Under the pieces are notes generated by a model. The model searched no databases and was not told the DNA's origin. It saw nothing but the letters and a program-made list of their open reading frames with translations. Below are positions 1 through 64,000 of a stretch of DNA of 64,000 bases, one piece after another. The DNA is from Natronomonas gomsonensis (GTDB taxonomy: Archaea > Halobacteriota > Halobacteria > Halobacteriales > Haloarculaceae), in assembly GCF_013391635.1 (NCBI RefSeq), contig NZ_JACAWU010000001.1, positions 186,001 through 250,000 of the forward strand, written 5' to 3'. Position 1 is the stretch's first letter, and each line of letters starts with the position of its first letter. Made by a program: the position numbers and the translations under genes.

Positions 1-590
1 AACACGCCGTCGGGAATCCCGGCGTCGACCATCAGCTCCGCGATGGCGTGGGCACACTTCGGCGTCTGTTCGGCGGGTTTCCAGACGACCGTGTTGCCCT
101 CGACCAACGCGACCGCCATGTGCCAAAACGGGATGGCGATGGGGAAGTTCCACGGCGTGATACAGCCGACGACGCCGCGGGGACTCCGGCGCATGTAGGC
201 GTCTTTCGCCGCGATTTCGGAGGGCACCACGTCGCCGTGAGGGTGGCGTCCGTTGCCTGCCGCCCACTCGACCATGTGGGCCGCCTCGACGATGTCCGCC
301 CGACCCTCGCTTATTTCCTTGCCACACTCACGGGTGACGAGTTCGCCGAGTTCGTCCGTCCGCGCCTTCAGTTCCTCGTAGACGTCCCAGAGGTACTCCG
401 CGCGGTTGGGGTAGGAGAGTTCGCGCCACTCCTCGAAGGCGTCGGCGGCGGCGTCGACGGCCGTCGCGACATCCTCCTCGGTCCCCCGAGGGAACGCACC
501 GAGTGACTCTCCAGTCGCCGGGTTTTCGCTTACGAACGTCTCTTCTCCCTCGACCCACTCGCCGTCGATGTAGTGTGCGTGTGACTCCAT
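1..590 (-). CDS. Aldehyde dehydrogenase, N-terminal part (probable pyrroline-5-carboxylate dehydrogenase)
   Basis: This would oxidise an aldehyde to the acid with NAD(P)+. Only the first 196 residues are in the window; the catalytic Cys/Glu half lies beyond base 1. The family signature is clear: TPWNFP at about residues 145-150 (oxyanion Asn) and WKPAEQTP at about 170-177, where the Lys binds the cofactor. There is no signal peptide, so it is cytoplasmic. The ATG at 590 has a TATA-like GTATTCT about 30 nt upstream and a palindromic site just beyond it. A proline dehydrogenase gene 900 bp away makes P5C dehydrogenase the likeliest specificity, but that is inference; another semialdehyde is possible. 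Confidence 0.85.
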   Translation of the reverse strand, partial: MESHAHYIDGEWVEGEETFVSENPATGESLGAFPRGTEEDVATAVDAAADAFEEWRELSYPNRAEYLWDVYEELKARTDELGELVTRECGKEISEGRADIVEAAHMVEWAAGNGRHPHGDVVPSEIAAKDAYMRRSPRGVVGCITPWNFPIAIPFWHMAVALVEGNTVVWKPAEQTPKCAHAIAELMVDAGIPDGV

Positions 591-626
591 ACACCAACGT
601 CCGTACGGACGGCAGAATACCCCACC

Positions 627-640
627 CCGACCATGGTCAG
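627..640. promoter_or_regulatory. Palindromic operator candidate, copy 1
   Basis: CCGACCATGGTCAG is 13/14 identical to the perfect palindrome at 686-699. It lies immediately upstream of the TATA-like sequence of the aldehyde dehydrogenase gene, 37-50 nt before its ATG, which is the usual place for an archaeal activator site. Confidence 0.55.
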
Positions 641-685
641 CCCTGCCGAAACCGACCGCATCGGTGCCGCGAGCGGCCACCGCTT

Positions 686-699
686 CCGACCATGGTCGG
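686..699. promoter_or_regulatory. Palindromic operator candidate, copy 2
   Basis: CCGACCATGGTCGG is a perfect 14-bp palindrome, 50-63 nt before the ATG of the HTH-10 gene and upstream of its TATA-like CTTATTC. The intergenic region therefore holds two sites, one suited to each divergent promoter. Confidence 0.6.
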
Positions 700-748
700 G
701 TGACCTTCGACGGAAGACAGCGTCTTATTCTCTGCGTACGAACTGAGC

Positions 749-1480
749 ATGATGGGCCAGGCACAGCCGGGGACCGGCACGCGACTCACGCTGGATCTGT
801 GGCATCCGAACTGCTGGGCGATAGAGGCGACCGAGAAGACATCGGGCGGCGTCTTGGCACACGCGATATACAACACGCCGAAGGCCAACGTCGCAACCGA
901 CTCCGTCAACGGGCTGTTCACCGCCTTCGCGGACAGTACCGAGGAACTGGAAGAACTGCTCGCCGCCATCGAGGACTCCCCACACAGCGGCGAACTGCTG
1001 GAGTTACAGGAGCGGTTCGGGTCGGGCCACGCCGCCCCCGGCAATGTCGTCCGGGAGTTCTTCCTCGAGTACGACCCGAGCGACATGGTGTGTCCCGTGT
1101 TGCTCCAACACGGCTTCGTCCACAGCGAACCCGTCCGCATCGAGGACGGCCGGGAGTACTGGCAGGTGAGTTTCGCCAACGAACGCGCCGACATCGAATC
1201 GGCTCTGGATGGCGTCCGCACCGATGCCGGCGCGGAGGTCACCGTCGAGCGAATCACCTCCGGCGATGCCCGACGCCCGGAGCGACAGCGCCGACTCGAT
1301 GCCCTGACGCCGACCCAACGCGACGTGTTCGAACTCGCACGCGAGCGGGGCTACTACGAGTGGCCCCGCGGCGTCTCGACGCGCGACCTCGCGGCGGAAC
1401 TCGACGTTTCGAAGACGACGCTACTCGAACACCTCCGGAAGGCGGAGGCGAAACTACTCGACCCCCAGGCCCACGAGTAG
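749..1480 (+). CDS. HTH-10 (bacterioopsin-activator-like) transcriptional regulator
   Basis: This 243-residue regulator has an N-terminal alpha/beta sensing region (about 1-180) and a C-terminal HTH-10 domain (about 185-240). The HTH starts LTPTQRDVFELARERGYY and includes the recognition segment DVSKTTLLEHLRKAEAKLL, typical of haloarchaeal Bat-like proteins. It is divergent from the aldehyde dehydrogenase gene and convergent with proline dehydrogenase, so it is the obvious local regulator. Palindromes at 627 and 686 are its likely targets. The second codon is also ATG, so the start could be 752. Its ligand is unknown; proline or P5C is a guess from context. Confidence 0.85.
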   Translation: MMGQAQPGTGTRLTLDLWHPNCWAIEATEKTSGGVLAHAIYNTPKANVATDSVNGLFTAFADSTEELEELLAAIEDSPHSGELLELQERFGSGHAAPGNVVREFFLEYDPSDMVCPVLLQHGFVHSEPVRIEDGREYWQVSFANERADIESALDGVRTDAGAEVTVERITSGDARRPERQRRLDALTPTQRDVFELARERGYYEWPRGVSTRDLAAELDVSKTTLLEHLRKAEAKLLDPQAHE

Positions 1481-1484
1481 CCGC

Positions 1485-2321
1485 TCACCGGCCGACGATG
1501 GCCCGCAGCGCGAACAGCGCGTTCGACTTCCGCTCCCGAATCCGTCGGTAGAAATACGAGAACCACTTGTTACCGTAGGGGACGTACTGATACACCGGCA
1601 CGTCGCCGGCGAGGTCACGCTGGGCCGACTCCCGGACGCCCATCAGCATCTGCACCTCGTAGGGGGTGCCGTATTCGTCGTGCATCTCGGCGGCGTACTC
1701 GAGCATCGCGGGGTCGTGGCTGCCGACCGCGACCCCGTCGTCGAACTCCCGGAAGGCGAACTCGATACAGTCCCGGTAGGCGGCATCGACCGCCTCGCCG
1801 CCCTTGTGGGCGATCTCCTTCGGTTCGTCGTAGGCGCCCTTCACCAGTCGCACCTTTCCGGGGAGTTCGGCCAGCCGCTGGAGGTCCTCCCGAGTCCGCT
1901 TGAGGTTGGCCTGCACGCAGACGCCCACGTCGCCGTCTGTCTCGCGGGCGTGGTGTTCGAAGGCGTCGAGAGTCACGTCGGTCGTCGTGTGGTCCTCCAT
2001 GTCTATCCAGACGAAACAGTCCCGCTGTTGGCCGGCGTCGACGATAGTCGCGAGGTTCTCACGGAAGGCCTCTTCGCCCACGTCGAGGCCGATTTGGGAC
2101 GGTTTCACCGAGACGCAGGCGTCGACGCCCGCCTCGTCGATGTCGTGAATCAAATCGACGTAGGCCCGCGTGTCGGCATCGGCATCCGCCCGCGTCTCGT
2201 AGTGTTCGCCGAGGAGATTGAGGATGCCGGCGACGCCGTCGGCGTTGCAGTCCCGGATGTGGTCGATGGCCGTCGCGGCGTCCTCGCCGGCGACGAAGTT
2301 GCTCGCGATGGGGGGTAGCAT
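1485..2321 (-). CDS. Proline dehydrogenase
   Basis: FAD-dependent oxidation of proline to pyrroline-5-carboxylate. The 278-residue protein resembles monofunctional bacterial ProDH in length. Family motifs include VRLVKGAYDEP in the mid-barrel, YEVQMLMGVR, and the C-terminal VPYGNKWFSYFYRRIRER, whose Arg pair binds the proline carboxylate. I chose the ATG at 2321 (MLPPIASNF) because it begins the conserved fold; the frame stays open to a GTG at 2357, which would run into the upstream regulatory half-site. It converges with the HTH-10 gene, leaving 4 bp between stops. With the aldehyde dehydrogenase it would complete proline to glutamate. Confidence 0.85.
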   Translation of the reverse strand: MLPPIASNFVAGEDAATAIDHIRDCNADGVAGILNLLGEHYETRADADADTRAYVDLIHDIDEAGVDACVSVKPSQIGLDVGEEAFRENLATIVDAGQQRDCFVWIDMEDHTTTDVTLDAFEHHARETDGDVGVCVQANLKRTREDLQRLAELPGKVRLVKGAYDEPKEIAHKGGEAVDAAYRDCIEFAFREFDDGVAVGSHDPAMLEYAAEMHDEYGTPYEVQMLMGVRESAQRDLAGDVPVYQYVPYGNKWFSYFYRRIRERKSNALFALRAIVGR

Positions 2322-2357
2322 ACTCGAGGGTAGTGTCGTTTCGGGGTCAACCCCCAC

Positions 2358-2378
2358 CCTACCATACGATTCGGTCGG
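2358..2378. promoter_or_regulatory. Split version of the CCGACCATGGTCGG site
   Basis: CCTACCAT and GGTCGG, which together make the site found upstream of livK, occur here separated by 7 extra bases, 37-57 nt before the proline dehydrogenase ATG. It may be a degenerate or altered-spacing operator. Confidence 0.3.
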
Positions 2379-2415
2379 ATTTGTGAGAAAATAAGCCGCC
2401 TCCTCGGCCGTCGCC

Positions 2416-3126
2416 TCAGCCGCCGAGGTACAGTTTCGACACCTCCTCGTTGTCGAGGAGGCCGTCGGCGGTGCCCTCGTAGGCGACGGTCCCCTGGTCG
2501 AGGACGTAGCCGCGGTCGGAGATGTTCAGCCCCTTCGTCGCGTTCTGCTCGACCATCAGGATGGCCGTGTCCAGTTCGTTGACGGCGACGACGTCCTCGA
2601 ACACCTCGTCGGCGGTGTTCGGTGCGAGACCGGCCGACGGCTCGTCGATGAGCAACACGTCGGGTTCCATCACGAGCGCGCGGGCGAAGGCCAACACCTG
2701 CCGTTGGCCGCCCGACAGCGTCCGTGCCTTCGCGCCTCGTTTCTCGTCGAGTATCGGGAACCGCTCGTAGAGGTTTCCGATTACTTCGTCGAGCCCCTCC
2801 GAGCGGGCGACCCCGCCCATCCGGAGGTTCTCGTCGATTGTCAGCGACCCGAAGACGTTGTCGGTCTGGGGGACGTAGCCGATGCCCTCCCGGACGATGT
2901 CCTCGGGGGCCATCCCGCCGATGTCGCGACCGTGGAAGTCGACGGTCCCCTCCCACGGTGTCAGCAGGCCGAACGCCGTCTTGAGGACGGTCGACTTACC
3001 GGCGCCGTTGGGACCGACGAGACAGACGATTTCGCCCGCGTCGAGGTGCATCGTCAGGTCGTCGAGGACCTGCACCTCGCCGTAGCCGCTGTCGACGCCC
3101 GACAGCGACAGCACGTGGTCGCTCAC
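2416..3126 (-). CDS. livF: Branched-chain amino acid-type ABC transporter, ATP-binding protein LivF
   Basis: This is one of two ATPase subunits of a Liv (HAAT-family) importer. The 236-residue protein shows Walker A GPNGAGKST at 38-46, signature LSGGQRQ at 137-143 and Walker B VLLIDEPSAGL at about 157-167. The short C-terminus without the extra LivG segment marks it as LivF. It starts at a GTG whose last bases are the upstream gene's TGA (4-nt overlap), so translation is coupled. It is the last gene of the livKHMGF operon. The substrate is a hydrophobic amino acid, or possibly proline judging by the neighbours. Confidence 0.9.
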   Translation of the reverse strand: MSDHVLSLSGVDSGYGEVQVLDDLTMHLDAGEIVCLVGPNGAGKSTVLKTAFGLLTPWEGTVDFHGRDIGGMAPEDIVREGIGYVPQTDNVFGSLTIDENLRMGGVARSEGLDEVIGNLYERFPILDEKRGAKARTLSGGQRQVLAFARALVMEPDVLLIDEPSAGLAPNTADEVFEDVVAVNELDTAILMVEQNATKGLNISDRGYVLDQGTVAYEGTADGLLDNEEVSKLYLGG

Positions 3127-3935
3127 GCGCCACCTCCGAGGTACGCCTCGATGACGCGTGGGTCGCTCTGGACCCGCTGGGGTGGCCCCTCCATCAGGAC
3201 GCTGCCCTGGTCGAGGACGATGACCGGGTCCGCGAGATTCATCACGAACTCCATGTCGTGTTCGATGAGCAGGAACGTCGTCCCCTGCTCGTTGAGTCGG
3301 CGAATCTGCTCGGCGAGGTCCTTCCGGAGCGTCGGATTGACGCCCGCGACGGGTTCGTCGAGCAGCAGCACTTCCGGTTCAGCCAGCATCGCCCGCGCCA
3401 ACTCGACCAACTTCATCTGGCCGCCGGAGATGTCCGTCGCCGGCTGGGTCGCCAGATGGTCGAGTTCGAACTCCTCGAGGATGCGCTGGGCGTCGGCGAG
3501 GCTCTTCGATTCGTGCTCGCCGACCTCGCCTGGGGAGGTGAACAGTTTGATGAACGACTCGCCGGGTTGGTTCCGCGGCCCGACGAGCATCGCCTCCCGG
3601 ACCGTCATCCCCTCCAGTTTCCGCGGCGTCTGGAACGTCCGGATGAGACCGTGGTCGGCGACCTGATACGGTTCGGCGCCGGTCACGTCGACGCCGTTGA
3701 CCTCGACGGTGCCGCCGTCGGGTTCGTAAAACCCCGAAATGAGGTTGAAGATGGTCGACTTGCCGGCGCCGTTGGGACCGATGAGCCCCGTAATCGTGCC
3801 GCGTTCGACCTCGAAGGTCGCGTGGTCGGTGGCGACGAGACCGCCGAAGCGTTTCTGGAGGTCGTCGACGCGCAACACGACGTTGTCGGCCGATGTCTCG
3901 GAATCGTCGTCGAATTCGAACTCGCTTTCACTCAT
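3123..3935 (-). CDS. livG: Branched-chain amino acid-type ABC transporter, ATP-binding protein LivG
   Basis: The 270-residue partner ATPase of LivF. Walker A GPNGAGKST is at about 53-61, the signature ISGGQMKL at about 170-177, and Walker B VLLLDEPVAG at about 190-199, followed by the LivG-type GVNP. An acidic 20-residue N-terminal tail precedes the domain, as is common in halophiles. The ATG at 3935 is preferred over the GTG at 3944 because AGGTGA sits 5 nt upstream of it. It overlaps livM by 8 nt and livF by 4 nt. Confidence 0.9.
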   Translation of the reverse strand: MSESEFEFDDDSETSADNVVLRVDDLQKRFGGLVATDHATFEVERGTITGLIGPNGAGKSTIFNLISGFYEPDGGTVEVNGVDVTGAEPYQVADHGLIRTFQTPRKLEGMTVREAMLVGPRNQPGESFIKLFTSPGEVGEHESKSLADAQRILEEFELDHLATQPATDISGGQMKLVELARAMLAEPEVLLLDEPVAGVNPTLRKDLAEQIRRLNEQGTTFLLIEHDMEFVMNLADPVIVLDQGSVLMEGPPQRVQSDPRVIEAYLGGGA

Positions 3936-5184
3936 CGGTATCACCTGCTTTCGATTCGCGGACGCCGGATTTCGGCGTCTTCGGGGTCGAATCGTCGACG
4001 GAACTCGGCCATATCAACTCCCGCTGTGGCGGCAACACGCCCTGCGGTCGGAACCGCATGACGAGGATGATGATGACGCCGATGAGCAGCAGGCGCATCG
4101 GTGCGGGGTCGATGGGAAGTTCGGCGAACCGGACCGGCGAGATGCCGACCGGGACCTGAATTTCGTTGAGGAATCGAGTCCCCTCCCGGATGGTGACGAC
4201 GAGGACGCCGCCGAACACCGCTCCACGGTTGGAGCCGCTGCCGCCGAGAATGACCGCGACCCAGACGTAGAACGTCGTGATGGGGTCGAGGTCGCCGGGG
4301 CTGACGAAGAGGTTCAGATGCGCGTAGAAGACGCCCGCGAGCGCCATGATGAGGCTCCCGAGGACGAACGACTGCATCTTGAACGAGTAGGTGTTCTTCC
4401 CGAGCGCTCGCGCGAGGTCCTCGTCGGAGCGGATGGTCCGCAGGACGCGACCCCACGGCGAGCGGTGGGCGCGTTTGAGAACGAAGTAGCTGACGCCGAC
4501 GAAGACCAGCACCAGCGCGACGTTCAACAGCGCGCTCCAGAATGAGGTGCCGAGTCGAATCGGCGACCCCGGAATCACGACGATTTCCAGTCCCGGCATC
4601 ACCTGCGGGAACGTCGATAACACCGGCCAGCCCTCGAAGAAACTCGGAATGCCGCGGACGCCCGCGCTGCCGTTGGTCCACTCCCGCTGGTTGAGGACGA
4701 CGAGGCGGACGACCTCCGCGAGGCCGAGCGAGGCGATGGCGAGGTAGTCCGCTCGGAGTCGAAGCGTGGGAATGCCGATAATGACTGCGAGTACCGCCGC
4801 CGCGACGAGGGCGACGACGAGGCCGTATATCGGGTTGAACCCGCCGGCCAGCGGCGAGGTGCTGCCGCTCATCAGCGCCGCGCCGTAGGCGCCGATGCCG
4901 AAGAACGCGGCGACGCTGAAGTTGATGAGGCCGGTAAAGCCCCACTGTGCGTTCAGGCCGAAGGACAACAGCGCGTACATCCCCGCTAGACCGACGATGT
5001 AGAGGAAGTACGCGGGACCGAGGCCGCCGGTCACGAGGCCGACGACGAGCAGCGCGCCGAACAGCGCGATGAAGGCGACGACGCCCTTCTCGGCGACGGT
5101 GAGCGACGCCCAGTAGCCGGGGTCGTCTTCCGCATCGGCGTCGGCCGCCGGGGGTTCCTCCCCGTCGGTGGATGCGTCGGCCAT
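3928..5184 (-). CDS. livM: Branched-chain amino acid-type ABC transporter permease LivM
   Basis: A 418-residue polytopic permease, longer than LivH because of an acidic 30-residue N-terminal tail. The family core is evident in YALLSFGLNAQWGFTGLINF, the cytoplasmic coupling loop RSPWGRVLRTIRSDEDLARA with its EAA-like alanines, and AVILGGSGSNRGAVFGG. About eight to ten membrane segments are visible. The ATG directly follows the livH stop codon with no gap. The C-terminus after RFRPQGVLPPQRE is a short polar tail. With LivH it forms the membrane pore of the importer. Confidence 0.9.
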   Translation of the reverse strand: MADASTDGEEPPAADADAEDDPGYWASLTVAEKGVVAFIALFGALLVVGLVTGGLGPAYFLYIVGLAGMYALLSFGLNAQWGFTGLINFSVAAFFGIGAYGAALMSGSTSPLAGGFNPIYGLVVALVAAAVLAVIIGIPTLRLRADYLAIASLGLAEVVRLVVLNQREWTNGSAGVRGIPSFFEGWPVLSTFPQVMPGLEIVVIPGSPIRLGTSFWSALLNVALVLVFVGVSYFVLKRAHRSPWGRVLRTIRSDEDLARALGKNTYSFKMQSFVLGSLIMALAGVFYAHLNLFVSPGDLDPITTFYVWVAVILGGSGSNRGAVFGGVLVVTIREGTRFLNEIQVPVGISPVRFAELPIDPAPMRLLLIGVIIILVMRFRPQGVLPPQRELIWPSSVDDSTPKTPKSGVRESKAGDTDE

Positions 5185-6147
5185 TCAGACCGCCTCCCCG
5201 GCGATGCCGTTCGGTCGAACGAGCAACACCGCGACCATAATGACGAACGCGATGGCGTTCGCGTACTCGATGCCGATTGTGATGCCGACGGAGTCGGGGA
5301 CGTACGGGAGGTACGCTCCGAAGTCGGTGAGCAGCCGGATATCGGAGAGAATCGGCGTCAACTGGTTTATCATCCCGATGAGGAAGCCGCCGAGCATCGC
5401 GCCGTACACCGACCCGATGCCACCGAGGATGACGGCCGCGAAAATCAACAGCAGGAGGTTGAATCCCATCCGCGGCGCCAGTTGGTTGAACAGCCCCAAG
5501 AACACGCCGCCGGCACCGGCGAGTCCGGCGCCGATGACCCACGCCAGCAGTTTGATGCGGTTCGTCCGGATGCCACTGACGCGTGCGAGGTCGGGGTTGT
5601 CGGCCATCGCGCGCATCTTCCGACCGAGGTCGGTGTGCTGCAACAGGACGTGGAGCCCCGTGACGAGTACGACCGCCGAGATGACGATGGCCACGTCGTG
5701 GACGGTCACCCGGATGCCGTAGGGGACGAACGCCTCGATGGGTCTGACCGCCTGAATCCCGTAGCGGGTGAAGTCGGCGCCGAAGCGAATCTGCACCAGC
5801 GCGCGGTAGACGAAGGCGACGCCGATGGAGGTGATGAGCAGGCCGATAGAGCCCACGTCGAGCGGTTTGTACACGAACCGCTCGGTCACCAACGCGACGA
5901 CGACCGCCGCCGAGAGGCCGACGAGTAACGCGACGAAGAAGCCGTACGGAAGTCCGAGAACGGCCCCGCCGAGGCCGCCGACAGCGCCGAACGTCACCAG
6001 TGCGGCGTAGGCACCGACGGTCATCGTATCGCCGTGAGCGAAGTTCGCGAACCCGGCGATGCTGTATATCAGCGACAGGCCGATGCTCCCGAGGACGATG
6101 ATACTGCTGAAGACGAGTCCGTTCGCCAGATATTCCAGAAGCGGCAT
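5185..6147 (-). CDS. livH: Branched-chain amino acid-type ABC transporter permease LivH
   Basis: A 320-residue inner-membrane permease. Characteristic LivH segments are the N-terminal LANGLVFSSIIVLGSIGLSL, NFAHGDTMTVGAYAA, the coupling loop TDLGRKMRAMADNPDLARVSG and AVILGGIGSVYGAMLGG. Length and the roughly eight hydrophobic helices fit the family. It lies 6 nt downstream of livK and abuts livM, so the five genes are one transcription unit reading from about 7.45 kb down to 2.4 kb. Confidence 0.9.
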   Translation of the reverse strand: MPLLEYLANGLVFSSIIVLGSIGLSLIYSIAGFANFAHGDTMTVGAYAALVTFGAVGGLGGAVLGLPYGFFVALLVGLSAAVVVALVTERFVYKPLDVGSIGLLITSIGVAFVYRALVQIRFGADFTRYGIQAVRPIEAFVPYGIRVTVHDVAIVISAVVLVTGLHVLLQHTDLGRKMRAMADNPDLARVSGIRTNRIKLLAWVIGAGLAGAGGVFLGLFNQLAPRMGFNLLLLIFAAVILGGIGSVYGAMLGGFLIGMINQLTPILSDIRLLTDFGAYLPYVPDSVGITIGIEYANAIAFVIMVAVLLVRPNGIAGEAV

Positions 6148-6153
6148 CGGTCG

Positions 6154-7452
6154 TTAGGACTCGATGAAGCCGGTTCCGACGTAGTCGTGGTCCTCGACGG
6201 TGAGAATCTGCAGGAACCCGACGGGGTCACCGTTCTCGTCGAAGTCGATGGGGCCGCTGACGCCCTGATAGTCGACGTCGGATGGGCCGCCACCGTCGGC
6301 GAGAATCTGGCTTGCTGCCTCGAAGGTAGTCACCTGCTCGCCCTCGGGGCGCGTTACGTCGCGGACCGTCTCCTGGAGCGCCGCGCCGGTGAACTCGTCT
6401 GCGGCCTGAATCGACAGCGCCGCGGTGACGACACAGTCGTAGGCGTAGGCGGACCACGCGGTCGGCTGTTCGCCGTACTCCGACTCGAAGGCGGAGGCGA
6501 ACTCCTGGTAGTTCTCCTGTTCGACGGGCGCCGAGGGGACGACGATTTTCATGCCGTCCATGCTGCCCTCCGGCGTGTTCTCTAAGACGTTGTCGCCGGA
6601 GACGGAGTCGGCGCCGTAGAGCTGCGCCTCGTAGCCGCTGGAGAACGCCTCGTTGACCATCGTCGCGAACTCCGCCTGATAGGTGACGAACAGCCACGCG
6701 TCGGCCCCGGAGCCGTCCATCTCGGAGACGACGCTCGAATACGACTGCTGTTCTTGGTCGTGGGGCGTGTTGTAGACGACTTCCCCGTCGTAGGCCTCGA
6801 CGAAGGCGTCGGTGAGGCTCTGACCGTAGTCGTTGTTGACGTAGGTAATCGCCACCTCGTCGTAGCCGTCCTCTTCGATGATGTCCGCCAGCGCCACCGA
6901 CTGGGTGCGGCCGGTCGGCGACATCCGAAGCAGACCGGGGAACTCCGTGAGGTTCAGCCCCGTGGAGTTCTGGCTCAACTGCACCACGTCGGTGCCCTCG
7001 ATGACGCTCTCGTAGATGGCCAGCGACACCCCGGAGCCGACGGCGCCGATGAGGAACGGCACCGAGTCCTGGTTGACGAGTTTCTGGGCGGCGGAGACGC
7101 CGCCTTGACTCTGGCCTTCCGAGTCCTCGACGACGATGTCGAGTTCACGACCGTCGATACCGGCGTCGTTGACTCGTTCGAGTGCGAGGTCCTTGCCTCG
7201 TTGGTTCCGCTCGCCGAACGCCGACAGCGAGCCGGTGAGGGCGTCGACCATCCCGATAGTGTAAGGGTCGTCGCTGCCGCCGTCGCCGTTTCCATTACCG
7301 TTGCCGTCGTCGCCGTTGCCGTTGCCGTTACCGTTGCCGTTACCCTCGTCGTCGGTCGTGCTGACACAGCCGGCCAGCGACACCAACCCTGCCGCACCCG
7401 TCGCTTTCAGTACACTCCGCCGATCCATCCAGTTCGTGATATCCTCTCTCAT
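6154..7452 (-). CDS. livK: Liv-type ABC transporter substrate-binding lipoprotein LivK
   Basis: A 432-residue amino-acid-binding protein of the Leu/Ile/Val periplasmic-binding class. The N-terminus has a twin-arginine signal (MDRRSVLKATGA) and lipobox LAGC, indicating Tat export and a lipid anchor. A 25-residue Gly/Asn/Asp linker follows. The binding domain opens with YTIGMVDALTGSLSAFGERN, typical of the family. It is first in the operon, with a GTTAAC TATA-like element about 28 nt and a palindromic site 47 nt upstream of the ATG. The ligand cannot be read from sequence; branched-chain amino acids, proline or short amides are all possible. Confidence 0.9.
   Translation of the reverse strand: MREDITNWMDRRSVLKATGAAGLVSLAGCVSTTDDEGNGNGNGNGNGDDGNGNGNGDGGSDDPYTIGMVDALTGSLSAFGERNQRGKDLALERVNDAGIDGRELDIVVEDSEGQSQGGVSAAQKLVNQDSVPFLIGAVGSGVSLAIYESVIEGTDVVQLSQNSTGLNLTEFPGLLRMSPTGRTQSVALADIIEEDGYDEVAITYVNNDYGQSLTDAFVEAYDGEVVYNTPHDQEQQSYSSVVSEMDGSGADAWLFVTYQAEFATMVNEAFSSGYEAQLYGADSVSGDNVLENTPEGSMDGMKIVVPSAPVEQENYQEFASAFESEYGEQPTAWSAYAYDCVVTAALSIQAADEFTGAALQETVRDVTRPEGEQVTTFEAASQILADGGGPSDVDYQGVSGPIDFDENGDPVGFLQILTVEDHDYVGTGFIES
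7285..7346. repeat. Imperfect hexamer repeat coding a Gly/Asn linker in livK
   Basis: Tandem variants of GGCAAC and GGTAAC (minus strand) encode the GNGNGNGN linker between the lipid anchor and the binding domain of LivK. Copy-number change by hexamers would alter linker length without changing frame. Confidence 0.7.
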
Positions 7453-7498
7453 GGGCGTCTACTGGAGAGGTAACGGCACCATGGGGGTTAACCCGCTA

Positions 7499-7512
7499 CC
7501 GACCATGGTAGG
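7499..7512. promoter_or_regulatory. Palindromic operator candidate, copy 3
   Basis: CCGACCATGGTAGG matches the palindrome at 686-699 in 13 of 14 positions and lies 47-60 nt before the livK ATG, upstream of its TATA-like element. It links the transporter operon to the aldehyde dehydrogenase and HTH-10 promoters. Confidence 0.55.
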
Positions 7513-7565
7513 TCCATCGGAGAATTACCCTCCCATCGGCCGGCAGAGGCGACGAGTCCCGATAC

Positions 7566-8510
7566 TCAGCGGACGGCGTCGAGGCCATCGGATGCGACCC
7601 GAATCGCGTCCTCGGCGGCGTCGACGAAGCCGAGAAGTTGGACGAAGCCGTGAATCATGTCGTCGTACTGGGCGTGGAACACTTCGTTGCCGGCGTCCTC
7701 CAGCGCCTCGGCGTAGGCGTCGCCCTCGTCCCGAAGCGGGTCGAAACCGGCGGTGACGACCGTCGCCGGCGGCAGCCCCGAGAGGTCGTCGGCCAGAAGT
7801 GGGGCGAGGTACTCGTTTCGGGAGTGGACCGGCGACTGGACGTACTGGTCCTGGAACCACTCCATCGTCTCGCGTTCGAGGAAGTACCCCTCGGCGTTCT
7901 CCTCGCGGCTCTCGTACTCCTCGAACGGCGACCCACAGACGGGGTAGAACAGCACCTGGTGGGCGATGTCCGGCCCCACAACGTCGTCCGTCACGTCGAG
8001 TTCGGCGTCACGGGCCATCAGCGAGACGCCCGCCGAGAGGTTCGCGCCGGCGCTGTCGCCGCCGACCGCGAGCGTGCCGTCCCCGCCGAACGCCTCGGGG
8101 TTTTCGTCGACGTACTCGGTGGCGGCGTAGGCGTCCTCCAGCGCCGCGGGGAAGGGGTCTTCCGGCGCCAGCCGGTAATCGACGGAGACGACCGTCCAGC
8201 CGCTCTCCTCGGCCAGTTTCTGACAGACGTTGTCGTGGGTGTCGAGTCCGCCGACGACGAAGCCGCCGCCGTGGAAGTACGCGAGAATCGGCCGGTCGCC
8301 CTCGCCGGGCTGGTAGACGCGGGCGTCTAACTCGCCGGTCGCACCGGCGACGGTGGTGTCGTACTCGTCGTACACCTCGTAGGAGGGCGTGAAATCCGCG
8401 ACGGCGTCGAACTGTTGGCGGGCACCCTCGACGCCGACCTCTTCGAGCGCCGGCGTCTGGTTGACCATGTCGAGGATGGGCTGTAGCTGTGGATTGGGTT
8501 CGTCTGCCAT
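7566..8510 (-). CDS. Alpha/beta hydrolase, HSL-type esterase
   Basis: A 314-residue carboxylesterase-like enzyme. It has the HSL-family oxyanion motif HGGGF at 80-84, the nucleophile elbow GDSAG with Ser at about 153, and a later FDPLRDEG block and IHGFVQLLG block supplying Asp and His. An N-terminal cap region (1-60) precedes the fold. The ATG at 8510 is preferred to the upstream GTG at 8534. No signal peptide is present, so it acts in the cytoplasm. It stands alone; the natural substrate, a short-chain ester, is not predictable. Confidence 0.85.
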   Translation of the reverse strand: MADEPNPQLQPILDMVNQTPALEEVGVEGARQQFDAVADFTPSYEVYDEYDTTVAGATGELDARVYQPGEGDRPILAYFHGGGFVVGGLDTHDNVCQKLAEESGWTVVSVDYRLAPEDPFPAALEDAYAATEYVDENPEAFGGDGTLAVGGDSAGANLSAGVSLMARDAELDVTDDVVGPDIAHQVLFYPVCGSPFEEYESREENAEGYFLERETMEWFQDQYVQSPVHSRNEYLAPLLADDLSGLPPATVVTAGFDPLRDEGDAYAEALEDAGNEVFHAQYDDMIHGFVQLLGFVDAAEDAIRVASDGLDAVR

Positions 8511-8583
8511 GCCATCCTGTTTTCGCGCGGACACTTGAGCCTATGTGCCGCCGCAGATACGGCTGGAAGTCAACCCCGTCGCC

Positions 8584-9117
8584 TCAACACGCCATGTTGG
8601 TCGTGGCCCCACGGGAGCGGACCGACCCGTCGGCAGCGAGGAGAACCGCGAAGTTCGAGTCGTTGCAGTCGATTCGCTCCTCGGATACCTCCACAGTCGT
8701 CTCGTGGCGCTCCGAACGGACGTGGACCCGATAGCGGGCGCGGAAGGCGAACCGAATACCGAGATACGCCGAATTGGAGACCGAAACGGTCGTCTCGTAG
8801 AGTTTCTCGCCGTCGGCGACTTCGATAGTGACCGTCGTCTCGACGGGGTCGTCGGTTTCGGCCGCGACGGTGACCCAGTGAGAATCATCGCCCGAGCCGA
8901 CGGCGAGCAGTTCGACGGTCTCCCCGTCGGGAACCGTCCCGGCGTCGAGTTCGTCGAACAGCCACATCAGTCGGAGCGACGCTTGGTCGGAGTCCAACGT
9001 CGAAACGTCGGGATAGGCTCCGACCGTCGAGCGAGCACGGTCGAGACACCCGGCGAGAGACAGGGTACCCCCGACCGGGAGCGCACGGAGGAGTTGGCGG
9101 CGGCGCACACCTGCCAC
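8584..9117 (-). CDS. Tat-exported lipoprotein, function unknown
   Basis: A 177-residue protein beginning with a twin-arginine run (VRRRQLLRALPVGG) and a lipobox LAGC at about residues 21-24, so it should be a membrane-anchored outer-surface lipoprotein. The mature part is a single predicted beta-rich domain with alternating hydrophobic strands (TVTIEVADGEKLYETTVSVS) and two further Cys (CNDSN and the C-terminal Cys). I do not recognise the family. It begins at GTG 9117. The downstream esterase is separated by about 70 bp on the same strand. Confidence 0.65.
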   Translation of the reverse strand: MAGVRRRQLLRALPVGGTLSLAGCLDRARSTVGAYPDVSTLDSDQASLRLMWLFDELDAGTVPDGETVELLAVGSGDDSHWVTVAAETDDPVETTVTIEVADGEKLYETTVSVSNSAYLGIRFAFRARYRVHVRSERHETTVEVSEERIDCNDSNFAVLLAADGSVRSRGATTNMAC

Positions 9118-9157
9118 ATTTCTATCAAGCGGTAAGTATTTTCTTCAGGAAGCGGCC

Positions 9158-9517
9158 TCAGAAATCGATGCGGAGATACGACGTGTCGTTGCGGTAGTTG
9201 TACGCCTCGACGACGGTGCCGGCGGCCGAGAGGACAACAAAGGCGAGTACGACGATGCTCCCGTCGGTCGAGACGTGCCACAGCGCGAACACGACGGTCA
9301 GCCACGCCGCGTTGGCGACGTTGAAAAGCGGGTGATTACGGACCGAATCGAAGGCACTGGCGAGGAGGTACGCGGCGACGAGGACGCTCATCGCGACGAA
9401 CGTCGGCTCCAGCGGTTCGTCGCTGAAGGAGACGGCGAGGCCGACGACGGCGAGGAAGACGACGAGGACGACCAGTCGATACACACTCGCCCGACCGAAG
9501 GGCGTAGACAGCGGCAT
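9158..9517 (-). CDS. Small multi-spanning membrane protein
   Basis: A 119-residue protein from the ATG at 9517 (a start at 9541 would add eight residues) with about four hydrophobic segments: VYRLVVLVVFLAVVGLAVSF, PTFVAMSVLVAAYLLASA, FNVANAAWLTVVFALWHV and GSIVVLAFVVLSAAGTVVEA. The polar C-terminus YNYRNDTSYLRIDF is distinctive. I recognise no family and see no catalytic motif. Confidence 0.6.
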   Translation of the reverse strand: MPLSTPFGRASVYRLVVLVVFLAVVGLAVSFSDEPLEPTFVAMSVLVAAYLLASAFDSVRNHPLFNVANAAWLTVVFALWHVSTDGSIVVLAFVVLSAAGTVVEAYNYRNDTSYLRIDF

Positions 9518-9565
9518 GAACGGAGGTGGCCGCGTGACCACTAATCGTTTGCCGTGTGAGCCCCC

Positions 9566-9793
9566 TCACTCCCGAATCTCGGAGAGCCCTCGGGAATCTC
9601 CTTCCTCGAAGTGGGCGTCGAGATAGTCCAACACCGCCTCGTAGGCCTCGATTTCGGCGGTTCGCTCGGTGGCCGCATCCAGCCGGTCGTCCGCTATCGC
9701 GTCGACTCGCTCGGCCTCGGCGTCCTGCTTTCGTTCTTCGAGGAACGACCGGAGGCGGTCGCTCCTGATTCGGTCTACGTCGGAATCCAACAC
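9566..9793 (-). CDS. Small charged coiled-coil protein, unknown
   Basis: A 75-residue, highly charged protein predicted to be almost entirely helical: DRLRSFLEERKQDAEAERVDAIAD followed by ATERTAEIEAYEAVLDYLDAHF. The only initiators are GTG at 9793 or the next codon TTG. It lies upstream of the small membrane protein on the same strand and downstream of SRP54. Codon use is haloarchaeal, but with no recognised family the gene call is tentative. Confidence 0.5.
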   Translation of the reverse strand: MLDSDVDRIRSDRLRSFLEERKQDAEAERVDAIADDRLDAATERTAEIEAYEAVLDYLDAHFEEGDSRGLSEIRE

Positions 9794-9848
9794 GAACCGC
9801 GTTTCGGACGGCGACGACTTGAAACCGTGGCCGCCGAATCAGAACGCT

Positions 9849-11243
9849 TCAGTCGCCGAACGGCCCCATCCCGCCGAGGCCGCCGCCACCGCCGCCACCG
9901 CCGCCGCCCTGCATCTGTTTCATCATCCGCTGCATGTCGCCGTCGCCCATCCCCTGGAACTGCTTCATCATCCGGCTCATCATCTTGTGCTGTTCGAGCA
10001 ACTCACGGATGGTCTCCTCGTCCTTCCCGGAACCGCGGGCGATGCGCTCGATTTGGCTCTGACCGATGGAGCGGGGGTTCTCCAGTTCGTTCTCGGTCAT
10101 CGAATCCATGATGACATCGAAGTCCCGGAGACGGTCCTGGGTCATGTCCATCGCATCGTCGGGGAGTTGGTCCTTGATGCCGCCGCCCAGCCCCGGAATC
10201 ATGTCCATCACCTGGTCGAGCGGGCCCATCTTGTTCATCGCGTTCATCTGGTTCCGCATGTCCTTCAGGGTGAACTCCCCTTTCATCAAGTCCTCGGGGT
10301 CCCAGTCTTCCTCCTCTTGGGTCTCCTGCATCGCGCGTTCGACCCGCTCGGAGAGCTGTTTGAGGTCGCCCATCCCCAGCAGTCGGGAGATGAAGCCCGA
10401 GGGTTCGAACCGCTCGATGTCGCCGACCTCCTCGCCAGTACCGAGGAAGGCAATCGAGGAATCCGTCTGGTCGACGGCGGCGAGGGCGCCGCCACCTTTC
10501 GCCGTCCCGTCGAGTTTCGTTATCATCACGCCGTCGATACCGACCGAACCGTGGAACCGTTCGGCCTGGTCTTTCGCGCCCTGACCGATTGCGGCGTCTA
10601 AGACGAGCAGGTTCCGATCGGGGTCGACGACCGACTCGATTTGCTCTAACTCCTCGATGAGGTCGTCTTCGAGGGCGTGTCGACCGGCCGTGTCGACGAT
10701 GCGCACGTCGGCGTCTTCCGTCGCTTCGAGGCCCTTCCGGGCGATGTCGACGGGGTCGTCGTTGTCCGGGTCGCCGTAGAAGTCGACCTCGGCACGTTCG
10801 CACATCTGTTTGGCCTGGTCGTAGGCGCCGGGGCGGAAGGTGTCGGTCTGGATGACCGCCGGACGGAGGCCCTTCTTCGAGAACCACCACGCCATCTTCG
10901 CGGCGCTCGTGGTCTTCCCCGACCCCTGAAGGCCAGCGAGCATGATGGTCTGTTCCTCCAGCGGGAGTTCGGTCGACTCGCCGACGAGTTCGACCATCTC
11001 CTCGTAGACGATTTTGAGGACGTGGTCTTTCGCCGTCGTGCCGGCCGGCGGTTCCTCCTGCAGTGCGCGCTCCCGGATGGAGTCCGAGAGGTCCATCACG
11101 AGCGAGACGTCGACGTCGGCGGAGAGCAGGGAGCGTTGAATCTCCTTGACGATCTCCTCGACGTCGTCCTCGCTCAGGGTCGTCTTGCCCTGTAACTTGT
11201 CGAGCGTTCCCCGGAGGGAACTGCCCAAGTCGTCGAGTACCAT
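9849..11243 (-). CDS. srp54: Signal recognition particle 54 kDa protein
   Basis: GTPase of the signal recognition particle, which binds signal sequences and 7S RNA and docks with FtsY. The 464-residue protein has an N domain (1-90), the G domain with P-loop GLQGSGKTT near 105, DTFRPGA, DTAGRH and [11 protein letters not shown], and a Met-rich M domain from about 300 on ([20 protein letters not shown]). The C-terminus ends in an uninterrupted run of nine Gly. Length fits archaeal SRP54. Start is the ATG at 11243; it appears monocistronic. Confidence 0.97.
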
Positions 11244-11295
11244 TTACACTCCGTACGCTACCCAGCCGGTAAAGGCTTTGTTCGTTGCGACGGCC

Positions 11296-12051
11296 TCAAC
11301 CCCCGGCGAGCCGAGCGTCGAGCGCCGGGACTGCCTCACGACGTACCCATAGCTCGATGGCGGCGGTGCCGAGCAACAGCGGCACCGCGGCGGGCCACAG
11401 GAGACTCGCTGCCGACCCGACCGTATCGCCGCCGGAGGGCTCCGACAGGAAGGACCCGACTTCGACAGCCGCGAAGAGAAGCGGCGAGAGCAACCCGAAT
11501 CGAGCGACGAGCGCGACTGGTAACCCGACCACGAGAAGGGGGCCGAACGCGACGAACGCGAGTTCCGCCAGTGGCGCGACGTACCCGTCGACGCCAATCG
11601 ACCGCGCGACGACGCTGAAATCGTCGCCGCCCGGTGAGAGCACGTGGACCATCCCAGTCCACAGCGCACCGACGACGATACCGGCCGCGAGCGATGCTTC
11701 CGTCGCCGCCGACAGTCGGACCTCGTTGCGGCCGAGCAGTCGCCGACACCCGTATTCGACTCCCCCGGCGACGAGGACACCGGGGAGGACGACGGTGCCG
11801 AGCAGCGATAGCTCGATGGTCACGAGCGGGACGGCGAGGACGGCCGAAAGAACCGGCGCGTACAACCGGAGGGCAACGAAGAGCGCCGCGCCGCCGAGGA
11901 GGGCCGTTCCGACGGCGACGGCCACTGCCGGTCTCGAGGGGAGCGTTCCAATCGCGACCATCTGGAGGCCGAACAGGGCCACCGACACCGCCAGCGTGAC
12001 GGTCGGAGATGGAAGTGGGCTGTCAAACGGAAGAGAATCGAGGAGGGCCAT
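11296..12051 (-). CDS. Polytopic membrane protein, unknown
   Basis: A 251-residue hydrophobic protein with about seven membrane segments, for example VTLAVSVALFGLQMVAIG, AVAVAVGTALLGGAALFVAL, AVLAVPLVTIELSLLGTVVL and ALWTGMVHVLSPGG. The ATG at 12051 is chosen because the reading frame further upstream is only the antisense of the peptidase gene at 12148. It is divergent from that gene, with 96 bp between starts. No family is recognised. Confidence 0.6.
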   Translation of the reverse strand: MALLDSLPFDSPLPSPTVTLAVSVALFGLQMVAIGTLPSRPAVAVAVGTALLGGAALFVALRLYAPVLSAVLAVPLVTIELSLLGTVVLPGVLVAGGVEYGCRRLLGRNEVRLSAATEASLAAGIVVGALWTGMVHVLSPGGDDFSVVARSIGVDGYVAPLAELAFVAFGPLLVVGLPVALVARFGLLSPLLFAAVEVGSFLSEPSGGDTVGSAASLLWPAAVPLLLGTAAIELWVRREAVPALDARLAGG

Positions 12052-12147
12052 ACGCGGCGCATCGGCCGCCGTCGAAATGAGCGTTCGGTCGCTGACCGCG
12101 AGTCCCCCGAGTGAAAGACCTACCACCGCGGCGTCCGACTGACGGAT

Positions 12148-14145
12148 ATGGAGCCGATTCAGGCCGCCGACTATCACGATATCGTTCAGGTGTCGGACCC
12201 CCGGCTGTCGCCCGACGGCGAGACGGTCGCGTTCGTCCACGAGGACCCGGTAGACGACGAGAGCTACGACCGGAACGTCTACACCGTCCCAGCAGACGGC
12301 AGCGCCGACGCCGAACCGTTCACGACCGGCGACAGCGACACCGAGCCGCGCTTTTCGCCGTCCGGCGACCGACTGGCGTTCGTCCGGAGCGACGACGAAA
12401 CCGCCGAGGTGTACGTCGTCCTCACCGACGGCGGCGAGGCCCGACAGGTGACCGACGTGGTCGGCGACGTGTCCTCGATAGCGTGGCGACCGGACGGCGA
12501 GTCGTTGGCGTTCACCCAGCGCGTCACCGAAGCCGAACGCCGGGCGGGTCAGGACCTCGCGGTCGAGGACGACTACGAGCGGGAGACCCCGGACCCTCGC
12601 GTCATCGACCGGATGGTGTACCGTGCCGACCAGCAGTACTTCGACGGAACGCGGAGTCACGTCTACACCGTCGACCTCGATTCGGAGGCGGTAGAACGCC
12701 ACACCGACGGCGACTTCGACTTCGTCTCGCCGACCTTCGGCGACGCGGAGACGCTGTACTACGGCGTCAAACGCGGCGATGAACCCGACGACTCCATCGA
12801 GTACGACATCGATGCCTTCGACCTCGAAACGATGGCCCGCGAGACGGTGACGACGACGACCGCCTGGGAGTTGGACATCGAGGCGACCGCCGACGGAACC
12901 CTCGCCTACCCCTACACCGAACCCGACCGGCCGACCATCCGACAGCGGGAAATCGAGGTGTTCGACCGCGATACAGACACAGCGGTCCGACCGACCACAG
13001 GCATCGACCGCATGGCCGGCGCCTTCGCCTTCGACGGCGACTCGCTGCTGTTCTCGACGCCCGACGAAGGCCACCGGACGGTTCGGCGCGCGGCGGTCGA
13101 AGACACCGACGCCGAGGACATCGAGGTCGTCGTCAGCGAGGGCGACGTGACGGCCTTCGATGCCCGCGACGGCAGCGTCGTCGCGACGAAAAGCGAGTGG
13201 AATCACCGCGGCGACGTGTTCCTGACCGAAGAAGGCGATGAGCGCCGGCTTACGACCGTCAACGACGAGTATCTCGACACCCACCACGTCGCCGAACCAG
13301 AGGAAATCCGCTTCGAGAGCGACGACGGCGTCGAGATACAGGGGTGGGTGCTTCATCCCCCGGAGTTCGACGAGAGCGAGACCCACCCCCTCGCCGTCGA
13401 GATTCACGGCGGCCCCCACGCGATGTGGTCGACGGCCGGAACGATGTGGCACGAATTCCAGACGCTCGCGGCCCGCGGCTACGTCGTCTTCTGGTCGAAC
13501 CCACGTGGGTCGACCGGCTACGGCGAGTCGTTCATGGCCGCCATCGAACGCGACTGGGGAGCGGTGACGAGTCGGGACGTGCTCGCCGGTGTCGACGAAG
13601 TGTGCGAACGCGACTACGTCGACGACGCCCAGCAGTTCCTCACCGGCGGCTCCTTCGGCGGGTACATGACCGGCTGGCTAATCGGCCACACCGACCGCTT
13701 CGCCGGCGCGGTCGCCCAGCGCGGCGTCTACGAACTCACCTCCTTCTACGGGTCGACCGACGCCTTCCACCTCGTCGAGTGGGACTTCGACGCGACGCCG
13801 TGGGAGGACCCCGAGTTCCTCTGGGAGCACTCACCAGCGGGCCACGTCGAATCGGTCGAGACGCCGACGCTCGTCGTCCACGCCGACGACGACTACCGCG
13901 TCCCCGTCAACAACGGCGAACTGTTCTACCTGTTCCTCCGCAAGCAGGGCGTCGACACCCGACTCGTCCGCTACCCTCGCGAGGGCCACGAACTGTCTCG
14001 GTCCGGCGAACCCGACCACGTCGTCGACCGGCTGGAGCGCATCGCCCGCTGGTTCGACGGTTACTCCGAGTACCACGACGCTCCACCGGCGCTCGAACGG
14101 GGCGACGACGGTCTCTCGGGGAGCGAAAACGGCGACGGAGCGTAA
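12148..14145 (+). CDS. Prolyl oligopeptidase family (S9) serine peptidase
   Basis: A 665-residue cytoplasmic peptidase of the acylaminoacyl-peptidase/DPP group. Residues 1-380 form a WD40-like beta-propeller (repeats such as DPRLSPDGETVAFVHEDP and PRFSPSGDRLAFVRSDD). The C-terminal alpha/beta hydrolase carries the triad Ser502 (GGSFGGYM), Asp582 (HADDDYRVP) and His614 (EGHELS). No signal peptide is seen. It probably trims or recycles short peptides. The flanking LysE-type exporter starts 48 bp downstream and could be co-transcribed. Confidence 0.92.
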   Translation: MEPIQAADYHDIVQVSDPRLSPDGETVAFVHEDPVDDESYDRNVYTVPADGSADAEPFTTGDSDTEPRFSPSGDRLAFVRSDDETAEVYVVLTDGGEARQVTDVVGDVSSIAWRPDGESLAFTQRVTEAERRAGQDLAVEDDYERETPDPRVIDRMVYRADQQYFDGTRSHVYTVDLDSEAVERHTDGDFDFVSPTFGDAETLYYGVKRGDEPDDSIEYDIDAFDLETMARETVTTTTAWELDIEATADGTLAYPYTEPDRPTIRQREIEVFDRDTDTAVRPTTGIDRMAGAFAFDGDSLLFSTPDEGHRTVRRAAVEDTDAEDIEVVVSEGDVTAFDARDGSVVATKSEWNHRGDVFLTEEGDERRLTTVNDEYLDTHHVAEPEEIRFESDDGVEIQGWVLHPPEFDESETHPLAVEIHGGPHAMWSTAGTMWHEFQTLAARGYVVFWSNPRGSTGYGESFMAAIERDWGAVTSRDVLAGVDEVCERDYVDDAQQFLTGGSFGGYMTGWLIGHTDRFAGAVAQRGVYELTSFYGSTDAFHLVEWDFDATPWEDPEFLWEHSPAGHVESVETPTLVVHADDDYRVPVNNGELFYLFLRKQGVDTRLVRYPREGHELSRSGEPDHVVDRLERIARWFDGYSEYHDAPPALERGDDGLSGSENGDGA

Positions 14146-14193
14146 CGTCGCCGCAGTCGACAGCGATTTGACCGAACGCGAAAACCGATAGAC

Positions 14194-14769
14194 GTGTTCG
14201 AGGCCGCCACGCTCGCGGTGTATCTGACCGCCGCTGTCGCCCTGATTCTGACGCCGGGGCCGGATACGGCGTACGTCCTCGCACGCGGCGCCGGCGAGGG
14301 CCGACGCGCCGGCGTCCTCTCTGCACTCGGCGTCTCGACGGGGATTCTCGTCCACACCGCCGCGGCGGCGTTCGGCCTCGCCACGCTGTTTTTCGCCGTC
14401 CCCGAGGCCCGAATCGTCGTCGTCACGCTCGGTGCCGTCTACCTCGCGTACCTCGGCGTGCAGTCGCTTCGCGCCGCCGACGGCGACACACGGGAGTCGA
14501 CGGCCGGAAACCCCTTCCTGCAGGGGCTGACGGTCAACGTGTTGAACCCCCAAGTCGCGCTGTTCTTCCTCGCCTTTCTACCCGGGTTCGCTCCCGAGGC
14601 GAATCCCGCTGCTGGCATGCTGATACTCGGCGCGCTGTACGCCGTCATCACCGCCGCCTATCTCGGCTGTGTCGGTGCACTCTCGGGACAGTTCGGCGGC
14701 GACAGCCCGTGGCTGCAGCGCATCTCGGGGGTCGTCCTGCTCGGAATCGCCTGCTGGCTCGTTTTGTAG
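14194..14769 (+). CDS. LysE/RhtB-family amino acid exporter
   Basis: A 191-residue membrane protein with the family hallmark TPGPD after the first helix (ALILTPGPDTAYVLARG), the FGLATLFFAVPEA and YLAYLGVQSLR segments, and NVLNPQVALFFLAFLPGF, a conserved RhtB stretch. Six helices are expected. It starts with GTG. It would export amino acids or derivatives; pairing with a peptidase upstream suggests relief of peptide-derived amino acid overload, which is inference. Confidence 0.88.
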   Translation: MFEAATLAVYLTAAVALILTPGPDTAYVLARGAGEGRRAGVLSALGVSTGILVHTAAAAFGLATLFFAVPEARIVVVTLGAVYLAYLGVQSLRAADGDTRESTAGNPFLQGLTVNVLNPQVALFFLAFLPGFAPEANPAAGMLILGALYAVITAAYLGCVGALSGQFGGDSPWLQRISGVVLLGIACWLVL

Positions 14770-14804
14770 TGCCTTCGACCCGAAAACAGAGGGCACGGCT
14801 GAGG

Positions 14805-14813
14805 TTTATATAT
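14805..14813 (+). promoter_or_regulatory. Strong TATA box with no protein gene downstream
   Basis: TTTATATAT lies 35 nt after the LysE-family stop codon and reads toward a convergent gene, so it does not serve either neighbour. It would start transcription near 14835. Confidence 0.45.
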
Positions 14814-14821
14814 GGAGCCGC

Positions 14822-14917
14822 GGCCACCGACGGCCGTGACGTAACCCGAACCCGCGGCGAACACGGCGAGAGTCCGGTGGCCCGCCGCGGGAACGCGCTG
14901 TCGTGTCCGACCACCGG
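14822..14917 (+). ncRNA. Candidate structured small RNA
   Basis: Downstream of the TATA box at 14805 the sequence has a perfect 9-bp stem, CCCGCGGCG (14851-14859) with CGCCGCGGG (14883-14891). A competing 8-bp helix pairs GGCCACCG (14822-14829) with CGGTGGCC (14875-14882), and CCGGTGG (14874-14880) can also pair with CCACCGG (14911-14917). No open reading frame of merit fits. It might alternatively be a two-way terminator between convergent genes. I recognise no RNA family. Confidence 0.3.
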
Positions 14918-14920
14918 CTG

Positions 14921-15754
14921 TCAGCCCAACCGAATCGGTTCGCTCGTCGGTTCGATTGACACCGAAACCGACTCACCGACCGAGAAGTCGTGGCCATCGT
15001 GGAAGACGAGTTTCGCGCCGAACGGTACCTGCGAGGCGAACAGCGATAGCCCCGTCGCTCGGACATCGTTGGCGTAAACGGCCACGTCCTCCCAGCGAAG
15101 GCCCCGTCCCGTCGCCTCGCCGATGGTCGTTCCGAGCAGCGACACCGACCCCTCGTGTTGGCGTAGCGCTCCGCCACCGGCGTAGTGGGGAAGCCCACCA
15201 TCAAGCGGAACCCCCTCGTCGCTGGACAGCGCCGCGAACCCCTCCACCGAGTACGTCGGCCCGTCGAGTGAGACGTGGGTCGGCCCCGTCTCCAGCACTT
15301 CGCCGGTACCGTCCCACGGCACGCCAGCGACGGCCACGTCCAACTCCAACGGCAGCGACCCCGAGGCACGCCGGAGGTTCTGGTCGTGGCTCCGAAATCC
15401 GAGGTGGACGTGGTTGTCGACCCACTGGCCGAAAAAGCCCGAGCGGACGAGCGTGCCGAGCGACTCGCCGACTGCGACCGACTCGCCCGCTGAAACCGCC
15501 GGGTCGACGTGGAGGATGCGGGCAACCACGTTGCCACAGTCGACGAGTATCAGGTGGTCCTCGTCGATGGCGTACGGTTTCGGCGGGCAGCGAACCGTTC
15601 GCGTCTCGATGACTTCACCGGCGACTGGCGAGACGGCCTCGTCGGAGCCGGGGTAGAAATCGACGGCACAGCCGCGGTCGTGTGCCGGGTACGGCGAGTT
15701 GTACAGCGAGAACCGCTCGTAGCGTTCGACGACCGACGCCGGCAGCGTCACCAT
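14921..15754 (-). CDS. Duplicated-hybrid-motif (M23/LytM-like) protein
   Basis: A 277-residue protein whose first 130 residues resemble the M23 peptidase/lysostaphin-type barrel: AHDRGCAVDFYPG (His25, Asp32), VSPVAGEVIETR, and HVHLGF (His115, His117). The spacing of the first His-Asp pair is longer than the canonical HxxxD, so metal binding may be altered. The second half is an unrecognised beta-rich region ending SVSIEPTSEPIRLG. There is no signal peptide, which is odd for a cell-wall peptidase; archaea lack peptidoglycan, so a carrier or non-enzymatic role is possible. Confidence 0.6.
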   Translation of the reverse strand: MVTLPASVVERYERFSLYNSPYPAHDRGCAVDFYPGSDEAVSPVAGEVIETRTVRCPPKPYAIDEDHLILVDCGNVVARILHVDPAVSAGESVAVGESLGTLVRSGFFGQWVDNHVHLGFRSHDQNLRRASGSLPLELDVAVAGVPWDGTGEVLETGPTHVSLDGPTYSVEGFAALSSDEGVPLDGGLPHYAGGGALRQHEGSVSLLGTTIGEATGRGLRWEDVAVYANDVRATGLSLFASQVPFGAKLVFHDGHDFSVGESVSVSIEPTSEPIRLG

Positions 15755-15805
15755 ACCCCGGCTTCGGGCCGGGCCGTTTTAGCCCCGTCGTCACCAACTC
15801 GACCC

Positions 15806-16504
15806 ATGCGCGTCGTTCGAGGCCGAAGGGGAGACGTGAACGCCGACCGGGAGGTCGGAGCCGCGCTCTCGGCTGGCGTCGAGGCGACCGGCGAACCGGC
15901 GCTCCGCGTTTGGGCGCCGCACCGACAGGTCGCCTTCGGCCGCCGCGACGCCGCGGCCGACGGTTACGACCGCGCTCGGGAGGCCGCCCGACAACGGGAC
16001 TACGCGGTCGTCGAACGCGAGGTCGGCGGCCGTGCGGTCGCCTACACCGGTTCTGTCGTCGCGTTCTCCTCCGTCGTCCCGAATCGAGAGGGCGAAGGTA
16101 TCAGTGACCGATACGACGCCGCGACCGACCGGCTGAAACGCGCCCTTCGGTCGCTGGGGGCGACGGTCCGCGACGGCGAACCCGACGGTGCGTTCTGTCC
16201 CGGCGACCACTCCCTACAGGGGGTGGGGAAAATCGCCGGCATCGCCCAGCGCGTCCGCCGCGAAACCGCGACCGTCGGCGGCTGTATCGTCGTCCGAGCG
16301 GCCGACGAATCCGCCATCGCCGACGTACTCACGCCGGTGTACGACGCCCTCGGTGCGCGGTTCGACCCCAAGTCGGTCGGCAGCGTCGAAGCGGCTGGCG
16401 GACCCGGCGCCCCCGAGGCGGTCGTCGACGCCGTCGAGTCGGCGTTCGTCGGGGAGCGACGCGTCGAGCGCGTCGCGGCGGAGGGCGTACTCCGTGACGT
16501 TTAG
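15806..16504 (+). CDS. Lipoate/biotin-protein-ligase-family protein
   Basis: A 232-residue BPL/LplA-fold protein. The region VEREVGGRAVAYTGSVVAFS matches the glycine-rich ligand loop of lipoate ligases, and LQGVGKIAGIAQRVRRETA contains the Lys that contacts the lipoyl-AMP carbonyl. It would attach lipoate, octanoate or a similar cofactor to a protein lysine. The C-terminal accessory domain of bacterial LplA is lacking, as in many archaeal two-part ligases. The ATG at 15806 is the first in the conserved region. It precedes pyrC by 25 bp. Confidence 0.8.
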   Translation: MRVVRGRRGDVNADREVGAALSAGVEATGEPALRVWAPHRQVAFGRRDAAADGYDRAREAARQRDYAVVEREVGGRAVAYTGSVVAFSSVVPNREGEGISDRYDAATDRLKRALRSLGATVRDGEPDGAFCPGDHSLQGVGKIAGIAQRVRRETATVGGCIVVRAADESAIADVLTPVYDALGARFDPKSVGSVEAAGGPGAPEAVVDAVESAFVGERRVERVAAEGVLRDV

Positions 16505-16529
16505 GAGTCGGCCCCCCGGAGTCGAAGTA

Positions 16530-17792
16530 ATGCTCATCCGGAACGCGACGCTCGCTGACGGCCGGGTTCGTGACGTGCTCGTCGACGGCGAAACCATCGC
16601 CGAGGTCGGGGAAGGACTCGACGCCGAGGGAGACGTACTGGACGCCGACGGAAAGCGCCTTCTCCCGGGGATGATAGACGCCCACGTCCACTTCCGCGAG
16701 CCGGGATACGCCCACAAGGAGACGTGGACGACAGGGTCGCGGAGCGCCGCCGCTGGCGGCGTGACGACGGTGTTCGACCAGCCGAACACCGACCCGCCGA
16801 CGATAGACACCGCGAGTTTCGAGGCGAAGGCCCGATTGGCGCGGAAATCGGCCATCGACTACGGCATCAACGGCGGCGTCACCGAGGCGTGGAACCCCGA
16901 GGAACTGTTCGAGGAACCCATCGCCGCGCTCGGAGAGGTGTTCCTCGCGGACTCGACCGGCGAGATGGGTATCGACGCCGACCTCTTCGAGGACGCCCTC
17001 GAAGAGGCCGAGGCGGCGGGCGTGAAAGTGACCGTTCACGCCGAAGATGCGACGCTGTTTGACGAGGCGGCCACAGAACGCGACGACGCCGATGCGTGGA
17101 GCGCCTACCGTACCGCCGAGGCCGAAATCGAAGCCATCGACCGCGCCTGTGCCGTTGCGAACGGCCTCGACTCGGAGATTCACATCGCCCACACCTCGAC
17201 GCCGGAGGGCGCCGACATCGCCGACGAGGCGGGGATGACCTGTGAGGCGACGCCGCATCACCTCTTTCTCTCCCGTGCGGACCTCGAAGAACTCGGAACG
17301 TTCGGCCGGATGAACCCGCCGCTTCGGAGCGAGCGGCGACGAGACGGGCTGTTCGAGCGACTCGTCGACGGCACCGTCGACATCGTCGCGACCGACCACG
17401 CTCCCCACACCCGCGAGGAGAAAGACGCCAGCATCTGGGACGCGCCGAGCGGCGTCCCCGGCGTCGAGACTGCCCTCCCGCTGTTGTTAGAGGAAGCCCG
17501 GAAGGGAGCCATCGACTACGAGCGCGTCCGGGACGTGACCGCTGCGAACGTCGCCGATATCTTCGAGTTACCGAACAAGGGCCGCATCGAGGCGGGCAAC
17601 GACGCCGACCTCGTGTTGTTCGACCCCGATGTGAGCGTACCGGTTCGCGGCGAGAAACTCCACTCGAAGTGCGGGTGGACGCCGTTCGAGGGTCACGAGG
17701 CCGTCTTCCCCGAGTTGACGATGGTTCGGGGGAACGTCGTCTACGACGACGGCGAGTTCGGTGAAGGGAGCGGCGAGAACGTCCGCGAGTAG
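16530..17792 (+). CDS. pyrC: Dihydroorotase
   Basis: Zinc amidohydrolase of pyrimidine synthesis that closes carbamoyl-aspartate to dihydroorotate. The 420-residue protein shows DAHVHFREPGY (His52 and His54, metal ligands), TVFDQPNTDPPT, EIHIAHTSTPEGAD with a further His ligand, and ATDHAPHT at about 287-294. Length suits the class I enzymes. The ATG at 16530 begins MLIRNATLADG, the usual beta-sandwich N-terminus; sequence upstream belongs to the preceding gene. It converges with the gene at 17802. Confidence 0.95.
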   Translation: MLIRNATLADGRVRDVLVDGETIAEVGEGLDAEGDVLDADGKRLLPGMIDAHVHFREPGYAHKETWTTGSRSAAAGGVTTVFDQPNTDPPTIDTASFEAKARLARKSAIDYGINGGVTEAWNPEELFEEPIAALGEVFLADSTGEMGIDADLFEDALEEAEAAGVKVTVHAEDATLFDEAATERDDADAWSAYRTAEAEIEAIDRACAVANGLDSEIHIAHTSTPEGADIADEAGMTCEATPHHLFLSRADLEELGTFGRMNPPLRSERRRDGLFERLVDGTVDIVATDHAPHTREEKDASIWDAPSGVPGVETALPLLLEEARKGAIDYERVRDVTAANVADIFELPNKGRIEAGNDADLVLFDPDVSVPVRGEKLHSKCGWTPFEGHEAVFPELTMVRGNVVYDDGEFGEGSGENVRE

Positions 17793-17801
17793 CCGAGCGG
17801 G

Positions 17802-18479
17802 TCAGTCGTCGGCGGCGTCGGCGGCGATGTCGGCGTCGGTGCCGTCTTCCGTGGCGTGCATCTCGTGGCCGCAGTTCGGACAGGCGAGTTCGTCGTGTCG
17901 CAGCGCGGCCGAGGACTCCCGGACCTCGCGCATGACACTGGAGATGCGCTCTTCGGCTTCCAGTTCCTCGTCGACGGTGAGTTCGACGCCCTCGACTTCG
18001 AGGAGGAACTTCGCCACCTCGGTAATCTCGTACATCAGGTCGTCGAGTTCCTCGGCGGTGTAGAAGTCACACATCGCGCCGTAGAGGAACGTCGCGCCGG
18101 CCTTTCGGACCTTCTCGTCGAACGACGAGCGGGCCTGATTGACGGCCTGCGGACTGTAGGTGTCGGTCATGAACGGGACGAGTTCCGGGAGGTTCTCGCC
18201 GATTTTCGTCATCTCGACGCCGGTTTCCGTGCGGAAGTCCGCACAGAGTCGCGCCATCGCCCACTCGCGGGCGGTGATGTACGTCCGGTCCCGGAGGAAC
18301 TCGTTGGCGCGGTCGTAGGTCGCCCCGTCGATTTTCGAAAAGCGGGCGTACTCCCGGACGTCCTCGGGAACGTCAGCGTCGCTATCAGCGTCGCTGTCGG
18401 TGCGTTCGTCCTCCGGGAGTCGTCTGAACGCCGGCGTCGGTTCCTCCCCATCGTCCGTCGCCTGCGCGTCGTCGGCCAT
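17802..18479 (-). CDS. Conserved haloarchaeal protein (DUF5806-like)
   Basis: A 225-residue soluble protein. An acidic tail (1-45) precedes a helical core beginning DVREYARFSKIDGATYDRAN and including AREWAMARLCADFRTETGVEMTKIGENLPELVPFM. Near the C-terminus CPNCGHEMH looks like half a zinc ribbon, with only one CxxC. From memory it matches a domain of unknown function confined to haloarchaea (DUF5806). The start at ATG 18479 gives MADDAQ. It converges with pyrC, 9 bp between stops. Confidence 0.7.
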   Translation of the reverse strand: MADDAQATDDGEEPTPAFRRLPEDERTDSDADSDADVPEDVREYARFSKIDGATYDRANEFLRDRTYITAREWAMARLCADFRTETGVEMTKIGENLPELVPFMTDTYSPQAVNQARSSFDEKVRKAGATFLYGAMCDFYTAEELDDLMYEITEVAKFLLEVEGVELTVDEELEAEERISSVMREVRESSAALRHDELACPNCGHEMHATEDGTDADIAADAADD

Positions 18480-18751
18480 ACTGGGCGTAGCGTTCTGCCG
18501 CCGAAAAAGCGTATCGGCGTTGTCTGACGGGTGGCGTACGCGTGGTCCGACCGTAAGGAGGACCACGTTTTGTGCGAACGGCAAACGGAGTGAGTCGTGA
18601 GTCACGTCGGCCGACCGGAGGGAGGCCGACGGATGAGCGAGCGGGGAGCGTAGCGACCCGCGAGCCATGAGACGCGAGCGACCACACGACAATTCAACGA
18701 ATCGACACGAGAGGCCGGGAGGCTTTTGCTTCGGGGCGTCAAGCACCGTGC

Positions 18752-19120
18752 ATGAAGGTGCTGCTGGGTATCGGCGGAAGCGAGGACTCCCTCTATGCGC
18801 TGGAGCAAGCCGTCGCACGAGCGATGGCGGCCGGCGACGACCTCACCATCGCCATCGTGGAGAATCCGGACTCGACGATGGACGAAGAGGAACTGCGGGC
18901 CCGCGTCGACGCGGTGTTGGAAAACGAGGGCTTCGACGCCGAGGTGGTGTCGCTCTCCGGGCACCCGGGGAGTCAGTTGCTCGAGTTCGCCGAGCGCGAG
19001 GAGTTCGACCGAATCGTACTGGGCGGCGGCGAGACGAGCCCGCTCGGAAAAGTGCAACTCGGCTCTATCGCCGAGTTCGTTCTGCTGAACGCGCAAACGA
19101 CGGTGACGCTCATCCGATGA
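18752..19120 (+). CDS. Universal stress protein (UspA) family, short form
   Basis: A 122-residue UspA-fold protein: [21 protein letters not shown] at the N-terminus, [20 protein letters not shown] and [18 protein letters not shown] at the C-terminus. The ATP-binding G-x2-G-x9-G pattern is partly kept. It is shorter than typical 140-residue members. Its TGA overlaps the ATG of the acetyltransferase (ATGA), so the two are translationally coupled. Confidence 0.85.
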
Positions 19121-19641
19121 CTCGCGAGTACCCAGACGAGGTGGCCGGGCCCTACGAGGGACCGCCCCGTTCGTTCGCCGACCGCGACGGCCGCGACATC
19201 GAAATCCGCCGCTACGACGACGAGTTCGAGACCCTCGTCGAGATGTATCTGCAGTTCGACCCCGAGGACCGCGCACAGGGGATTCCGCCGACCGCCGAGA
19301 AGGGGATTCGGAAGTGGCTCGACAACCTGCTCCTCGACGAGTGCGTGAACGTCGTCGCGTGGCACGGCGACGACGCGGTCGGCCACGCGACGCTCGTTCC
19401 CGACACCGAGGGTGCCTCGGAGTTGGCCATCTTCGTCCTTCGAGAGTACCAGGAGGCGGGTATCGGAACCCAACTCATCGAGTGTCTGCTCGGAGCGGGT
19501 CGCGAGAGCGGCATCGAGCAGGTGTGGCTCACCGTCGAGCGCTGGAACAAGGCCGCGACGGCGCTGTACCGGAAGGTCGGCTTCGAGCCGTGCGACACCA
19601 GCGGCTTCGAGTTGGAGATGGCCGCGAAGTTGACCGACTGA
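19117..19641 (+). CDS. GNAT-family N-acetyltransferase
   Basis: A 174-residue acetyl-CoA-dependent transferase. The core runs from [20 protein letters not shown] to [20 protein letters not shown]. The acetyl-CoA pyrophosphate loop is [17 protein letters not shown] and the ALYRKVGF motif is typical of RimI-like proteins. The acceptor is unknown. It overlaps the upstream UspA gene by 4 nt; Usp-acetyltransferase pairs often suggest stress-linked protein acetylation, but that is inference. Confidence 0.85.
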
Positions 19642-19724
19642 GCACGGAACGCGGGCCGCAAAGCGGGTTCAAACGCCGAGGTCTTTTCAATACCCTTTTG
19701 CCGACGCATCGAGTTGATGCCCGT

Positions 19725-20120
19725 ATGGCAGACTTTCAGGTCGTCGTCGGCGACCCAGAGGAGGGCACCACGCACTCCTTCGACGTTGACGGACAGGACG
19801 CGAACCGATTCATCGGCCGCTCGCTCGGCGAGACGGTCGACGGCGATGCCGTCGGCCTCCCCGGCTACGAACTCGAACTCACCGGCGGGTCGGACACCTC
19901 CGGCCGCCCGATGCGCGAGGACGTAACCGGAACCCGCACGAAGGCCATCCTGCTCGAGGGCGGCGTCGGCTTCGAGCCGAGCGTCGACGGCGAGCGCAAG
20001 CGCGTGACCGTCCGCGGCGCCGAGGTTTCCGACGACACGCGACAGATTAACGCGAAAATCGTCGGTCGCGGCGACCAGTCCGTCGAGGAACTGCTCGGCG
20101 GCGACGAGGACGACGAGTAA
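19725..20120 (+). CDS. rps6e: 30S ribosomal protein S6e
   Basis: Archaeal/eukaryotic-type ribosomal protein, 131 residues. Diagnostic segments are [29 protein letters not shown], where the eukaryotic S6 motif GFP(M)KQG is represented by RPMREDV, and [25 protein letters not shown]. The ATG at 19725 is preceded by an A/T-rich stretch (CTTTTCAATACCC) suitable as a promoter. It is followed by two small conserved genes on the same strand. Confidence 0.95.
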
Positions 20121-20146
20121 TCTCCCCTTCTGTTCGTATCGCATCC

Positions 20147-20560
20147 ATGCCCAGCCTTTCCTCCGACGGCGTCGAGACGGTTCGCGTCGCCATCGAATCA
20201 GCCGGCGCGCTCGACCGACCGAAACTCGTCGTTCCCGAGGGAACGATGCCGGAAGGTATCGTCCGCATCGAGGCCGACGAGTCGACGTATCACGCCCCCG
20301 TCGAGGTCGGTCTCGACGGCGAGTACGAACTGCGCGGCCTCTACGACAACGCTCGACTCGCCCGAGAGGGCGGCGGCGAGAACCGCCTCGCCGAGTGGGT
20401 CGAATCCGCCGGTCTGGAAGCGGGTCGCTCCGCGCTTCTGGACGTGGTCGTCGAGGGCGAACAGTACGGGCTTCGTGCGCCCGGCGAGCGGGCGGTCTAC
20501 GACATCGCGGAGACGCCCGACGACAGCCTCGCCTCGATAGCGGAGGACCTCGACGGATGA
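20147..20560 (+). CDS. Conserved haloarchaeal protein (DUF7112-like)
   Basis: A 137-residue soluble protein with a beta-rich N-terminal region (VETVRVAIESAGALDRPKLVVPEGT), a central ELRGLYDNARLAREGGGENRL block and the ending AETPDDSLASIAEDLDG. I recall it only as a haloarchaeal domain of unknown function. Its TGA overlaps the next gene's ATG by 4 nt, and the position after rps6e suggests a link with translation or the nucleoid, which is unproven. Confidence 0.7.
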   Translation: MPSLSSDGVETVRVAIESAGALDRPKLVVPEGTMPEGIVRIEADESTYHAPVEVGLDGEYELRGLYDNARLAREGGGENRLAEWVESAGLEAGRSALLDVVVEGEQYGLRAPGERAVYDIAETPDDSLASIAEDLDG

Positions 20561-21012
20561 GCGCCGACGACGACCGCCCCGCGAGCGCGCTGTACGATGC
20601 CTTCTTGGAGGGCGAGCGCGTCGACGACATCCTCGTGTACCTCCACGAAGAGGGCGTCGGGACGATGGGCGAGTTGCTGGAAATCGGTACGCGCGTCGAC
20701 GACGGCGTCGTGTTGGTGTTGCCCGGCAAGGAGGGCCGGTCTGCGTTCCAGCAGGCGACGGGCCTCGACGCGATGGATTTCGCCGGGATGGCGATGCAGA
20801 CCGACGGCGACATCGACGCCGACTGCACGGGCGGGACGTGTCCGGACACCGACGACAAGCCCGAGGAGGACCACTACGTCAAGTTCGTCTTCGCCTTCGC
20901 CGAAGAGCAAAACGAGGGTGTCGGCGGCATCTACGCCGACGGCGACGTGATTCACGGCTATGCGGCCTGTGCCTGCGGGGCGACCTACTCCGATAAGTGG
21001 GTTATCGAGTGA
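20557..21012 (+). CDS. Conserved haloarchaeal protein with Cys pairs (DUF5807-like)
   Basis: A 151-residue protein. The N-terminal half (ALYDAFLEGERVDDILVYLHEEGVG) is helical. The middle has DCTGGTCPD and the C-terminus has GYAACACGATYSDKW, so two Cys clusters could bind a metal or Fe-S centre. The family is known to me only as a haloarchaeal domain of unknown function. It starts within the stop of the preceding gene and converges with the DHH phosphoesterase, which ends 2 bp away. Confidence 0.7.
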   Translation: MSADDDRPASALYDAFLEGERVDDILVYLHEEGVGTMGELLEIGTRVDDGVVLVLPGKEGRSAFQQATGLDAMDFAGMAMQTDGDIDADCTGGTCPDTDDKPEEDHYVKFVFAFAEEQNEGVGGIYADGDVIHGYAACACGATYSDKWVIE

Positions 21013-21013
21013 G

Positions 21014-22102
21014 TTAGCGGTTGGTTTCGACGCCTTCCTCGTCTTCTTCGGGCAGATTTCGGAACGCATCGAGGATAACCTGTTTCGTGATGGCCCCCCG
21101 AGTCGTCCAGTGGTGGGCGTAATCCAGCATGTCGTCGTAGATGTCGGGCTTACAGCCCGCCGCCTTCGGGTGGCCGCCGCCGTTGACCTGCCCGGCAACC
21201 TCGTGACAGCGCTCGAAGGAGTCGGTGCCGCGGATGGACGCCGACCCCGCAGGCTTGACGATGACCGAGGCGTCGGCGCCCTCTTCGCGCATCGCTTCGG
21301 CGACCTCGTTCTGTGAACAGCGGCCGTAGGTGACGCCGACGGTCCACTCGCCGATGGTCTCGAACTCCGCCCGGTCGATGGCTTTCTCGATGAGCGCCTC
21401 CTTCTCGACGCGCTGTTCTTCGAGGAACGATTCCACCTCGGGCGGAAGGTCGGCGGCGTGTTCGACGACGGTGTCGATGTACTCCTCGGGGTCGGCCCAG
21501 TAGGCGTAGTCCGCGATGTCGTCGCTTCGGGGGTCCTCACGCAGCCAGAGGTCGTGGTCGCGGGTGACCGCCGCGAGGTCGGCGTAGCGGTCGTCGAAGG
21601 TGTAGTCGAGTTGCGCAAGCGCCACGTCGGTCGTACACACCTCCTCGGAGTCGCCGACGGTCAGCTCGGCGTACTCTTCGACCGTCGTCGCGAGGTCGTC
21701 GTCCCACTGGTGGTGGTCGAACCACCGAACCGAGGTGGCCCGTTCGGCGACCGCCGGCAGCGCCTCGATGTCGACTTCGGAATCGGGACAGAGGTCACAG
21801 ACGAACACTTCGAGGTCGGGTTCGCCGAATTCGGCGACGTACTCCAGCGCCTCGGCGATTTCGTGGGGTCCTGCGGGAAGGAGCGCGGCCTCACCGAAGG
21901 CCACCCGGAGGAGTGCGACACAGCCCAGTCCGTCGGCGTCGGGGTCGGCGACGACGACGCGGTCGGCGCCGGCGAGGGCCTCGCGGGCCTCCTTTTCGGC
22001 TTGGGCCTCGTCGAAGGAATCCGGCGTGAAGAAGCCCTCGCCGGGCAGGACCGAGCGGCGGCCCAGCGGGATGTTGTCGTCGTCGATGAGATAGTCGTCC
22101 AT
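21014..22102 (-). CDS. DHH-family phosphoesterase
   Basis: A 362-residue Mn-dependent phosphoesterase. The DHH domain shows VVVADPDADGLG (motif I), VFVCDLCPDSEVD (motif II) and RWFDHHQWDDD (motif III). The DHHA1 domain ends in GQVNGGGHPKAAGCK. Related archaeal proteins include RecJ/GAN-like nucleases and nanoRNases or cyclic-dinucleotide phosphodiesterases, and the specificity cannot be settled here. It lacks membrane or RNA-binding extensions. The start is ATG 22102. Confidence 0.88.
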   Translation of the reverse strand: MDDYLIDDDNIPLGRRSVLPGEGFFTPDSFDEAQAEKEAREALAGADRVVVADPDADGLGCVALLRVAFGEAALLPAGPHEIAEALEYVAEFGEPDLEVFVCDLCPDSEVDIEALPAVAERATSVRWFDHHQWDDDLATTVEEYAELTVGDSEEVCTTDVALAQLDYTFDDRYADLAAVTRDHDLWLREDPRSDDIADYAYWADPEEYIDTVVEHAADLPPEVESFLEEQRVEKEALIEKAIDRAEFETIGEWTVGVTYGRCSQNEVAEAMREEGADASVIVKPAGSASIRGTDSFERCHEVAGQVNGGGHPKAAGCKPDIYDDMLDYAHHWTTRGAITKQVILDAFRNLPEEDEEGVETNR

Positions 22103-22154
22103 ACCGAGGGGAGGGGCGGCGCGGGGAATAATCCCACCGCTTGCCGCCGACCGG

Positions 22155-22592
22155 TCACTCCAGTTGTCGGACGGTCAACACCGGTCGCGAACACGTCCGG
22201 ACGACGCGTTCGGCGACGCTGCCGAGCAGAAACGAGTGTTCGCCGTGGCGTCCGCGCGTCCCCATCGCCACCGCGTCGGCGTCGATATCGTTGGCGTAGC
22301 CGATTATCTCCTTGGACGGCGGGCCGGCCCTGACGGCGGTTTGCAACTCGACGCCGTCCCCGCGTGCTGCGTTCGCCTCGACGACTGCGTCGAGGGCCTC
22401 GTGGCTCTGTTCGTCGAGAGCCTCGCGAACCTCCTCGTGGAGTCGGTCGGGGAGCGATTCGACGTGACTCTCGTCGATGACGTACAGCGCGTGGACGGTC
22501 GCATCGAAGCGCGACGCGAGGTCGAGCGCACAGTGGACCGCCCGCGAGACGCTCTCGGAGCCGTCGGTCGCCACGACCACCGTCTCGAACAT
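22155..22592 (-). CDS. Universal stress protein (UspA) family
   Basis: A 145-residue canonical UspA protein, with MFETVVVATDGSESVSRAVHCAL at the N-terminus and the complete ATP-binding signature MGTRGRHGEHSFLLGSVAERVVR (G-x2-G-x9-G-S) near residues 110-132. It is divergent from another usp gene, with 83 bp between starts; a TTTTATG element about 28 nt upstream is the likely TATA box. Confidence 0.92.
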   Translation of the reverse strand: MFETVVVATDGSESVSRAVHCALDLASRFDATVHALYVIDESHVESLPDRLHEEVREALDEQSHEALDAVVEANAARGDGVELQTAVRAGPPSKEIIGYANDIDADAVAMGTRGRHGEHSFLLGSVAERVVRTCSRPVLTVRQLE

Positions 22593-22675
22593 ACTCGGTC
22601 TCGGCGGGGCGACGGCATAAAAGTACGCGGAGATTGCGCGGATGGTTTTTTGACCACCCCTCACGAGGATGGGGT

Positions 22676-23110
22676 ATGGAGGTCGAAACGGTCCTCGTTC
22701 CGGTCGACGGGTCGGATGCGGCGATGGAGGCCGTCGAGTACGCCGTCGCCATCGCCGAGCGCTACGACGCCGTCGTCCACGCGCTGTACGTCCTCGGGGA
22801 GAACGCCGCCGCGGCGATGGAGGAGGGCAGCGTCGAGGCCGCCGCCATCGCCGAACGCGGCGAGCAGGTGATGGCGGGCGTCCGAGCCATCGCCGACGGC
22901 GTCCCAATCGACCACTCTTCGGCGTACGGCTACTCCCAGACGCGGCTCTCTCAACACCCCGGCAGCGTCATCCTCGACGTGACGGAATCGCTGGAAGCCG
23001 ACTTCGTGGTCATTCCACGCGAACCGGTGACCGGCGACCCCGAAGCCGTCATCGAGAAGGCCGCCGAGTACGTTCTCGCCCACGCCTCACAGCCGGTGCT
23101 GTCGGTGTAA
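22676..23110 (+). CDS. Universal stress protein (UspA) family with altered nucleotide motif
   Basis: A 144-residue UspA-fold protein, strongest at the N-terminus (VETVLVPVDGSDAAMEAVEYAVAIAERYDAVVHALYV). The ATP-binding loop is lost: where G-x2-G-x9-G-S is expected the sequence reads IPREPVTGDPEAVIEKAAEYVL. It probably belongs to the non-nucleotide-binding UspA subgroup and might dimerise with its divergent neighbour at 22155. That pairing is inference. Confidence 0.88.
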   Translation: MEVETVLVPVDGSDAAMEAVEYAVAIAERYDAVVHALYVLGENAAAAMEEGSVEAAAIAERGEQVMAGVRAIADGVPIDHSSAYGYSQTRLSQHPGSVILDVTESLEADFVVIPREPVTGDPEAVIEKAAEYVLAHASQPVLSV

Positions 23111-23157
23111 GGCGGAGCGAGTACAAGCATCCGCGAGCGCCGCAGGCGCGAGCGGTT

Positions 23158-23288
23158 CCCTCGCCCGAGCGGAGCGAGGGCGAGTAGCGCACACGGACCG
23201 GAGCGCGGCGAAGCCGCGCGAAGGGAGTACGCGCTATTTTTCCCCAAGTTTTTGCCACGAACCGGTGTCGCGCGCCGGCGGCGCGCGA
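23158..23288. terminator. Cluster of three G+C-rich hairpins between convergent genes
   Basis: Three inverted repeats lie in series: CCCTCGC (23158-23164) with GCGAGGG (23174-23180); GCGCGGC-GAA-GCCGCGC (23203-23219); and TCGCGCGCC-GGC-GGCGCGCGA (23268-23288). T-rich tracts at 23237-23253 lie between the second and third. The placement between the stops at 23110 and 23316 suits a bidirectional terminator. Confidence 0.4.
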
Positions 23289-23315
23289 CCCGCGCTCGTG
23301 TGCAAAAAGTGGGTT

Positions 23316-24518
23316 TTAGTAAGCACTCATCCCCGTCAACTCTTTCCCAACGATCAGCTTCTGAATCTCGGTGGTGCCGTCGGGGATGGTCATGACGCTG
23401 GCGTCGCGATAGTAGCGTTCGAGGCGGTTCTCGGTTTTCAGCCCCTCGCCGCCGTGAATCTGCAGGGCGTTGTAGGTGGCGTCGACGGAGCGTTCGGCGG
23501 TGTACCCCTTCGCCAGCGAGGAGATGAGGCGGGCGCGGTCGTCACCGCGTTCGAGCAACTCCAGCGCGTGCCGCGAGAGGTGTCGCGACGTTTCGAGGTC
23601 CCGCAGAATCTCGTACAGTTTCTCCTGGACGAGTTGGGTCGACCCGATGGGGTTGCCGAACGTTTCGCGTTCTTCGGCGTATTCGAGGGCCTCCTCGAAG
23701 GCGGCCTGCATGATGCCGACGGCCATGAACGACATCCCCGTCCGCATGAACGAGAACGTCGCGTTGAGCGCCTTCTGTTCGAAGAACAGCTGTGAGACCG
23801 ACTCGGGGAACGGGACGATTTCCTGCATGTCGGCGCCGTCCATCAGGGCGTTGCCGACGATGTTCGACAGACGGTTGTCCTCGGGAACCCGCACGCCGTC
23901 GAAGTACATCTTCCCGTTGTTGACGCCCTGCCAGCCGAGTTTGTCCATCGTCTCGGTCTCGAACGGCGAATTGGCCTGGTCGACGAGGAACATGTCCTGG
24001 GTGTCGGCTGCGTCGTCGTGGGCGACGACCAGGGCCACGTCGGCGATTGGCGCGTTCCCCACCCACTGTTTCTTCCCTTCGAGGACGTACTCGTCGCCGT
24101 CCTTGTAGGCGACGGTGTTCGGTCGGGCGGTGTCGCTGCCCCCCTCGGGTTCGGTGACGGCGAGACAGCCGATACACTCGCCGTCGTGGAGTTTCTCCAG
24201 CATCGCATCCTGCGTGGCGTCGGCGGCGTGCTGGACGAACACCGACGGGAACGACATCTGTAATGCGACGTTGAGGCTGGGCCACACGCGGGAGACCTCC
24301 TCGGAGACGATGGTGAACCGTTCGAGGTTGCCGAAGTACTCCTCGGCGACACCGGGTTCGAACCCGATGTCGAGTTCCCGGAGGACCCCGGTGTATTCGA
24401 GGAACTCCTCGCGTGTCAGCGGCTCGCGGTCGGCCTCGTCGACGATGGGTTCGATGTGCTCTTCGAGGTGGGCCCGCAGGTTCTCGCGGAACTCCCCACC
24501 GTCGTCGTCGTAGTACAT
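23316..24518 (-). CDS. Acyl-CoA dehydrogenase family protein
   Basis: A 400-residue FAD enzyme that should introduce the alpha-beta double bond into an acyl-CoA. Family blocks are LAVTEPEGGSDTARPN, KMYFDGVRVPEDNRLS, YAEERETFGNPIG, LQIHGGEGLKTENRLERYYRDA and the C-terminal IPDGTTEIQKLIVGKEL. At the position of the medium-chain enzyme's catalytic Glu (YEGT) this protein has Asp380 (PDGT). It is co-directional with the SCP2-like gene 1 bp upstream. Chain length is unknown; a base elsewhere, as in isovaleryl-CoA dehydrogenase, is possible. Confidence 0.9.
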   Translation of the reverse strand: MYYDDDGGEFRENLRAHLEEHIEPIVDEADREPLTREEFLEYTGVLRELDIGFEPGVAEEYFGNLERFTIVSEEVSRVWPSLNVALQMSFPSVFVQHAADATQDAMLEKLHDGECIGCLAVTEPEGGSDTARPNTVAYKDGDEYVLEGKKQWVGNAPIADVALVVAHDDAADTQDMFLVDQANSPFETETMDKLGWQGVNNGKMYFDGVRVPEDNRLSNIVGNALMDGADMQEIVPFPESVSQLFFEQKALNATFSFMRTGMSFMAVGIMQAAFEEALEYAEERETFGNPIGSTQLVQEKLYEILRDLETSRHLSRHALELLERGDDRARLISSLAKGYTAERSVDATYNALQIHGGEGLKTENRLERYYRDASVMTIPDGTTEIQKLIVGKELTGMSAY

Positions 24519-24519
24519 C

Positions 24520-25077
24520 TTACTCGAAACTCTCCGAGAGGCTCCCCATGATGGGGGCGAGTTGGGTGCCCGTCGCGACGGGGCCGTCCATCTCGTACTG
24601 CTGGCTCATGAAGCCCTGGACGGGGTCGATGGCGCCGGTGATGAGGCCGACGAGGTTGTCGGCGGGACCGCTGATTTTCAGCGTCGGGTCGTCCAACGTG
24701 CCGGCGCCGCCGGTGAGCGTCTTCTCGGTGCCGTCGACCTGCATGTGGCCGTCCATCGGGCAGTCGGTCGCCTCGAAGGTGACCGTGATGTCCTGACCGA
24801 TTTGCTCTTGGACCTCTGGGCTGTTCGCGACGATGACTTCCATACCCGTCCACAGGAAGTTCTGGAACTGGTCGGCCGTCTGGGGGTTAGCCTCGACGAA
24901 CGGTGCGACCTCCATTTCGTCCATGCGGCCGACGAGGCGGCCGAAGAGGCCGGGGTTCTCCTGGACGAACTCGCGGGTCTGCCCGTCGAGGTCAGCCAGC
25001 AGGTCGGGGAGGTCGGCTTCCAGTTCGTCTGCGGACTTCTCGAGCGATGCTTCGATGCGGTCTGTGAGTTCACTCAT
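24520..25077 (-). CDS. SCP2 sterol-transfer-domain protein
   Basis: A 185-residue protein whose second half (about 75-180) looks like an SCP2 lipid-binding fold: ITVTFEATDCPMDGHMQVDG, TLKISGPADNLVGLITGAIDPVQGFMSQQYEMDGP and LAPIMGSLSESF. The first half is an acidic helical region. It would bind acyl-CoA or another lipid and hand it to the acyl-CoA dehydrogenase encoded 1 bp downstream. A related protein at 28962 accompanies the acyl-CoA synthetase. Confidence 0.75.
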   Translation of the reverse strand: MSELTDRIEASLEKSADELEADLPDLLADLDGQTREFVQENPGLFGRLVGRMDEMEVAPFVEANPQTADQFQNFLWTGMEVIVANSPEVQEQIGQDITVTFEATDCPMDGHMQVDGTEKTLTGGAGTLDDPTLKISGPADNLVGLITGAIDPVQGFMSQQYEMDGPVATGTQLAPIMGSLSESFE

Positions 25078-25216
25078 GGTCGGATTTCGGGGCGGAGGCC
25101 CCGTGTACCGAGTCAGTTCGGGCGTTCGTCCCTGTGGATTGTTCCTCCCATGGGTGGGTCTTTATGTTGGGACGCCGTTCGCTTCATTCGTTACCGATGA
25201 GGTCCGTTACCAAGCG

Positions 25217-25223
25217 TTTATAT
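25217..25223 (+). promoter_or_regulatory. TATA box of the HTH-10 gene at 25249
   Basis: TTTATAT lies 26-32 nt before the ATG at 25249, so the mRNA should be leaderless or nearly so. This supports that ATG over the TTG at 25237. Confidence 0.6.
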
Positions 25224-25248
25224 CCATGAATTACCATTGAACGGTACG

Positions 25249-25899
25249 ATGCGATACGTTCGGACGGTCATCATCCCTCGGGAGGGCGGGTTACATCCGG
25301 TCGACGAGACGCTGGCGGCGGAGCCGAATATCACACGGGAGTTGCTCCACAACATCAGTCTGCTGGACGACGACACCGCTATCACGCTGTTTCAGCTCTC
25401 CGGCGATGTCGAGCGAATGCGCGAAATCGCCTCCGAATCCCCCGAAATCCTCGAATACCAGATTTCCGAAGGCGAAGACCACGTCACCATCTACGCCCAC
25501 TTCGTCCCGAACGACACCGTCGTCGACCTCCTCAGCCTGTTTCGGGAGTACGAACTCATCCTCGATATGCCGCTGGAGTACACCGCCGACGGCGGGTTGC
25601 GCGCCCACATCGTCGGCGAGGAGGACGTGATTCGGGAGGTCATCCCGAAAGTCCCCGACGGCCTCGGATTGAATCTCGAACAGATAAGCGACTACGTACC
25701 CGAAGAAGAACGGCTGTTTTCGATGCTGACCCCACGACAACAGGAGACGCTGCAGGCAGCTCTGGAGGTGGGCTACTACCGCGTGCCGCGGGAGGCGACC
25801 CACCAGGATATCGCCGACCACCTCGACCGCTCGGACGGGACGGTGGGCGAACACCTCCGGAAGATAGAGGCGAAAGTGATGGCAGCCATCGCGCCGTAG
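25249..25899 (+). CDS. HTH-10 (Bat-like) transcriptional regulator
   Basis: A 216-residue regulator with an N-terminal ACT-like sensing half (MRYVRTVIIPREGGLHPVDETL onward) and a C-terminal HTH-10 domain at about 160-213 (LTPRQQETLQAALEVGYY, then DIADHLDRSDGTVGEHLRKIEAKVM). It is divergent from the SCP2 and acyl-CoA dehydrogenase pair and probably controls those genes. The sequence differs clearly from the HTH-10 protein at 749 in its sensing half. The signal is unknown. Confidence 0.85.
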   Translation: MRYVRTVIIPREGGLHPVDETLAAEPNITRELLHNISLLDDDTAITLFQLSGDVERMREIASESPEILEYQISEGEDHVTIYAHFVPNDTVVDLLSLFREYELILDMPLEYTADGGLRAHIVGEEDVIREVIPKVPDGLGLNLEQISDYVPEEERLFSMLTPRQQETLQAALEVGYYRVPREATHQDIADHLDRSDGTVGEHLRKIEAKVMAAIAP

Positions 25900-25917
25900 C
25901 CACGCGTCTCGTTCGTT

Positions 25918-26622
25918 TCAGGAAACCGCTTCGAACGCGCTGTCGACGAGCGAGGGGTCGTAGGTCCACGTACCGTAGAACTCGTCCGGCCCGCGCTGTT
26001 CGGCGACGAGCGCACACTTCTGTCGATCGTCGCCGTCGCCGTCGAAGACGAGAAACCAGTACCGACCGGTGTCGGCGTCCGGGTCGATGTGGGCCGTCAC
26101 GGGAAGGCTCCGAACGGAGTCGGCATCCGCCCCCGGGACGACGTGAACGTGGATGTCCAGGTCGGTCCCCTCGGCCAGTTGGCGGTACAGCGACCGCTGG
26201 GCGTCGAACGCCGCGACCGACTGGAACCCGGCGTGGAACGTGCCACGACCGACGCGCCACGCGCGGTCTTCGAGTTCCCGAGAGGTCGCGAGCAGTTGGC
26301 GTCGATGCAATGAGGCGAACACCGTCGTGTCCAGCAACTCGAAAATCGCGCGATACGCGGGGGACAGTTCCCCGAGGTCGTCGGGATGGCGAATCGGGGG
26401 CCGAAGGAACTCACGGAGCGTGTCGGCCGACACCGCGCCACGGAACCGCTCGCCATCGCGGACGACGACGAACGGGTCGGGACCCGCCGGTGGCAGGTCT
26501 CTGTACGTGATGTCGACGTTCCGGGTGGCGAACTGCGACCCGAAATCGTCGGGTTCCCGCCGGTAGTAGACGACCGATTTCTCGTGTCGCTCGGCGTTTT
26601 CGAGGATGGATTCCAACGACAT
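25918..26622 (-). CDS. DICT sensory domain protein
   Basis: A 234-residue protein resembling haloarchaeal DICT-domain proteins, a sensory fold named from diguanylate cyclase and two-component proteins. The N-terminus MSLESILENAERHEKSVVYY leads to VVVRDGERFRGAVSADTLREFLRPP; the C-terminus is beta-rich and ends GTWTYDPSLVDSAFEAVS. No DNA-binding or catalytic domain is attached. It converges with the HTH-10 gene (18 bp) and lies downstream of a DUF7344 regulator on the same strand, so it may modulate either. Confidence 0.75.
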   Translation of the reverse strand: MSLESILENAERHEKSVVYYRREPDDFGSQFATRNVDITYRDLPPAGPDPFVVVRDGERFRGAVSADTLREFLRPPIRHPDDLGELSPAYRAIFELLDTTVFASLHRRQLLATSRELEDRAWRVGRGTFHAGFQSVAAFDAQRSLYRQLAEGTDLDIHVHVVPGADADSVRSLPVTAHIDPDADTGRYWFLVFDGDGDDRQKCALVAEQRGPDEFYGTWTYDPSLVDSAFEAVS

Positions 26623-26642
26623 AGCGCGCTCGTGTGGTTGTG

Positions 26643-27047
26643 TCACCCCGAAGCGGGGGGCCGTTCGAATCGGGTCGAGAACCGAATCAGTTCGGCCACG
26701 TCCTCGGGGACCGTTTCGAGGCGGATTTCCATCTCCTCGCGGTCGTAGGCGACCAGTCCGCTGTCGGCGAGCAACGGAAGGTGGTGGTGATACAGCCGGA
26801 TTTTGAGTTGCCGCCGCTCGTCCGGCCCGACGACCACCCCCTCGGAAGCGACCCACCCGGTGAGGATGTCGACCAACTCCTCGAAGGTGGCGTCCTTCCG
26901 TTCGAGGAGATATCCCAGCACTCGCCGACGCGTCCGGTTGGCGAGTGCTCGAAAGAGGGCATCGGGGGACGACACGGCGTCGAGTGCTCCCTCATCCCAC
27001 CTCGGTTCGCCGGCACCCCCCTCCGTGAGTTCCGTTTCGTCAGGCAT
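26643..27047 (-). CDS. DUF7344-type winged-helix regulator
   Basis: A 134-residue soluble winged-helix protein: DALFRALANRTRRRVLGYLLERKDATFEELVD, then RQLKIRLYHHHLPLLADSGLVAYDREEMEIRL, the layout shared by the haloarchaeal DUF7344 family. It lacks the C-terminal membrane segments found in the three relatives in the glycan region. A 17-bp near-palindrome lies between its TATA-like TTTATAAT (27097-27104) and the ATG at 27047, which suggests autoregulation. It probably forms a unit with the DICT gene 20 bp downstream. Confidence 0.75.
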   Translation of the reverse strand: MPDETELTEGGAGEPRWDEGALDAVSSPDALFRALANRTRRRVLGYLLERKDATFEELVDILTGWVASEGVVVGPDERRQLKIRLYHHHLPLLADSGLVAYDREEMEIRLETVPEDVAELIRFSTRFERPPASG

Positions 27048-27067
27048 CTCTGTAACACTCTAGAGGT

Positions 27068-27084
27068 CTTGCTACCGTAGCAAG
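27068..27084. promoter_or_regulatory. Perfect inverted repeat overlapping a predicted transcription start
   Basis: CTTGCTAC-C-GTAGCAAG is an 8-bp perfect inverted repeat about one base. It lies 21-37 nt before the DUF7344 ATG, just downstream of TTTATAAT, where a bound repressor would block initiation. Confidence 0.55.
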
Positions 27085-27304
27085 AAACATAATGTTATTA
27101 TAAAATTTCTAGTATTAAAATGTCGAAAGTATACAATGGGGAGTCGAACGGCACCGCGACGGAGCACGACCGCGACCCACCGAGTCGTCGGTCGAGCGCC
27201 GTCGACGTTCTTCGTACGGGGAGACTGGATTCGCGAGGCGGACTGCATAAACGGCCTCGCATACGAGCGCACAGCGTTTGGCCGCCGTGGGAGAACTCCC
27301 GCAT

Positions 27305-28957
27305 ATGACCGAGCCGCCGTGGTTCAGCGAGTACGAGGACTTCGGTATCGAGGAGTCGCTGGAACCGTACCCCGACTATCCGCTGCATCGGTTCCTCTAC
27401 GACGCCGCCGAGGACTACCCCGAACAGGGCGTCGTCCAGTCGGGACGGACGGTGACCTACGCGGAGTTACGCGAGGACGCCGACGCCCTCGCGGCCGCGC
27501 TTCAGGCCCGCGGCGTCGAGAAGGGCACGCGCGTGGCGACGGTGCTGCCCACTTCGGCGCAGTTCGTGCTTGCGACGCACGCCATCTCGCGGGCGGGCGG
27601 CGTCCACGTCCCCAACGACTTCCTCGACGCCGACGAGGATCTCGTCTACCGCCTCGAACAGAGCGACCCGGAAGTGCTCGTCGGCCACGACGAACACCGC
27701 GAACTGCTGGAGCGACTCCGTGCGGCCGCCGGGGTCGAACACCTCATCCTCACCGAACTCGAGGACTACTCGGCGGACCCGCCGGACCACGACCCAGAGG
27801 CGGGAGTCGAGTGGCTGCCGGCCGTCGTCGAGGGAAGCGACGGCGACCCCGAGCCCGTCGACATCGCTCCCGACGACACCCACACCATCCTCTTTACCGG
27901 GGGGACGACGGGGCTCCCGAAGGGCTGTCTGCTCACCCACCGCAACCTCGTCGCCAACGCGCTCCAGACCATCGCCGCCCAATCGCGGCTTCCCGACCTG
28001 ATGCGCGGCCGGGAGTCCGCGGTGCTCTCGTTGCCGATGTATCACTCCTACGGCTACTCCATCGGCAACATGCTCGTCGCCTTGGGGCTGGACCTGCTCG
28101 TCGTCCCCGACGCCCGCGACACCGAGTTGATGCGGCGTCACGTCGCCGAACACGACCCCATCGTGATGTTCGGCGTGCCGACGCAGTTCATGGAAATCGC
28201 CGAGGAGGAACTCGAACACGACGTCATCGGCATCGCGGGGTCGGCGCCGCTGGCCTCCGAGACGAAAGAGCGCTTCGGCGAGCGCTCGACTGGCCTCTCA
28301 CAGGGCTACGGCCTCTCGGAGATGTCGCCGATAACGCACTTCAACGTCGCCGGGATTCAGGAGGCGCTGATGGGCACCGACGACGACGGCGAGGGCTTCG
28401 AGCAACCGACCGTCGGCGTCCCCGTTCCCGACACCGAGGTGAAACTGCTGGACGTCGACAGCGGCGAGGAGGTCCCGATTTCGGAGGCCGTCGCCGACGA
28501 GCGGGAAGCGGAGATGTGTCTGTCCGGCCCCCAGCGCATGAAGGGGTATCTCAACGCCGAGGCCCCCTTCGACGACGACGGCTTCGTCGCCACCGGCGAC
28601 GTGGTGAAAGTCGACGAGCGCGGGCGGTTCTACGTCGTCGACCGCGTGAAGAACATGATAAACGTCTCGGGTCTGAAGGTGTACGCCGAGGAGGTCGACG
28701 AGGTGCTGTTCGGGATGGACGGCGTCCGCCGACCCGCCACCATCGGCGTTCCAGACCCCGAGCGACCGGGCAGCGAGCGCGTGAAGATATTCGTCGAGCG
28801 CGAAAACAGCGCCGACATCGACGCCGAGGACGTTCGGGCGTATCTGGACGGACGGGTCCCCCGCCAGGCGATGCCGAAAGAGGTGGAGTTCCTCGACAGC
28901 GTGCCGCTGACGGACATCGGAAAGACGGACCGCGAGGCGCTGAAGGAAGACGAGTGA
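27305..28957 (+). CDS. AMP-forming acyl-CoA synthetase
   Basis: A 550-residue ANL-superfamily ligase that adenylates a carboxylic acid and forms its CoA thioester. Motifs are the P-loop-like TGGTTGLPKG at about 198-207, YGLSEMSP in the middle, ATGDVVKVDERGRFYVVDR hinge, and the C-terminal GKTDREALK with catalytic Lys540. The ATG at 27305 follows a CATAAACGG element about 55 nt upstream. The substrate is probably a fatty or aromatic acid. It converges with an SCP2-like gene that ends 5 bp away. Confidence 0.92.
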   Translation: MTEPPWFSEYEDFGIEESLEPYPDYPLHRFLYDAAEDYPEQGVVQSGRTVTYAELREDADALAAALQARGVEKGTRVATVLPTSAQFVLATHAISRAGGVHVPNDFLDADEDLVYRLEQSDPEVLVGHDEHRELLERLRAAAGVEHLILTELEDYSADPPDHDPEAGVEWLPAVVEGSDGDPEPVDIAPDDTHTILFTGGTTGLPKGCLLTHRNLVANALQTIAAQSRLPDLMRGRESAVLSLPMYHSYGYSIGNMLVALGLDLLVVPDARDTELMRRHVAEHDPIVMFGVPTQFMEIAEEELEHDVIGIAGSAPLASETKERFGERSTGLSQGYGLSEMSPITHFNVAGIQEALMGTDDDGEGFEQPTVGVPVPDTEVKLLDVDSGEEVPISEAVADEREAEMCLSGPQRMKGYLNAEAPFDDDGFVATGDVVKVDERGRFYVVDRVKNMINVSGLKVYAEEVDEVLFGMDGVRRPATIGVPDPERPGSERVKIFVERENSADIDAEDVRAYLDGRVPRQAMPKEVEFLDSVPLTDIGKTDREALKEDE

Positions 28958-28961
28958 ACGC

Positions 28962-29495
28962 TCAGGCGGAGAACTCGTCGTCGGCGTACACCGCGTCGAT
29001 GTCGGCGGCGGATTCGGTCAACTGCACCGCAGCCTGGGAGTACTGCATCACTTTCTGCATGTCACCCTCGATGTCGAAGTGGCCGGACATCATGCCGTCG
29101 ACGACGCCGACTTCGCCCTTCATCAGCTGTTTCCACGTCTCGTTGTCGGCGATGAGTTTGAAGCCGGCGTCGACCTCGTCTTCGCTCTCGATGAAGCGGG
29201 CTTCGGTACACTCCCCGCCCTCGAGTCCGAGGAAGGCGTAGCCGACGTGGGTGCCGTTCTCGTCGCTGACGTATGTGTCGATTTCCTCGTGGAGGAACTC
29301 CGGCATCGCCTCGGTGTCGAGGTCGTCGATGGGCATCTCCCGCATCTCGAAGATGAAGTCGCCGTTGAAGTCGACGCCCCAGTCCGAACCCAACTCCTCG
29401 TACTGGTCGTTGTCGTTGATGCGCTGTCGGTACTCCTCGAACCACGCCTGACTCGGGAAGATGAGTTCTTCGCCGGCGTTGTCTGATTGCGACAT
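28962..29495 (-). CDS. SCP2-like lipid-binding protein
   Basis: A 177-residue acidic protein with an SCP2-like pattern: VDFNGDFIFEMREMPIDDLDTEAM, GGECTEARFIESEDEVDAGFKLIADNETWKQLMKGEVGVVDGMMSG, then HFDIEGDMQKVMQYSQAAVQL. It differs in detail from the SCP2 protein at 24520. A TATA-like TATTTAAA lies about 65 nt before the ATG. Placement opposite an acyl-CoA synthetase supports a fatty-acyl binding or carrier role. Confidence 0.7.
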   Translation of the reverse strand: MSQSDNAGEELIFPSQAWFEEYRQRINDNDQYEELGSDWGVDFNGDFIFEMREMPIDDLDTEAMPEFLHEEIDTYVSDENGTHVGYAFLGLEGGECTEARFIESEDEVDAGFKLIADNETWKQLMKGEVGVVDGMMSGHFDIEGDMQKVMQYSQAAVQLTESAADIDAVYADDEFSA

Positions 29496-29777
29496 TGTGA
29501 TTCGTCTGCACGTCGTTCGCCCCACCGTTGACCCTGACTCCGCGAATCCGAGGGGGTTTAAATACAGTCGTCGATGGACGGCAACTCGCCACGCGACGTG
29601 CAGCATCGACACCTAATATGTTTGGAGCCAGATTCAACCGTTCGGGGGTTGTTGTTTCGAGTGGCCGGTTCCGCGAATGCTGTGGTCGCGCCCCGCGACC
29701 GCATCCACCTGTTCGGCCTCTGACATACCGTCGAACCGTGGTCCACGTCTCGCGGAATCGGCCGGTTCTACGGGCGG

Positions 29778-30314
29778 TTACTCGTCCCGTCGTTCCAGCG
29801 CACGAGTGGCGACGCGGAGGCGCTCGATGTCGGTATCGACGGGCCCTCGGAGTGCCCGCCGGAGCGTCCGCTCGGGCGAGTACCCGACGACGTGTTCCTC
29901 GAACGTCTCGATGTCGACGCCGAAGCGTCGCCTGACCGCGCGGTCGGCCCGCTCGCGTTCGCCCGCCTCCTCGTCGTCGACCGACGCCGCCAGTTCCGTC
30001 CGCCGTCGTTCCCACGCCGACGCCTCGATATCGGCGTAGTTGCGGGCAGCTTCGGCGTTCTCGAGGCCCGTCGGCGCCTGCTCGGCCACGAAGTAGCCCC
30101 AGAGGTCGCCCTCGACGTGATGTTCGACGAGGCGCTGGAGTTGTTCGATTCGCTCCTCCGGCGGGCCGCGGTCCGACGGCGGCTCGGCGCCCAATGTCTC
30201 GTAGTGGTCCTGTATCGCGTCGTGGAGGTCACGCTCGATGCCGGCGAGGGCGGCCGCGACGGCGCGCACCTGGTCGCTGTCGGCGGGGTTCCCGAGGGCG
30301 GCCAGTAGGTCCAT
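29778..30314 (-). CDS. Unrecognised acidic helical protein
   Basis: A 178-residue, mostly helical protein with no signal or membrane segment. It begins MDLLAALGNPADSDQVRAVAAALAG and contains RIEQLQRLVEHHVEGDLWGYFVAEQ and RRRFGVDIETFEEHVVGYSPERTLRRALRG. ATG 30314 is preferred over a start five codons upstream. I recognise no domain. It marks the boundary before the glycan locus and is divergent from the first glycan gene. Confidence 0.6.
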   Translation of the reverse strand: MDLLAALGNPADSDQVRAVAAALAGIERDLHDAIQDHYETLGAEPPSDRGPPEERIEQLQRLVEHHVEGDLWGYFVAEQAPTGLENAEAARNYADIEASAWERRRTELAASVDDEEAGERERADRAVRRRFGVDIETFEEHVVGYSPERTLRRALRGPVDTDIERLRVATRALERRDE

Positions 30315-30416
30315 ACCGCGAGGACGCACCGAAGGGTAACGTTACTTTCGTCGACCGCTCGGGTGATAGCCCGCGGTAGCGACGGCCTACTCCCCCGCAA
30401 GCGTCCGAAGGGTAGC

Positions 30417-30426
30417 GGTAACGAAG
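30417..30426 (+). promoter_or_regulatory. YATAACAAAG-type promoter element (weak match)
   Basis: GGTAACGAAG is 35 nt before the ATG at 30452. It matches the consensus in 7 of 10 positions and keeps the typical spacing. Confidence 0.35.
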
Positions 30427-30451
30427 GCGACGGGAACGTAGCACCCAGAAG

Positions 30452-31462
30452 ATGCGACTCGAACGACTCTCGCTTGCGGAGTGGGACGACGCCCTTCCGG
30501 ACCACGGAATCGAACCGTTCCATGCCCCCGAAGCGCTGGAAGTGCTGGACGACCATACCACCAGCGACCTCCAGTTGTTTGCGGGGTTCAACGGCGACCG
30601 GCCGGTAGCACTGCTGCCGGTGTTCGGCCGGTCGACCCCACTCGGGCGGGTACTCACGTCACCGCCGCCCGGGATGGGCGTCTCACGACTCGGGCCAGTG
30701 CTCATGCCGGCCAGCCCCAAACGGAGCAAACGGGAGAAACTCAACCGCGAGTTCACCGACCTCGTCGTGGACGCGACCCGCGCCGACTCGAGGGCGACGC
30801 TGCTTCGGCTGGTGTGTCCCACCGCGTACGGCGACCCCCGGCCCTACGTCTGGGACGGCCTCGACGTCGAACCCCTGTGGACCTACCGGCTGGACATCGA
30901 CGACTGCACGCCAGACGAGTTGCTCACAGCGGCGAGCAAGAGTCTTCGCCGTGAAATCAACGACGCGGCGGCGCTGGACGTGACAGTCGAGCGAGAGGGG
31001 CTGGACGGCACGCGAGCGGTGTTCGACGAGACCCGAAAGCGGTACGCCGAGCAAGGGGAGGCGCTGTCGGTGTCGTGGCCGTACGTCCGCGACCTCGTCC
31101 GAGCGATGCGGGAGACCGACCGCGCGCGCACCTACGTCGCTCGCGACGCCGAGGGACGATTCCTCACGGGCATCACCGTCCTCTACTCGAACGACGCGGC
31201 GTACTTCTGGCAGGGCGGTACCCGGTGTGTCCACGACGGCGTCGCAGTCAACGGACTGCTCCACTGGAACATCATCGAGGACATCGCCGAGGACCCACCG
31301 CGGCCGTCGGTGTCGACCTACGACCTCCTCGGCGCCAACACCGAACGACTCAGCCGGTACAAGAGCAAGTTCGGGTCGACGCTGACGCCGTACTACGTCG
31401 TCGAATCGGGTGGATTGGGGATGACCGCGGCGAAGAAGGCGTACCAGCTCGTGGGTCGGTGA
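30452..31462 (+). CDS. FemAB-like GNAT-fold transferase (glycan modification)
   Basis: A 336-residue protein of the FemAB/BioF2-type double GNAT fold. The N-terminal half has LGRVLTSPPPGMGVSRLGPVL; the C-terminal half has LLTAASKSLRREINDA, the acetyl-donor region TGITVLYSNDAAYFWQGGT and GLLHWNIIEDIAE, and ends YDLLGANTERLSRYKSKFG. In archaeal and bacterial glycan loci such proteins transfer an aminoacyl or acyl group to a sugar. The donor is unknown. It is followed 5 bp later by a glycosyltransferase. Confidence 0.75.
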   Translation: MRLERLSLAEWDDALPDHGIEPFHAPEALEVLDDHTTSDLQLFAGFNGDRPVALLPVFGRSTPLGRVLTSPPPGMGVSRLGPVLMPASPKRSKREKLNREFTDLVVDATRADSRATLLRLVCPTAYGDPRPYVWDGLDVEPLWTYRLDIDDCTPDELLTAASKSLRREINDAAALDVTVEREGLDGTRAVFDETRKRYAEQGEALSVSWPYVRDLVRAMRETDRARTYVARDAEGRFLTGITVLYSNDAAYFWQGGTRCVHDGVAVNGLLHWNIIEDIAEDPPRPSVSTYDLLGANTERLSRYKSKFGSTLTPYYVVESGGLGMTAAKKAYQLVGR

Positions 31463-31467
31463 CCTCG

Positions 31468-32412
31468 ATGCGCGTGCTCAGCCTCGTCACCAACAGGCGG
31501 GCGACGTTCTACAGAGGACAGCGCGCCGCGCTCCGCGACCGCGGCGTCGTCGTCGACACCGTCAGCGTCCCGGGGAGCCGGTCGGACGACGGGCTCGTGG
31601 GACGAACACCGGCGACGTACCTCCGTTTCTACGGACGGGTGCTGCGGTCGTCCCTCGCCGACTACGACCTCGTCCACGCCAGTTACGGCCTCACCGCGCC
31701 GGCGGCGCTGTTGCAACCGAACCGACCCGTCGTCATGACGCTGTGGGGCAGCGACCTGATGGGCCGATACGGCCCGCTCAGCAAACTGTGTGCCAGAGCG
31801 GCCGACGAAGTCGTCGTCATGTCGACCGAGATGGCGGAAGTCCTCGGACAGCCGTGTCACGTCATCCCACACGGCATCGACGTCGAGCGGTTTCAGCCGG
31901 CTTCGAAAGCCGAGAGTCGGGCCGCGCTGGGCTGGGACGACGCCGACGGCTATCAGGTGCTGTTCCCGTACGGTCCGGAGCGACCCATCAAGGACTATCC
32001 CCGCGCCGAGCGTGTCGTCGCGGCCGCCGAGGGGAGACTCGAAGCGCCCGTCGAACTCCGGAGCGTCACCGGCGTCCCCCACGAAGAGATGCCGACGGTC
32101 GTCAACGCCGCCGACGCCCTGCTTTTGACCTCGGAGCGAGAGGGGTCGCCGAACTCGGTGAAAGAGGCGCTAGCGTGTAACGTGCCGGTCGTTTCGACCG
32201 ACGTGGGCGACGTCTCGACGATGCTTCGGGACGTCGAACCCTCCGCGGTCGGGTCGACGGACGCAGAACTCGTCGACGGCCTGGTCGAGGTGCTGTCGAC
32301 CGGCGGCCGCTCGAACGGCCGAACGATGGTCCAGCACATTCGACTGGAGAACCAGGTCGAGCAACTCCACGGCGTGTACGAACGCGCCCTCGCGGAGACC
32401 GCTCGCCGCTAA
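31468..32412 (+). CDS. Glycosyltransferase family 4 protein
   Basis: A 314-residue GT-B glycosyltransferase. The acceptor half includes VVMTLWGSDLMGRYGPLSKL and VIPHGIDVERFQPA; the donor half shows VLFPYGPERPIKDYPRAERV and the family's E-x7-E region TSEREGSPNSVKEALACNVPVVSTDVG. It is cytoplasmic and would transfer a hexose-type sugar to the growing lipid-linked glycan. The start at ATG 31468 lies just after the previous stop, so the two are co-transcribed. Confidence 0.9.
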   Translation: MRVLSLVTNRRATFYRGQRAALRDRGVVVDTVSVPGSRSDDGLVGRTPATYLRFYGRVLRSSLADYDLVHASYGLTAPAALLQPNRPVVMTLWGSDLMGRYGPLSKLCARAADEVVVMSTEMAEVLGQPCHVIPHGIDVERFQPASKAESRAALGWDDADGYQVLFPYGPERPIKDYPRAERVVAAAEGRLEAPVELRSVTGVPHEEMPTVVNAADALLLTSEREGSPNSVKEALACNVPVVSTDVGDVSTMLRDVEPSAVGSTDAELVDGLVEVLSTGGRSNGRTMVQHIRLENQVEQLHGVYERALAETARR

Positions 32413-32418
32413 GCCGAC

Positions 32419-32428
32419 TATAACGAAG
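32419..32428 (+). promoter_or_regulatory. YATAACAAAG-type promoter element
   Basis: TATAACGAAG is 35 nt before the ATG at 32454 and only 7 nt after the stop of the preceding glycosyltransferase, so the next gene has its own leaderless promoter. Confidence 0.5.
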
Positions 32429-32453
32429 TCGATACTCCCCTTCCCGTGAGCGC

Positions 32454-33191
32454 ATGGAGGATTCAGTATCGGAGCGGAGAGCGACCGGCCGACCGAAACG
32501 ACCCCTGCGTCTGGAGCTGTCGGCGTACGGGCAGTTGCTTCATCGTCTTCGCGAGGAGGGGCGCCGATTCGTCGACGTCCGCCGGCGTGCCGACGGCGTC
32601 GTGTTACACCACGACGTGGAGCTGTCGCTGTCCCGCGCGCTCACGATGGCGCGACTGGAGGCGACTCACCGCATCCGCGGAACGTACTGCATCCCGGTTC
32701 GGTCGTCGCTTCACGACGCCTCGACGGTAGTGTTCGCACGCACCGTCCGGTCGATTTCGCGGCTCGGCCACGAGGTCGGCCTCCAGTTCGACCCGAGGGC
32801 CTACTGGGAGGAGCTTCCGAGCGAGGCGGCGCTGCTGTCAGAAATCGACCGCGAGCGGAGAGCACTGAGTCGGCTCTCGAAGGACCCCGTCGAGGTCGTC
32901 TCGTTTCGACGGCCGACGGAGCGGCTCAGTCGGCTCGAACTCCCAGACGCCATCAACGCCTGTCGGGACCCCGAGGAGCCGTCGTATCGGGTCGTGACCG
33001 ACCGGGAGCTTCGAGACACCGAACCGTTTTCCGACGGCATCCCCGAGCGGTTCCGACTGGTCGTCCACCCCGGTCTGTGGCGGCCCGTCGCACAGTCGGA
33101 GTCGGCCGTCGTCGAGACGTACCGACAGAAGGCGGCGTCGGCCGTCGAATCCTACTTCGACGCCTTCGACATCCCGACACCGCGCCGATAA
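32454..33191 (+). CDS. Polysaccharide-deacetylase-like protein, probably inactive
   Basis: A 245-residue relative of the NodB-fold protein at 48304. The two align through VVLHHDVELSLSRALTMA versus VVRHDIDLSPTAALAMA, RGTYCIPVR, and LVVHPGLWRP versus LVHPGLWTP near the end. Here the second metal-motif Asp is Glu, and the zinc-binding His stretch of 48304 (VHFDTHHYWDD) reads LQFDPRAYWEE with no His. It therefore may bind a glycan or act structurally. No signal peptide is present. It converges with the ParB-like gene. Confidence 0.65.
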   Translation: MEDSVSERRATGRPKRPLRLELSAYGQLLHRLREEGRRFVDVRRRADGVVLHHDVELSLSRALTMARLEATHRIRGTYCIPVRSSLHDASTVVFARTVRSISRLGHEVGLQFDPRAYWEELPSEAALLSEIDRERRALSRLSKDPVEVVSFRRPTERLSRLELPDAINACRDPEEPSYRVVTDRELRDTEPFSDGIPERFRLVVHPGLWRPVAQSESAVVETYRQKAASAVESYFDAFDIPTPRR

Positions 33192-33202
33192 CGTCGACTC
33201 CG

Positions 33203-34039
33203 TCAGGACTCCTCGAGCTGTTTCAGGTCCGGGTGGTCGGCGACGGCCGATGGGAGGACGCCCGTCTCGGCGACGTGGTCGGCGACCCGGTCACGGAACG
33301 CAACCCACGCCTCGTGTCGGCGGAGTATCACCACCGGAACCCTATCGACGCCCAGCACCTTCGCTATCGACAGCCGGTTGCGGCCGTCCGCGAACAGCAA
33401 CTCGCCGTCGCGGCCGATGTCTATCGCCATCTCGTCGTTGATGAGGCGGTCGTAGACCGAACGCCGTCGCGAGCCGACCGGGTCGTCGTAGGCGCTATCG
33501 GCCGCCAACTCCCGCTGGGTTCGAAAGCCATCGGCCGCGACGCGCTCGTACAGCCGGTCGAGGTTCCGGAGACGGCGCTCCAGCGCCGCCCGCGAGTCAC
33601 ACCCCCACGGCTGTTCGCCGCGGCGTATCTCCTCGAGCACGCGGTCGAAAAACGCCGTCTCCGACCACTCGAGGTCCCGCTGGAAGTGCGCTTCGAACGC
33701 CCGGTAGACGTCGGTGTCGACGAATCGGCGTCCGCTTCGGTCCCAGTCGCCGTCCATCACTGAACCGGCCCACCGGAATCGCGGCAATTCGGGCGGTTCG
33801 GTGACGTACTCGATTCGGTCGGGGTCGACCCAGGCGATTCGGTAGGGGTCTATCGGCGCCGTGTGGCGTCGGCCGTGGCGCCACTGCGCATAGCGGAGCC
33901 ACAGGTGGGCATAGCGGCCACGGAGTTCCGCCAGCGGGCCATCGAGCCACGGCACGGCTGCGGCGAGCCGTCGACCGGTGCCCCGAACGACCGAGTCGAG
34001 CATCGAGAGGGCGCCCGCGGACGCCTCACGACCAGCCAT
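33203..34039 (-). CDS. ParB-like-domain protein in glycan locus
   Basis: A 278-residue protein. The C-terminal third contains DEMAIDIGRDGELLFADGRNRLSIAKVLGVDRVPVVIL, the pattern of the ParB/sulfiredoxin-like nuclease fold (GRNRL resembles the GHRR box). Residues 1-180 are Arg- and Trp-rich and unrecognised (RYAHLWLRYAQWRHGRRHTAP). There is no helix-turn-helix, so chromosome partitioning is unlikely. Starts at 34039 or 34003 are possible. Similar domains occur next to glycosyltransferases in other haloarchaeal loci as I recall; its job is unknown. Confidence 0.6.
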   Translation of the reverse strand: MAGREASAGALSMLDSVVRGTGRRLAAAVPWLDGPLAELRGRYAHLWLRYAQWRHGRRHTAPIDPYRIAWVDPDRIEYVTEPPELPRFRWAGSVMDGDWDRSGRRFVDTDVYRAFEAHFQRDLEWSETAFFDRVLEEIRRGEQPWGCDSRAALERRLRNLDRLYERVAADGFRTQRELAADSAYDDPVGSRRRSVYDRLINDEMAIDIGRDGELLFADGRNRLSIAKVLGVDRVPVVILRRHEAWVAFRDRVADHVAETGVLPSAVADHPDLKQLEES

Positions 34040-34499
34040 CGGCCACCCCGTTCCGTCGGAAAGCGCCGTCGCTCGCCGCCGTCGTCACGTATCGACTACC
34101 GGTACTCGGACCCGAGCGAACCATTCTGCCGTACGGACTCGACCCGTGTGTTTCGTTATTTTACCCCTACACCCGTGGGAAAGCGTACCTTACCCACGGA
34201 CATCGGGAGGCACCTGGTGGAAACGCAGCATCAGCCGTGACGGCGACCCGTTCCGATTAGTACGTTCATACCCCGAACGGTTGGTTTGGACGGTTACCTG
34301 TGTTTATATGGGTCGCCGGTAAGGGTTCCAATCGAGCCAACGGGTGGACGACGCGGGGAACGGGATAGGGGATGTGGTTCGGTGCCACTAACGCGTGGTG
34401 GCCGTGTCGCCGTCGGTGGCGGTGCGGCCGCGATAGCGACTGCAGGCGGTGAACGGGCGTCCTCGACGTGCCACTTACGGCGACCGAAAGGGGAGAACC
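34040..34499. other. 460-bp regulatory intergenic region
   Basis: No convincing protein gene is present. It holds an AATAACGAAA element facing the ParB-like gene, a canonical TATA box TTTATAT at 34303-34309 for the DUF7344 gene, and then a leader of about 165 nt ending in the Shine-Dalgarno-like GGGGAG at 34490. The long leader contrasts with the leaderless mRNAs predicted nearby. Confidence 0.5.
34151..34160 (-). promoter_or_regulatory. YATAACAAAG-type promoter element (weak match)
   Basis: AATAACGAAA on the minus strand, 121 nt before the ParB-like ATG at 34039. It matches seven of ten consensus positions, and the spacing is atypical. Confidence 0.3.
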
Positions 34500-35060
34500 A
34501 TGTCACAAGCTCAAACCACACGACAAACGCAGGTCGAATCGGCACCCGAGACAGCGGACGACGACAGCGAGGCCGTCTCGTCCGTCCCGCTCGACGTCGT
34601 CTTCGGGCTGTTGAAAAACGAGCGTCGCCGGCTCGTCTTGAAGTTCCTAGAGGATTCGGACGGCGGAACGTCGCTCAGCGACCTCGCGGAACACATCGCG
34701 GCGGTGGAGAACGACAAGGCGGTGTCGGCGCTGAGTTCCCAGGAGCGAAAGCGCGTCTACATCGGGCTCTATCAGTGTCACCTCCCACAGATGGCTGACA
34801 GCGGCGCCATCGAGTTCGACAAGAATCGGGGGACCGTCGGGCACGGACCCAACATCGACCAGTTCCTCGAGTACCTCGAGCAGCCCGAACCGACCCGCTC
34901 ACGGTGGAGTCGCTACTACCTCGGCCACACCGTCGTCAGCCTCACGCTCGTCGTCGGTGCACTGGTGGTGTACGAAGCCCTCGCGACGGCGTTTTTCGCG
35001 CTCTCGATGCTCGGCTTTGCGGCGCTGGCGGTTCTGCACACCTCCCACGCGCGGGACTGA
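34500..35060 (+). CDS. DUF7344-type winged-helix protein with C-terminal membrane hairpin
   Basis: A 186-residue protein. Residues 30-130 form the winged helix (LDVVFGLLKNERRRLVLKFL, then SLSDLAEHIAAVENDKAV and RKRVYIGLYQCHLPQMADSG). Two hydrophobic segments follow near the end (VVSLTLVVGALVVYEALA and FFALSMLGFAALAVLH), so the DNA-binding domain may be tethered to the membrane. The start has GGGGAG 7 nt upstream. An 81-nt stretch is identical to the gene at 37612. It is probably a regulator of the glycan genes. Confidence 0.75.
   Translation: MSQAQTTRQTQVESAPETADDDSEAVSSVPLDVVFGLLKNERRRLVLKFLEDSDGGTSLSDLAEHIAAVENDKAVSALSSQERKRVYIGLYQCHLPQMADSGAIEFDKNRGTVGHGPNIDQFLEYLEQPEPTRSRWSRYYLGHTVVSLTLVVGALVVYEALATAFFALSMLGFAALAVLHTSHARD
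34680..34760 (+). repeat. 81-nt block identical to 37912-37992
   Basis: Every base, including third codon positions, matches the reverse complement of 37912-37992. It covers the winged-helix segment DLAEHIAAVENDKAV to RKRVY. Sequence on either side diverges. Confidence 0.9.
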
Positions 35061-35169
35061 ACGCCGACGAACCGTCAGCACGTTCGGTCGTATCGTCCGC
35101 ACGCTGTGTGGCGGTTTTCCGTGTGTGAATAGTTACCGCTTACTTGTATTCGCCCTCGACTCTCCGGAG

Positions 35170-35179
35170 CATAACAAAG
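35170..35179 (+). promoter_or_regulatory. YATAACAAAG promoter element (consensus)
   Basis: CATAACAAAG is 148 nt before the glmS ATG and 71 nt before a small leader ORF at 35241. Confidence 0.5.
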
Positions 35180-35240
35180 CGATTGGCTCCACCCAGAGTG
35201 GGTAACCGGCGCCGACAGTTCGGCACCCCGGGACCCAGAT

Positions 35241-35315
35241 ATGTACCGACGCTACACGACAGATTCGACAGGCGACCGTCCGACAACTACCGCCGCGATT
35301 CGGGGGGAGTGCTGA
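35241..35315 (+). CDS. Possible 24-codon leader ORF of glmS
   Basis: ATG at 35241 opens a 24-residue frame (MYRRYTTDSTGDRPTTTAAI then RGEC) whose TGA ends 2 nt before the glmS ATG. Its length and coupling resemble the leader ORFs at 51533 and 56759. It could be chance; its start is not at the usual distance from the promoter element. Confidence 0.25.
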   Translation: MYRRYTTDSTGDRPTTTAAIRGEC

Positions 35316-35317
35316 CG

Positions 35318-37132
35318 ATGTGCGGCATCACCGCGTACGTCGGGTCCGACGACGCCGTCGACAACCTACTGACGACGCTCACGAACCTCGAATACCGGGG
35401 ATACGACTCCGCTGGCGTCGCGCTACTCGACGGGAGCGACCTCGACGTTCGGAAACGAGAGGGGGAGACCGACCGACTGAAAGAGGCCGTCTCCGAGCAC
35501 CCGCCGAGTGGCCCCATCGGCATTGGACACACCCGCTGGAGCACCCACGGCCCGCCCTCGGACGCCAACGCCCACCCCCACACCGACTGCCACGGGCGAG
35601 TCGCCGTCGTCCACAACGGCATCATCGAGAACTACGAGACGTTACGGGACGACCTCCGCGCACGCGGCCACGAGTTCACCAGCGACACCGACAGCGAAGT
35701 CGTGCCACACCTCATCTCGGAGCGACTGGCTGCCGGAAGCGACCCCGAGACCGCGTTTCGGGAGAGCATCGCACAGCTGGAGGGGAGTTACGCCATCGCC
35801 GCAGTCATCCGCGGTGAAGACGCCGTCTTCGCGACCCGGAGCGGCTCGCCGCTCGTCGTCGGGTTGGGCGAGACGGCCAACTATCTCGCCAGCGACGTGC
35901 CCGCGTTCCTCGAGTTCACCGACCGCGTCATCCACCTCGATGACGGCGATTTCGCCGTCGTTCGACCCGACGACGTCCGCCTGACGGACGTCGACGGACA
36001 CGCCGTCCACCGGGCGCCGGACACCGTCGAGTGGACCGACGGTGACGCCGACAAGAGCGGCTACAACCACTACATGCACAAGGAGATACACGAACAGCCG
36101 GTCGCGCTCAGACAGACCGTCCGAGGGCGGACCGACCCGACGGGCGACGGCGTCGTCTTCGAGGAGTTCCCACCCGGCTCCTTCGATGACGTTCGTGAGG
36201 TGGTGTTCGTCGCCTGCGGCACGTCGTATCACGCCGCGCTGTACGGACAGGCGATGCTCCGACGTCGAGGGGTTCCGGCGACGGCGGCGCTGGCGAGCGA
36301 GTTCGCCACCGAACCACACCCCGTCGACGAGGGGACGCTCGTCGTCGCGGTCACCCAAAGCGGTGAAACCGCCGACACGCTGGCGGCGATGCGAGCGGTT
36401 GCCGACACGCCCGCACGGACGCTCGCGGTCACGAACGTCGTCGGATCGACGGCTGCCCGGGAGGCCGACGACGCGCTGTTCATCCGGGCGGGGCCCGAAA
36501 TCGGCGTCGCGGCGACGAAGACGTTCTCCTCGCAGGTCGCCACCCTCGGGTTGCTCGCCGAGCGACTGCGACTCGACAACGACCCCGACGCGACGCCAGA
36601 CGAGGCGTTCCTCGACGGATTGCAAGCGATTCCGGAGGCTCTCGAATCGATACTCGGCGACCACCACGCCGAACGGGTCGCCAACGCCTACGGCGCCAAG
36701 GAGTCGTACTTCTTCATCGGTCGAGGCGTGGGGTTCCCTGTCTCCCTCGAAGGCGCGTTGAAGTTCAAGGAGATAACGTACGAACACGCCGAGGGGTTCG
36801 CTGCCGGCGAACTGAAACACGGGCCGCTGGCGCTGGTAACCGATAATTCGGTCGTGACGGCGGTGTTCACCGGTCAAAACGACGAGAAGACGCTGCACAA
36901 CGTCCGTGAGGTCCAGAGCCGCGGGGCGCCCGTCGTCGCTATCGCCCCGGAGTCGGCGACCGAGGTAAGACGGGCTGCCGACGAGACCATCGAAATCCCC
37001 GACGCACACCCCGAACTCTCGGGGCTGCTCTCGAACGTAGTGTTACAGCTGTTTTCGTATCACGCCGCCGAGCTCCGAGGCCGCCCGATAGACAAACCCC
37101 GGAACCTCGCGAAGAGCGTCACCGTCGAGTAA
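35318..37132 (+). CDS. glmS: Glutamine-fructose-6-phosphate aminotransferase (isomerising)
   Basis: First enzyme of amino-sugar synthesis, making glucosamine-6-phosphate from fructose-6-phosphate and glutamine. The 604-residue protein has an N-terminal Ntn glutaminase (Cys2 of MCGITAYVG, HTRWSTHGPPSDANAHPH) and two SIS domains (CGTSYHAALYG, VTQSGETADTLAA, FFIGRGVGFPVSLEGALKFKE), ending KPRNLAKSVTVE. The start must be ATG 35318, because Cys2 is the nucleophile. An in-frame GTG at 35198 would add a 40-residue propeptide and is rejected. It supplies UDP-GlcNAc precursors to the locus. Confidence 0.96.
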   Translation: MCGITAYVGSDDAVDNLLTTLTNLEYRGYDSAGVALLDGSDLDVRKREGETDRLKEAVSEHPPSGPIGIGHTRWSTHGPPSDANAHPHTDCHGRVAVVHNGIIENYETLRDDLRARGHEFTSDTDSEVVPHLISERLAAGSDPETAFRESIAQLEGSYAIAAVIRGEDAVFATRSGSPLVVGLGETANYLASDVPAFLEFTDRVIHLDDGDFAVVRPDDVRLTDVDGHAVHRAPDTVEWTDGDADKSGYNHYMHKEIHEQPVALRQTVRGRTDPTGDGVVFEEFPPGSFDDVREVVFVACGTSYHAALYGQAMLRRRGVPATAALASEFATEPHPVDEGTLVVAVTQSGETADTLAAMRAVADTPARTLAVTNVVGSTAAREADDALFIRAGPEIGVAATKTFSSQVATLGLLAERLRLDNDPDATPDEAFLDGLQAIPEALESILGDHHAERVANAYGAKESYFFIGRGVGFPVSLEGALKFKEITYEHAEGFAAGELKHGPLALVTDNSVVTAVFTGQNDEKTLHNVREVQSRGAPVVAIAPESATEVRRAADETIEIPDAHPELSGLLSNVVLQLFSYHAAELRGRPIDKPRNLAKSVTVE

Positions 37133-37236
37133 GCGGTGCCGAACCGACGTGTTCCGGCGATTTTAGCGACACCTGCGTCTGCGGCGAACTCGGAGTATCC
37201 TCCGGATAGCGGCGACGAACCGACCGTTCCGCTCGG

Positions 37237-37246
37237 CATTACAAAG
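37237..37246 (+). promoter_or_regulatory. YATAACAAAG-type promoter element
   Basis: CATTACAAAG is 33 nt before the ATG at 37270, indicating a leaderless transcript for the small zinc-finger gene. Confidence 0.5.
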
Positions 37247-37269
37247 TGATAGTGTGGGTAGCACCTGAC

Positions 37270-37440
37270 ATGGACTCCCTACAGGAGGACCAAACCAACT
37301 GGTCGTGTGAACGGTGTGGAACATCGGTGTCGGCACGGTTCGTTCGCGTGTTCGGAAGGGGCCGCTCCGTCTACGGCTGTACGCAGTGTCTCCCCTCGAA
37401 GGCGCTGTATGCGGGAGCGGCCGCCCGTTCCAGCGAGTGA
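37270..37440 (+). CDS. Small zinc-finger protein (DUF7563-like)
   Basis: A 56-residue protein with two Cys pairs, CERC near residue 13 and CTQC near 38, spaced as a zinc ribbon: WSCERCGTSVSARFVRVFG, then VYGCTQCLPSKALY. It is basic between the pairs, which fits nucleic-acid binding. Haloarchaea carry many such small zinc-finger proteins. ATG 37270 is favoured over 37246 by the promoter element at 37237. Function is unknown, perhaps regulatory within the locus. Confidence 0.7.
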   Translation: MDSLQEDQTNWSCERCGTSVSARFVRVFGRGRSVYGCTQCLPSKALYAGAAARSSE

Positions 37441-37504
37441 CGCCACGGATTATGTCACTCGGATCATCACAAAAAATTATACCACAGGAAAGCAACTGAC
37501 GCAT

Positions 37505-37568
37505 GGCGCGTCGAGGCGTGGTTTCGACCACCCGACGTGACGCGCCGAACCGCCACGTTCGTGGCGGT
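37505..37568. terminator. Two stacked hairpins between convergent genes
   Basis: GGCGCGTC (37505-37512) pairs with GACGCGCC (37539-37546) around an inner GTGGT-TTCG-ACCAC hairpin (37518-37531). Next comes ACCGCCACG-TT-CGTGGCGGT (37549-37568). They lie between the small zinc-finger gene and the DUF7344 gene, whose ends converge. Confidence 0.4.
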
Positions 37569-37611
37569 CCCACCCACCCCAACCGTTTCGCCCGCGAGAG
37601 GCCTCGAGGTG

Positions 37612-38202
37612 TTATCGCCGCTCGGCAGTCAGGAGTTGCCAGCCCGCGAGCACTGCGTACACCGAAAGCGACAGCGCAAACAGGACGGGCAAAAACGACT
37701 CGAACCACACGACCCCCACCAACAGCGCGACGATGCTGAGCGCCGTGTGAATCACGTACGCGATGGGCAGCCTCGTCGATTCGGGCTCCGACGGCTGGGA
37801 GAGATGGGCGTAGACGCGGTCGGCGTTCGGGCCGACCGAGACCGTCCCGTCGTCGAGAGAGACCACACCGACCTCTTCCATCCGTGGGAGGTGTGCCTGA
37901 TAGAGGCTGACGTAGACGCGCTTTCGCTCCTGGGAACTCAGCGCCGACACCGCCTTGTCGTTCTCCACCGCCGCGATGTGTTCCGCGAGGTCGTTGATAG
38001 TCGACTCCCCGCCGGAGGCCTCGAGTTGCCGCAGCACGTGTCGACGCCGCGAGGAACTGAGAACGTCGAAGACGACGTCGAGTGAGTTCCCTTCGTTCGA
38101 CGTTTCACTCCCGGTCGTGCCGCTTTCTCCACCCCCGCTATTCCCCCGAGTGTTCGATTTCGCGCTATAAGTCACGACCAACTGTGTGATGTCCATATCC
38201 AT
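37612..38202 (-). CDS. DUF7344-type winged-helix protein with C-terminal membrane hairpin
   Basis: A 196-residue protein (194 if begun at 38196). A Ser/Gly/Thr-rich N-terminal 40 residues lead into LDVVFDVLSSSRRRHVLRQLEASGG, the block shared with the 34500 protein, and RKRVYVSLYQAHLPRMEEVGVV. The end carries two membrane segments (YVIHTALSIVALLVGVVWF and LPVLFALSLSVYAVLAGW). It is convergent with the zinc-finger gene. It probably regulates glycan genes from the membrane, by analogy only. Confidence 0.75.
   Translation of the reverse strand: MDMDITQLVVTYSAKSNTRGNSGGGESGTTGSETSNEGNSLDVVFDVLSSSRRRHVLRQLEASGGESTINDLAEHIAAVENDKAVSALSSQERKRVYVSLYQAHLPRMEEVGVVSLDDGTVSVGPNADRVYAHLSQPSEPESTRLPIAYVIHTALSIVALLVGVVWFESFLPVLFALSLSVYAVLAGWQLLTAERR
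37912..37992 (-). repeat. 81-nt block identical to 34680-34760
   Basis: Minus-strand copy of the identical winged-helix segment. The two copies are inverted relative to each other and about 3.2 kb apart, so recombination between them could invert glmS and the zinc-finger gene. Confidence 0.9.
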
Positions 38203-38293
38203 CCACCCTACGTCCCCGTCGCCACGAACAAGCAAGAATCTCCACCTTCGATGTCGAAGGGGAGGGTCACCCCTACTCGGCCCGGAGCGACGT

Positions 38294-38593
38294 TTACTCG
38301 ACCGGCGAGACCGTGACCGAGCCCTCGCCATCGACGGTGACGTCCAGGCCGTCGTAAGCGAACGAGACTCGGAGTTGGTCGTCGGCCTCCGGGACGAACA
38401 GCGTATCGAGAGCGTCGGTGTTGATGGCGTCGTTCAAAAGCGGGAGCTTGGTCGGTTCGCTACCGGTGACGGCCGCGACAGCCTCGACGACCGCGAGACT
38501 CGGGGGGCGCTCCGCGGACCATTCGGTCCGGAACATACGAACACCTTCGGAATCGACCACGTGGCCGGGTTCGTCCCCGAGGGGACCAGACAT
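38294..38593 (-). CDS. HalOD1 output-domain protein
   Basis: A 99-residue single-domain protein of the haloarchaeal HalOD1 type: SLAVVEAVAAVTGSEPTKLPLLNDAINTDALDTLF, then LRVSFAYDGLDVTVDGEGSVTV. HalOD1 is thought to be an output module in haloarchaeal signalling. A TTAATAT box at 38618-38624 lies 25-31 nt before the ATG, so this gene uses an ordinary TATA promoter. It is divergent from the histidine kinase region. Confidence 0.85.
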   Translation of the reverse strand: MSGPLGDEPGHVVDSEGVRMFRTEWSAERPPSLAVVEAVAAVTGSEPTKLPLLNDAINTDALDTLFVPEADDQLRVSFAYDGLDVTVDGEGSVTVSPVE

Positions 38594-38746
38594 ATCCGCT
38601 AAGTCGACACCACCCCATATTAACGTTTTGAGAGTGTTTTTGATTCAACACAACCGCCTGCTCGTGGTTGCGGGATGAGCGAACCGACCGGCATTGCCTC
38701 GCCGTGTAGGAGATAACCACTCGTTATTCCGGATCGGTAATCGCCT

Positions 38747-38756
38747 GTTAACAATA
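38747..38756 (+). promoter_or_regulatory. YATAACAAAG-type promoter element (weak match)
   Basis: GTTAACAATA is 34 nt before the ATG of a 36-codon ORF at 38781 and 150 nt before the kinase ATG. Confidence 0.3.
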
Positions 38757-38780
38757 CCCGATGGCTGGGTACTGGAGACG

Positions 38781-38891
38781 ATGTCATTCCGGTTGTCGAA
38801 GGAACGACGCGTGGGGGAACGCCGAGCGACCGAGTTACGGCGAGGGGGGACTGCGGGCCGAGAGCACCCCGACATCCGGGGGGGACGGTAG
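38781..38891 (+). CDS. Possible 36-codon leader ORF of the histidine kinase
   Basis: ATG 38781 starts a very basic 36-residue frame (MSFRLSKERRVGERRATELR and so on) ending TAG at 38891, 5 nt before the kinase ATG. Spacing to the promoter-like element is 34 nt. Its Arg-rich composition may simply reflect G+C-rich DNA. Confidence 0.25.
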   Translation: MSFRLSKERRVGERRATELRRGGTAGREHPDIRGGR

Positions 38892-38896
38892 GACCG

Positions 38897-39739
38897 ATGC
38901 CCCATCACGAACAGCCAGACCATCGCCCACGTCGGACCGGGGTCGAGGAGTCCGGCGGCGACGAGAGCGCACGCACAGAGGGGGCGGTAACCCGGCCAGC
39001 CGGTCCGACGAGCGACGACGACCACGACGCCCCGACGTTCGGGGACAGCGCGTGTGAACTCCGAGCGGAAAACCGGCGGCTCGAACGGCTCGTTCGCACG
39101 TTCGGCCACGACCTCCGGGGGCAGTTGATGGTCGCAAGCGGCCACCTCGAGTTGGCCAGAGAAGAGCCGGAGACCACCGACCACCTCGACGCTATCGACC
39201 GCGCCCACGACCGCATCGAGGCGCTCGTAGAGGACGTATCGGCTCTCGTTGACGACGGGGGCGTCGTCGGCGAGCGCGACTCCCTCGTCTTGGAGCGGCT
39301 CGTCGAGGACTGCTGGGCGACCGTCGAGACGACTGGGGCGACGGTGGTCGTCGACGCCGACAGGGCGGTTCGAGCCGACGCCTCTCGACTGTCGCAGGTG
39401 TTCGAGAACCTGTTTCGGAATGCTGTCGAGCACGGCGCACCGAGCAGTCGGACCCTGTCCGACGACGCCGAAACGACGACCCTGACGGTCACCGTCGGAC
39501 TCCTCCCGAACGAGACGGGGTTCTTCGTCGAAGACGACGGCCCGGGAATTCCGGCGGGGCGACGCGAGGACGTGTTCGAGGCGGGGGTTTCGACGGACGA
39601 GGGCGGGACCGGACTCGGCCTCGCCATCGTTCGAGATGTCGTCGACGCCCACGGATGGGACATCGAGGTGACCGAGGGAAGCGACGGCGGCGCCCGATTC
39701 GAAATCACGGGCGTCGAACTCCGGCCACCGGACGCCTGA
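38897..39739 (+). CDS. Soluble sensor histidine kinase
   Basis: A 280-residue kinase with no membrane or PAS domain. After a charged, disordered N-terminus (1-50) comes a short helix and the H box FGHDLRGQL (His71), the N box LFRNAVEHGAP, the G1 box DDGPGIP and the G2 box DEGGTGLGLAIV. HATPase_c occupies about 165-275. The minimal layout suggests activation by a partner; the nearby HalOD1 protein is one candidate. No receiver-domain gene is adjacent. Confidence 0.85.
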   Translation: MPHHEQPDHRPRRTGVEESGGDESARTEGAVTRPAGPTSDDDHDAPTFGDSACELRAENRRLERLVRTFGHDLRGQLMVASGHLELAREEPETTDHLDAIDRAHDRIEALVEDVSALVDDGGVVGERDSLVLERLVEDCWATVETTGATVVVDADRAVRADASRLSQVFENLFRNAVEHGAPSSRTLSDDAETTTLTVTVGLLPNETGFFVEDDGPGIPAGRREDVFEAGVSTDEGGTGLGLAIVRDVVDAHGWDIEVTEGSDGGARFEITGVELRPPDA

Positions 39740-39917
39740 GCCGTTCCCGCCGACGCGTCCACGTAACCGACAATCGTTCCGGAGCAATCACAGCCAACCG
39801 TAGCCATCCCGACAGAACACTCACCCCACTTCCGACGGAAACTACTGATGCGAGCGGGCCACCGAGAACCGAATCCGAGTGGAGCGGCGGTTGTCGCCGG
39901 ACGCACGCTATCCAACA

Positions 39918-40196
39918 ATGTCATCAGAGTGGGACGAAATCGGCTACGTCATCAGCTCGAAGTACCGCGTCGCGGTGCTCCGACAGTTGGCGTCCGAGCC
40001 GTCGACGCCGACGACCATCGCCGAGGAGTCCGGACTCGGCATCACACACATCTCGCGTGCGCTGCGGCGGCTCCGGGAGCGGGAGATGGTCGAATTGCTC
40101 GTACCCGAGGCCCGACAGAAGGGCCGCCTGTACGCGCTGACCGAACTCGGCGAAGCGGTGTGGAAGCGCATCCTCACCGCTGATTTACTGACGTAG
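39918..40196 (+). CDS. Small winged-helix regulator (PhiH1 repressor-like)
   Basis: A 92-residue winged-helix protein: WDEIGYVISSKYRVAVLRQL, then TIAEESGLGITHISRALRRLREREMVELLVPEARQKGRLYALTELG. The layout resembles the haloarchaeal phage PhiH1 repressor and MarR-like proteins. A paralogue of the same length lies at 50468. ATG 39918 begins the conserved region. It precedes two beta-helix genes and may control them. Confidence 0.8.
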   Translation: MSSEWDEIGYVISSKYRVAVLRQLASEPSTPTTIAEESGLGITHISRALRRLREREMVELLVPEARQKGRLYALTELGEAVWKRILTADLLT

Positions 40197-40222
40197 TGGG
40201 TGCCTAATCGGGGTACGCTTCC

Positions 40223-40232
40223 TATTACAATG
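40223..40232 (+). promoter_or_regulatory. YATAACAAAG-type promoter element
   Basis: TATTACAATG is 35 nt before the ATG at 40258. Confidence 0.5.
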
Positions 40233-40257
40233 CCGCCACGGGGCCTTTGCCCGGTAG

Positions 40258-41595
40258 ATGCACCGTCGAACGATGCTCCGAACCGCAGCCGCGGGTCTCA
40301 TCGCGGGACTCGCCGGTTGCGGGGAGCGAACCGAAACGCCAACCCCGACCCACGAGGGCGGACCGTCACCACCGACGACGACCCCCTCGGAGTACGGAAC
40401 CGTCGTCGACCTCGTCGAGGAGGGTGCCGACCCGAACGGCGAGCGGTCGATACGACCGCTCCTCGAGGAGTACACCGACGACGACACGCTGTTGTATCTC
40501 AGAGAGGGCCGCTTCCTGCTCAGCGGCATCTGGAACATCGAAGATATTTCGAATCTCGCACTCGTCGGCGACCACGCGACGCTCGTTCCCGCGGAGGGCG
40601 ACGATACGGTGCAGATAAACGCCATCGACAGCCGCGACATCGCCGTCGAGGGGCTTCACTTCGACTACACGAATCCCGAGGTCGACGGCCGGGCGCTCCA
40701 GTTGAAAGTGTCCGACGGGCTCCTCGTGTCGGACATCTCCGTCTCCGGCCAGATCGACCGCGGTGGCGGCCCCGTCCGCGTCGACGTGACCGACCCCGAC
40801 GGGAAAGGGCTCGTCGAGCGCGTCAGCATCCCGGACGGCTCCGGCGAGTCGCGCGTGACGGGCATGTACGTGGGCGACGACAATCACGGCGAAATCGTCT
40901 TTCGGGACTGCCACGTCGAGGGGTTCTCCGACAACGGGCTGTACGCCGACCCCCCAGCCGGACGAATCGTCGTCGAGGGGGGCTACTACGCGAACTGCGG
41001 CATCTCGAACGTCCGAATCAAGAGCGGGTCGGTCGTCCGCGGCGCCCACATCCGGTGTGACGAACCGCACCCGGAGTTCGAGAACATGCGAGGCATCCGG
41101 GTCACCGACTACGAACCGAGGCCCGACGCCGAACCCTCTCTCGTCGAGGACTGCCGCGTCGAGTTGCTCGATGTCACACACAGCGACGGCGCAATCGTCC
41201 TCTCCTCGAAGCTCGCACGGTTGAACATCCGGAACTCCCGGATTCGTATCAACACCGACGGCATCAACGCCATCCGCGCGAAGGTGCCCGACCCGACGGT
41301 CGCCGAAGGGTCGACGCCACCCCGCCTCGACTGTGAGAACGTCACCGTGACCGGCAGCGCGGCGAACGACTCGGCCATTCGAATCGACGAACGCCACGGC
41401 TGTGTCCTCGACGGGCTGTACGTCCACCAGCCCGGCGATGACCGCGACGGTATCGAGTTCCGTCGGTCGAACGATAACGTCGTCACGAACAGTGTCCTCG
41501 ACGTCGCGGGGCAGGCCGTGCGGCTCGTCGATTCGACCGCCAACGTCGACGCCTCCGTCTCGACGAACCGCAGAAACGGCCTCTCGAAGCGGTAA
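40258..41595 (+). CDS. Exported beta-helix (pectate-lyase-like) lipoprotein
   Basis: A 445-residue surface protein. The N-terminus MHRRTMLRTAAAGLIAGLAG then Cys is a Tat lipoprotein signal, followed by a Thr/Pro linker. The rest is a right-handed parallel beta-helix, with repeated short strands such as NLALVGDHATLVPAEGDDTV, IVFRDCHVEGFSDNGLYADP and VRIKSGSVVRGAHIRC. It is paralogous to the protein at 41842. Beta-helix proteins commonly cleave or bind polysaccharides, so it may process the locus product outside the cell. The catalytic residues are not evident. Confidence 0.8.
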   Translation: MHRRTMLRTAAAGLIAGLAGCGERTETPTPTHEGGPSPPTTTPSEYGTVVDLVEEGADPNGERSIRPLLEEYTDDDTLLYLREGRFLLSGIWNIEDISNLALVGDHATLVPAEGDDTVQINAIDSRDIAVEGLHFDYTNPEVDGRALQLKVSDGLLVSDISVSGQIDRGGGPVRVDVTDPDGKGLVERVSIPDGSGESRVTGMYVGDDNHGEIVFRDCHVEGFSDNGLYADPPAGRIVVEGGYYANCGISNVRIKSGSVVRGAHIRCDEPHPEFENMRGIRVTDYEPRPDAEPSLVEDCRVELLDVTHSDGAIVLSSKLARLNIRNSRIRINTDGINAIRAKVPDPTVAEGSTPPRLDCENVTVTGSAANDSAIRIDERHGCVLDGLYVHQPGDDRDGIEFRRSNDNVVTNSVLDVAGQAVRLVDSTANVDASVSTNRRNGLSKR

Positions 41596-41804
41596 GAGCA
41601 GCCTACTGACCCGTTATACTGTGCATGTTATTGCCTATCGTATCCATCATCCCGGTAGCACGCGCATACCATCGTTAGTCGCCGTTTACCCTGAGTTAAC
41701 GCCCGGAGCGGTTATTCTATACGCAAACACAGCAAAACTACATCCATCACCGAGTAACCACTAGGTATTCACGAGAAATCGACAGCTAAGCGCCCCTATC
41801 CGGG

Positions 41805-41814
41805 CATTACACTC
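41805..41814 (+). promoter_or_regulatory. YATAACAAAG-type promoter element (weak match)
   Basis: CATTACACTC is 37 nt before the ATG at 41842, which supports that start over the ATG at 41824. Confidence 0.35.
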
Positions 41815-41841
41815 TTGTAGATAATGCCTGCCTACTCGGAT

Positions 41842-43674
41842 ATGGCAGAACGCCAGCAGAGCGGTGACGGAAGCGGTGATGGTTTCGACCGACGAACGTA
41901 TCTCAAACTGGCCAGCTCCGCGGCAGCGGTCGCAGCGACCGGCTTTGCGGGCTCGGCCGTCGCACTCCCCAGCGAGTACGACCCGGATACCGTCGTCGAT
42001 TTGGGCGAAGAGGGACTGACTAACGGTGACGTAATCGACCCCTACCTCGAGGAGTTCTTCGAGAACAACGTCGAAGTCCGCATCCCCGAAGGCGAGTACG
42101 ACTGGGAGGGTGACGGCTTCCACCGCAACGCCGAGTACAACGCGGGCGTCATCGGCGAGGGCGAGGTCATCCTCAACGCGACCGCCGGCGAGTTCAACAA
42201 CAACATCCTCGCTGCCGGCGGCACCCTCGTCATCAAGAACCTCACCGTCCGCGGGAAGGTCACCGAATCCCGGATTCGGCTCGAGTGTGAGTCCGACGGC
42301 CACATCGTCGTCGACAACTGGAACTTCCCGGACGGCTCCGAGACCGACGACCGCTCGCGTGCGTTCTACTCCCCGCGAGAGCACGCCGGCGTCGTCGAGA
42401 TTCACAACTGCTACATCAGCGAGTTCTCCGACAACGGCATCTACGCGAGTTCGCCGGGGTACGACGACGGCGGCGCGGACGGCCAGATAATCATCGACGG
42501 CTGTGTCACGCACAACGTCAACATCGCGGGCATCCGCGTCGGGTCGACGAACTCCATCGTCCGCGACTGTGTCGTCATCAACGACGCGAAGTCGCCGGAC
42601 ACCGGCTTTGCGCACAACCAGCGCGGCATCTGGGTTCGCGGTCCCGGAGACGATATCGTCATCGAGAACTGCGACGTGGTCCACTCCTGGGACGGCGCGA
42701 CGGCCCCCCTCGACTTCGCCGGCGAGGGCCAGGACAGCAGCGGCCACATCGAGAACGTCCGCGTTTACAACAACGCCAGCCACGACGCCGTCCGGAGCCC
42801 ACCCGAGGCGTGGTCCGGTAACGACATCGACGTGACTGGCGACGGCAACCTCACGGTGCCCGGCTGGTTCACCGACGTGTGTCAGGGCTCCGACTGTGTC
42901 TCCGCATCCACCGATACGAGCACGGACACCTCGGATACGACCACCGAGACCACCGACAGCACCGACACCACCGAGGACGCGAACACGGAGACGGGAACGG
43001 AACTCTCGCTGCGAACCACCGACTCCGGCGGCATCGAGTACGAGTTCACGACGACGGGCGAAGTCACACCGCTGTACAACCGGGACAGTTTCCCCGCAAA
43101 CAGCGATACCGACGGCGCCGAACAGAACGACGACGGGACGTGGACCGGCTTCGGCGCCACCTCCGGCGGCATCTCCGAGAGCGGCGACTCCTTCCGCTAC
43201 GAGGGCGACCTGCTGGATTACTCCGTCAGCGGCGACGTCGAGTCGCTGACCCTCTACGCCGACGGCGAGGCCGTCGACTTCGAGAGCCTCGTCGTCGAGG
43301 AAGACAGCAGTACCGACGAGTCCACCGACGGGTCGACCGACGGCTCTACCGACAGCACGGACTCCACCGACGAGACGACCGAAGACTCCAGCACGACCGA
43401 GCCCCTGCCGAACCGCGTCATCGTCGACGGGACGAACACCAACACCGTCGCGAGCTACAAGTTGTCTGTGTCCGGCGACATCGAGGCCGACGCCTCGCTC
43501 AGTTCGACGCTGGACGGCGGTACCCGGTGGGACGAACTGGAAGACGAGGTCGGCGACGGAACCGTTACCGGCGTCGTCGGGAAGGGCATGGACGGCTTCC
43601 GCTACTCCGGCGAACTCACCTCCGTGACCGTCGAGGGCGCGGTGGCCATCACCGTCGAGAGCAGCGACCTGTAA
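41842..43674 (+). CDS. Exported beta-helix protein with Ser/Thr stalk and C-terminal repeats
   Basis: A 610-residue Tat substrate (DRRTYLKLASSAAAVAATGFAG without lipobox Cys). Residues 50-340 form a beta-helix related to the protein at 40258 (shared VVDLGEEGL, EFSDNGIYAS and NIAGIRVGSTNS blocks). An STDTSTDTSDTTTETTDSTD stalk, probably O-glycosylated, leads to two beta-rich domains separated by a second Thr/Ser/Asp stalk. These share a pattern, DSFRYEGDLLDYSVSGDVESL and MDGFRYSGELTSVTVEG, and may bind carbohydrate. It is likely a secreted polysaccharide-active protein. Confidence 0.82.
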   Translation: MAERQQSGDGSGDGFDRRTYLKLASSAAAVAATGFAGSAVALPSEYDPDTVVDLGEEGLTNGDVIDPYLEEFFENNVEVRIPEGEYDWEGDGFHRNAEYNAGVIGEGEVILNATAGEFNNNILAAGGTLVIKNLTVRGKVTESRIRLECESDGHIVVDNWNFPDGSETDDRSRAFYSPREHAGVVEIHNCYISEFSDNGIYASSPGYDDGGADGQIIIDGCVTHNVNIAGIRVGSTNSIVRDCVVINDAKSPDTGFAHNQRGIWVRGPGDDIVIENCDVVHSWDGATAPLDFAGEGQDSSGHIENVRVYNNASHDAVRSPPEAWSGNDIDVTGDGNLTVPGWFTDVCQGSDCVSASTDTSTDTSDTTTETTDSTDTTEDANTETGTELSLRTTDSGGIEYEFTTTGEVTPLYNRDSFPANSDTDGAEQNDDGTWTGFGATSGGISESGDSFRYEGDLLDYSVSGDVESLTLYADGEAVDFESLVVEEDSSTDESTDGSTDGSTDSTDSTDETTEDSSTTEPLPNRVIVDGTNTNTVASYKLSVSGDIEADASLSSTLDGGTRWDELEDEVGDGTVTGVVGKGMDGFRYSGELTSVTVEGAVAITVESSDL

Positions 43675-43676
43675 CG

Positions 43677-43865
43677 ATGGACTTCGAACTGCCACCGTGG
43701 CTCGGCGAACCGAACGACGACATCGAGGAGTGGGAGGTCGTCACGACCGACCGCTGCGGTGCGAGCCACGTCGTGTTCCTCTCGCCACGGGAGGCCGACC
43801 GGGACCGCGAGACGTTCATCGTCGCAGAGAGCAGCGCCGTCTGCGACCTCCTCGAACACCGGTGA
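43677..43865 (+). CDS. Small acidic protein, unknown
   Basis: A 62-residue protein starting 3 nt after the beta-helix stop: MDFELPPWLGEPNDDIEEWE, then VVTTDRCGASHVVFLSPREADRDRETFIVAESSAVCDLLEHR. Two Cys are 34 residues apart. It has no signal peptide. Tight coupling with the exported protein suggests co-expression, but I see no functional clue. Codon use matches its neighbours. Confidence 0.6.
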   Translation: MDFELPPWLGEPNDDIEEWEVVTTDRCGASHVVFLSPREADRDRETFIVAESSAVCDLLEHR

Positions 43866-43912
43866 CGGTCGGCTAGCCTCGCCCTACCCGGGCGACGGCG
43901 GCGAAATCCGTT

Positions 43913-43922
43913 CATAACAAAG
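43913..43922 (+). promoter_or_regulatory. YATAACAAAG promoter element (consensus)
   Basis: CATAACAAAG is 70 nt before the ATG at 43983. The intervening leader has a 7-bp inverted repeat, CGGCCGA (43951-43957) with TCGGCCG (43963-43969). Confidence 0.55.
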
Positions 43923-43982
43923 GGCAAAACGGGCCGACGTTCCGGCAGTTCGGCCGACCGATTCGGCCGGGACGTTAAACGG

Positions 43983-45782
43983 ATGAACACGACTACTTCC
44001 CCAACAGTTCGGTACAGAGCCGCACTTACGCTCGGCTTTCTGTGTGTCACGGCCGCCCTCGTCGCCGGCTACCGGAACCCGGCGACGGGGTACGAACTCT
44101 CCGTGTACGCCGCGGCGCCGACGACCTTCTGGGTCGGTGTCGGAGCAGCACTTCTCTTGGCCGTCGCCGTCGTGGTGTCTGTCCCCGACAACGACGTGTT
44201 GTCCAACGCCGGCCTCGCTCTCGCAGCGACGGCCGTCCTCGCCGTCGTGGGACTGCCCGTCCTTCGTGGGTACGCCTTCCACGGTGGCGGCGACTCGCTG
44301 ACGCACCTCGGCTGGGCCAGAGAGATACACAACGGCGTCTTGCGCCCCGACGAGCTGCTGTATCCGGCGATTCACATTATCAGCAACTTCCTCTTCGAGT
44401 TAGGCGGCGTCGAACTGACGCGAGGACTCGTCGTCCTCCCGACAGTCGTCTTCCCGGCGGTGTCGGTCGTCTTCTTCGGCCTCTGTCTGCGCGCCATCTC
44501 CGACAGCCGCTGGGCGTTCCCGGTCGGCGTCCTCGTCGGCTTGCTGTTCATCCCCATCAACCTCGTGAGCGTCCACGTGTTGGCCCACCCCTCGAGTCAG
44601 GCCATCCTCTTTGCGCCCGTGGTGTTGTTCCTGCTGTTTCGACACCTCACGTCGGTGTCGAAGCGGTTCGTCCTCCTGACGCCCTTCGGGGCGCTTCTGG
44701 GCATCGCGACCGGTGGGATGGTGCTCGTCCACCCACAGGAGACGCTTGGCGTCCTTCTGTTGTTGTTCGCAATCGTCACCACGCAGGCGCTCGCTCGCCG
44801 GTACGCGTCGACCAACCCACTCGCCGTCTACAGCGGCGTCGGCGTCCACGCCGCGCTGTTGTCGGTGGTGTTGGTCGCCTGGATTGCCGTCCACGACCGG
44901 GCGTCCAGTCGGGCCGTGTTCATCGTCGAGAGCCTCGTTGCCGGCGGTGAGACGCTCACCGAGACGACCAGTGCGGGCACCTCGGTGGCCGCCCTCGGTG
45001 GCAGCTTCGAACTGTTGTTCCTCAAACTGTTCGCCGGAACGCTCGTAGTCGGGCTGCTCGCGTTGGTCGCCACCTACGGCGCATTCCGACAGCGGTTCCG
45101 TGAACTGACGCCGACCGACCCCATGGTCGGCTACCTCACCGCCGCGCTCGCCCCGCTCGGCGTCGGCTTCCTCGTCATCTTCTTCGCCGCACAGGGCGAC
45201 CACTACTTCCGGATACTCGGGTTCATCTCGGTGCCGGTGGCACTCGTCGGCGGCCTCGGCCTGACACGAATCATCTCCAACGCCGAACGACGGCTCACGC
45301 GACGGCACCTCTCGGTCGCACTCGGGGCGTTCTTCGTCGCCGTACTCCTCGTACAACTCGTCACCGTACACGCCAGCCCATACGTGTTCAAGGCCAACCA
45401 ACAGGTGACCGACCAGTCCCTCGAGGGTCACGACGTGACATTCGACTACCACGACGGCGAGACGCCGCTACTCGGAACCCGGCTTGGCTCCTGGCGGTAC
45501 ATAGAGGCACACTACGGCTTCACCGCCGCCCGCGGCGACCTCGATTTTCCGGGATTCCGGACCGGCATACCCGGGCCGGTGTTCAACGACAATCTGACGA
45601 CGTTCTACGAGACGGATAGGTACATCGCCGTCACGGAGAGCGATCGCGTCTCTGAAGTCGAGTTGTACGACGAACTCCGCTACAGCGAGGCCGGCTTCGA
45701 ACGGCTCGACCGCTCCAGCAGAATCCATCGACTCCAAGACAACGGCGAGTACCAGCTCTACCGGCTGGACCCGGCCGACTGA
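43983..45782 (+). CDS. Polytopic GT-C-like membrane protein of glycan assembly
   Basis: A 599-residue protein with about 12 membrane helices and a soluble C-terminal tail of 140 residues. The acidic first outer loop GYAFHGGGDSLTHLGWAREI resembles GT-C enzymes, where acidic residues bind the lipid-phosphate sugar donor. The C-terminal domain (FDYHDGETPLLGTRLGSWRY onward) faces outside. It could be a polyprenyl-sugar-dependent glycosyltransferase or a polymerase. Its TGA overlaps the flippase ATG (TGATG), so both are made together. Confidence 0.65.
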   Translation: MNTTTSPTVRYRAALTLGFLCVTAALVAGYRNPATGYELSVYAAAPTTFWVGVGAALLLAVAVVVSVPDNDVLSNAGLALAATAVLAVVGLPVLRGYAFHGGGDSLTHLGWAREIHNGVLRPDELLYPAIHIISNFLFELGGVELTRGLVVLPTVVFPAVSVVFFGLCLRAISDSRWAFPVGVLVGLLFIPINLVSVHVLAHPSSQAILFAPVVLFLLFRHLTSVSKRFVLLTPFGALLGIATGGMVLVHPQETLGVLLLLFAIVTTQALARRYASTNPLAVYSGVGVHAALLSVVLVAWIAVHDRASSRAVFIVESLVAGGETLTETTSAGTSVAALGGSFELLFLKLFAGTLVVGLLALVATYGAFRQRFRELTPTDPMVGYLTAALAPLGVGFLVIFFAAQGDHYFRILGFISVPVALVGGLGLTRIISNAERRLTRRHLSVALGAFFVAVLLVQLVTVHASPYVFKANQQVTDQSLEGHDVTFDYHDGETPLLGTRLGSWRYIEAHYGFTAARGDLDFPGFRTGIPGPVFNDNLTTFYETDRYIAVTESDRVSEVELYDELRYSEAGFERLDRSSRIHRLQDNGEYQLYRLDPAD

Positions 45783-47245
45783 TGGAGCTCGCCGAACGCC
45801 TCTCCCGCGGCGTGAAGGCGACGTTCGGGGCCAACATCCTCGACGTCGTCGCCAACGCCGTCCTCATCGTCGTCCTCGCGCGATACCTGCTGACGCCCGA
45901 GGAGTACGGACTGCTGTACTTCGCGCTGTCGGTGTTCGGCACCGTCGGCATCCTCGGCACGCTCGGCCTGCCCTCCTCGGCGGCCCGCTACGTGACCGAG
46001 TTCGCCGAATCCGCGCCCGGACAGGTGCCCCACGTCATGCGAGTAGCCCTCGGCTTTCTGCTCGCCCTCTCGGTGGTCGTCGGTACGGCCGTCACCCTCG
46101 GTGGACCCTGGCTGGCAAAGATTCTCGGCGATGCCGAGTTGGCGCCGCTTTTGCTCCTCGGTATCGGGTACGTCGTCGGCGAATCCCTCCGACAGTACCT
46201 CACGGCGATGTTTCAGGGGCTCAATCGAGTGTCCTGGAGTGCGGTCGTCAGGTCGGTACAGGCGGTCGGCCGCGTCGGTTTCGCCGTCGGGTTCGTCCTG
46301 TTGGGGTTCGGCGTCGTCGGCGCCCTCGCCGGCTTCGTCGCCGCGAGCCTCGCGTCGGTCGTCGTCGGAGGTGTCGTCTTCGTCCGGTTCTACCGCTCGT
46401 TCCCGACCGCCGACCGCGAAGAGGGCATCGTCCGCCGACTGCTGGAGTACAGCATCCCGCTGACCGCGACCCGGAGTGCGAGCGTCATCGACGGGAAAGT
46501 CGACACCATCCTCGTCGGCGTGCTGTTGAACGTGACCGCCGTCGGCTACTACACCATCGCCAAACAGATCGCCCAGGTGTGTGTCACCCCCGCGAGTTCG
46601 CTGGGGTTCACCATCTCGCCGGCCGTCGGCGAACAGAAGGCCGGCAACCGCGCCGACCGCGCCGCCCGACTGTACGAGCAGGCCCTCGAGTACGTGCTGT
46701 TGCTGTACGTCCCCGCCGTCGTCGGACTCGTGTTGGTCGCCGAGCCGATGGTTCGCTACGTCTTCGGCCAGGAGTATCTCGGTGCCGTCGTCGTCGTCCA
46801 GTTGCTGAGCGTCTACGTGTTGGCGATGGCCGTCGTGAAAATCACGAGCGACGGCCTCGACTTCCTCGGACGGGCCCGCGACCGCGCGATTGTCAAGATT
46901 ATCATGGCACTGTCGAACGTCGTGTTGAACCTGCTTTTGATACCCATCTTCGGCGTCGCGGGAGCGGCGCTGGCGACGGTCGTCACCTTCAGCGGCTACA
47001 CGCTCGCGAACGTCTACATCATCAGCCTCGAACTCCCAATCGAGTTCGCCGGCATCGCCCGGTCGCTCGCCGGCGTCACCGCCGTCTCCCTCGTGATGGG
47101 TGCGGCGGTGGCGCTTCTGGTGCCACACGTCACCGGCCTGTTGACTCTCCTCGGGGTCGTGGCCGTCGGCGCGGCCATCTGGCTCGCTGGCGTCGCCGGC
47201 GGCGGACTGCTCGACGTCCGGCGAGCCGTCTCGTATCTCACCTGA
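45782..47245 (+). CDS. Oligosaccharide flippase (Wzx/MATE-like)
   Basis: A 487-residue membrane protein with about 14 helices, typical of polysaccharide-biosynthesis flippases. Its start, GVKATFGANILDVVANAVLIVVLARYLLTPEEYGLLYFALS, is a strong family signature; RYVFGQEYLGAVVVVQLLSVYVL is the second-half equivalent. It would move the lipid-linked glycan from the inner to the outer face of the membrane. It is translationally coupled to the GT-C-like protein upstream. Confidence 0.92.
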   Translation: MELAERLSRGVKATFGANILDVVANAVLIVVLARYLLTPEEYGLLYFALSVFGTVGILGTLGLPSSAARYVTEFAESAPGQVPHVMRVALGFLLALSVVVGTAVTLGGPWLAKILGDAELAPLLLLGIGYVVGESLRQYLTAMFQGLNRVSWSAVVRSVQAVGRVGFAVGFVLLGFGVVGALAGFVAASLASVVVGGVVFVRFYRSFPTADREEGIVRRLLEYSIPLTATRSASVIDGKVDTILVGVLLNVTAVGYYTIAKQIAQVCVTPASSLGFTISPAVGEQKAGNRADRAARLYEQALEYVLLLYVPAVVGLVLVAEPMVRYVFGQEYLGAVVVVQLLSVYVLAMAVVKITSDGLDFLGRARDRAIVKIIMALSNVVLNLLLIPIFGVAGAALATVVTFSGYTLANVYIISLELPIEFAGIARSLAGVTAVSLVMGAAVALLVPHVTGLLTLLGVVAVGAAIWLAGVAGGGLLDVRRAVSYLT

Positions 47246-47272
47246 ACGGGACCGCACGACGGTCAGGGCGAG

Positions 47273-47282
47273 CATAACGAAA
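47273..47282 (+). promoter_or_regulatory. YATAACAAAG-type promoter element
   Basis: CATAACGAAA is 37 nt before the ATG at 47310. Confidence 0.5.
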
Positions 47283-47309
47283 CGGGTCGGCGCGGAACGC
47301 CCGACAGAG

Positions 47310-48311
47310 ATGGACGTTCCCCCCGACACCGACATCGTCTACGCGAGCTGTACCGAACCGGGTCACGCCGTCCTCGAATCGCTGCTCGAAGCCGACGCCC
47401 CGGTCACTGAAGTCGTCACCCTCACCCCGGAGATGGCCGACCGCCACGGCGTCGTCAAGTACGCCAAGTTCGACGCCCTCGCCGCCGACTACGGGATTCC
47501 CGTCTACCACCCTGAGACGTACGCCATGACCGACGCCGACCGCGAGCACTTCGCGGCACTCGACGGCGACCTGCTCGTCGTCAACGGCTGGCAACGGCTC
47601 GTTCCGGAAGGCGTCTTGCAGACGTTCACCCACGGCGCCCTCGGCAACCACGGTAGCGCGATGGGACTGCCGAAGGGCCGAGGACGCTCGCCGCTGAACT
47701 GGTCGCTGATTCAGGGGTACGACCGGTTTCTGCTGTCGGTCATCCAACTCGAACCCGGCGTCGACGACGGCGCCGTCGTCACCACTCGGAAGTTCGACCT
47801 CACCGACCACGACACCATCGAGACGCTGTACTACAAGGTGAGCGTCCTGCTGAAGGAGATGCTCCCGACGGCAATCGAGACGGTCGTCAACGGGACAGAG
47901 CTCGAAGAACAGCCCGGAGAGCCGACGTACTACCCGAAGCGGACGCCCGACGACGGCGACATCCACTGGGGTGACAGCACCCGAGATATCTATAATCTCG
48001 TGCGTGCGGTGACCGACCCTTACCCCGGCGCGTTCACCTTCGACGGCGACACCCGCATCGACGTCTGGGAGGTGGTGCCGTTCTCGACCGACCTCGGCTG
48101 GGAGGCGACGCCGGGTCGAATCCTCGATGCGTTCTGGACCGGCGACTTCGCCGTCGCGACCGCCGACGGGAGCGTCCTCGTCACCGACTGGGAGACCGAG
48201 GGGTCCTGGGAGCCCGAACCCGGCATCGAACTCGACTCGTCGGGCGAACACGACCGCGTCGACGGCTACGACCAGCGACACAACCTCTCTTCGGGTGGTA
48301 GCGATGCGTAA
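47310..48311 (+). CDS. Formyltransferase, probably acting on an amino sugar nucleotide
   Basis: A 333-residue member of the methionyl-tRNA/ArnA/sugar N-formyltransferase family. The active site reads LGNHGSAMGLPKGRGRSPLN with Asn113 and His114, and LEPGVDDGAVV supplies the Asp of the Asn-His-Asp set. A C-terminal domain follows TPDDGDIHWGDSTRDIYNLV, as in ArnA and FdtF. Archaea do not start translation with formyl-Met, and the glycan neighbours point to N-formylation of a sugar with formyl-tetrahydrofolate. It overlaps the next gene by 8 nt. Confidence 0.82.
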   Translation: MDVPPDTDIVYASCTEPGHAVLESLLEADAPVTEVVTLTPEMADRHGVVKYAKFDALAADYGIPVYHPETYAMTDADREHFAALDGDLLVVNGWQRLVPEGVLQTFTHGALGNHGSAMGLPKGRGRSPLNWSLIQGYDRFLLSVIQLEPGVDDGAVVTTRKFDLTDHDTIETLYYKVSVLLKEMLPTAIETVVNGTELEEQPGEPTYYPKRTPDDGDIHWGDSTRDIYNLVRAVTDPYPGAFTFDGDTRIDVWEVVPFSTDLGWEATPGRILDAFWTGDFAVATADGSVLVTDWETEGSWEPEPGIELDSSGEHDRVDGYDQRHNLSSGGSDA

Positions 48312-48987
48312 CGAGCCGATGCCGTCGACGCCCGAGGCCTACCGGGCGTTTCTGGACGGCTTTCTGGACGAGGGCTACACGTTCCACGGCTTCGAACCGC
48401 TTTCCGAGCGGGCCGTCGTCGTCCGACACGACATCGACCTCTCGCCGACCGCCGCGCTCGCGATGGCCGAAATCGAAGCCGACCTCGGTATCGAGACGAC
48501 GTACTGTTTCATGCTGACGACGCCGGCGTACTCCCTCCGGAACAACGTCGACCTCCTCGACGAGATTCTCGCGCTGGGACACGACATCGCGGTGCACTTC
48601 GACACTCACCACTACTGGGACGACGACCCGGGAACCGGTGTCGTCGAGTCCGCGGTTCGTATCGAGTGTGAGACGCTCGGCCGCCTCACGAACGCGACCG
48701 TCGATACGGTCTCGTTCCACATGCCGCCGGAGTGGGTCCTCGGGCGGCAATACGGGGGCTTCGAGAACACCTACCAGCCACGGTTCTTCGGCGACATCGA
48801 CTACATCTCCGACTCCAGACAGAAGTGGCGCGACCAGTCCCCCTTCGACGGCCCCATCCCCGAACAGGTGCAGATACTCGTCCACCCGGGGCTGTGGACG
48901 CCCGAGAACCGCGATATGGACGCCATCGTTCGGGAGATACGTGACGAGCGACTCGAAGAAATCGACCGATACGCCGCGGCGTACTGA
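48304..48987 (+). CDS. Polysaccharide-deacetylase-like (NodB-fold) protein
   Basis: A 227-residue cytoplasmic barrel protein. Metal motifs are plausible: VVVRHDIDLSPTAALAMAE (Asp pair) and IAVHFDTHHYWDDDP (two His). The late block FHMPPEWVLGRQYGGFENTY and LVHPGLWTPENR complete the pocket. Absence of a signal peptide suggests action on a cytoplasmic nucleotide or lipid-linked sugar. It is coupled to the formyltransferase, so the pair may act in sequence, deacetylation then formylation of the amine; that is inference. Confidence 0.75.
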   Translation: MRNEPMPSTPEAYRAFLDGFLDEGYTFHGFEPLSERAVVVRHDIDLSPTAALAMAEIEADLGIETTYCFMLTTPAYSLRNNVDLLDEILALGHDIAVHFDTHHYWDDDPGTGVVESAVRIECETLGRLTNATVDTVSFHMPPEWVLGRQYGGFENTYQPRFFGDIDYISDSRQKWRDQSPFDGPIPEQVQILVHPGLWTPENRDMDAIVREIRDERLEEIDRYAAAY

Positions 48988-49001
48988 CGGGCCGACCCTT
49001 C

Positions 49002-49934
49002 TCAGTCCGACCGCCCGTTCAGGGGGCGGTTGAGCACCATATCCAGCACCATCCCGCCGAGGAGTGCGACGATTCCGACGAGCGTGAGTCCGGAGCGTCG
49101 CCGGAGGACGGTGCCGACGAGTCCGACGACCGCGCCGGCGGCGCCGCCGACGAACAGCCCCGTCCGGAGTTGTTCGCTCGGTGAATCGCGCTTCGTCGCC
49201 AGCCGCCAGACGAACATCCGGAGCAACATGAGCGACACCCGCGGGATGTACTCGGCGTAGCTGATGGTGCTCGTCTCGTCGCCGTAGGACAGCGGTGCGG
49301 GCACGTCGACGACGGTTTGGCCCGCGGCACTGAGTCTGACTAACAGGTCGTTGCAGTAGCCGTAGAACTCGTACATCGCCTTGATGTCGATGGCCTCGAG
49401 TGCCGACCGCGAGATGGCGGTGTACCCCATCTGCGGGTCGCCGACGTGCCAGTAGCCGGTGGCAACTTTCGTCAGATACGTCAACACCATGTTGCCGACG
49501 TAGCGGAACGCCGGCATCTCGGCGTGGTCGGACTCGCGTATCAGCCGGTTACCCTTCGCGTAGTCGGCGCGGCCGTCGACGACCGGTTCGACGATGCGCA
49601 CTAGCTCGTCGGGGTCCATCTGTCCGTCCCCGCCCATCACCGCGATTACGTCGATGTCGTCCTCCAGGGCGCGGAGATACCCCGTCTTGATGGCGCCGCC
49701 GACGCCCCGGTTTTCCTCGTGACGTATCGGGACGACGAAGGGATTCTCCCCCTCGCGGCGATGTTCAGTTTGGCGTTTCGCTCGCTGTATCTCCGCCCAC
49801 GTCTCGTCCGTCGAGCGGTCGTCGATGGCGTAGGCGCGGTCGACGAACGCCGGGAGCGTCTCGAGGACCTCCCCGACGAACCCCGCTTCGTTGTACGCTG
49901 GAACGACGACGCCGATGGAGCTGTTTTCGTACAT
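49002..49934 (-). CDS. Family 2 glycosyltransferase with C-terminal membrane segments
   Basis: A 310-residue GT-A enzyme of the dolichol-phosphate-sugar synthase type. Motifs are GVVVPAYNEAGFVGEVLETL, AIDDRSTDET, EENRGVGGAIKTGY and VMGGDGQMDPDEL (DxD-like). Two membrane helices close the protein (GLFVGGAAGAVVGLVGTVLR and GLTLVGIVALLGGMVLDMVL). It likely charges polyprenyl phosphate with a sugar, the donor type used by GT-C proteins such as the one at 43983. ATG 49934 begins the conserved fold. Confidence 0.9.
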   Translation of the reverse strand: MYENSSIGVVVPAYNEAGFVGEVLETLPAFVDRAYAIDDRSTDETWAEIQRAKRQTEHRREGENPFVVPIRHEENRGVGGAIKTGYLRALEDDIDVIAVMGGDGQMDPDELVRIVEPVVDGRADYAKGNRLIRESDHAEMPAFRYVGNMVLTYLTKVATGYWHVGDPQMGYTAISRSALEAIDIKAMYEFYGYCNDLLVRLSAAGQTVVDVPAPLSYGDETSTISYAEYIPRVSLMLLRMFVWRLATKRDSPSEQLRTGLFVGGAAGAVVGLVGTVLRRRSGLTLVGIVALLGGMVLDMVLNRPLNGRSD

Positions 49935-49988
49935 GATTTCCGGCCGAACCACTCGTGGGTTCGTTGTGCCGAAAAGCCACGACGAGCG

Positions 49989-49998
49989 TATTGTTATG
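49989..49998 (-). promoter_or_regulatory. YATAACAAAG-type promoter element
   Basis: CATAACAATA on the minus strand, 64 nt before the family 2 glycosyltransferase ATG at 49934. Confidence 0.5.
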
Positions 49999-50248
49999 GG
50001 CTGGCTGACTGGTGGCTGCGACAGTTCACTCGGGACCACGGCGGCTAGGCGGTGGATACCGACGGCGACGTTCGGTAAGCAGTGACAACCGCTCGAAGTC
50101 GTCGGGAAAAGCCACACCGTTGCCGGGGTGTTTGTCGCCGACTACCGACCGTCGAGAGACCGGTAGTCGGTGACCAACTCATCGCCGGAATTCCGAACGC
50201 TCGTGAACGCTCGATACGTATTTGAGTCCCCGAATCCACCAAGCAAAT

Positions 50249-50362
50249 ATGAGTAAGTGGCTAACAGATGACGACCAGAAACGAATCAAGGACTTCGCCG
50301 AGCTTCCGGCGTACATGCGGTCGCCGGAGATGCTCGTTCCCGCCGACGACGCCGACGAGTAG
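50249..50362 (+). CDS. Possible 37-residue protein
   Basis: ATG 50249 opens MSKWLTDDDQKRIKDFAELP, then AYMRSPEMLVPADDADE and TAG. The peptide is acidic and amphipathic with haloarchaeal character, unlike a random frame of this G+C content. An A/T-rich GATACGTATTTG lies about 30 nt upstream as a possible promoter. It sits alone in a gap of more than 500 bp between minus-strand genes. No family is recognised. Confidence 0.45.
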   Translation: MSKWLTDDDQKRIKDFAELPAYMRSPEMLVPADDADE

Positions 50363-50467
50363 CCGCTTACGGCCTGCTCCGTGACGATTCTTTCGGAAGT
50401 TGCGCCCGGAGAGCGCCCGGCAGACCGTAGTCCGGACAGTACTGTCCCACAGGTACGGCGGACAGTC

Positions 50468-50746
50468 TCAATCCACCAGTTCTCGGTTCTGAATCTCCGT
50501 CCAGAGCCGCTCGCCCCGCTCGGTGATCCCGTAGACGCGGCCCTTCCGTCGGTCCTCGTCGACGAGCAGTTCGACGAGGTCCCGCTCCCGGAGCTGTTTG
50601 AGCGCGTGCGACACCGAGGCGATGGAGATGTCCTCGTCCTCGGAGATCTTCGACGGCGTCGCCGGCCCCTCCACGAGGCGGTTGAGGACACTGATTCGGT
50701 ACTTCGAGCTGATGATGAACCCGATTTCGTCCCAGTCGTCGGTCAT
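50468..50746 (-). CDS. Small winged-helix regulator (PhiH1 repressor-like)
   Basis: A 92-residue paralogue of the protein at 39918: WDEIGFIISSKYRISVLNRL, KISEDEDISIASVSHALKQLRERDLVELLVDEDRRKGRVYGITERG. Recognition helix residues differ, so the operators may differ too. It lies 25 bp downstream of a DUF7344 gene on the same strand, and the two probably form a regulatory operon. Confidence 0.8.
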   Translation of the reverse strand: MTDDWDEIGFIISSKYRISVLNRLVEGPATPSKISEDEDISIASVSHALKQLRERDLVELLVDEDRRKGRVYGITERGERLWTEIQNRELVD

Positions 50747-50771
50747 CGAATCACACCCCAGGGGCTCGCGC

Positions 50772-51302
50772 TCATTGTTCGGCCCCCCGTGACACCACAG
50801 GCCGGAGTTGTCGTCTCGACGACCGGTAGTAGACGAGGCTCAGCACGGTAAACAGGAGTATGATGACCGTGCCGACCGCCGCACTGAACTGGGGGGCGAG
50901 AAGCACCGAGAGGACGTGAACGACCAGTCCACCGATGGATACCCCCAGAAAGTACCGCGGCCACTCGTCGCTCGGTTCCTCCGATGAGAGATACGACGTT
51001 ATCGTCCGCAGGTTCCCGTTCAGTTCGACGGTCCGCTCGTCGGGGTCGTACTCGACGACGCCCGCCTTTGCGAGCTTCGGGATGTGCGTCTGATACAGCG
51101 AGACGTACGTCCGTTTGCGCTGCTTCTCGTCGAGCTGTTCGGCCTCGGTGTCGTTTTCGACGGCCGCGACGTGGGCCGCGAGCTCGTCGATGCCGACCGG
51201 TGTGTCCTGTTCGAGCAGGTATTTCAGCGCGAGTCGTCGCCGTGCGTTACTCAGCAAATCGAATGCAGCGTCTTGTGACAGTGTGCTTGAATCGTTCGAC
51301 AT
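50772..51302 (-). CDS. DUF7344-type winged-helix protein with C-terminal membrane hairpin
   Basis: A 176-residue protein. The winged helix spans DAAFDLLSNARRRLALKYLL to RTYVSLYQTHIPKLAKAGVV. Membrane segments FLGVSIGGLVVHVLSVLLA and AVGTVIILLFTVLSLVYY follow. It does not share the 81-nt identical block of the other two copies, so that identity is not simply family conservation. ATG 51302 is the first Met of the conserved region. Confidence 0.75.
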   Translation of the reverse strand: MSNDSSTLSQDAAFDLLSNARRRLALKYLLEQDTPVGIDELAAHVAAVENDTEAEQLDEKQRKRTYVSLYQTHIPKLAKAGVVEYDPDERTVELNGNLRTITSYLSSEEPSDEWPRYFLGVSIGGLVVHVLSVLLAPQFSAAVGTVIILLFTVLSLVYYRSSRRQLRPVVSRGAEQ

Positions 51303-51496
51303 TACCAGTCTCGGTAGTCTCGTTTCGGATCCCGTGATCGGCTCTACCGCCACCAACCGCCCCACGGCACTTTGTTACACAGCGGTTATCGCTCGGCCCG
51401 GTGGGGCGACCGACCTCTAACAGCCCGTTTTCGACGGATACGGCCCCTTTCGGCCATCGCATGGAGTCGTTTCTCACCCGACGGCGGTATGGTGGG

Positions 51497-51506
51497 GATA
51501 ACAAAG
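51497..51506 (+). promoter_or_regulatory. YATAACAAAG-type promoter element
   Basis: GATAACAAAG is 36 nt before the ATG of a 24-codon leader ORF at 51533 and 103 nt before the DUF1616 gene. Confidence 0.5.
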
Positions 51507-51532
51507 GCCGACGGCCGCCGCCCACAGGTAAG

Positions 51533-51607
51533 ATGAGCGAACCGAACTCTCGGGGGACACCACGACGGACTCTCGAAGCGTCGAGAACCGGAGGGACCGA
51601 TGAGTGA
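51533..51607 (+). CDS. Candidate 24-codon leader ORF overlapping the DUF1616 gene
   Basis: ATG 51533 begins MSEPNSRGTPRRTLEASRTG, then GTDE, ending TGA at 51605-51607. The stop overlaps the ATG of the main gene at 51600 by 8 nt. It is placed for leaderless initiation. The ending GGTD-x-stop and the 8-nt overlap recur at 56759. Confidence 0.4.
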   Translation: MSEPNSRGTPRRTLEASRTGGTDE

Positions 51608-52598
51608 CGAAAGCCGAATGCAGTCACTACACGTGAAAGACGGCACTGTCGGAAGCGTCCCGCTCGACATCGTCGCCGGGTGGGGAGTACTCGCCGGCGC
51701 CCACATCGCCGGGTTCCTGTCTTTGGGCACTCCGGTTCGGTTGATTCTCGCCGCACCGGTGGTGTTCTTCCTCCCCGGATACGTCACCGTCTCGGCGGCA
51801 TTCCCACAGCGGGCGACCGCGCCGGAACTCCGGTATCCGACTCGAATCTCCGTCGGGGAACGGTTCGCGCTCTCGGTCGGATTGAGTCTCGTCATCGTTC
51901 CGCTCCTGGGTCTGCTCGTCGCGCTGTTCCCGGGCGGAATCACCGAGCCGGTCGTAGCCGGCCTGCTCGGGGCGTACATCGTCGGCGGGGGCGTCGTCGC
52001 CAGCGTCCGGCGGTTTCACGTCCCAGCGGAGCACCGCTTTCGGGTTCCGGTCGGACACTGGGTCGGCCGACTCGTCGGCTCGCTCCGTCACGGCTCCCTC
52101 GGCGAGCGGGCCGTCACACTCGTGTTGTGTCTGAGCATCGTCTCGACGGTCGCCGCCGCCGGCTTCGTCCTCGCCGTGCCGGCCGACGGCGAGTCCTTCA
52201 CCGACCTCCATCTCGTCACCGAGACCGACGACGGCGATCTCGTCGCCGATGGCTATCCGACGAACCTGACCGAAGGCCAGCCAGCGACCTACACCGCTGG
52301 CATCGAGAACCACGAGGGCATCGCCACCGACTACGTGGTGGTGGTGACTCTCGACCGGGTCACCGAGATAGAGGGAGCACAGCGGACCGTCGAGTCGAAC
52401 GAACTCGCGCGGTTCGACGCGACGGTCGCCGCCGGCGACCGCTGGACTCGAAGCCACACCCTCACACCGGAGATGACCGGTGAGGAACTCCGGCTGACCT
52501 ACCACCTGTACGTCGACACCGCTCCCGAAACCGCCGACAGGGACAGCGCCTACCGCACCGTCCACATCTGGGTCGACGTCGCCCCCGCCGACGCCTGA
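51600..52598 (+). CDS. DUF1616 membrane protein
   Basis: A 332-residue protein of the archaeal DUF1616 type. Four to five membrane helices lie in residues 20-200 (LDIVAGWGVLAGAHIAGFLS, LILAAPVVFFLPGYVTVSAA and so on), with GERFALSVGLSLVIVPLLGL central. An outward-facing beta-sandwich (about 210-330) has the pattern LTEGQPATYTAGIENHEG, like surface-layer or cell-adhesion modules. These proteins occur in many glycan clusters, but their role is unknown. A 3-bp-spaced hydrolase-like gene follows. Confidence 0.82.
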   Translation: MSDESRMQSLHVKDGTVGSVPLDIVAGWGVLAGAHIAGFLSLGTPVRLILAAPVVFFLPGYVTVSAAFPQRATAPELRYPTRISVGERFALSVGLSLVIVPLLGLLVALFPGGITEPVVAGLLGAYIVGGGVVASVRRFHVPAEHRFRVPVGHWVGRLVGSLRHGSLGERAVTLVLCLSIVSTVAAAGFVLAVPADGESFTDLHLVTETDDGDLVADGYPTNLTEGQPATYTAGIENHEGIATDYVVVVTLDRVTEIEGAQRTVESNELARFDATVAAGDRWTRSHTLTPEMTGEELRLTYHLYVDTAPETADRDSAYRTVHIWVDVAPADA

Positions 52599-52600
52599 CC

Positions 52601-53161
52601 ATGCTCCCGTGGGAACACCTCGCGGTCGGCTACCTCGGGTATTCGGCGTGGAGCCACCTCCGAGACGGCCGACGGCCCTCGGGCCGCCCCGTCGTCGTCG
52701 TCGCGATCGCCACCCAGTTGCCCGACCTCATCGACAAGCCGCTGGCGTGGGAGTTCGGCCTTCTCCCCGGCGGGCAGACGCTCGCTCACTCCCTCGTGTT
52801 CGCACTGCCTGCAGTGGCGTTCGTCCTCGGCGCCTTCGGCAGCCGAATCGGGGTCGCCTTCGCCATCGGCTATCTGACACACCTCGCGGGCGACGTGGTG
52901 TACCCGATGGTTCTCGGTGGAGGCCCGCGCGTGTCGTTTCTCCTCTGGCCGTTCGTCGAAGCGGTGCCCAGCGAATCGCCGGGGTTTCTCGCCGAAACGT
53001 GGGCGATTCTCGGTGACGCGAGGCAGTTCATGTTGAGCCCCGAGGGAACCATCTACCTGGCCGCGGAACTCGCGTTGCTGCTCGCGGTGTTCGCGCTGTG
53101 GCGCTACGACGGCCACCCCGGCGTGCCGCGCCGGTCGAGGTCGCCCCGAATCGGACGGTAA
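52601..53161 (+). CDS. Membrane-bound metal-dependent hydrolase-like protein (DUF457/YdjM)
   Basis: A 186-residue membrane protein. The family pattern is seen in MLPWEHLAVGYLGYSAWSHL, ATQLPDLIDKPLA, GGQTLAHSLVF and GYLTHLAGDVVYP, which supply conserved Asp and His residues between helices. The substrate of this family is not established; a lipid or glycan phosphodiester is a guess. It follows the DUF1616 gene by 2 nt, so both are one unit. Confidence 0.8.
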   Translation: MLPWEHLAVGYLGYSAWSHLRDGRRPSGRPVVVVAIATQLPDLIDKPLAWEFGLLPGGQTLAHSLVFALPAVAFVLGAFGSRIGVAFAIGYLTHLAGDVVYPMVLGGGPRVSFLLWPFVEAVPSESPGFLAETWAILGDARQFMLSPEGTIYLAAELALLLAVFALWRYDGHPGVPRRSRSPRIGR

Positions 53162-53208
53162 AGCGGCGCTCGAATCGAGAAGTAACGGTCTACTCGCCGA
53201 AAGCGCAT

Positions 53209-53218
53209 CATAACAAAA
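53209..53218 (+). promoter_or_regulatory. YATAACAAAG promoter element
   Basis: CATAACAAAA is 59 nt before the aminotransferase ATG at 53268. Confidence 0.5.
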
Positions 53219-53267
53219 CCCGATTGCGGCGACCACCTGACAAGCCGTCAGCACGGCCCGCGACACT

Positions 53268-54425
53268 ATGACACAGGATACGACGCCCTCGAAGACCGCG
53301 AGTAACGAGTCGGCCGATACCCGACGAACGCTGCTGCGTTCGATACCGATAGCCGACCCGGACGTCGGCGCCGCCGAAGCCGAGCGGGTGTCGGCCGTCA
53401 TCGACAGCGGCCGGCTGGCCGATGGCCCGGAAGTCAGGGCCTTCGAGTCGGAATTCGCCGACTACTGCGGCACCGACCACGCCGTCGCGACCTCCAACGG
53501 GACGACGGCGTTACACGCGGCGCTCGTCGCCGCGGGCATCGAACCCGGCGACCGCGTTCTGACGACGCCGTTTACGTTCATCGCGACGGCGAACGCGATT
53601 CGGCTCTGCGGAGCCACCCCCGTCTTCGCCGACATCGACCCCGTCACCTACAACCTCGACCCCGTGGCCGTCGAGCGCCAACTCGAGGCGGAATCAGTCG
53701 ATGCGATTCTCGCCGTCCACCTCTACGGGCTGCCCGCCCCGATGGGAGCGTTGCGGCGGTTAGCAGACGAGTACCACCTCACACTCATCGAGGACGCCGC
53801 TCAGGCCCACGGCGCGGCAATCGACGGCCGCCGCGTCGGCTCGCTCAGCGACGCGGCGACGTTCTCGTTTTACCCGACGAAGAACATGACGACCGGGGAA
53901 GGCGGGATGATTACGACCGACAGCAGTTCGATTGCGGCCCACGCCCGGTCGTTCATCAACCACGGACGGACGGACGCCGACAGCAGCTACGAGCACCATC
54001 GCGTCGGACACAACTTCCGGATGACGAGTCTGTGTGCGGCCATCGGCCGGGAGCAACTCGAGAAGCTCCCGTCGTACGTCGAATCGCGGCGGCGAAACGC
54101 CGAGCGATACACCGAGGCGCTGACGGAGGCGCCGTCGATTCGCCCGCCGGTCGAACCAGACGGCTACCGGCACAGCTATCACCAGTACACCGTTCGCTGT
54201 TCGGACCGCGAGGGCCTCGCGGAGTGGCTCGACGATGGGAACATCTCGTCAGGCGTGTACTACCCGCGAGGCGTCCACGAACAGCCGCCGTACGTCGACA
54301 TCGGCGGGAGCTATCCGGAGGCCGAACGAGCCACCGAGACCGTCCTCTCCGTGCCGGTACATCCCGGCCTCGACGAGGCGGAAGTCGAGCGCGTCGCCGA
54401 CCGACTCGCGAGGTTCGACCGATGA
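53268..54425 (+). CDS. DegT/DnrJ/EryC1 sugar aminotransferase (WbpE-like)
   Basis: A 385-residue PLP enzyme that aminates a keto-sugar nucleotide. Lys205 in FSFYPTKNMTTGEGG binds PLP; LIEDAAQAHGA provides the Asp, and VATSNGTTALHAAL the phosphate-binding loop. The ending GVYYPRGVHEQP fits WbpE/ArnB relatives. It overlaps the oxidoreductase start by 4 nt. With the oxidoreductase, acetyltransferase and dehydrogenase nearby, the likely substrate is UDP-2-acetamido-3-keto-glucuronic acid. Confidence 0.9.
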   Translation: MTQDTTPSKTASNESADTRRTLLRSIPIADPDVGAAEAERVSAVIDSGRLADGPEVRAFESEFADYCGTDHAVATSNGTTALHAALVAAGIEPGDRVLTTPFTFIATANAIRLCGATPVFADIDPVTYNLDPVAVERQLEAESVDAILAVHLYGLPAPMGALRRLADEYHLTLIEDAAQAHGAAIDGRRVGSLSDAATFSFYPTKNMTTGEGGMITTDSSSIAAHARSFINHGRTDADSSYEHHRVGHNFRMTSLCAAIGREQLEKLPSYVESRRRNAERYTEALTEAPSIRPPVEPDGYRHSYHQYTVRCSDREGLAEWLDDGNISSGVYYPRGVHEQPPYVDIGGSYPEAERATETVLSVPVHPGLDEAEVERVADRLARFDR

Positions 54426-55399
54426 TTCCCGTCGGCGTCGTCGGCGTCGGGAGCATGGGGCGCCACCACGCGCGGGTGTACCGGGAACTCCCGGGGGCGG
54501 AACTCGTCGGGATCCACGACGCCGACGAAAAACGAGCCGCCGGCGTCGCCGCCGAACAGGGGACCCAATCCATGGAGTTGCCGGCGTTGCTCGACGCCGT
54601 CGAGGCGGTGTCGGTCGTCGTGCCGACGCCCTATCACCGCGAGGTGGCGGAGGCGGCGACCGACGCCGGCACGAGCCTGCTCGTCGAGAAACCGCTCGCG
54701 GGGACGCCACGGGACGCACGCGCAATCGTCGATGCGGCCGAGGAGGCCGGCGTCACGCTGCAGGTCGGCCACGTCGAGCGGTTCAACCCCGCCGTTCAGG
54801 CGGTCTCGGAGTTCGCCGACGAACTCGACATCGTGGCGCTGGAGGCCCAGCGACTCGGGCCGCCGGTCGACCGCGCTGGCGACGACGGCGCCGTAATGGA
54901 CCTGATGATTCACGACATCGACATCGCGCTGTCGCTGCTCGGGGAGTCGGTCGTGGACGTGCGGACGACCGGAACCGCCGACGGCGAACACGTCACGTCG
55001 ATGCTGACGTTCGAGGGGGGCAGCGTCGCGACGCTCACCGCGAGTCGAATTACACAAAAGAAGGTGCGGACGCTGGCGTTGACCGCCGCGGACTGTCGCG
55101 TCGACGTCGACTACACCTCACAGGACGTGACGATAACTCGGCAGACCACCCCGGAGTACATCGAGGCCAACGGCGGACTGCGGTTCCGCAGCGAGACGGT
55201 CGTCGAGCGCCCGACGGTCAAAAACGGCGAGCCGTTGAAGGCGGAACTCGCGTCGTTCGTCGACTGCGTCAGAACGGGAACGCCACCGGAGGTGACCGGC
55301 GAAGACGGGCTTCGAGCGCTCGAAGTCGCGGGGCGCGTCCTCGAGACGCTCACACACGACGGCAGCGTCGAGTGGGCCGACCAGCGGACCCACTCCTGA
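54422..55399 (+). CDS. Gfo/Idh/MocA sugar dehydrogenase (WbpB-like)
   Basis: A 325-residue NAD(P)-dependent oxidoreductase. The Rossmann motif GVVGVGSMGRHHARVYREL is at 4-22, LLVEKPLAGTPRDA gives the conserved EKP, and MDLMIHDIDIALSLLG holds the catalytic Asp-His. In the WbpB role it would oxidise C3 of UDP-GlcNAc uronic acid before transamination. Coupling to the aminotransferase by a 4-nt overlap supports that step order. Confidence 0.9.
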   Translation: MIPVGVVGVGSMGRHHARVYRELPGAELVGIHDADEKRAAGVAAEQGTQSMELPALLDAVEAVSVVVPTPYHREVAEAATDAGTSLLVEKPLAGTPRDARAIVDAAEEAGVTLQVGHVERFNPAVQAVSEFADELDIVALEAQRLGPPVDRAGDDGAVMDLMIHDIDIALSLLGESVVDVRTTGTADGEHVTSMLTFEGGSVATLTASRITQKKVRTLALTAADCRVDVDYTSQDVTITRQTTPEYIEANGGLRFRSETVVERPTVKNGEPLKAELASFVDCVRTGTPPEVTGEDGLRALEVAGRVLETLTHDGSVEWADQRTHS

Positions 55400-55417
55400 A
55401 CGACTCAGTCGCGGTGC

Positions 55418-56611
55418 TTACCGCTGGATGGCGTGTCGAACCCCGCGGAGGAACGGCCGCGGGTCGTCGAATTTGAGTACGTCGAAGTTCGGCATCCGGT
55501 AACAGGACATCGCGATTTCTGCCGCCGTACCGACGAGAGACGGCGCCTCGACGAACGGGGAGTCGTCGGTGATGATGCTCAACAGGTGGCCGAGTTCGCC
55601 GTACAACAGGTGGCTGCCGACGCCGACCTCGTAGCCCGGTTCGATTTCCTCGCCGCGCCCGGTCGCCAACAGCCAGTAGTGTGCCGGAAAGTCCGCACCC
55701 GCCACGACGGCACAGGGCAGCGACTGCCACATCCGGGGGTTGATTTCGGTCAGCACGTACTCGCCGGTGTCGGCGTCGCGCATGTACTCGATGCAGGCGA
55801 GGCCGTGATAGTCGAGGTGGTCCAACAGTTGCGTCCCGACGGCTTCGAGTTCGGGATCGGCTATCGACTCCCGGTAGACGCCGCCGCCGCCGGTGTAGGA
55901 ATCGCCGCGAATCTGTCGGTGCTGGAACGTCGACACCGCCTCCCCGTGGTCGTACAGCGCGCCGAAGACGTACTCCCCAGAGGACCGGACGTACTCCTGG
56001 ACGATGGGTTCGTGTTTCATCTCGGCTTCGATTTCGTCGACGTCCGGCGTTTCCCCGGGGCGGACGTGCGTCACCGTCTTCACGACCCCGACGTCCCGCG
56101 GGGACCACTCGGGGAGGTACTCGTCGACGAGGAGGTTGTATCGGGATTTGATGATGCGCTCTTCGTCCCAAGTGTCGACGTCGGAGAGCAGTTGCGTCTC
56201 GGGGGCGGGAACGCCGGCCTCCCCGGCGGCTTCGATGAGCCGAACCCGGTCGTGGACGGTTCGAAGCGTCTCCATCGGCGGCGTGACAAGCGAGACGTAC
56301 GGCTCGAAGCGGTCGGCGTACTTCGCGAAGACGTAGGGGTCCTGCGGTCGAAGCGGGGCGATGGTCCGAACCTCGGGGCGGGCGGCGACGCCGACCAGGG
56401 CGTCCCGGTAGGCGAGGAGGTCCTCGGTGGGCGAGGGCAGCCGGACGAATTCGTCACAGAACCGCGAGGCGGCCGCGGGAACGTCGTCGTGCTCCGAGCC
56501 GATTATCGTCCCGACATCCAGTCGGGCGAGTGACCGAACACTGGTGTAACTCCCCGCGTCGAATCCGGTCGGAATCAGCATCGATCCCCCGTCGGTAGTC
56601 ACGTCGTGCAT
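55418..56611 (-). CDS. ATP-grasp ligase, unknown substrate
   Basis: A 397-residue ATP-grasp enzyme, as in carbamoyl-phosphate-synthase-like ligases of glycan loci. The N-terminal half recalls a PurT/CarB preATP-grasp fold (MLIPTGFDAGSYTSVRSLAR). The grasp core shows PIVQEYVRSSGEYVFGALYD, the flexible loop IRGDSYTGGGGVYRESIADP and VLTEINPRMWQSLP with the Glu-Asn metal ligands. It may join an amino acid to a sugar carboxylate. ATG 56611 is chosen over 56638 because a promoter element lies 34 nt upstream. It runs against its neighbours. Confidence 0.8.
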   Translation of the reverse strand: MHDVTTDGGSMLIPTGFDAGSYTSVRSLARLDVGTIIGSEHDDVPAAASRFCDEFVRLPSPTEDLLAYRDALVGVAARPEVRTIAPLRPQDPYVFAKYADRFEPYVSLVTPPMETLRTVHDRVRLIEAAGEAGVPAPETQLLSDVDTWDEERIIKSRYNLLVDEYLPEWSPRDVGVVKTVTHVRPGETPDVDEIEAEMKHEPIVQEYVRSSGEYVFGALYDHGEAVSTFQHRQIRGDSYTGGGGVYRESIADPELEAVGTQLLDHLDYHGLACIEYMRDADTGEYVLTEINPRMWQSLPCAVVAGADFPAHYWLLATGRGEEIEPGYEVGVGSHLLYGELGHLLSIITDDSPFVEAPSLVGTAAEIAMSCYRMPNFDVLKFDDPRPFLRGVRHAIQR

Positions 56612-56635
56612 ACCGGAGCGAGGGGAGTCCGGGCC

Positions 56636-56645
56636 CATTGCTATA
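56636..56645 (-). promoter_or_regulatory. YATAACAAAG-type promoter element
   Basis: TATAGCAATG on the minus strand, 34 nt before the ATP-grasp ATG at 56611. Confidence 0.4.
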
Positions 56646-56724
56646 GAGGAACTACCGGAACCCGGCGGGCGGACGGCTGAGCCGAACCCGCCGACGAGAG
56701 CCCCGCAGCGTGCGGTAGTGGCAC

Positions 56725-56734
56725 CATAACAAAG
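56725..56734 (+). promoter_or_regulatory. YATAACAAAG promoter element (consensus)
   Basis: CATAACAAAG is 34 nt before a GTG that opens a 23-codon leader ORF, and 98 nt before the acetyltransferase ATG. Confidence 0.55.
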
Positions 56735-56758
56735 CCGTTCAGTCGGCGATGTGTCGGC

Positions 56759-56830
56759 GTGAACGAAACCGACACCGACGCTCGGCGGAACCGATTGCGG
56801 GAACCGAACATGGGGGGAACCGATGTCTGA
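56759..56830 (+). CDS. Candidate 23-codon leader ORF overlapping the acetyltransferase gene
   Basis: GTG 56759 begins VNETDTDARRNRLREPNMGG, then TDV, ending TGA at 56828-56830. The stop overlaps the main ATG at 56823 by 8 nt, as in the leader at 51533, and both end GGTD plus one residue. Position is right for leaderless initiation. Confidence 0.4.
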   Translation: MNETDTDARRNRLREPNMGGTDV

Positions 56831-57407
56831 ACACGCGACCGTCGGAGTGAACTGCGACATTCGACCCGGCGCCACCGTCGGCCCCGAAGGCCAATCCGGC
56901 GAGCCGCCAGTTCTCGGTGACGACTGCACCGTCCGTTCCGGGACGGTCATCTACGCGGACGTGACCGTCGGCGACGGGCTGGCGACCGGCCACGGCGTCC
57001 TCGTGCGTGAACACACCGACATCGGCGACGACTGCACCGTCGGGACGAACACCGTCATCGACGGCCACACCGTCGTCGGCGACCGGGTCAGCATGCAGAC
57101 CGGCGTGTACGTCCCGACCCACACCGACATCGCGGACGACGTGTTCCTCGGGCCGAACGCCGTGTTGACGAACGACCCCTATCCGATACGCGGCGAGAAC
57201 GAGCTCGAGGGGCCGACGCTAGAACGACACGCCTCCGTGGGAGCGAACGCGACGATACTGCCGGGCGTGACGGTGGGCGAGCGGTCGTTCGTCGCCGCCG
57301 GATCGGTCGTCATCGACGACGTGCCGTCCGGAACGCTCGCCGTCGGCGTGCCCGCGGAGCACCGACCGCTTCCGGAGCATCTCGACCGAGGGAACGTGAT
57401 TCGATGA
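56823..57407 (+). CDS. Hexapeptide-repeat sugar N-acetyltransferase (WbpD-like)
   Basis: A 194-residue left-handed beta-helix acyltransferase. Hexapeptide turns run through the protein (VLGDDCTVRSGTVIYADVTV, DIGDDCTVGTNTVIDGHTVV, SVGANATILPGVTVGERSFV) and the loop LGPNAVLTNDPYPIR is typical of WbpD/WlbB, which acetylate the C3 amine. It would act after the aminotransferase at 53268. It overlaps the dehydrogenase gene by 4 nt. Confidence 0.9.
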   Translation: MSEHATVGVNCDIRPGATVGPEGQSGEPPVLGDDCTVRSGTVIYADVTVGDGLATGHGVLVREHTDIGDDCTVGTNTVIDGHTVVGDRVSMQTGVYVPTHTDIADDVFLGPNAVLTNDPYPIRGENELEGPTLERHASVGANATILPGVTVGERSFVAAGSVVIDDVPSGTLAVGVPAEHRPLPEHLDRGNVIR

Positions 57408-58762
57408 GCGAAACAGTCGACTCACGACGGGTGTACGGCACCGACGCCGCCGACGTCGGCGAGCGCTTCCGCAACGGTGCGTTCCCCGTCGCAGTGTACG
57501 GACTCGGGAAGATGGGTCTGCCGTTGGCGGCCGTCCTCGCGGACGTGTCGGGCAACGTCGTCGGCGCGGACATCGATTCCTCTGTCGTCGAGTCCGTCAA
57601 CGAGGGGGCGTGCCACGTCGTCGGCGAACCGGGACTCGAAGAGCTGGTCGCCGAAACCGTCGAGTCGGGCGCGCTGCGGGCGGTCGCGGACGGGAAAACC
57701 GCGGCCAGCGAGGCATCGATGCACGTCGTCGTCGTCCCGACGCTGTTGACCGACAACAACCACCCGGACCTCGCTGCCGTCGAGTCCGTCCTCGACGACG
57801 TCGCGACGGGGCTGGAACCCGGCGATTTCGTCGTCATCGAATCGACCGTCCCGCCGCGGACGTGTTCCGACGCCGTCGTGCCGCAGTTGGCCGAACAGAG
57901 CGGCGTCGACCCCGACGAGTTCGGCGTGGCGTTCTGCCCCGAGCGAACCTCCAGCGGGCGGGCGCTCGTCGACATCCGGGAGTCGTACCCGAAAATCGTC
58001 GGCGGCGTCGACGACGAGAGCACGCGCCTCGCGGCCGAAATCTACGACGAGGTGACGACGAACGAGGTGGTTCCGGTGAGCGATTCGACGACCGCCGAGG
58101 CGACCAAGGTGTTCGGCGGCGTCTACCGCGACGTCAACATCGCCTTCGCCAACGAACTGGCGACGTACGCCGACGACCTCGGCATCGACGTTCGGGAGGC
58201 CATCGCCGCCTCCAACAGCCAGCCACACAGTCACATCCTCGAACCCGGTCCCGGCGTCGGCGGCCACTGCATTCCGGTGTACCCGTACTTCCTGCTCAAC
58301 GAATTCGACGTGTACAGCCCGATTATCCGGATGTCGCGGGCGGTCAACGACAGCATGCCGACGTTCGTCGTCAAACAACTCCAGCGGGCGCTCTCGGAGG
58401 CGGGCACCGACCTGCAGGATTCGACCGTCCTCGTGTTGGGCGTCACCTACAGGGCCGGCGTCGAGGAAACACGCTTCAGCCCGGCGCTTACCATACTGGA
58501 GTTGCTGTCGGATTTTGGCGCCGAGACGCTCGCGGTCGACCCGCTGCTCGACGACATCGACGGGGACGCCGAGTTGCTGTCACAGGAGGCGGCCGCCGCC
58601 GCCGACCTCGATGCGGTCGTCCTCGTGACCCCTCACGAGGCCTTCGAGACCTTCCCGTGGAACGACCACGACGACCTGGTCGTCGTCGACACACGTGGCG
58701 TCCTCGACCCCGCAACCATAGAGAGCCGCGTCGTCACAATCGGCCGTGCCATGGAGGAGTGA
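57404..58762 (+). CDS. UDP-N-acetyl-sugar 6-dehydrogenase (WbpA/WecC-like)
   Basis: A 452-residue member of the UDP-glucose/UDP-ManNAc dehydrogenase family, oxidising C6 twice to a uronic acid with NAD+. The N-terminal Rossmann motif is VAVYGLGKMGLPLAAVLADV; the active site PGPGVGGHCIPVYPYFL holds Cys289; the C-terminal domain has VLVLGVTYRAGVEETRFSPA. It would supply the UDP-GlcNAcA (or ManNAcA) used by the oxidoreductase and aminotransferase. It is followed closely by a DUF354 gene. Confidence 0.93.
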   Translation: MSETVDSRRVYGTDAADVGERFRNGAFPVAVYGLGKMGLPLAAVLADVSGNVVGADIDSSVVESVNEGACHVVGEPGLEELVAETVESGALRAVADGKTAASEASMHVVVVPTLLTDNNHPDLAAVESVLDDVATGLEPGDFVVIESTVPPRTCSDAVVPQLAEQSGVDPDEFGVAFCPERTSSGRALVDIRESYPKIVGGVDDESTRLAAEIYDEVTTNEVVPVSDSTTAEATKVFGGVYRDVNIAFANELATYADDLGIDVREAIAASNSQPHSHILEPGPGVGGHCIPVYPYFLLNEFDVYSPIIRMSRAVNDSMPTFVVKQLQRALSEAGTDLQDSTVLVLGVTYRAGVEETRFSPALTILELLSDFGAETLAVDPLLDDIDGDAELLSQEAAAAADLDAVVLVTPHEAFETFPWNDHDDLVVVDTRGVLDPATIESRVVTIGRAMEE

Positions 58763-58763
58763 G

Positions 58764-59798
58764 ATGCGCGTGCTGTTCGACATCACGCATCCGGCACACG
58801 TCCACCTGTTCAAAAACGCCATCGCGGAACTGTCGGCCGACGGGGCCGCGGTTCGCGTCGTCTCCCGGGAGAAGGAAGTCACGACCGACCTGCTGGACGC
58901 CTACGGCATCGAGCACACGCCGCTGTCGTCGAAGGGCGACCGGAAGGCGAGTCTCGCCGCCGAGTGGGCACGTCGGGAGGTGCGGACCTTCCAGGTCGCG
59001 CGGTCGTTCGATCCCGACGTGGTCGTCAGCCACCTGAGTCCGTCGGCGGTCCACGCCGCCCGACTCGTGGGCGCCGAGAGCGTCGTCTTCAACGACCAAG
59101 AGCATCCCAACACCGTCCCGCGACTCACCGCCCCGCTGACGACGGCGTACTGTACGCCGCGGAGTTACGGCGCCGACCGCGGCGCGGTCCACCGCCGCTA
59201 CGACGGCTTCCACGAGTTGGCGTATCTCCACCCGAACCGCTTCACCTCGGACCGCTCGATGCTCCGGGAACACGGCGTCGACCCCGAGGAGCCGTACGCA
59301 CTCCTCCGGTTCGTCTCGATGGGCGCCCACCACGACGTCGGCGAACGGGGGATTTCCCCGAAAACACAGGCCGAACTCGTCGAGACGCTGTCGGCGTTCG
59401 GCGAGGTGTACGTCTCGACGGAGGCGCCGCTGCCCGAGTCGCTGTCGGCCAATCGGCTTCCGGTTCCACCGGAGTCGATGCACGACCTGCTCGCGGAGGC
59501 GTCGCTCTGCGTGACCGACTCGGCGACGATGGCGATGGAGGCGGCGGTGTTGGGAACGCCGACCGTCCGGTCGAACTCCATCGATGCCGGCGGCGAGTTC
59601 GGCACGCTCTCTGCGGTCGCCAGTTACGACCTCATCGAGCAGGTACCGGCGACGGACGTCGTCGCGGCCGCACGCCGATTGGCGAACGACCCAGACGCCG
59701 CCGCGCGGTGGGCCGAGCGACGGCAGGAACTGCTCGACGACACCGTCGACGTGACCGCCTACGAACTATCGGTCATTCGAGAGGTCGCCGATGCCTGA
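58764..59798 (+). CDS. DUF354 GT-B-fold protein
   Basis: A 344-residue protein of the archaeal DUF354 family, related to the UDP-GlcNAc 2-epimerase/glycosyltransferase GT-B fold. It opens MRVLFDITHPAHVHLFKNAI and contains VSHLSPSAVHAARLVGAES, RFVSMGAHHDVGERGISP and LLAEASLCVTDSATMAMEAAVLGTPTVR, the last like a donor-binding loop. It could be a glycosyltransferase or an epimerase. ATG 58764 is chosen as the start of the conserved fold. It overlaps the deacetylase gene by 8 nt. Confidence 0.85.
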   Translation: MRVLFDITHPAHVHLFKNAIAELSADGAAVRVVSREKEVTTDLLDAYGIEHTPLSSKGDRKASLAAEWARREVRTFQVARSFDPDVVVSHLSPSAVHAARLVGAESVVFNDQEHPNTVPRLTAPLTTAYCTPRSYGADRGAVHRRYDGFHELAYLHPNRFTSDRSMLREHGVDPEEPYALLRFVSMGAHHDVGERGISPKTQAELVETLSAFGEVYVSTEAPLPESLSANRLPVPPESMHDLLAEASLCVTDSATMAMEAAVLGTPTVRSNSIDAGGEFGTLSAVASYDLIEQVPATDVVAAARRLANDPDAAARWAERRQELLDDTVDVTAYELSVIREVADA

Positions 59799-60678
59799 GG
59801 ACGCCACGTTCCATCTCTGTCTCACACACGACGTCGACCGCGTCTACAAGCGGTTCGGCGCCATCTACGGTACGTTGCGCGACCGGAACCCACGGCACCT
59901 GAAGGCGTTGCTCCCGGGAACCGAGCCGTACTGGCGCTTCGAGGACGTGATGGCTATCGAAGACGACCTCGGTGTCCGCTCGGCGTTTTACTTCCTGAAC
60001 GAACAGCGCCTCCGCGACCGGCCGGTTCGGGAGTGGCTCTCGGCGCAGAGCTGGCAGTTGTACGGCGACCGCTACTCCGTCAGCGACCCCGACATCGTCG
60101 ACGTCATCCACCGGCTCGATTCGGGCGGCTGGGAGGTGGGACTGCACGGGTCCTACGAATCCTACCGGGAGCCACAGCGCCTCCGGGCCGAGAAGGGCGA
60201 ACTCGAAGCGATTCTCGGAAGCAAGGTGGTCGGCGGCCGCCAGCACTACCTGAACCTCGACGTACCCGAGACGTGGGAGATGCAGGCCGACGTCGGACTC
60301 CGGTACGACGCCAGCCTCGGCTCCTCGGAGACGTACGGCTTCGACCACGGCTACACACCGCTCCGACCGTTCGACGACGAGTTCGTCGTGTTCCCGTTGA
60401 CGGTGATGGAGCTGTCGCTGCCGAACGTCGAGTGCAGGCCGAACCGGGCGTGGCGGGTCTGTGAGCGACTGCTGGAAGAAGCCCGCGAGAACGGCGCCGT
60501 CATGACCGTGCTGTGGCACCCGCGGTTCTTTTACGAAAACGACTTCCCGAACTACGGGGCGCTGTACCGTCGGCTCATCGAGCGCGCACTCGAACTCGGG
60601 GCGTGGGTGGGGCCACCCGGAGAGCTGTACGAACAGCTCGACCACACGGTAGGGATGGAGATGGAGCCGAACCGATAG
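59791..60678 (+). CDS. Polysaccharide deacetylase family protein
   Basis: A 295-residue NodB-fold protein longer than the two others in the locus. Metal motif 1 is LCLTHDVDRVYKRFG with a proper Asp pair, and motif 2 is WEVGLHGSYESYREPQRLR with His. GRQHYLNLDVPETWEMQADV and the late VLWHPRFFYENDFPNYGALY are typical of archaeal glycan-locus members. It would deacetylate a sugar in the cytoplasm, since no signal peptide is seen. It is the last gene of the glycan operon starting at 56.8 kb. Confidence 0.85.
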   Translation: MPEDATFHLCLTHDVDRVYKRFGAIYGTLRDRNPRHLKALLPGTEPYWRFEDVMAIEDDLGVRSAFYFLNEQRLRDRPVREWLSAQSWQLYGDRYSVSDPDIVDVIHRLDSGGWEVGLHGSYESYREPQRLRAEKGELEAILGSKVVGGRQHYLNLDVPETWEMQADVGLRYDASLGSSETYGFDHGYTPLRPFDDEFVVFPLTVMELSLPNVECRPNRAWRVCERLLEEARENGAVMTVLWHPRFFYENDFPNYGALYRRLIERALELGAWVGPPGELYEQLDHTVGMEMEPNR

Positions 60679-60693
60679 CGGCCGCCGACACCC

Positions 60694-62094
60694 CTACACG
60701 AACACGACCGGTCGTGAAATAATCCACAGCGACAGCACCGTGTATCCGACCATCAGGACGACCAGTGGGAGGTGACCGCGGCCGGCCGAGTCGCCGTATC
60801 GCTCGACCGCGACGCGGTGAGCGGCGACGACGGCGACGACGTGGCCGAACACGACGAGCGCGACTTGAGATCCCCAGAAAACCGGCATCGAGAGCCAGCC
60901 GAGGGGGTCGAGGGAGCCGACGGCCGGCACGAGGGGACTGGCGGCGATTTCGAGTAGCGTAGCGAGGCTCCGAAGGACGTAGGGGTAGTTGTGGGCGATT
61001 TCGTAGGCGGCCGCAATCGGGAGGACGGTCGGGGCGAAGCCGTACAGCGCGTCGACGACGGCGTCCTCGGCGGGCCGCCCGAGGCGCTCGACCGCCCACA
61101 CGGTGAGGGCGAACGTCGCGACGAAACCGACGAGGCCGATGGCGTACAGGAAAATTGCCGTTTCGGGACCGGTGCCGAGCGCGTCTCGGGTCGCGAACAG
61201 GACCGTCTGGAACGCCCTGAGGTTCGTGAAGCCGTCGAAACTGACCGTGTACACCATCGCGACGACGAAGACGACGCTCGCGACGCCGTCGACGGGGGCG
61301 CGACACCCCAGCCACGGCGGACGGGCCGCGACGGCGTACCCGCCGTCGTCGGTGCGAGACCACTCAAGCGGCGCGACGCGTCCGAACAGTCGATAGAACA
61401 CCGCGAGCGGGTCCGCTCGCCGGAGCCACGACCGCCCGAAACAGCCCGCGCCGACGACCATCGTGAGGCCGTAGGCCGCGACGACGGCGGTCGTCAACCG
61501 CGGCGACCGCGGGACGACCGTCAGCGTCTCGGTGATACCGACGAGGGCGAGAAAGCCGACGAGCGCCGGCCACGTCCCGAACGCCGTCGGATAGGACCCG
61601 AGCAGGGCGACGGCCCCGCCTTCGAGTCGAACGAGGCCGTCGTAAACCGCCTCCCACGGCGACAGCGTCGGCCACGGGCTTCCGAACAGGATGGCAAGGA
61701 GGGCGACCCCTCGGAACCACACCGGCCAGACGAACACTGTCGCGGCGTTCTCGGCCGGGACCTGTCGCCCGACGACGCCGACCACCAGCGCCGCGATAAC
61801 GGCGAGAAAGAAGAGCCCGCGGGCCACGCCTCGAAGGGGTCCGACGAGCGACGGCGGAACCGTCAGCAGGTGTCGACGACGAGGGGATTCGGACGGTTCC
61901 GGGGAGCGAGCCAGCCACAGCGCCGTCACCGCGACGGTGACGCCGGCGCCGACCAGAAGCAGCCACAGCGGAATCGGCGCGTCGAAGCGAGAGCCGGTCA
62001 CGTCGTGTGCGGCCGCGAGGCCGGGACCGACAGCGAGCACAATCGTGACGACGAGGCCGACCGAAAGCGACGGTACGGACCGGCGGTGAGCCAT
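60694..62094 (-). CDS. Large polytopic membrane protein, unknown
   Basis: A 466-residue protein with about 11 hydrophobic helices. After a signal-like first helix (SLSVGLVVTIVLAVGPGLAA) comes AHDVTGSRFDAPIPLWLLLV. Other landmarks are PVWFRGVALLAILFGSPWPT, PTAFGTWPALVGFLALVGIT and AYEIAHNYPYVLRSLATLLE, with His residues that could bind haem or metal. I do not recognise the family. It converges with the glycan operon (15 bp between stops) and seems unrelated to it. Confidence 0.7.
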   Translation of the reverse strand: MAHRRSVPSLSVGLVVTIVLAVGPGLAAAHDVTGSRFDAPIPLWLLLVGAGVTVAVTALWLARSPEPSESPRRRHLLTVPPSLVGPLRGVARGLFFLAVIAALVVGVVGRQVPAENAATVFVWPVWFRGVALLAILFGSPWPTLSPWEAVYDGLVRLEGGAVALLGSYPTAFGTWPALVGFLALVGITETLTVVPRSPRLTTAVVAAYGLTMVVGAGCFGRSWLRRADPLAVFYRLFGRVAPLEWSRTDDGGYAVAARPPWLGCRAPVDGVASVVFVVAMVYTVSFDGFTNLRAFQTVLFATRDALGTGPETAIFLYAIGLVGFVATFALTVWAVERLGRPAEDAVVDALYGFAPTVLPIAAAYEIAHNYPYVLRSLATLLEIAASPLVPAVGSLDPLGWLSMPVFWGSQVALVVFGHVVAVVAAHRVAVERYGDSAGRGHLPLVVLMVGYTVLSLWIISRPVVFV

Positions 62095-62200
62095 TCCCCC
62101 GACGGTAATCACCGACGAGTGAAAAGCCGCTCTGGTTCGTGTCTCGAACGGCCGCTTCCGATGGGTACGCTTTTGCGCGGCGATTCCCGAGAGGAGACAG

Positions 62201-63451
62201 ATGCGCGTCCGCACTGCGGTCGTTCTCGGTGGGTTGCTCGCCGTCTTAGGCGCCGGACTCGTCGTGGGATTGGGCGGCATCGGCGCCTCGCCGTTCGGTG
62301 GCACCTTCGAGGAGTCGTGGGTGAGCGACACCCCGCGGGACAACGAGTTCAACCACCACGCCATCGGTGCCGGGAGCGACGGAGACGTACTCGTCGCGCC
62401 GGTCACCGAACAACCCGGTGACGACGCCGAACTGACGAACACCTCCTGTTCGCTCGTCCGACTCGCCGACGACGACGGCGAGGCGCTGTGGCAGGACGGA
62501 ATGCCGCCGGAGGCGTGTTTCACCCACGCGCTCACCGAACCGGCCATCGACGACATCGACGGCGACGGGGAACGGGAGGTCGCCGTCGCGACGACCGAGG
62601 ATGCCCTCGTCGTCTACGACGGAACGGACGGAACCGAGCAGTGGCGCGTCCCGCTGTCGACGTACGGTTACGCGCGGCCGACGATAGCGAACGTCACAGC
62701 CGCTGACGGCCGAGAAATCGTCGCCAGCGACATCGACGGCGGCGTCGTCCTCGCCCACAGCAACGGAACCGTCGCGTGGCGGGTCGCCCTGAACGAGACC
62801 GTCGGCGAGCGGGTGTCGGTGTACGGGGCGCCGCTCGTGGAGGACTTCGACGGCGACGGCCGACCCGAAATCCTCGTCGGCACCACGGAGTCGTTGGTGT
62901 TGCTCTCGGCGGACGGAACCGTCGAGTGGCAGCGAGACGACGGCGCGCGGTACGTCGCCAGCGCACGGACCGACGACGGCGTCGAGATAGTCGTCGCCGG
63001 AACCGCGGCCGTCCGCTCTTACGACGGCGCCTCTGGTGCCGAGACGTGGAACCGGTCGATTTCGAACGGCCGTCTCCACACCGTCGCGGACGGCGACGGC
63101 GACGACACCCCCGAAGTGTACCTCGGGCGAATCGAAAGCGAGGTCGTCGTTTTGGACGCCGAGTCGGGTGACACCGAGTGGTCCACGACGGTGTCGAGCG
63201 AGGACACCATCGTCGCGGCGCCCCGACTCGGCGACGTGACCGGCGACGGCAGTCCCGAAGTCCTCGCGGCGGCACGGACCGGGACCGTCACCGCCCTCGA
63301 CGCCGACTCCGGCGGGGAGGTGGCCGTCTACGAGCGCTCGGTTCCGGTCTGGACGTTCGTCACCCCGGCCGACATCGACGGCGACGACCGCGACGAGGTG
63401 TTGGTCCGCTACGGCGACGGCCGCGTCGTCGCCCTCGAATACGTGTCTTAG
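62201..63451 (+). CDS. Exported FG-GAP/PQQ-type beta-propeller protein
   Basis: A 416-residue protein with an N-terminal membrane anchor or signal (VVLGGLLAVLGAGLVVGLGG) and about seven propeller blades. Calcium-binding DxDGDG motifs recur: DDIDGDGEREVAVATTED, EDFDGDGRPEILVGTTES, ADGDGDDTPEVYLGRIES, DVTGDGSPEVLAAART and DIDGDDRDEVLVRY. It likely lies on the cell surface and binds ligands or proteins. GAGGAG is 7 nt before the ATG, one of the clearer Shine-Dalgarno sites here. Confidence 0.85.
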   Translation: MRVRTAVVLGGLLAVLGAGLVVGLGGIGASPFGGTFEESWVSDTPRDNEFNHHAIGAGSDGDVLVAPVTEQPGDDAELTNTSCSLVRLADDDGEALWQDGMPPEACFTHALTEPAIDDIDGDGEREVAVATTEDALVVYDGTDGTEQWRVPLSTYGYARPTIANVTAADGREIVASDIDGGVVLAHSNGTVAWRVALNETVGERVSVYGAPLVEDFDGDGRPEILVGTTESLVLLSADGTVEWQRDDGARYVASARTDDGVEIVVAGTAAVRSYDGASGAETWNRSISNGRLHTVADGDGDDTPEVYLGRIESEVVVLDAESGDTEWSTTVSSEDTIVAAPRLGDVTGDGSPEVLAAARTGTVTALDADSGGEVAVYERSVPVWTFVTPADIDGDDRDEVLVRYGDGRVVALEYVS

Positions 63452-63544
63452 TCGCCGCTTTGACCGCTGAAACGCGGTTTCTTCACCGCCAAAACCGGCA
63501 ACAAATTCCACATCATTTACTATCCGTCCATCTGACAGGACGGT

Positions 63545-64000
63545 ATGATTCTCTGTGTCGACCAAAGCGAGGCCGACCGCGAGGCGACGCGGGCGGCTCT
63601 CGATCCTATCTACGAGGTCGAGACGACCGCGTCGCTGTCCGATGCTCGGAGCGTACTCACAGAGCGGACCGTCGAGTGTCTGGTCACGGAGTACGACCTC
63701 CCGGACGGCACCGGGTTAGAACTGATTCGAGCAGCGCGAAACGACGCCCCGGACGCCGCGTGTATCCTGTTTACCGACACGCCGCTGGACGACATCGACA
63801 CCGCCGCCTTCGGTGACGTGGTCGCGGAGTACCTCTCGAAGGACGACCCCGACGCCCACGAGGAACTCACCGAACTCGTCGAACACGCGCGGCTGTTTCG
63901 AAACCAGACTGCGTATCCGCTTCCGGACGACGAGGACGCGAGAGTGGCGGCGCTCGAACGGTACGCGACCGACCCCGAATCGCTCGGGGACTCCCTCGAC
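63545..64000 (+). CDS. Receiver-domain signalling protein, N-terminal part
   Basis: The first 152 residues are present; the protein continues past the window. A receiver domain spans 1-115: MILCVDQSEADREAT (one acidic residue where two are usual), phospho-acceptor Asp in CLVTEYDLPDGTGLELI, the Thr in ILFTDTPL and the Lys in YLSKDDPDAHEEL. The next segment, YPLPDDEDARVAALERYATD, is the linker that in haloarchaeal relatives leads to GAF and histidine-kinase or HTH-10 domains, so the output is unknown. Confidence 0.85.
   Translation, partial: MILCVDQSEADREATRAALDPIYEVETTASLSDARSVLTERTVECLVTEYDLPDGTGLELIRAARNDAPDAACILFTDTPLDDIDTAAFGDVVAEYLSKDDPDAHEELTELVEHARLFRNQTAYPLPDDEDARVAALERYATDPESLGDSLD

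Follow-up and report, generated by a model that had tools for sequence, protein, structure and literature searches.

A bipartite, non-canonical element at the BRE/TATA position tied to surface-glycan loci in Natronomonas gomsonensis and other haloarchaea

Promoter specificity in archaea that have many TFBs and few TBPs is an open question. The available part of PMC4983044 gives the canonical haloarchaeal promoter as a BRE (CGAAA), a TATA box (TTWT) and WW at -10. TFB-RF1 and EarA promoters, as described in excerpts of PMC5937170 and PMC5512572, have a weak BRE and combine a non-consensus core with an upstream site at a fixed distance, an arrangement that recurs in related species. According to an excerpt of PMC6396743, ArnR and ArnR1 of Sulfolobus, which regulate surface structures, carry an N-terminal helix-turn-helix (HTH) and two C-terminal hydrophobic helices, and an excerpt of PMC13286277 presents CsmR of Haloferax volcanii as a haloarchaeal winged-helix regulator whose site lies beside the BRE and TATA box of surface-structure genes. 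The element that we describe here shares with the TFB-RF1 and EarA promoters the non-consensus core, the upstream site at constant distance and the recurrence in related species. Unlike the sites in those excerpts, its upstream half spans about 4 bp, has no palindrome and is separated from the core by just one turn; it is the core itself that is conserved, and the target promoters are many. The excerpted CsmR site, a semi-palindrome (TATCA-N4-TGATA) beside an ordinary TATA box, and the ArnR boxes also differ from the element as DNA sites. A literature search, with most subscription journals outside its scope, brought up no paper on either the element or DUF7344.

In the window (the whole 64,000-nucleotide stretch of N. 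gomsonensis DNA that was analyzed), an initial annotation had listed 15 YATAACAAAG-like elements upstream of transcription units. All 15 sequences are present, the minus-strand numbers denoting the 5' base on that strand, and the motif was confirmed as genuine and as extending beyond what had been described: the full element, 20 bp long, is bipartite, GYARG-N5-CATAACRAAG. The second half, which was absent from the search pattern, was found by aligning sites from glycan loci of other genera (53 of 61 sites, after removal of 8 that lay within genes or had nearly identical flanks); an A occurs at -8 in 48 of the 53, at fixed spacing to the core. Twelve of the 15 listed elements have the upstream HA pair (p=1e-8), which is missing only at 35170, 37237 and 41805. 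A matrix trained on other genomes only (n=71 sites, window excluded) scored nine of the 15 as strong (16.8 to 26.1 bits) and five as weak, and rejected CATTACACTC at 41805..41814 (+), with -8.0 bits and no upstream A. Of the matrix sites, 41 came from G016, L130 and ten loci selected for CATAACAAAG pairs; the other 30 came from f6 stretches that had been picked by YAN7CATAACAAAG. The upstream column of the matrix is thus in part a product of selection, and element counts in those loci are partly circular.

Table 1. Elements and DUF7344 or DUF7563 genes of the window (bits for elements refer to the matrix)
Feature	Coordinates	Strand	Score	Context
Weak GAAGGGTAGC-GGTAACGAAG	30407..30426	+	8.4 bits	Upstream AA; GNAT gene 30452, ATG at +35
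CTAAGCCGAC-TATAACGAAG, bipartite	32409..32428	+	20.3 bits	ATG of gene 32454 at +35
GTAGGGGTAA-AATAACGAAA	34151..34170	-	16.8 bits	Precedes 33203-34003/34039(-)
DUF7344 winged-helix protein	34500..35060	+	PF24035, 98.6 bits	Two hydrophobic C-terminal helices (predicted model; hydropathy)
CTCTCCGGAG-CATAACAAAG	35160..35179	+	16.9 bits	Precedes GlmS-like gene 35318
Weak CATTACAAAG	37227..37246	+	9.5 bits	Without upstream A
DUF7563 zinc-finger microprotein, 56 aa	37270..37440	+	PF24444, 40.4 bits	
DUF7344 protein	37612..38202	-	PF24035, 89.3 bits	
Weak GTAATCGCCT-GTTAACAATA	38737..38756	+	7.9 bits	Upstream TA; ATG at +34 starts 36-aa ORF
Weak GTACGCTTCC-TATTACAATG	40213..40232	+	10.0 bits	Upstream TA; ATG 40258 at +35
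GAAATCCGTT-CATAACAAAG	43903..43922	+	26.0 bits	Precedes gene 43983
TCAGGGCGAG-CATAACGAAA	47263..47282	+	19.7 bits	Formyltransferase-like gene 47310, ATG at +37
TCAGCCAGCC-CATAACAATA	49989..50008	-	17.9 bits	Precedes glycosyltransferase gene 49002-49934(-)
DUF7344 protein	50772..51302	-	PF24035, 104.5 bits	51379(-) element upstream
ATAACCGCTG-TGTAACAAAG (51379(-))	51370..51389	-	17.8 bits	Overlooked in the initial annotation
GTATGGTGGG-GATAACAAAG	51487..51506	+	19.8 bits	Precedes DUF1616 gene 51600
GAAAGCGCAT-CATAACAAAA	53199..53218	+	25.8 bits	Precedes DegT aminotransferase gene 53268
Weak GTAGTTCCTC-TATAGCAATG	56636..56655	-	8.4 bits	Upstream TA; 55418-56611(-), ATG at +34
GTAGTGGCAC-CATAACAAAG	56715..56734	+	26.1 bits	Exact match; precedes hexapeptide transferase gene 56823

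Several individual elements have counterparts elsewhere. The core at 32409..32428 is identical in Natronomonas sp. CBA1123, where the first base is C, not T. The L130 ortholog of gene 47310 is preceded by AATAACAAAG, with its ATG likewise at +37, and GGTAACAAAA at L130:8289 (16.7 bits) lies 40 nt 5' of the ATG of a GNAT gene homologous to 30452. The 51379(-) element lies 77 nt upstream of the ATG of its DUF7344 gene, and the same GTAACAAAG variant also precedes DUF7344 genes of other genomes. The element at 35160..35179 is an exact YATAACAAAG but lacks the upstream A; the GlmS-like gene 35318 has Pfam SIS and GATase domains. The ATG at +33 from 37227..37246 is the start of the DUF7563 ORF, and small proteins similar to this 56-aa protein in G028 and G008 (both by eye) and in L294 also occur with the element.

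As had been noted from the sequence, an ATG follows 33 to 37 nt after the first base in 10 of the 15 listed elements, although three of these ATGs (after 34160-, 38747 and 51497) start 24- to 36-aa ORFs, not an annotated gene; the one at +36 from 34151..34170(-) starts just 32 aa. More widely, 35 in 80 sites have an ATG at +33 to +37, and among 154 non-redundant sites there are 72 at +32 to +38, 34 at +39 to +45 and 4 to 10 in each of five other 7-nt bins. This cluster therefore places the element at the BRE/TATA position of a leaderless promoter. The T-rich box at -30 to -26 in 724 background upstreams is consistent with the TTTATA-like boxes that had been reported for genes elsewhere; background promoters of N. 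gomsonensis further have BRE bases at -35 to -33 and A in 35% at -10. These positions put the element in register with the genome's canonical promoters; the promoters that carry it would often be leaderless. Compared with the canonical promoter in the available part of PMC4983044, the element occupies the same positions relative to the leaderless start codon and retains an A near -10 but has ACRAAG for the T-rich TATA box, ATA at the BRE place and an additional conserved YAR near -43. At -30 to -26 it reads C-A-A-A-G or C-G-A-A-R in place of the T-rich box. The bases at +23 and +24, corresponding to -11/-10, are both A or T in 32 of 53 sites, a modest signal, and A at +24 in 25 of 53 agrees with the -10 A of N. 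gomsonensis promoters.

The association with the locus emerged from an unbiased k-mer search, in which ATAACGAA with at most one mismatch was the best of 3815 8-mers tested (11/21 locus upstreams versus 29/944 others, p=4e-11). Exact YATAACAAAG has 3 copies in the 3.38-Mb genome, all 3 in the glycan locus; with at most one mismatch, the window holds 8 versus 0.41 in shuffles, and 0 of 100 shuffles reach 8. The pattern ATWACRAAR occurs 53 times genome-wide (reversed pattern, 15), and 9 of the 53 fall within 24.3 kb at the locus, for which the binomial p of 2e-10 is too small because pattern and span were picked from the same locus. The bipartite pattern has 13 matches genome-wide. Of these, 7 belong to the locus, and among the remaining 6 at least 2 fall inside coding sequence. 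By the matrix from other genomes, 10 sites of at least 15 bits lie in the locus versus 0.13 expected. A weaker result came from the band -30 to -40 before called starts, where 3/30 locus starts had a match of at least 9/10, compared with 0/37 starts elsewhere in the window and 8/1112 background starts; the simple gene caller misplaces some starts, and start-independent tests were used instead of this fixed-band test.

Conservation across genera is demonstrated, as are the bipartite form, the start-codon register and the tie to glycan loci. Glycan loci of other genera have the same element, with a reversed-pattern count of 0 there. Among 194 genomes, YAN7CATAACAAAG has 232 sites in 105 genomes versus 33 for the reversed pattern, and one family has 6 to 14 sites per genome; spacing one base longer gave 62 sites in 49 genomes, a control contaminated by real sites, since 47 of the 62 also have A at -8. 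Taken by itself, the core word is no commoner than its reversed pattern across 96 family genomes (YATAACAAAG 247, reversed pattern 332). Eight named loci, selected by DUF7344 or flippase and without use of the motif, contain 29 sites of at least 14 bits (10 of them from one locus, in Halorientalis sp. IM1011) versus 6 with the reversed matrix and 8, 5, 3, 7 and 0 with five column-permuted matrices. Between two Natronomonas compared, substitutions numbered 0/81 in the core, 0/18 at positions -9/-8 and 262/3727 at other intergenic positions, the core conservation being modest (0/81 has a chance of 0.003 if the intergenic rate applies and of 0.03 with the rate seen in the sequences flanking the element). 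In G042, which encodes an ortholog of the 47310 protein (59%), no element in 60 kb scored above 10 bits; a divergent DUF7344-like protein is nevertheless present there.

The suggestion that DUF7344 proteins assist at these promoters is the better supported half of the regulator proposal in the initial annotation: BLAST-linked homologs occur in 13 of 13 motif loci compared (the window and 12 others), a presence that proves little by itself because DUF7344 is found in 192 of 194 genomes. All three window proteins exceed the Pfam cut-off for PF24035 (27.8 bits). In the predicted model of the 34500 protein, helices 135-157 and 159-185 follow the winged helix, and C-terminal hydropathy of the three proteins reaches 2.2 to 2.5; these helices are probably a membrane anchor. 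The modeled layout, an N-terminal HTH with two C-terminal membrane helices, resembles that of ArnR and ArnR1, and regulation of surface structures is likewise what we propose for DUF7344. Unlike ArnR and ArnR1 as excerpted in PMC6396743, the window proteins have DUF7344 as their sole Pfam domain, with no HAMP or sensory domain, and the likeness shown is one of layout. Foldseek with the DUF7344 model gave weak matches (best E, 0.024), and the sequence had no match in the PDB up to E 1. Across the 194 genomes, motif count correlates with DUF7344 count at rho 0.56 and with TFIIB count, which pools all TFB subfamilies, at 0.26; in family f3, where the DUF7344 count saturates near 27, motif and DUF7344 counts are uncorrelated (rho -0.04). 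The element precedes DUF7344 genes (11/29) and other genes (111/294) of motif loci equally often, and 5 of 9 DUF7344-like ORFs in the named loci (7 of the 9 with Pfam support). On Haloferax mediterranei pHME505, the DUF7344 gene at L291:13887 carries the element. Three of the eight named loci hold 8 of the 29 sites, yet have no DUF7344-like ORF in the stretch, and both other DUF7344 genes in a sampled third of the N. gomsonensis genome lack the element.

We give roughly even weight to a model in which the element is a regulon-specific core promoter, probably activated by locus-encoded DUF7344 proteins with general TBP and TFB. CATAACRAAG, at about -35 to -26, would stand in for the standard BRE and T-rich TATA box, with the YAR half about one helical turn upstream of the core, near -43. 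Because the TATA part is non-consensus, unaided TBP and TFB would bind it poorly, and a regulator touching the upstream half would recruit or stabilize them. The most likely regulators would be the DUF7344 family proteins encoded in motif loci, whose probable membrane anchor could sense the surface or envelope state; they would turn on glycan synthesis, export, surface proteins and some DUF7344 genes. From these sequence patterns we infer that transcription would start about 34 nt downstream of the element, that the element would need an activator and that DUF7344 would be that activator. If this is true, DUF7344 would gain a function, and the regulation of haloarchaeal surface glycans would become accessible; a defined 20-bp element of known spacing and gene set offers a directly testable case of promoter specificity. 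We advance more tentatively, at somewhat less than even probability, the wider idea of a second haloarchaeal core promoter class across families, a bipartite BRE/TATA replacement that would serve an envelope regulon in the manner of an alternative sigma factor and be read by membrane-tethered DUF7344 or a dedicated TFB/TBP; cell-surface state would then directly govern glycan synthesis.

The other half of the regulator proposal was a dedicated TFB/TBP pair. That one specialized TFB or TBP paralogue, in a role like that of an alternative sigma factor, reads the element with no further activator seems rather unlikely to us. The element does occupy the BRE and TATA positions, and the genome encodes nine two-repeat TFBs, two further single-repeat matches and three TBPs, of which two have lower-scoring domains. 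The C in TAACRAAG also looks specifically read, though the search pattern demanded it. However, no TFB or TBP gene is near the locus (on its contig the nearest TFB match is ~789 kb away, a distance that shrinks to ~570 kb should the contig be circular; for TBP the figure is ~160 kb), TFIIB count follows the motif less than DUF7344 count does (rho 0.01 in family f1), and the conserved pair near -43 is upstream of the canonical BRE bases.

We consider it quite improbable that the element instead serves a repressor, whether DUF7344 or a different winged-helix protein, as an operator over a weak promoter. A protein seated on BRE/TATA would exclude TBP and TFB, 20 bp is a plausible footprint, and DUF7344 genes with the element could be autorepressed. 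Against this, no T-rich box appears in the logo downstream of the element and before the start codon, which suggests the element itself as core promoter, and start codons fall within a narrow range of distances from it. That AT-rich words were simply picked by eye from a GC-rich genome is hardly credible: the failure of 41805, the weakness of five elements and the lack of excess of the core word alone in family genomes would fit chance, but the enrichment, the count by the outside-genome matrix, the recurrence in other genera and the constant spacing to an unsearched half do not.

What had been called a locus-specific core promoter is borne out as a non-canonical element at the BRE/TATA position tied to the surface-glycan locus, with the amendments that it is bipartite and that it marks a regulon, not a single locus. 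Strict locus-specificity was rejected, as sites of at least 14 bits were also found outside the locus: there are 8 in 1.2 Mb of background, some stretches of which were sited at listed motif matches and four of which adjoin or follow the window, the effect, if any, being a richer background. The best two are L089:8496 (C2), where the ATG at +34 starts merely 29 aa, and L036:6368 (C1), where an acetyltransferase gene (Pfam) has its ATG at +34. By our own reading of the sequence, an FkbM-like methyltransferase gene lies near L036:6368.

The window spans C1:186001-250000 of a haloarchaeal genome that comprises 3.38 Mb in two contigs; exact YATAACAAAG occurs in this genome three times, always within the surface-glycan locus of the window. 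With up to one mismatch, the window holds 8 copies versus 0.41 in shuffles, and the degenerate ATWACRAAR occurs 53 times genome-wide (15 for the reversed pattern), 9 of these in 24.3 kb at the locus. The initial annotation suggested a locus-specific core promoter. When 21 locus upstreams were searched against 944 others with no motif supplied beforehand, the best of 3815 8-mers tested was ATAACGAA (11/21 versus 29/944 with one mismatch), followed by its near variants.

The motif is the downstream half of a bipartite element, GYARG-N5-CATAACRAAG. Across 53 aligned, non-redundant intergenic sites from 13 loci, position -8 from the core, which was never searched for, was A in 48 (p=3e-28 versus 20% A), position -9 was never G, and G was preferred at -10 and -6. 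YAN7CATAACAAAG was detected at 232 sites in 105/194 genomes of the class (reversed pattern, 33), and a spacing one base longer at 62 sites in 49 genomes, 47 of the 62 also having A at -8. One family of 6 genomes (f6) carries 6 to 14 bipartite sites per genome, on average 9.8 versus 0.17 for the shifted pattern. Ten of 25 downstream proteins in two f6 genomes were run against Pfam and comprised hexapeptide transferase, formyltransferase, GT4, phosphodiesterase, flippase, PKD, PQQ-propeller, and LVIVD proteins, plus two lacking a family assignment; at some other f6 sites the next called gene is distant.

An ortholog search with the protein of formyltransferase-like gene 47310 led to loci with 9 element sites in 40 kb (G016) and 6 in 20 kb (L130, a Haloferacaceae MAG), the reversed pattern being absent from both, and to a locus (G042, L124-L126) with a 59% ortholog and no element >10 bits across 60 kb. 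In 96 family genomes, YATAACAAAG alone showed no overall excess (247 versus 332 reversed), and pairs of CATAACAAAG 7 to 10 kb apart were common. Ten places with such pairs were fetched; they hold 37 occurrences of ATWACRAAR, of which roughly two in each place stem from selection and 36 lie outside called genes, and no reversed ATWACRAAR. All ten encode DUF7344 and GT2 homologs, and nine each a UDP-sugar dehydrogenase and a DUF1616 homolog. Compared with Natronomonas sp. CBA1123, of the same genus, the window has substitutions at 0/81 positions in nine cores, 23/549 in core flanks, and 262/3727 elsewhere between genes.

A matrix trained on other genomes identified 11 sites of ≥10 bits in the 26.6-kb locus (0.82 expected), 10 of them ≥15 bits (0.13 expected), and none of ≥10 bits in the rest of the window. 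Of the 15 elements initially annotated, nine scored strongly and five weakly, while one failed. Weak site 30417 gains support from L130, where the homologous GNAT gene has an element upstream of it (ATG 40 nt further on), and weak site 37237 from other genomes in which small zinc-finger proteins follow the element. Near DUF7344 and DUF1616 in four loci (G011, G067, G030, and G055), a CTAACAAAA variant has an ATG at +36 opening a 93- to 94-aa ORF, putatively PadR-like by eye.

Features of the window locus and related loci (window coordinates unless a stretch or contig is named)
Feature	Position	Strand	Remark
Element absent from initial annotation	51379	-	77 nt before DUF7344 gene 50772-51302(-)
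Site without obvious gene	37465	+	13.6 bits
Genes of the region	30.4-60.7 kb		Glycosyltransferases, GlmS-like gene, flippase, DegT aminotransferase
Further genes	30.4-60.7 kb		Gfo/Idh oxidoreductase, hexapeptide transferase, UDP-sugar dehydrogenase, DUF354, DUF1616
Other genes	30.4-60.7 kb		Three DUF7344, two small HVO_A0261_N winged-helix, HalOD1, histidine kinase
Zinc finger directly behind element, 56-63 aa	37270-37440	+	DUF7563 by Pfam
Zinc finger directly behind element, 56-63 aa	L294:27840-28031		DUF7563 by Pfam
Zinc finger directly behind element, 56-63 aa	L177/L178 (G028) 35279	-	DUF7563 by eye
Zinc finger directly behind element, 56-63 aa	L179/L180 (G008) 37906	-	DUF7563 by eye
HVO_A0261_N gene, 92 aa	39918-40196	+	Similar to next
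HVO_A0261_N gene, 92 aa	50468-50746	-	Similar to previous
TBP genes, same genome (G000)	C1:402475, 479251, 506075		Domains of two score much lower

Background promoters of the same genome (724 upstreams) have A at -35 to -33, T at -30 to -26, and A at -10. Counted from the first base of the element, ATGs peak at +33 to +37 (35 in 80 sites), so CATAACRAAG spans about -35 to -26, the place of BRE and TATA, as initially annotated. We regard the element itself, its division into two halves, its register, and its conservation as well supported, with high confidence. Of the 154 non-redundant sites that score ≥12 bits, 72 are followed by an ATG at +32 to +38; other 7-nt bins hold 4, 7, 7, 34, 9, and 10. 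Because 38 of these 72 open ORFs of <50 aa (e.g., at window 51497(+), L161-L164, and L167), some alike between genomes (MTGTYG..., MTMSR...), the sequences suggest short leaderless ORFs preceding leadered genes.

We infer a core promoter that functions alongside an activator, in preference to an operator or to a box specific to TFB/TBP. DUF7344 is the leading candidate for its reader, at roughly even odds. DUF7344 homologs occur in the window and 12/12 other motif loci, and their number per genome rises with that of the motif (rho 0.56 across the 194 genomes, 0.53 within family f1, 0.38 within f4, kinship uncorrected), apart from f3, where counts saturate and the two are uncorrelated. The correlation is weaker for TFIIB (0.26, 0.01, and 0.27, likewise uncorrected), which argues against a TFB/TBP-specific box; TFB and TBP genes also lie far from the locus. 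Without correction for kinship, the motif occurs in 3/24 genomes with 0 to 3 DUF7344 matches versus 64/77 with ≥20. Within motif loci the element lies ≤300 nt from 11/29 DUF7344 genes (in GTAACAAAG form at ten of the 11) and also near 111/294 other genes, versus 2/873 in background.

Eight named plasmid loci, picked without the motif, have the element upstream of 5/9 DUF7344-like ORFs (Haloarcula marismortui, Har. hispanica, Haloferax mediterranei, Halorubrum lacusprofundi, and Halorientalis sp. IM1011); three of the eight contain element sites but lack an ORF of this kind. Within the one third of the window's own genome that was sampled, the element precedes 0/2 other DUF7344 genes. In the predicted model of a DUF7344 protein, two hydrophobic helices come after a winged helix, and in Foldseek the model only weakly matched winged helices, including the ArsR family. 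In Haloarcula (genus g6), TAATATATTA or TAATCGATTA stands ahead of the element before DUF7344 (L290:14834, L295:14774); these near-palindromes may be a further operator. HVO_A0261_N winged-helix homologs are also found in 5/13 other loci compared.
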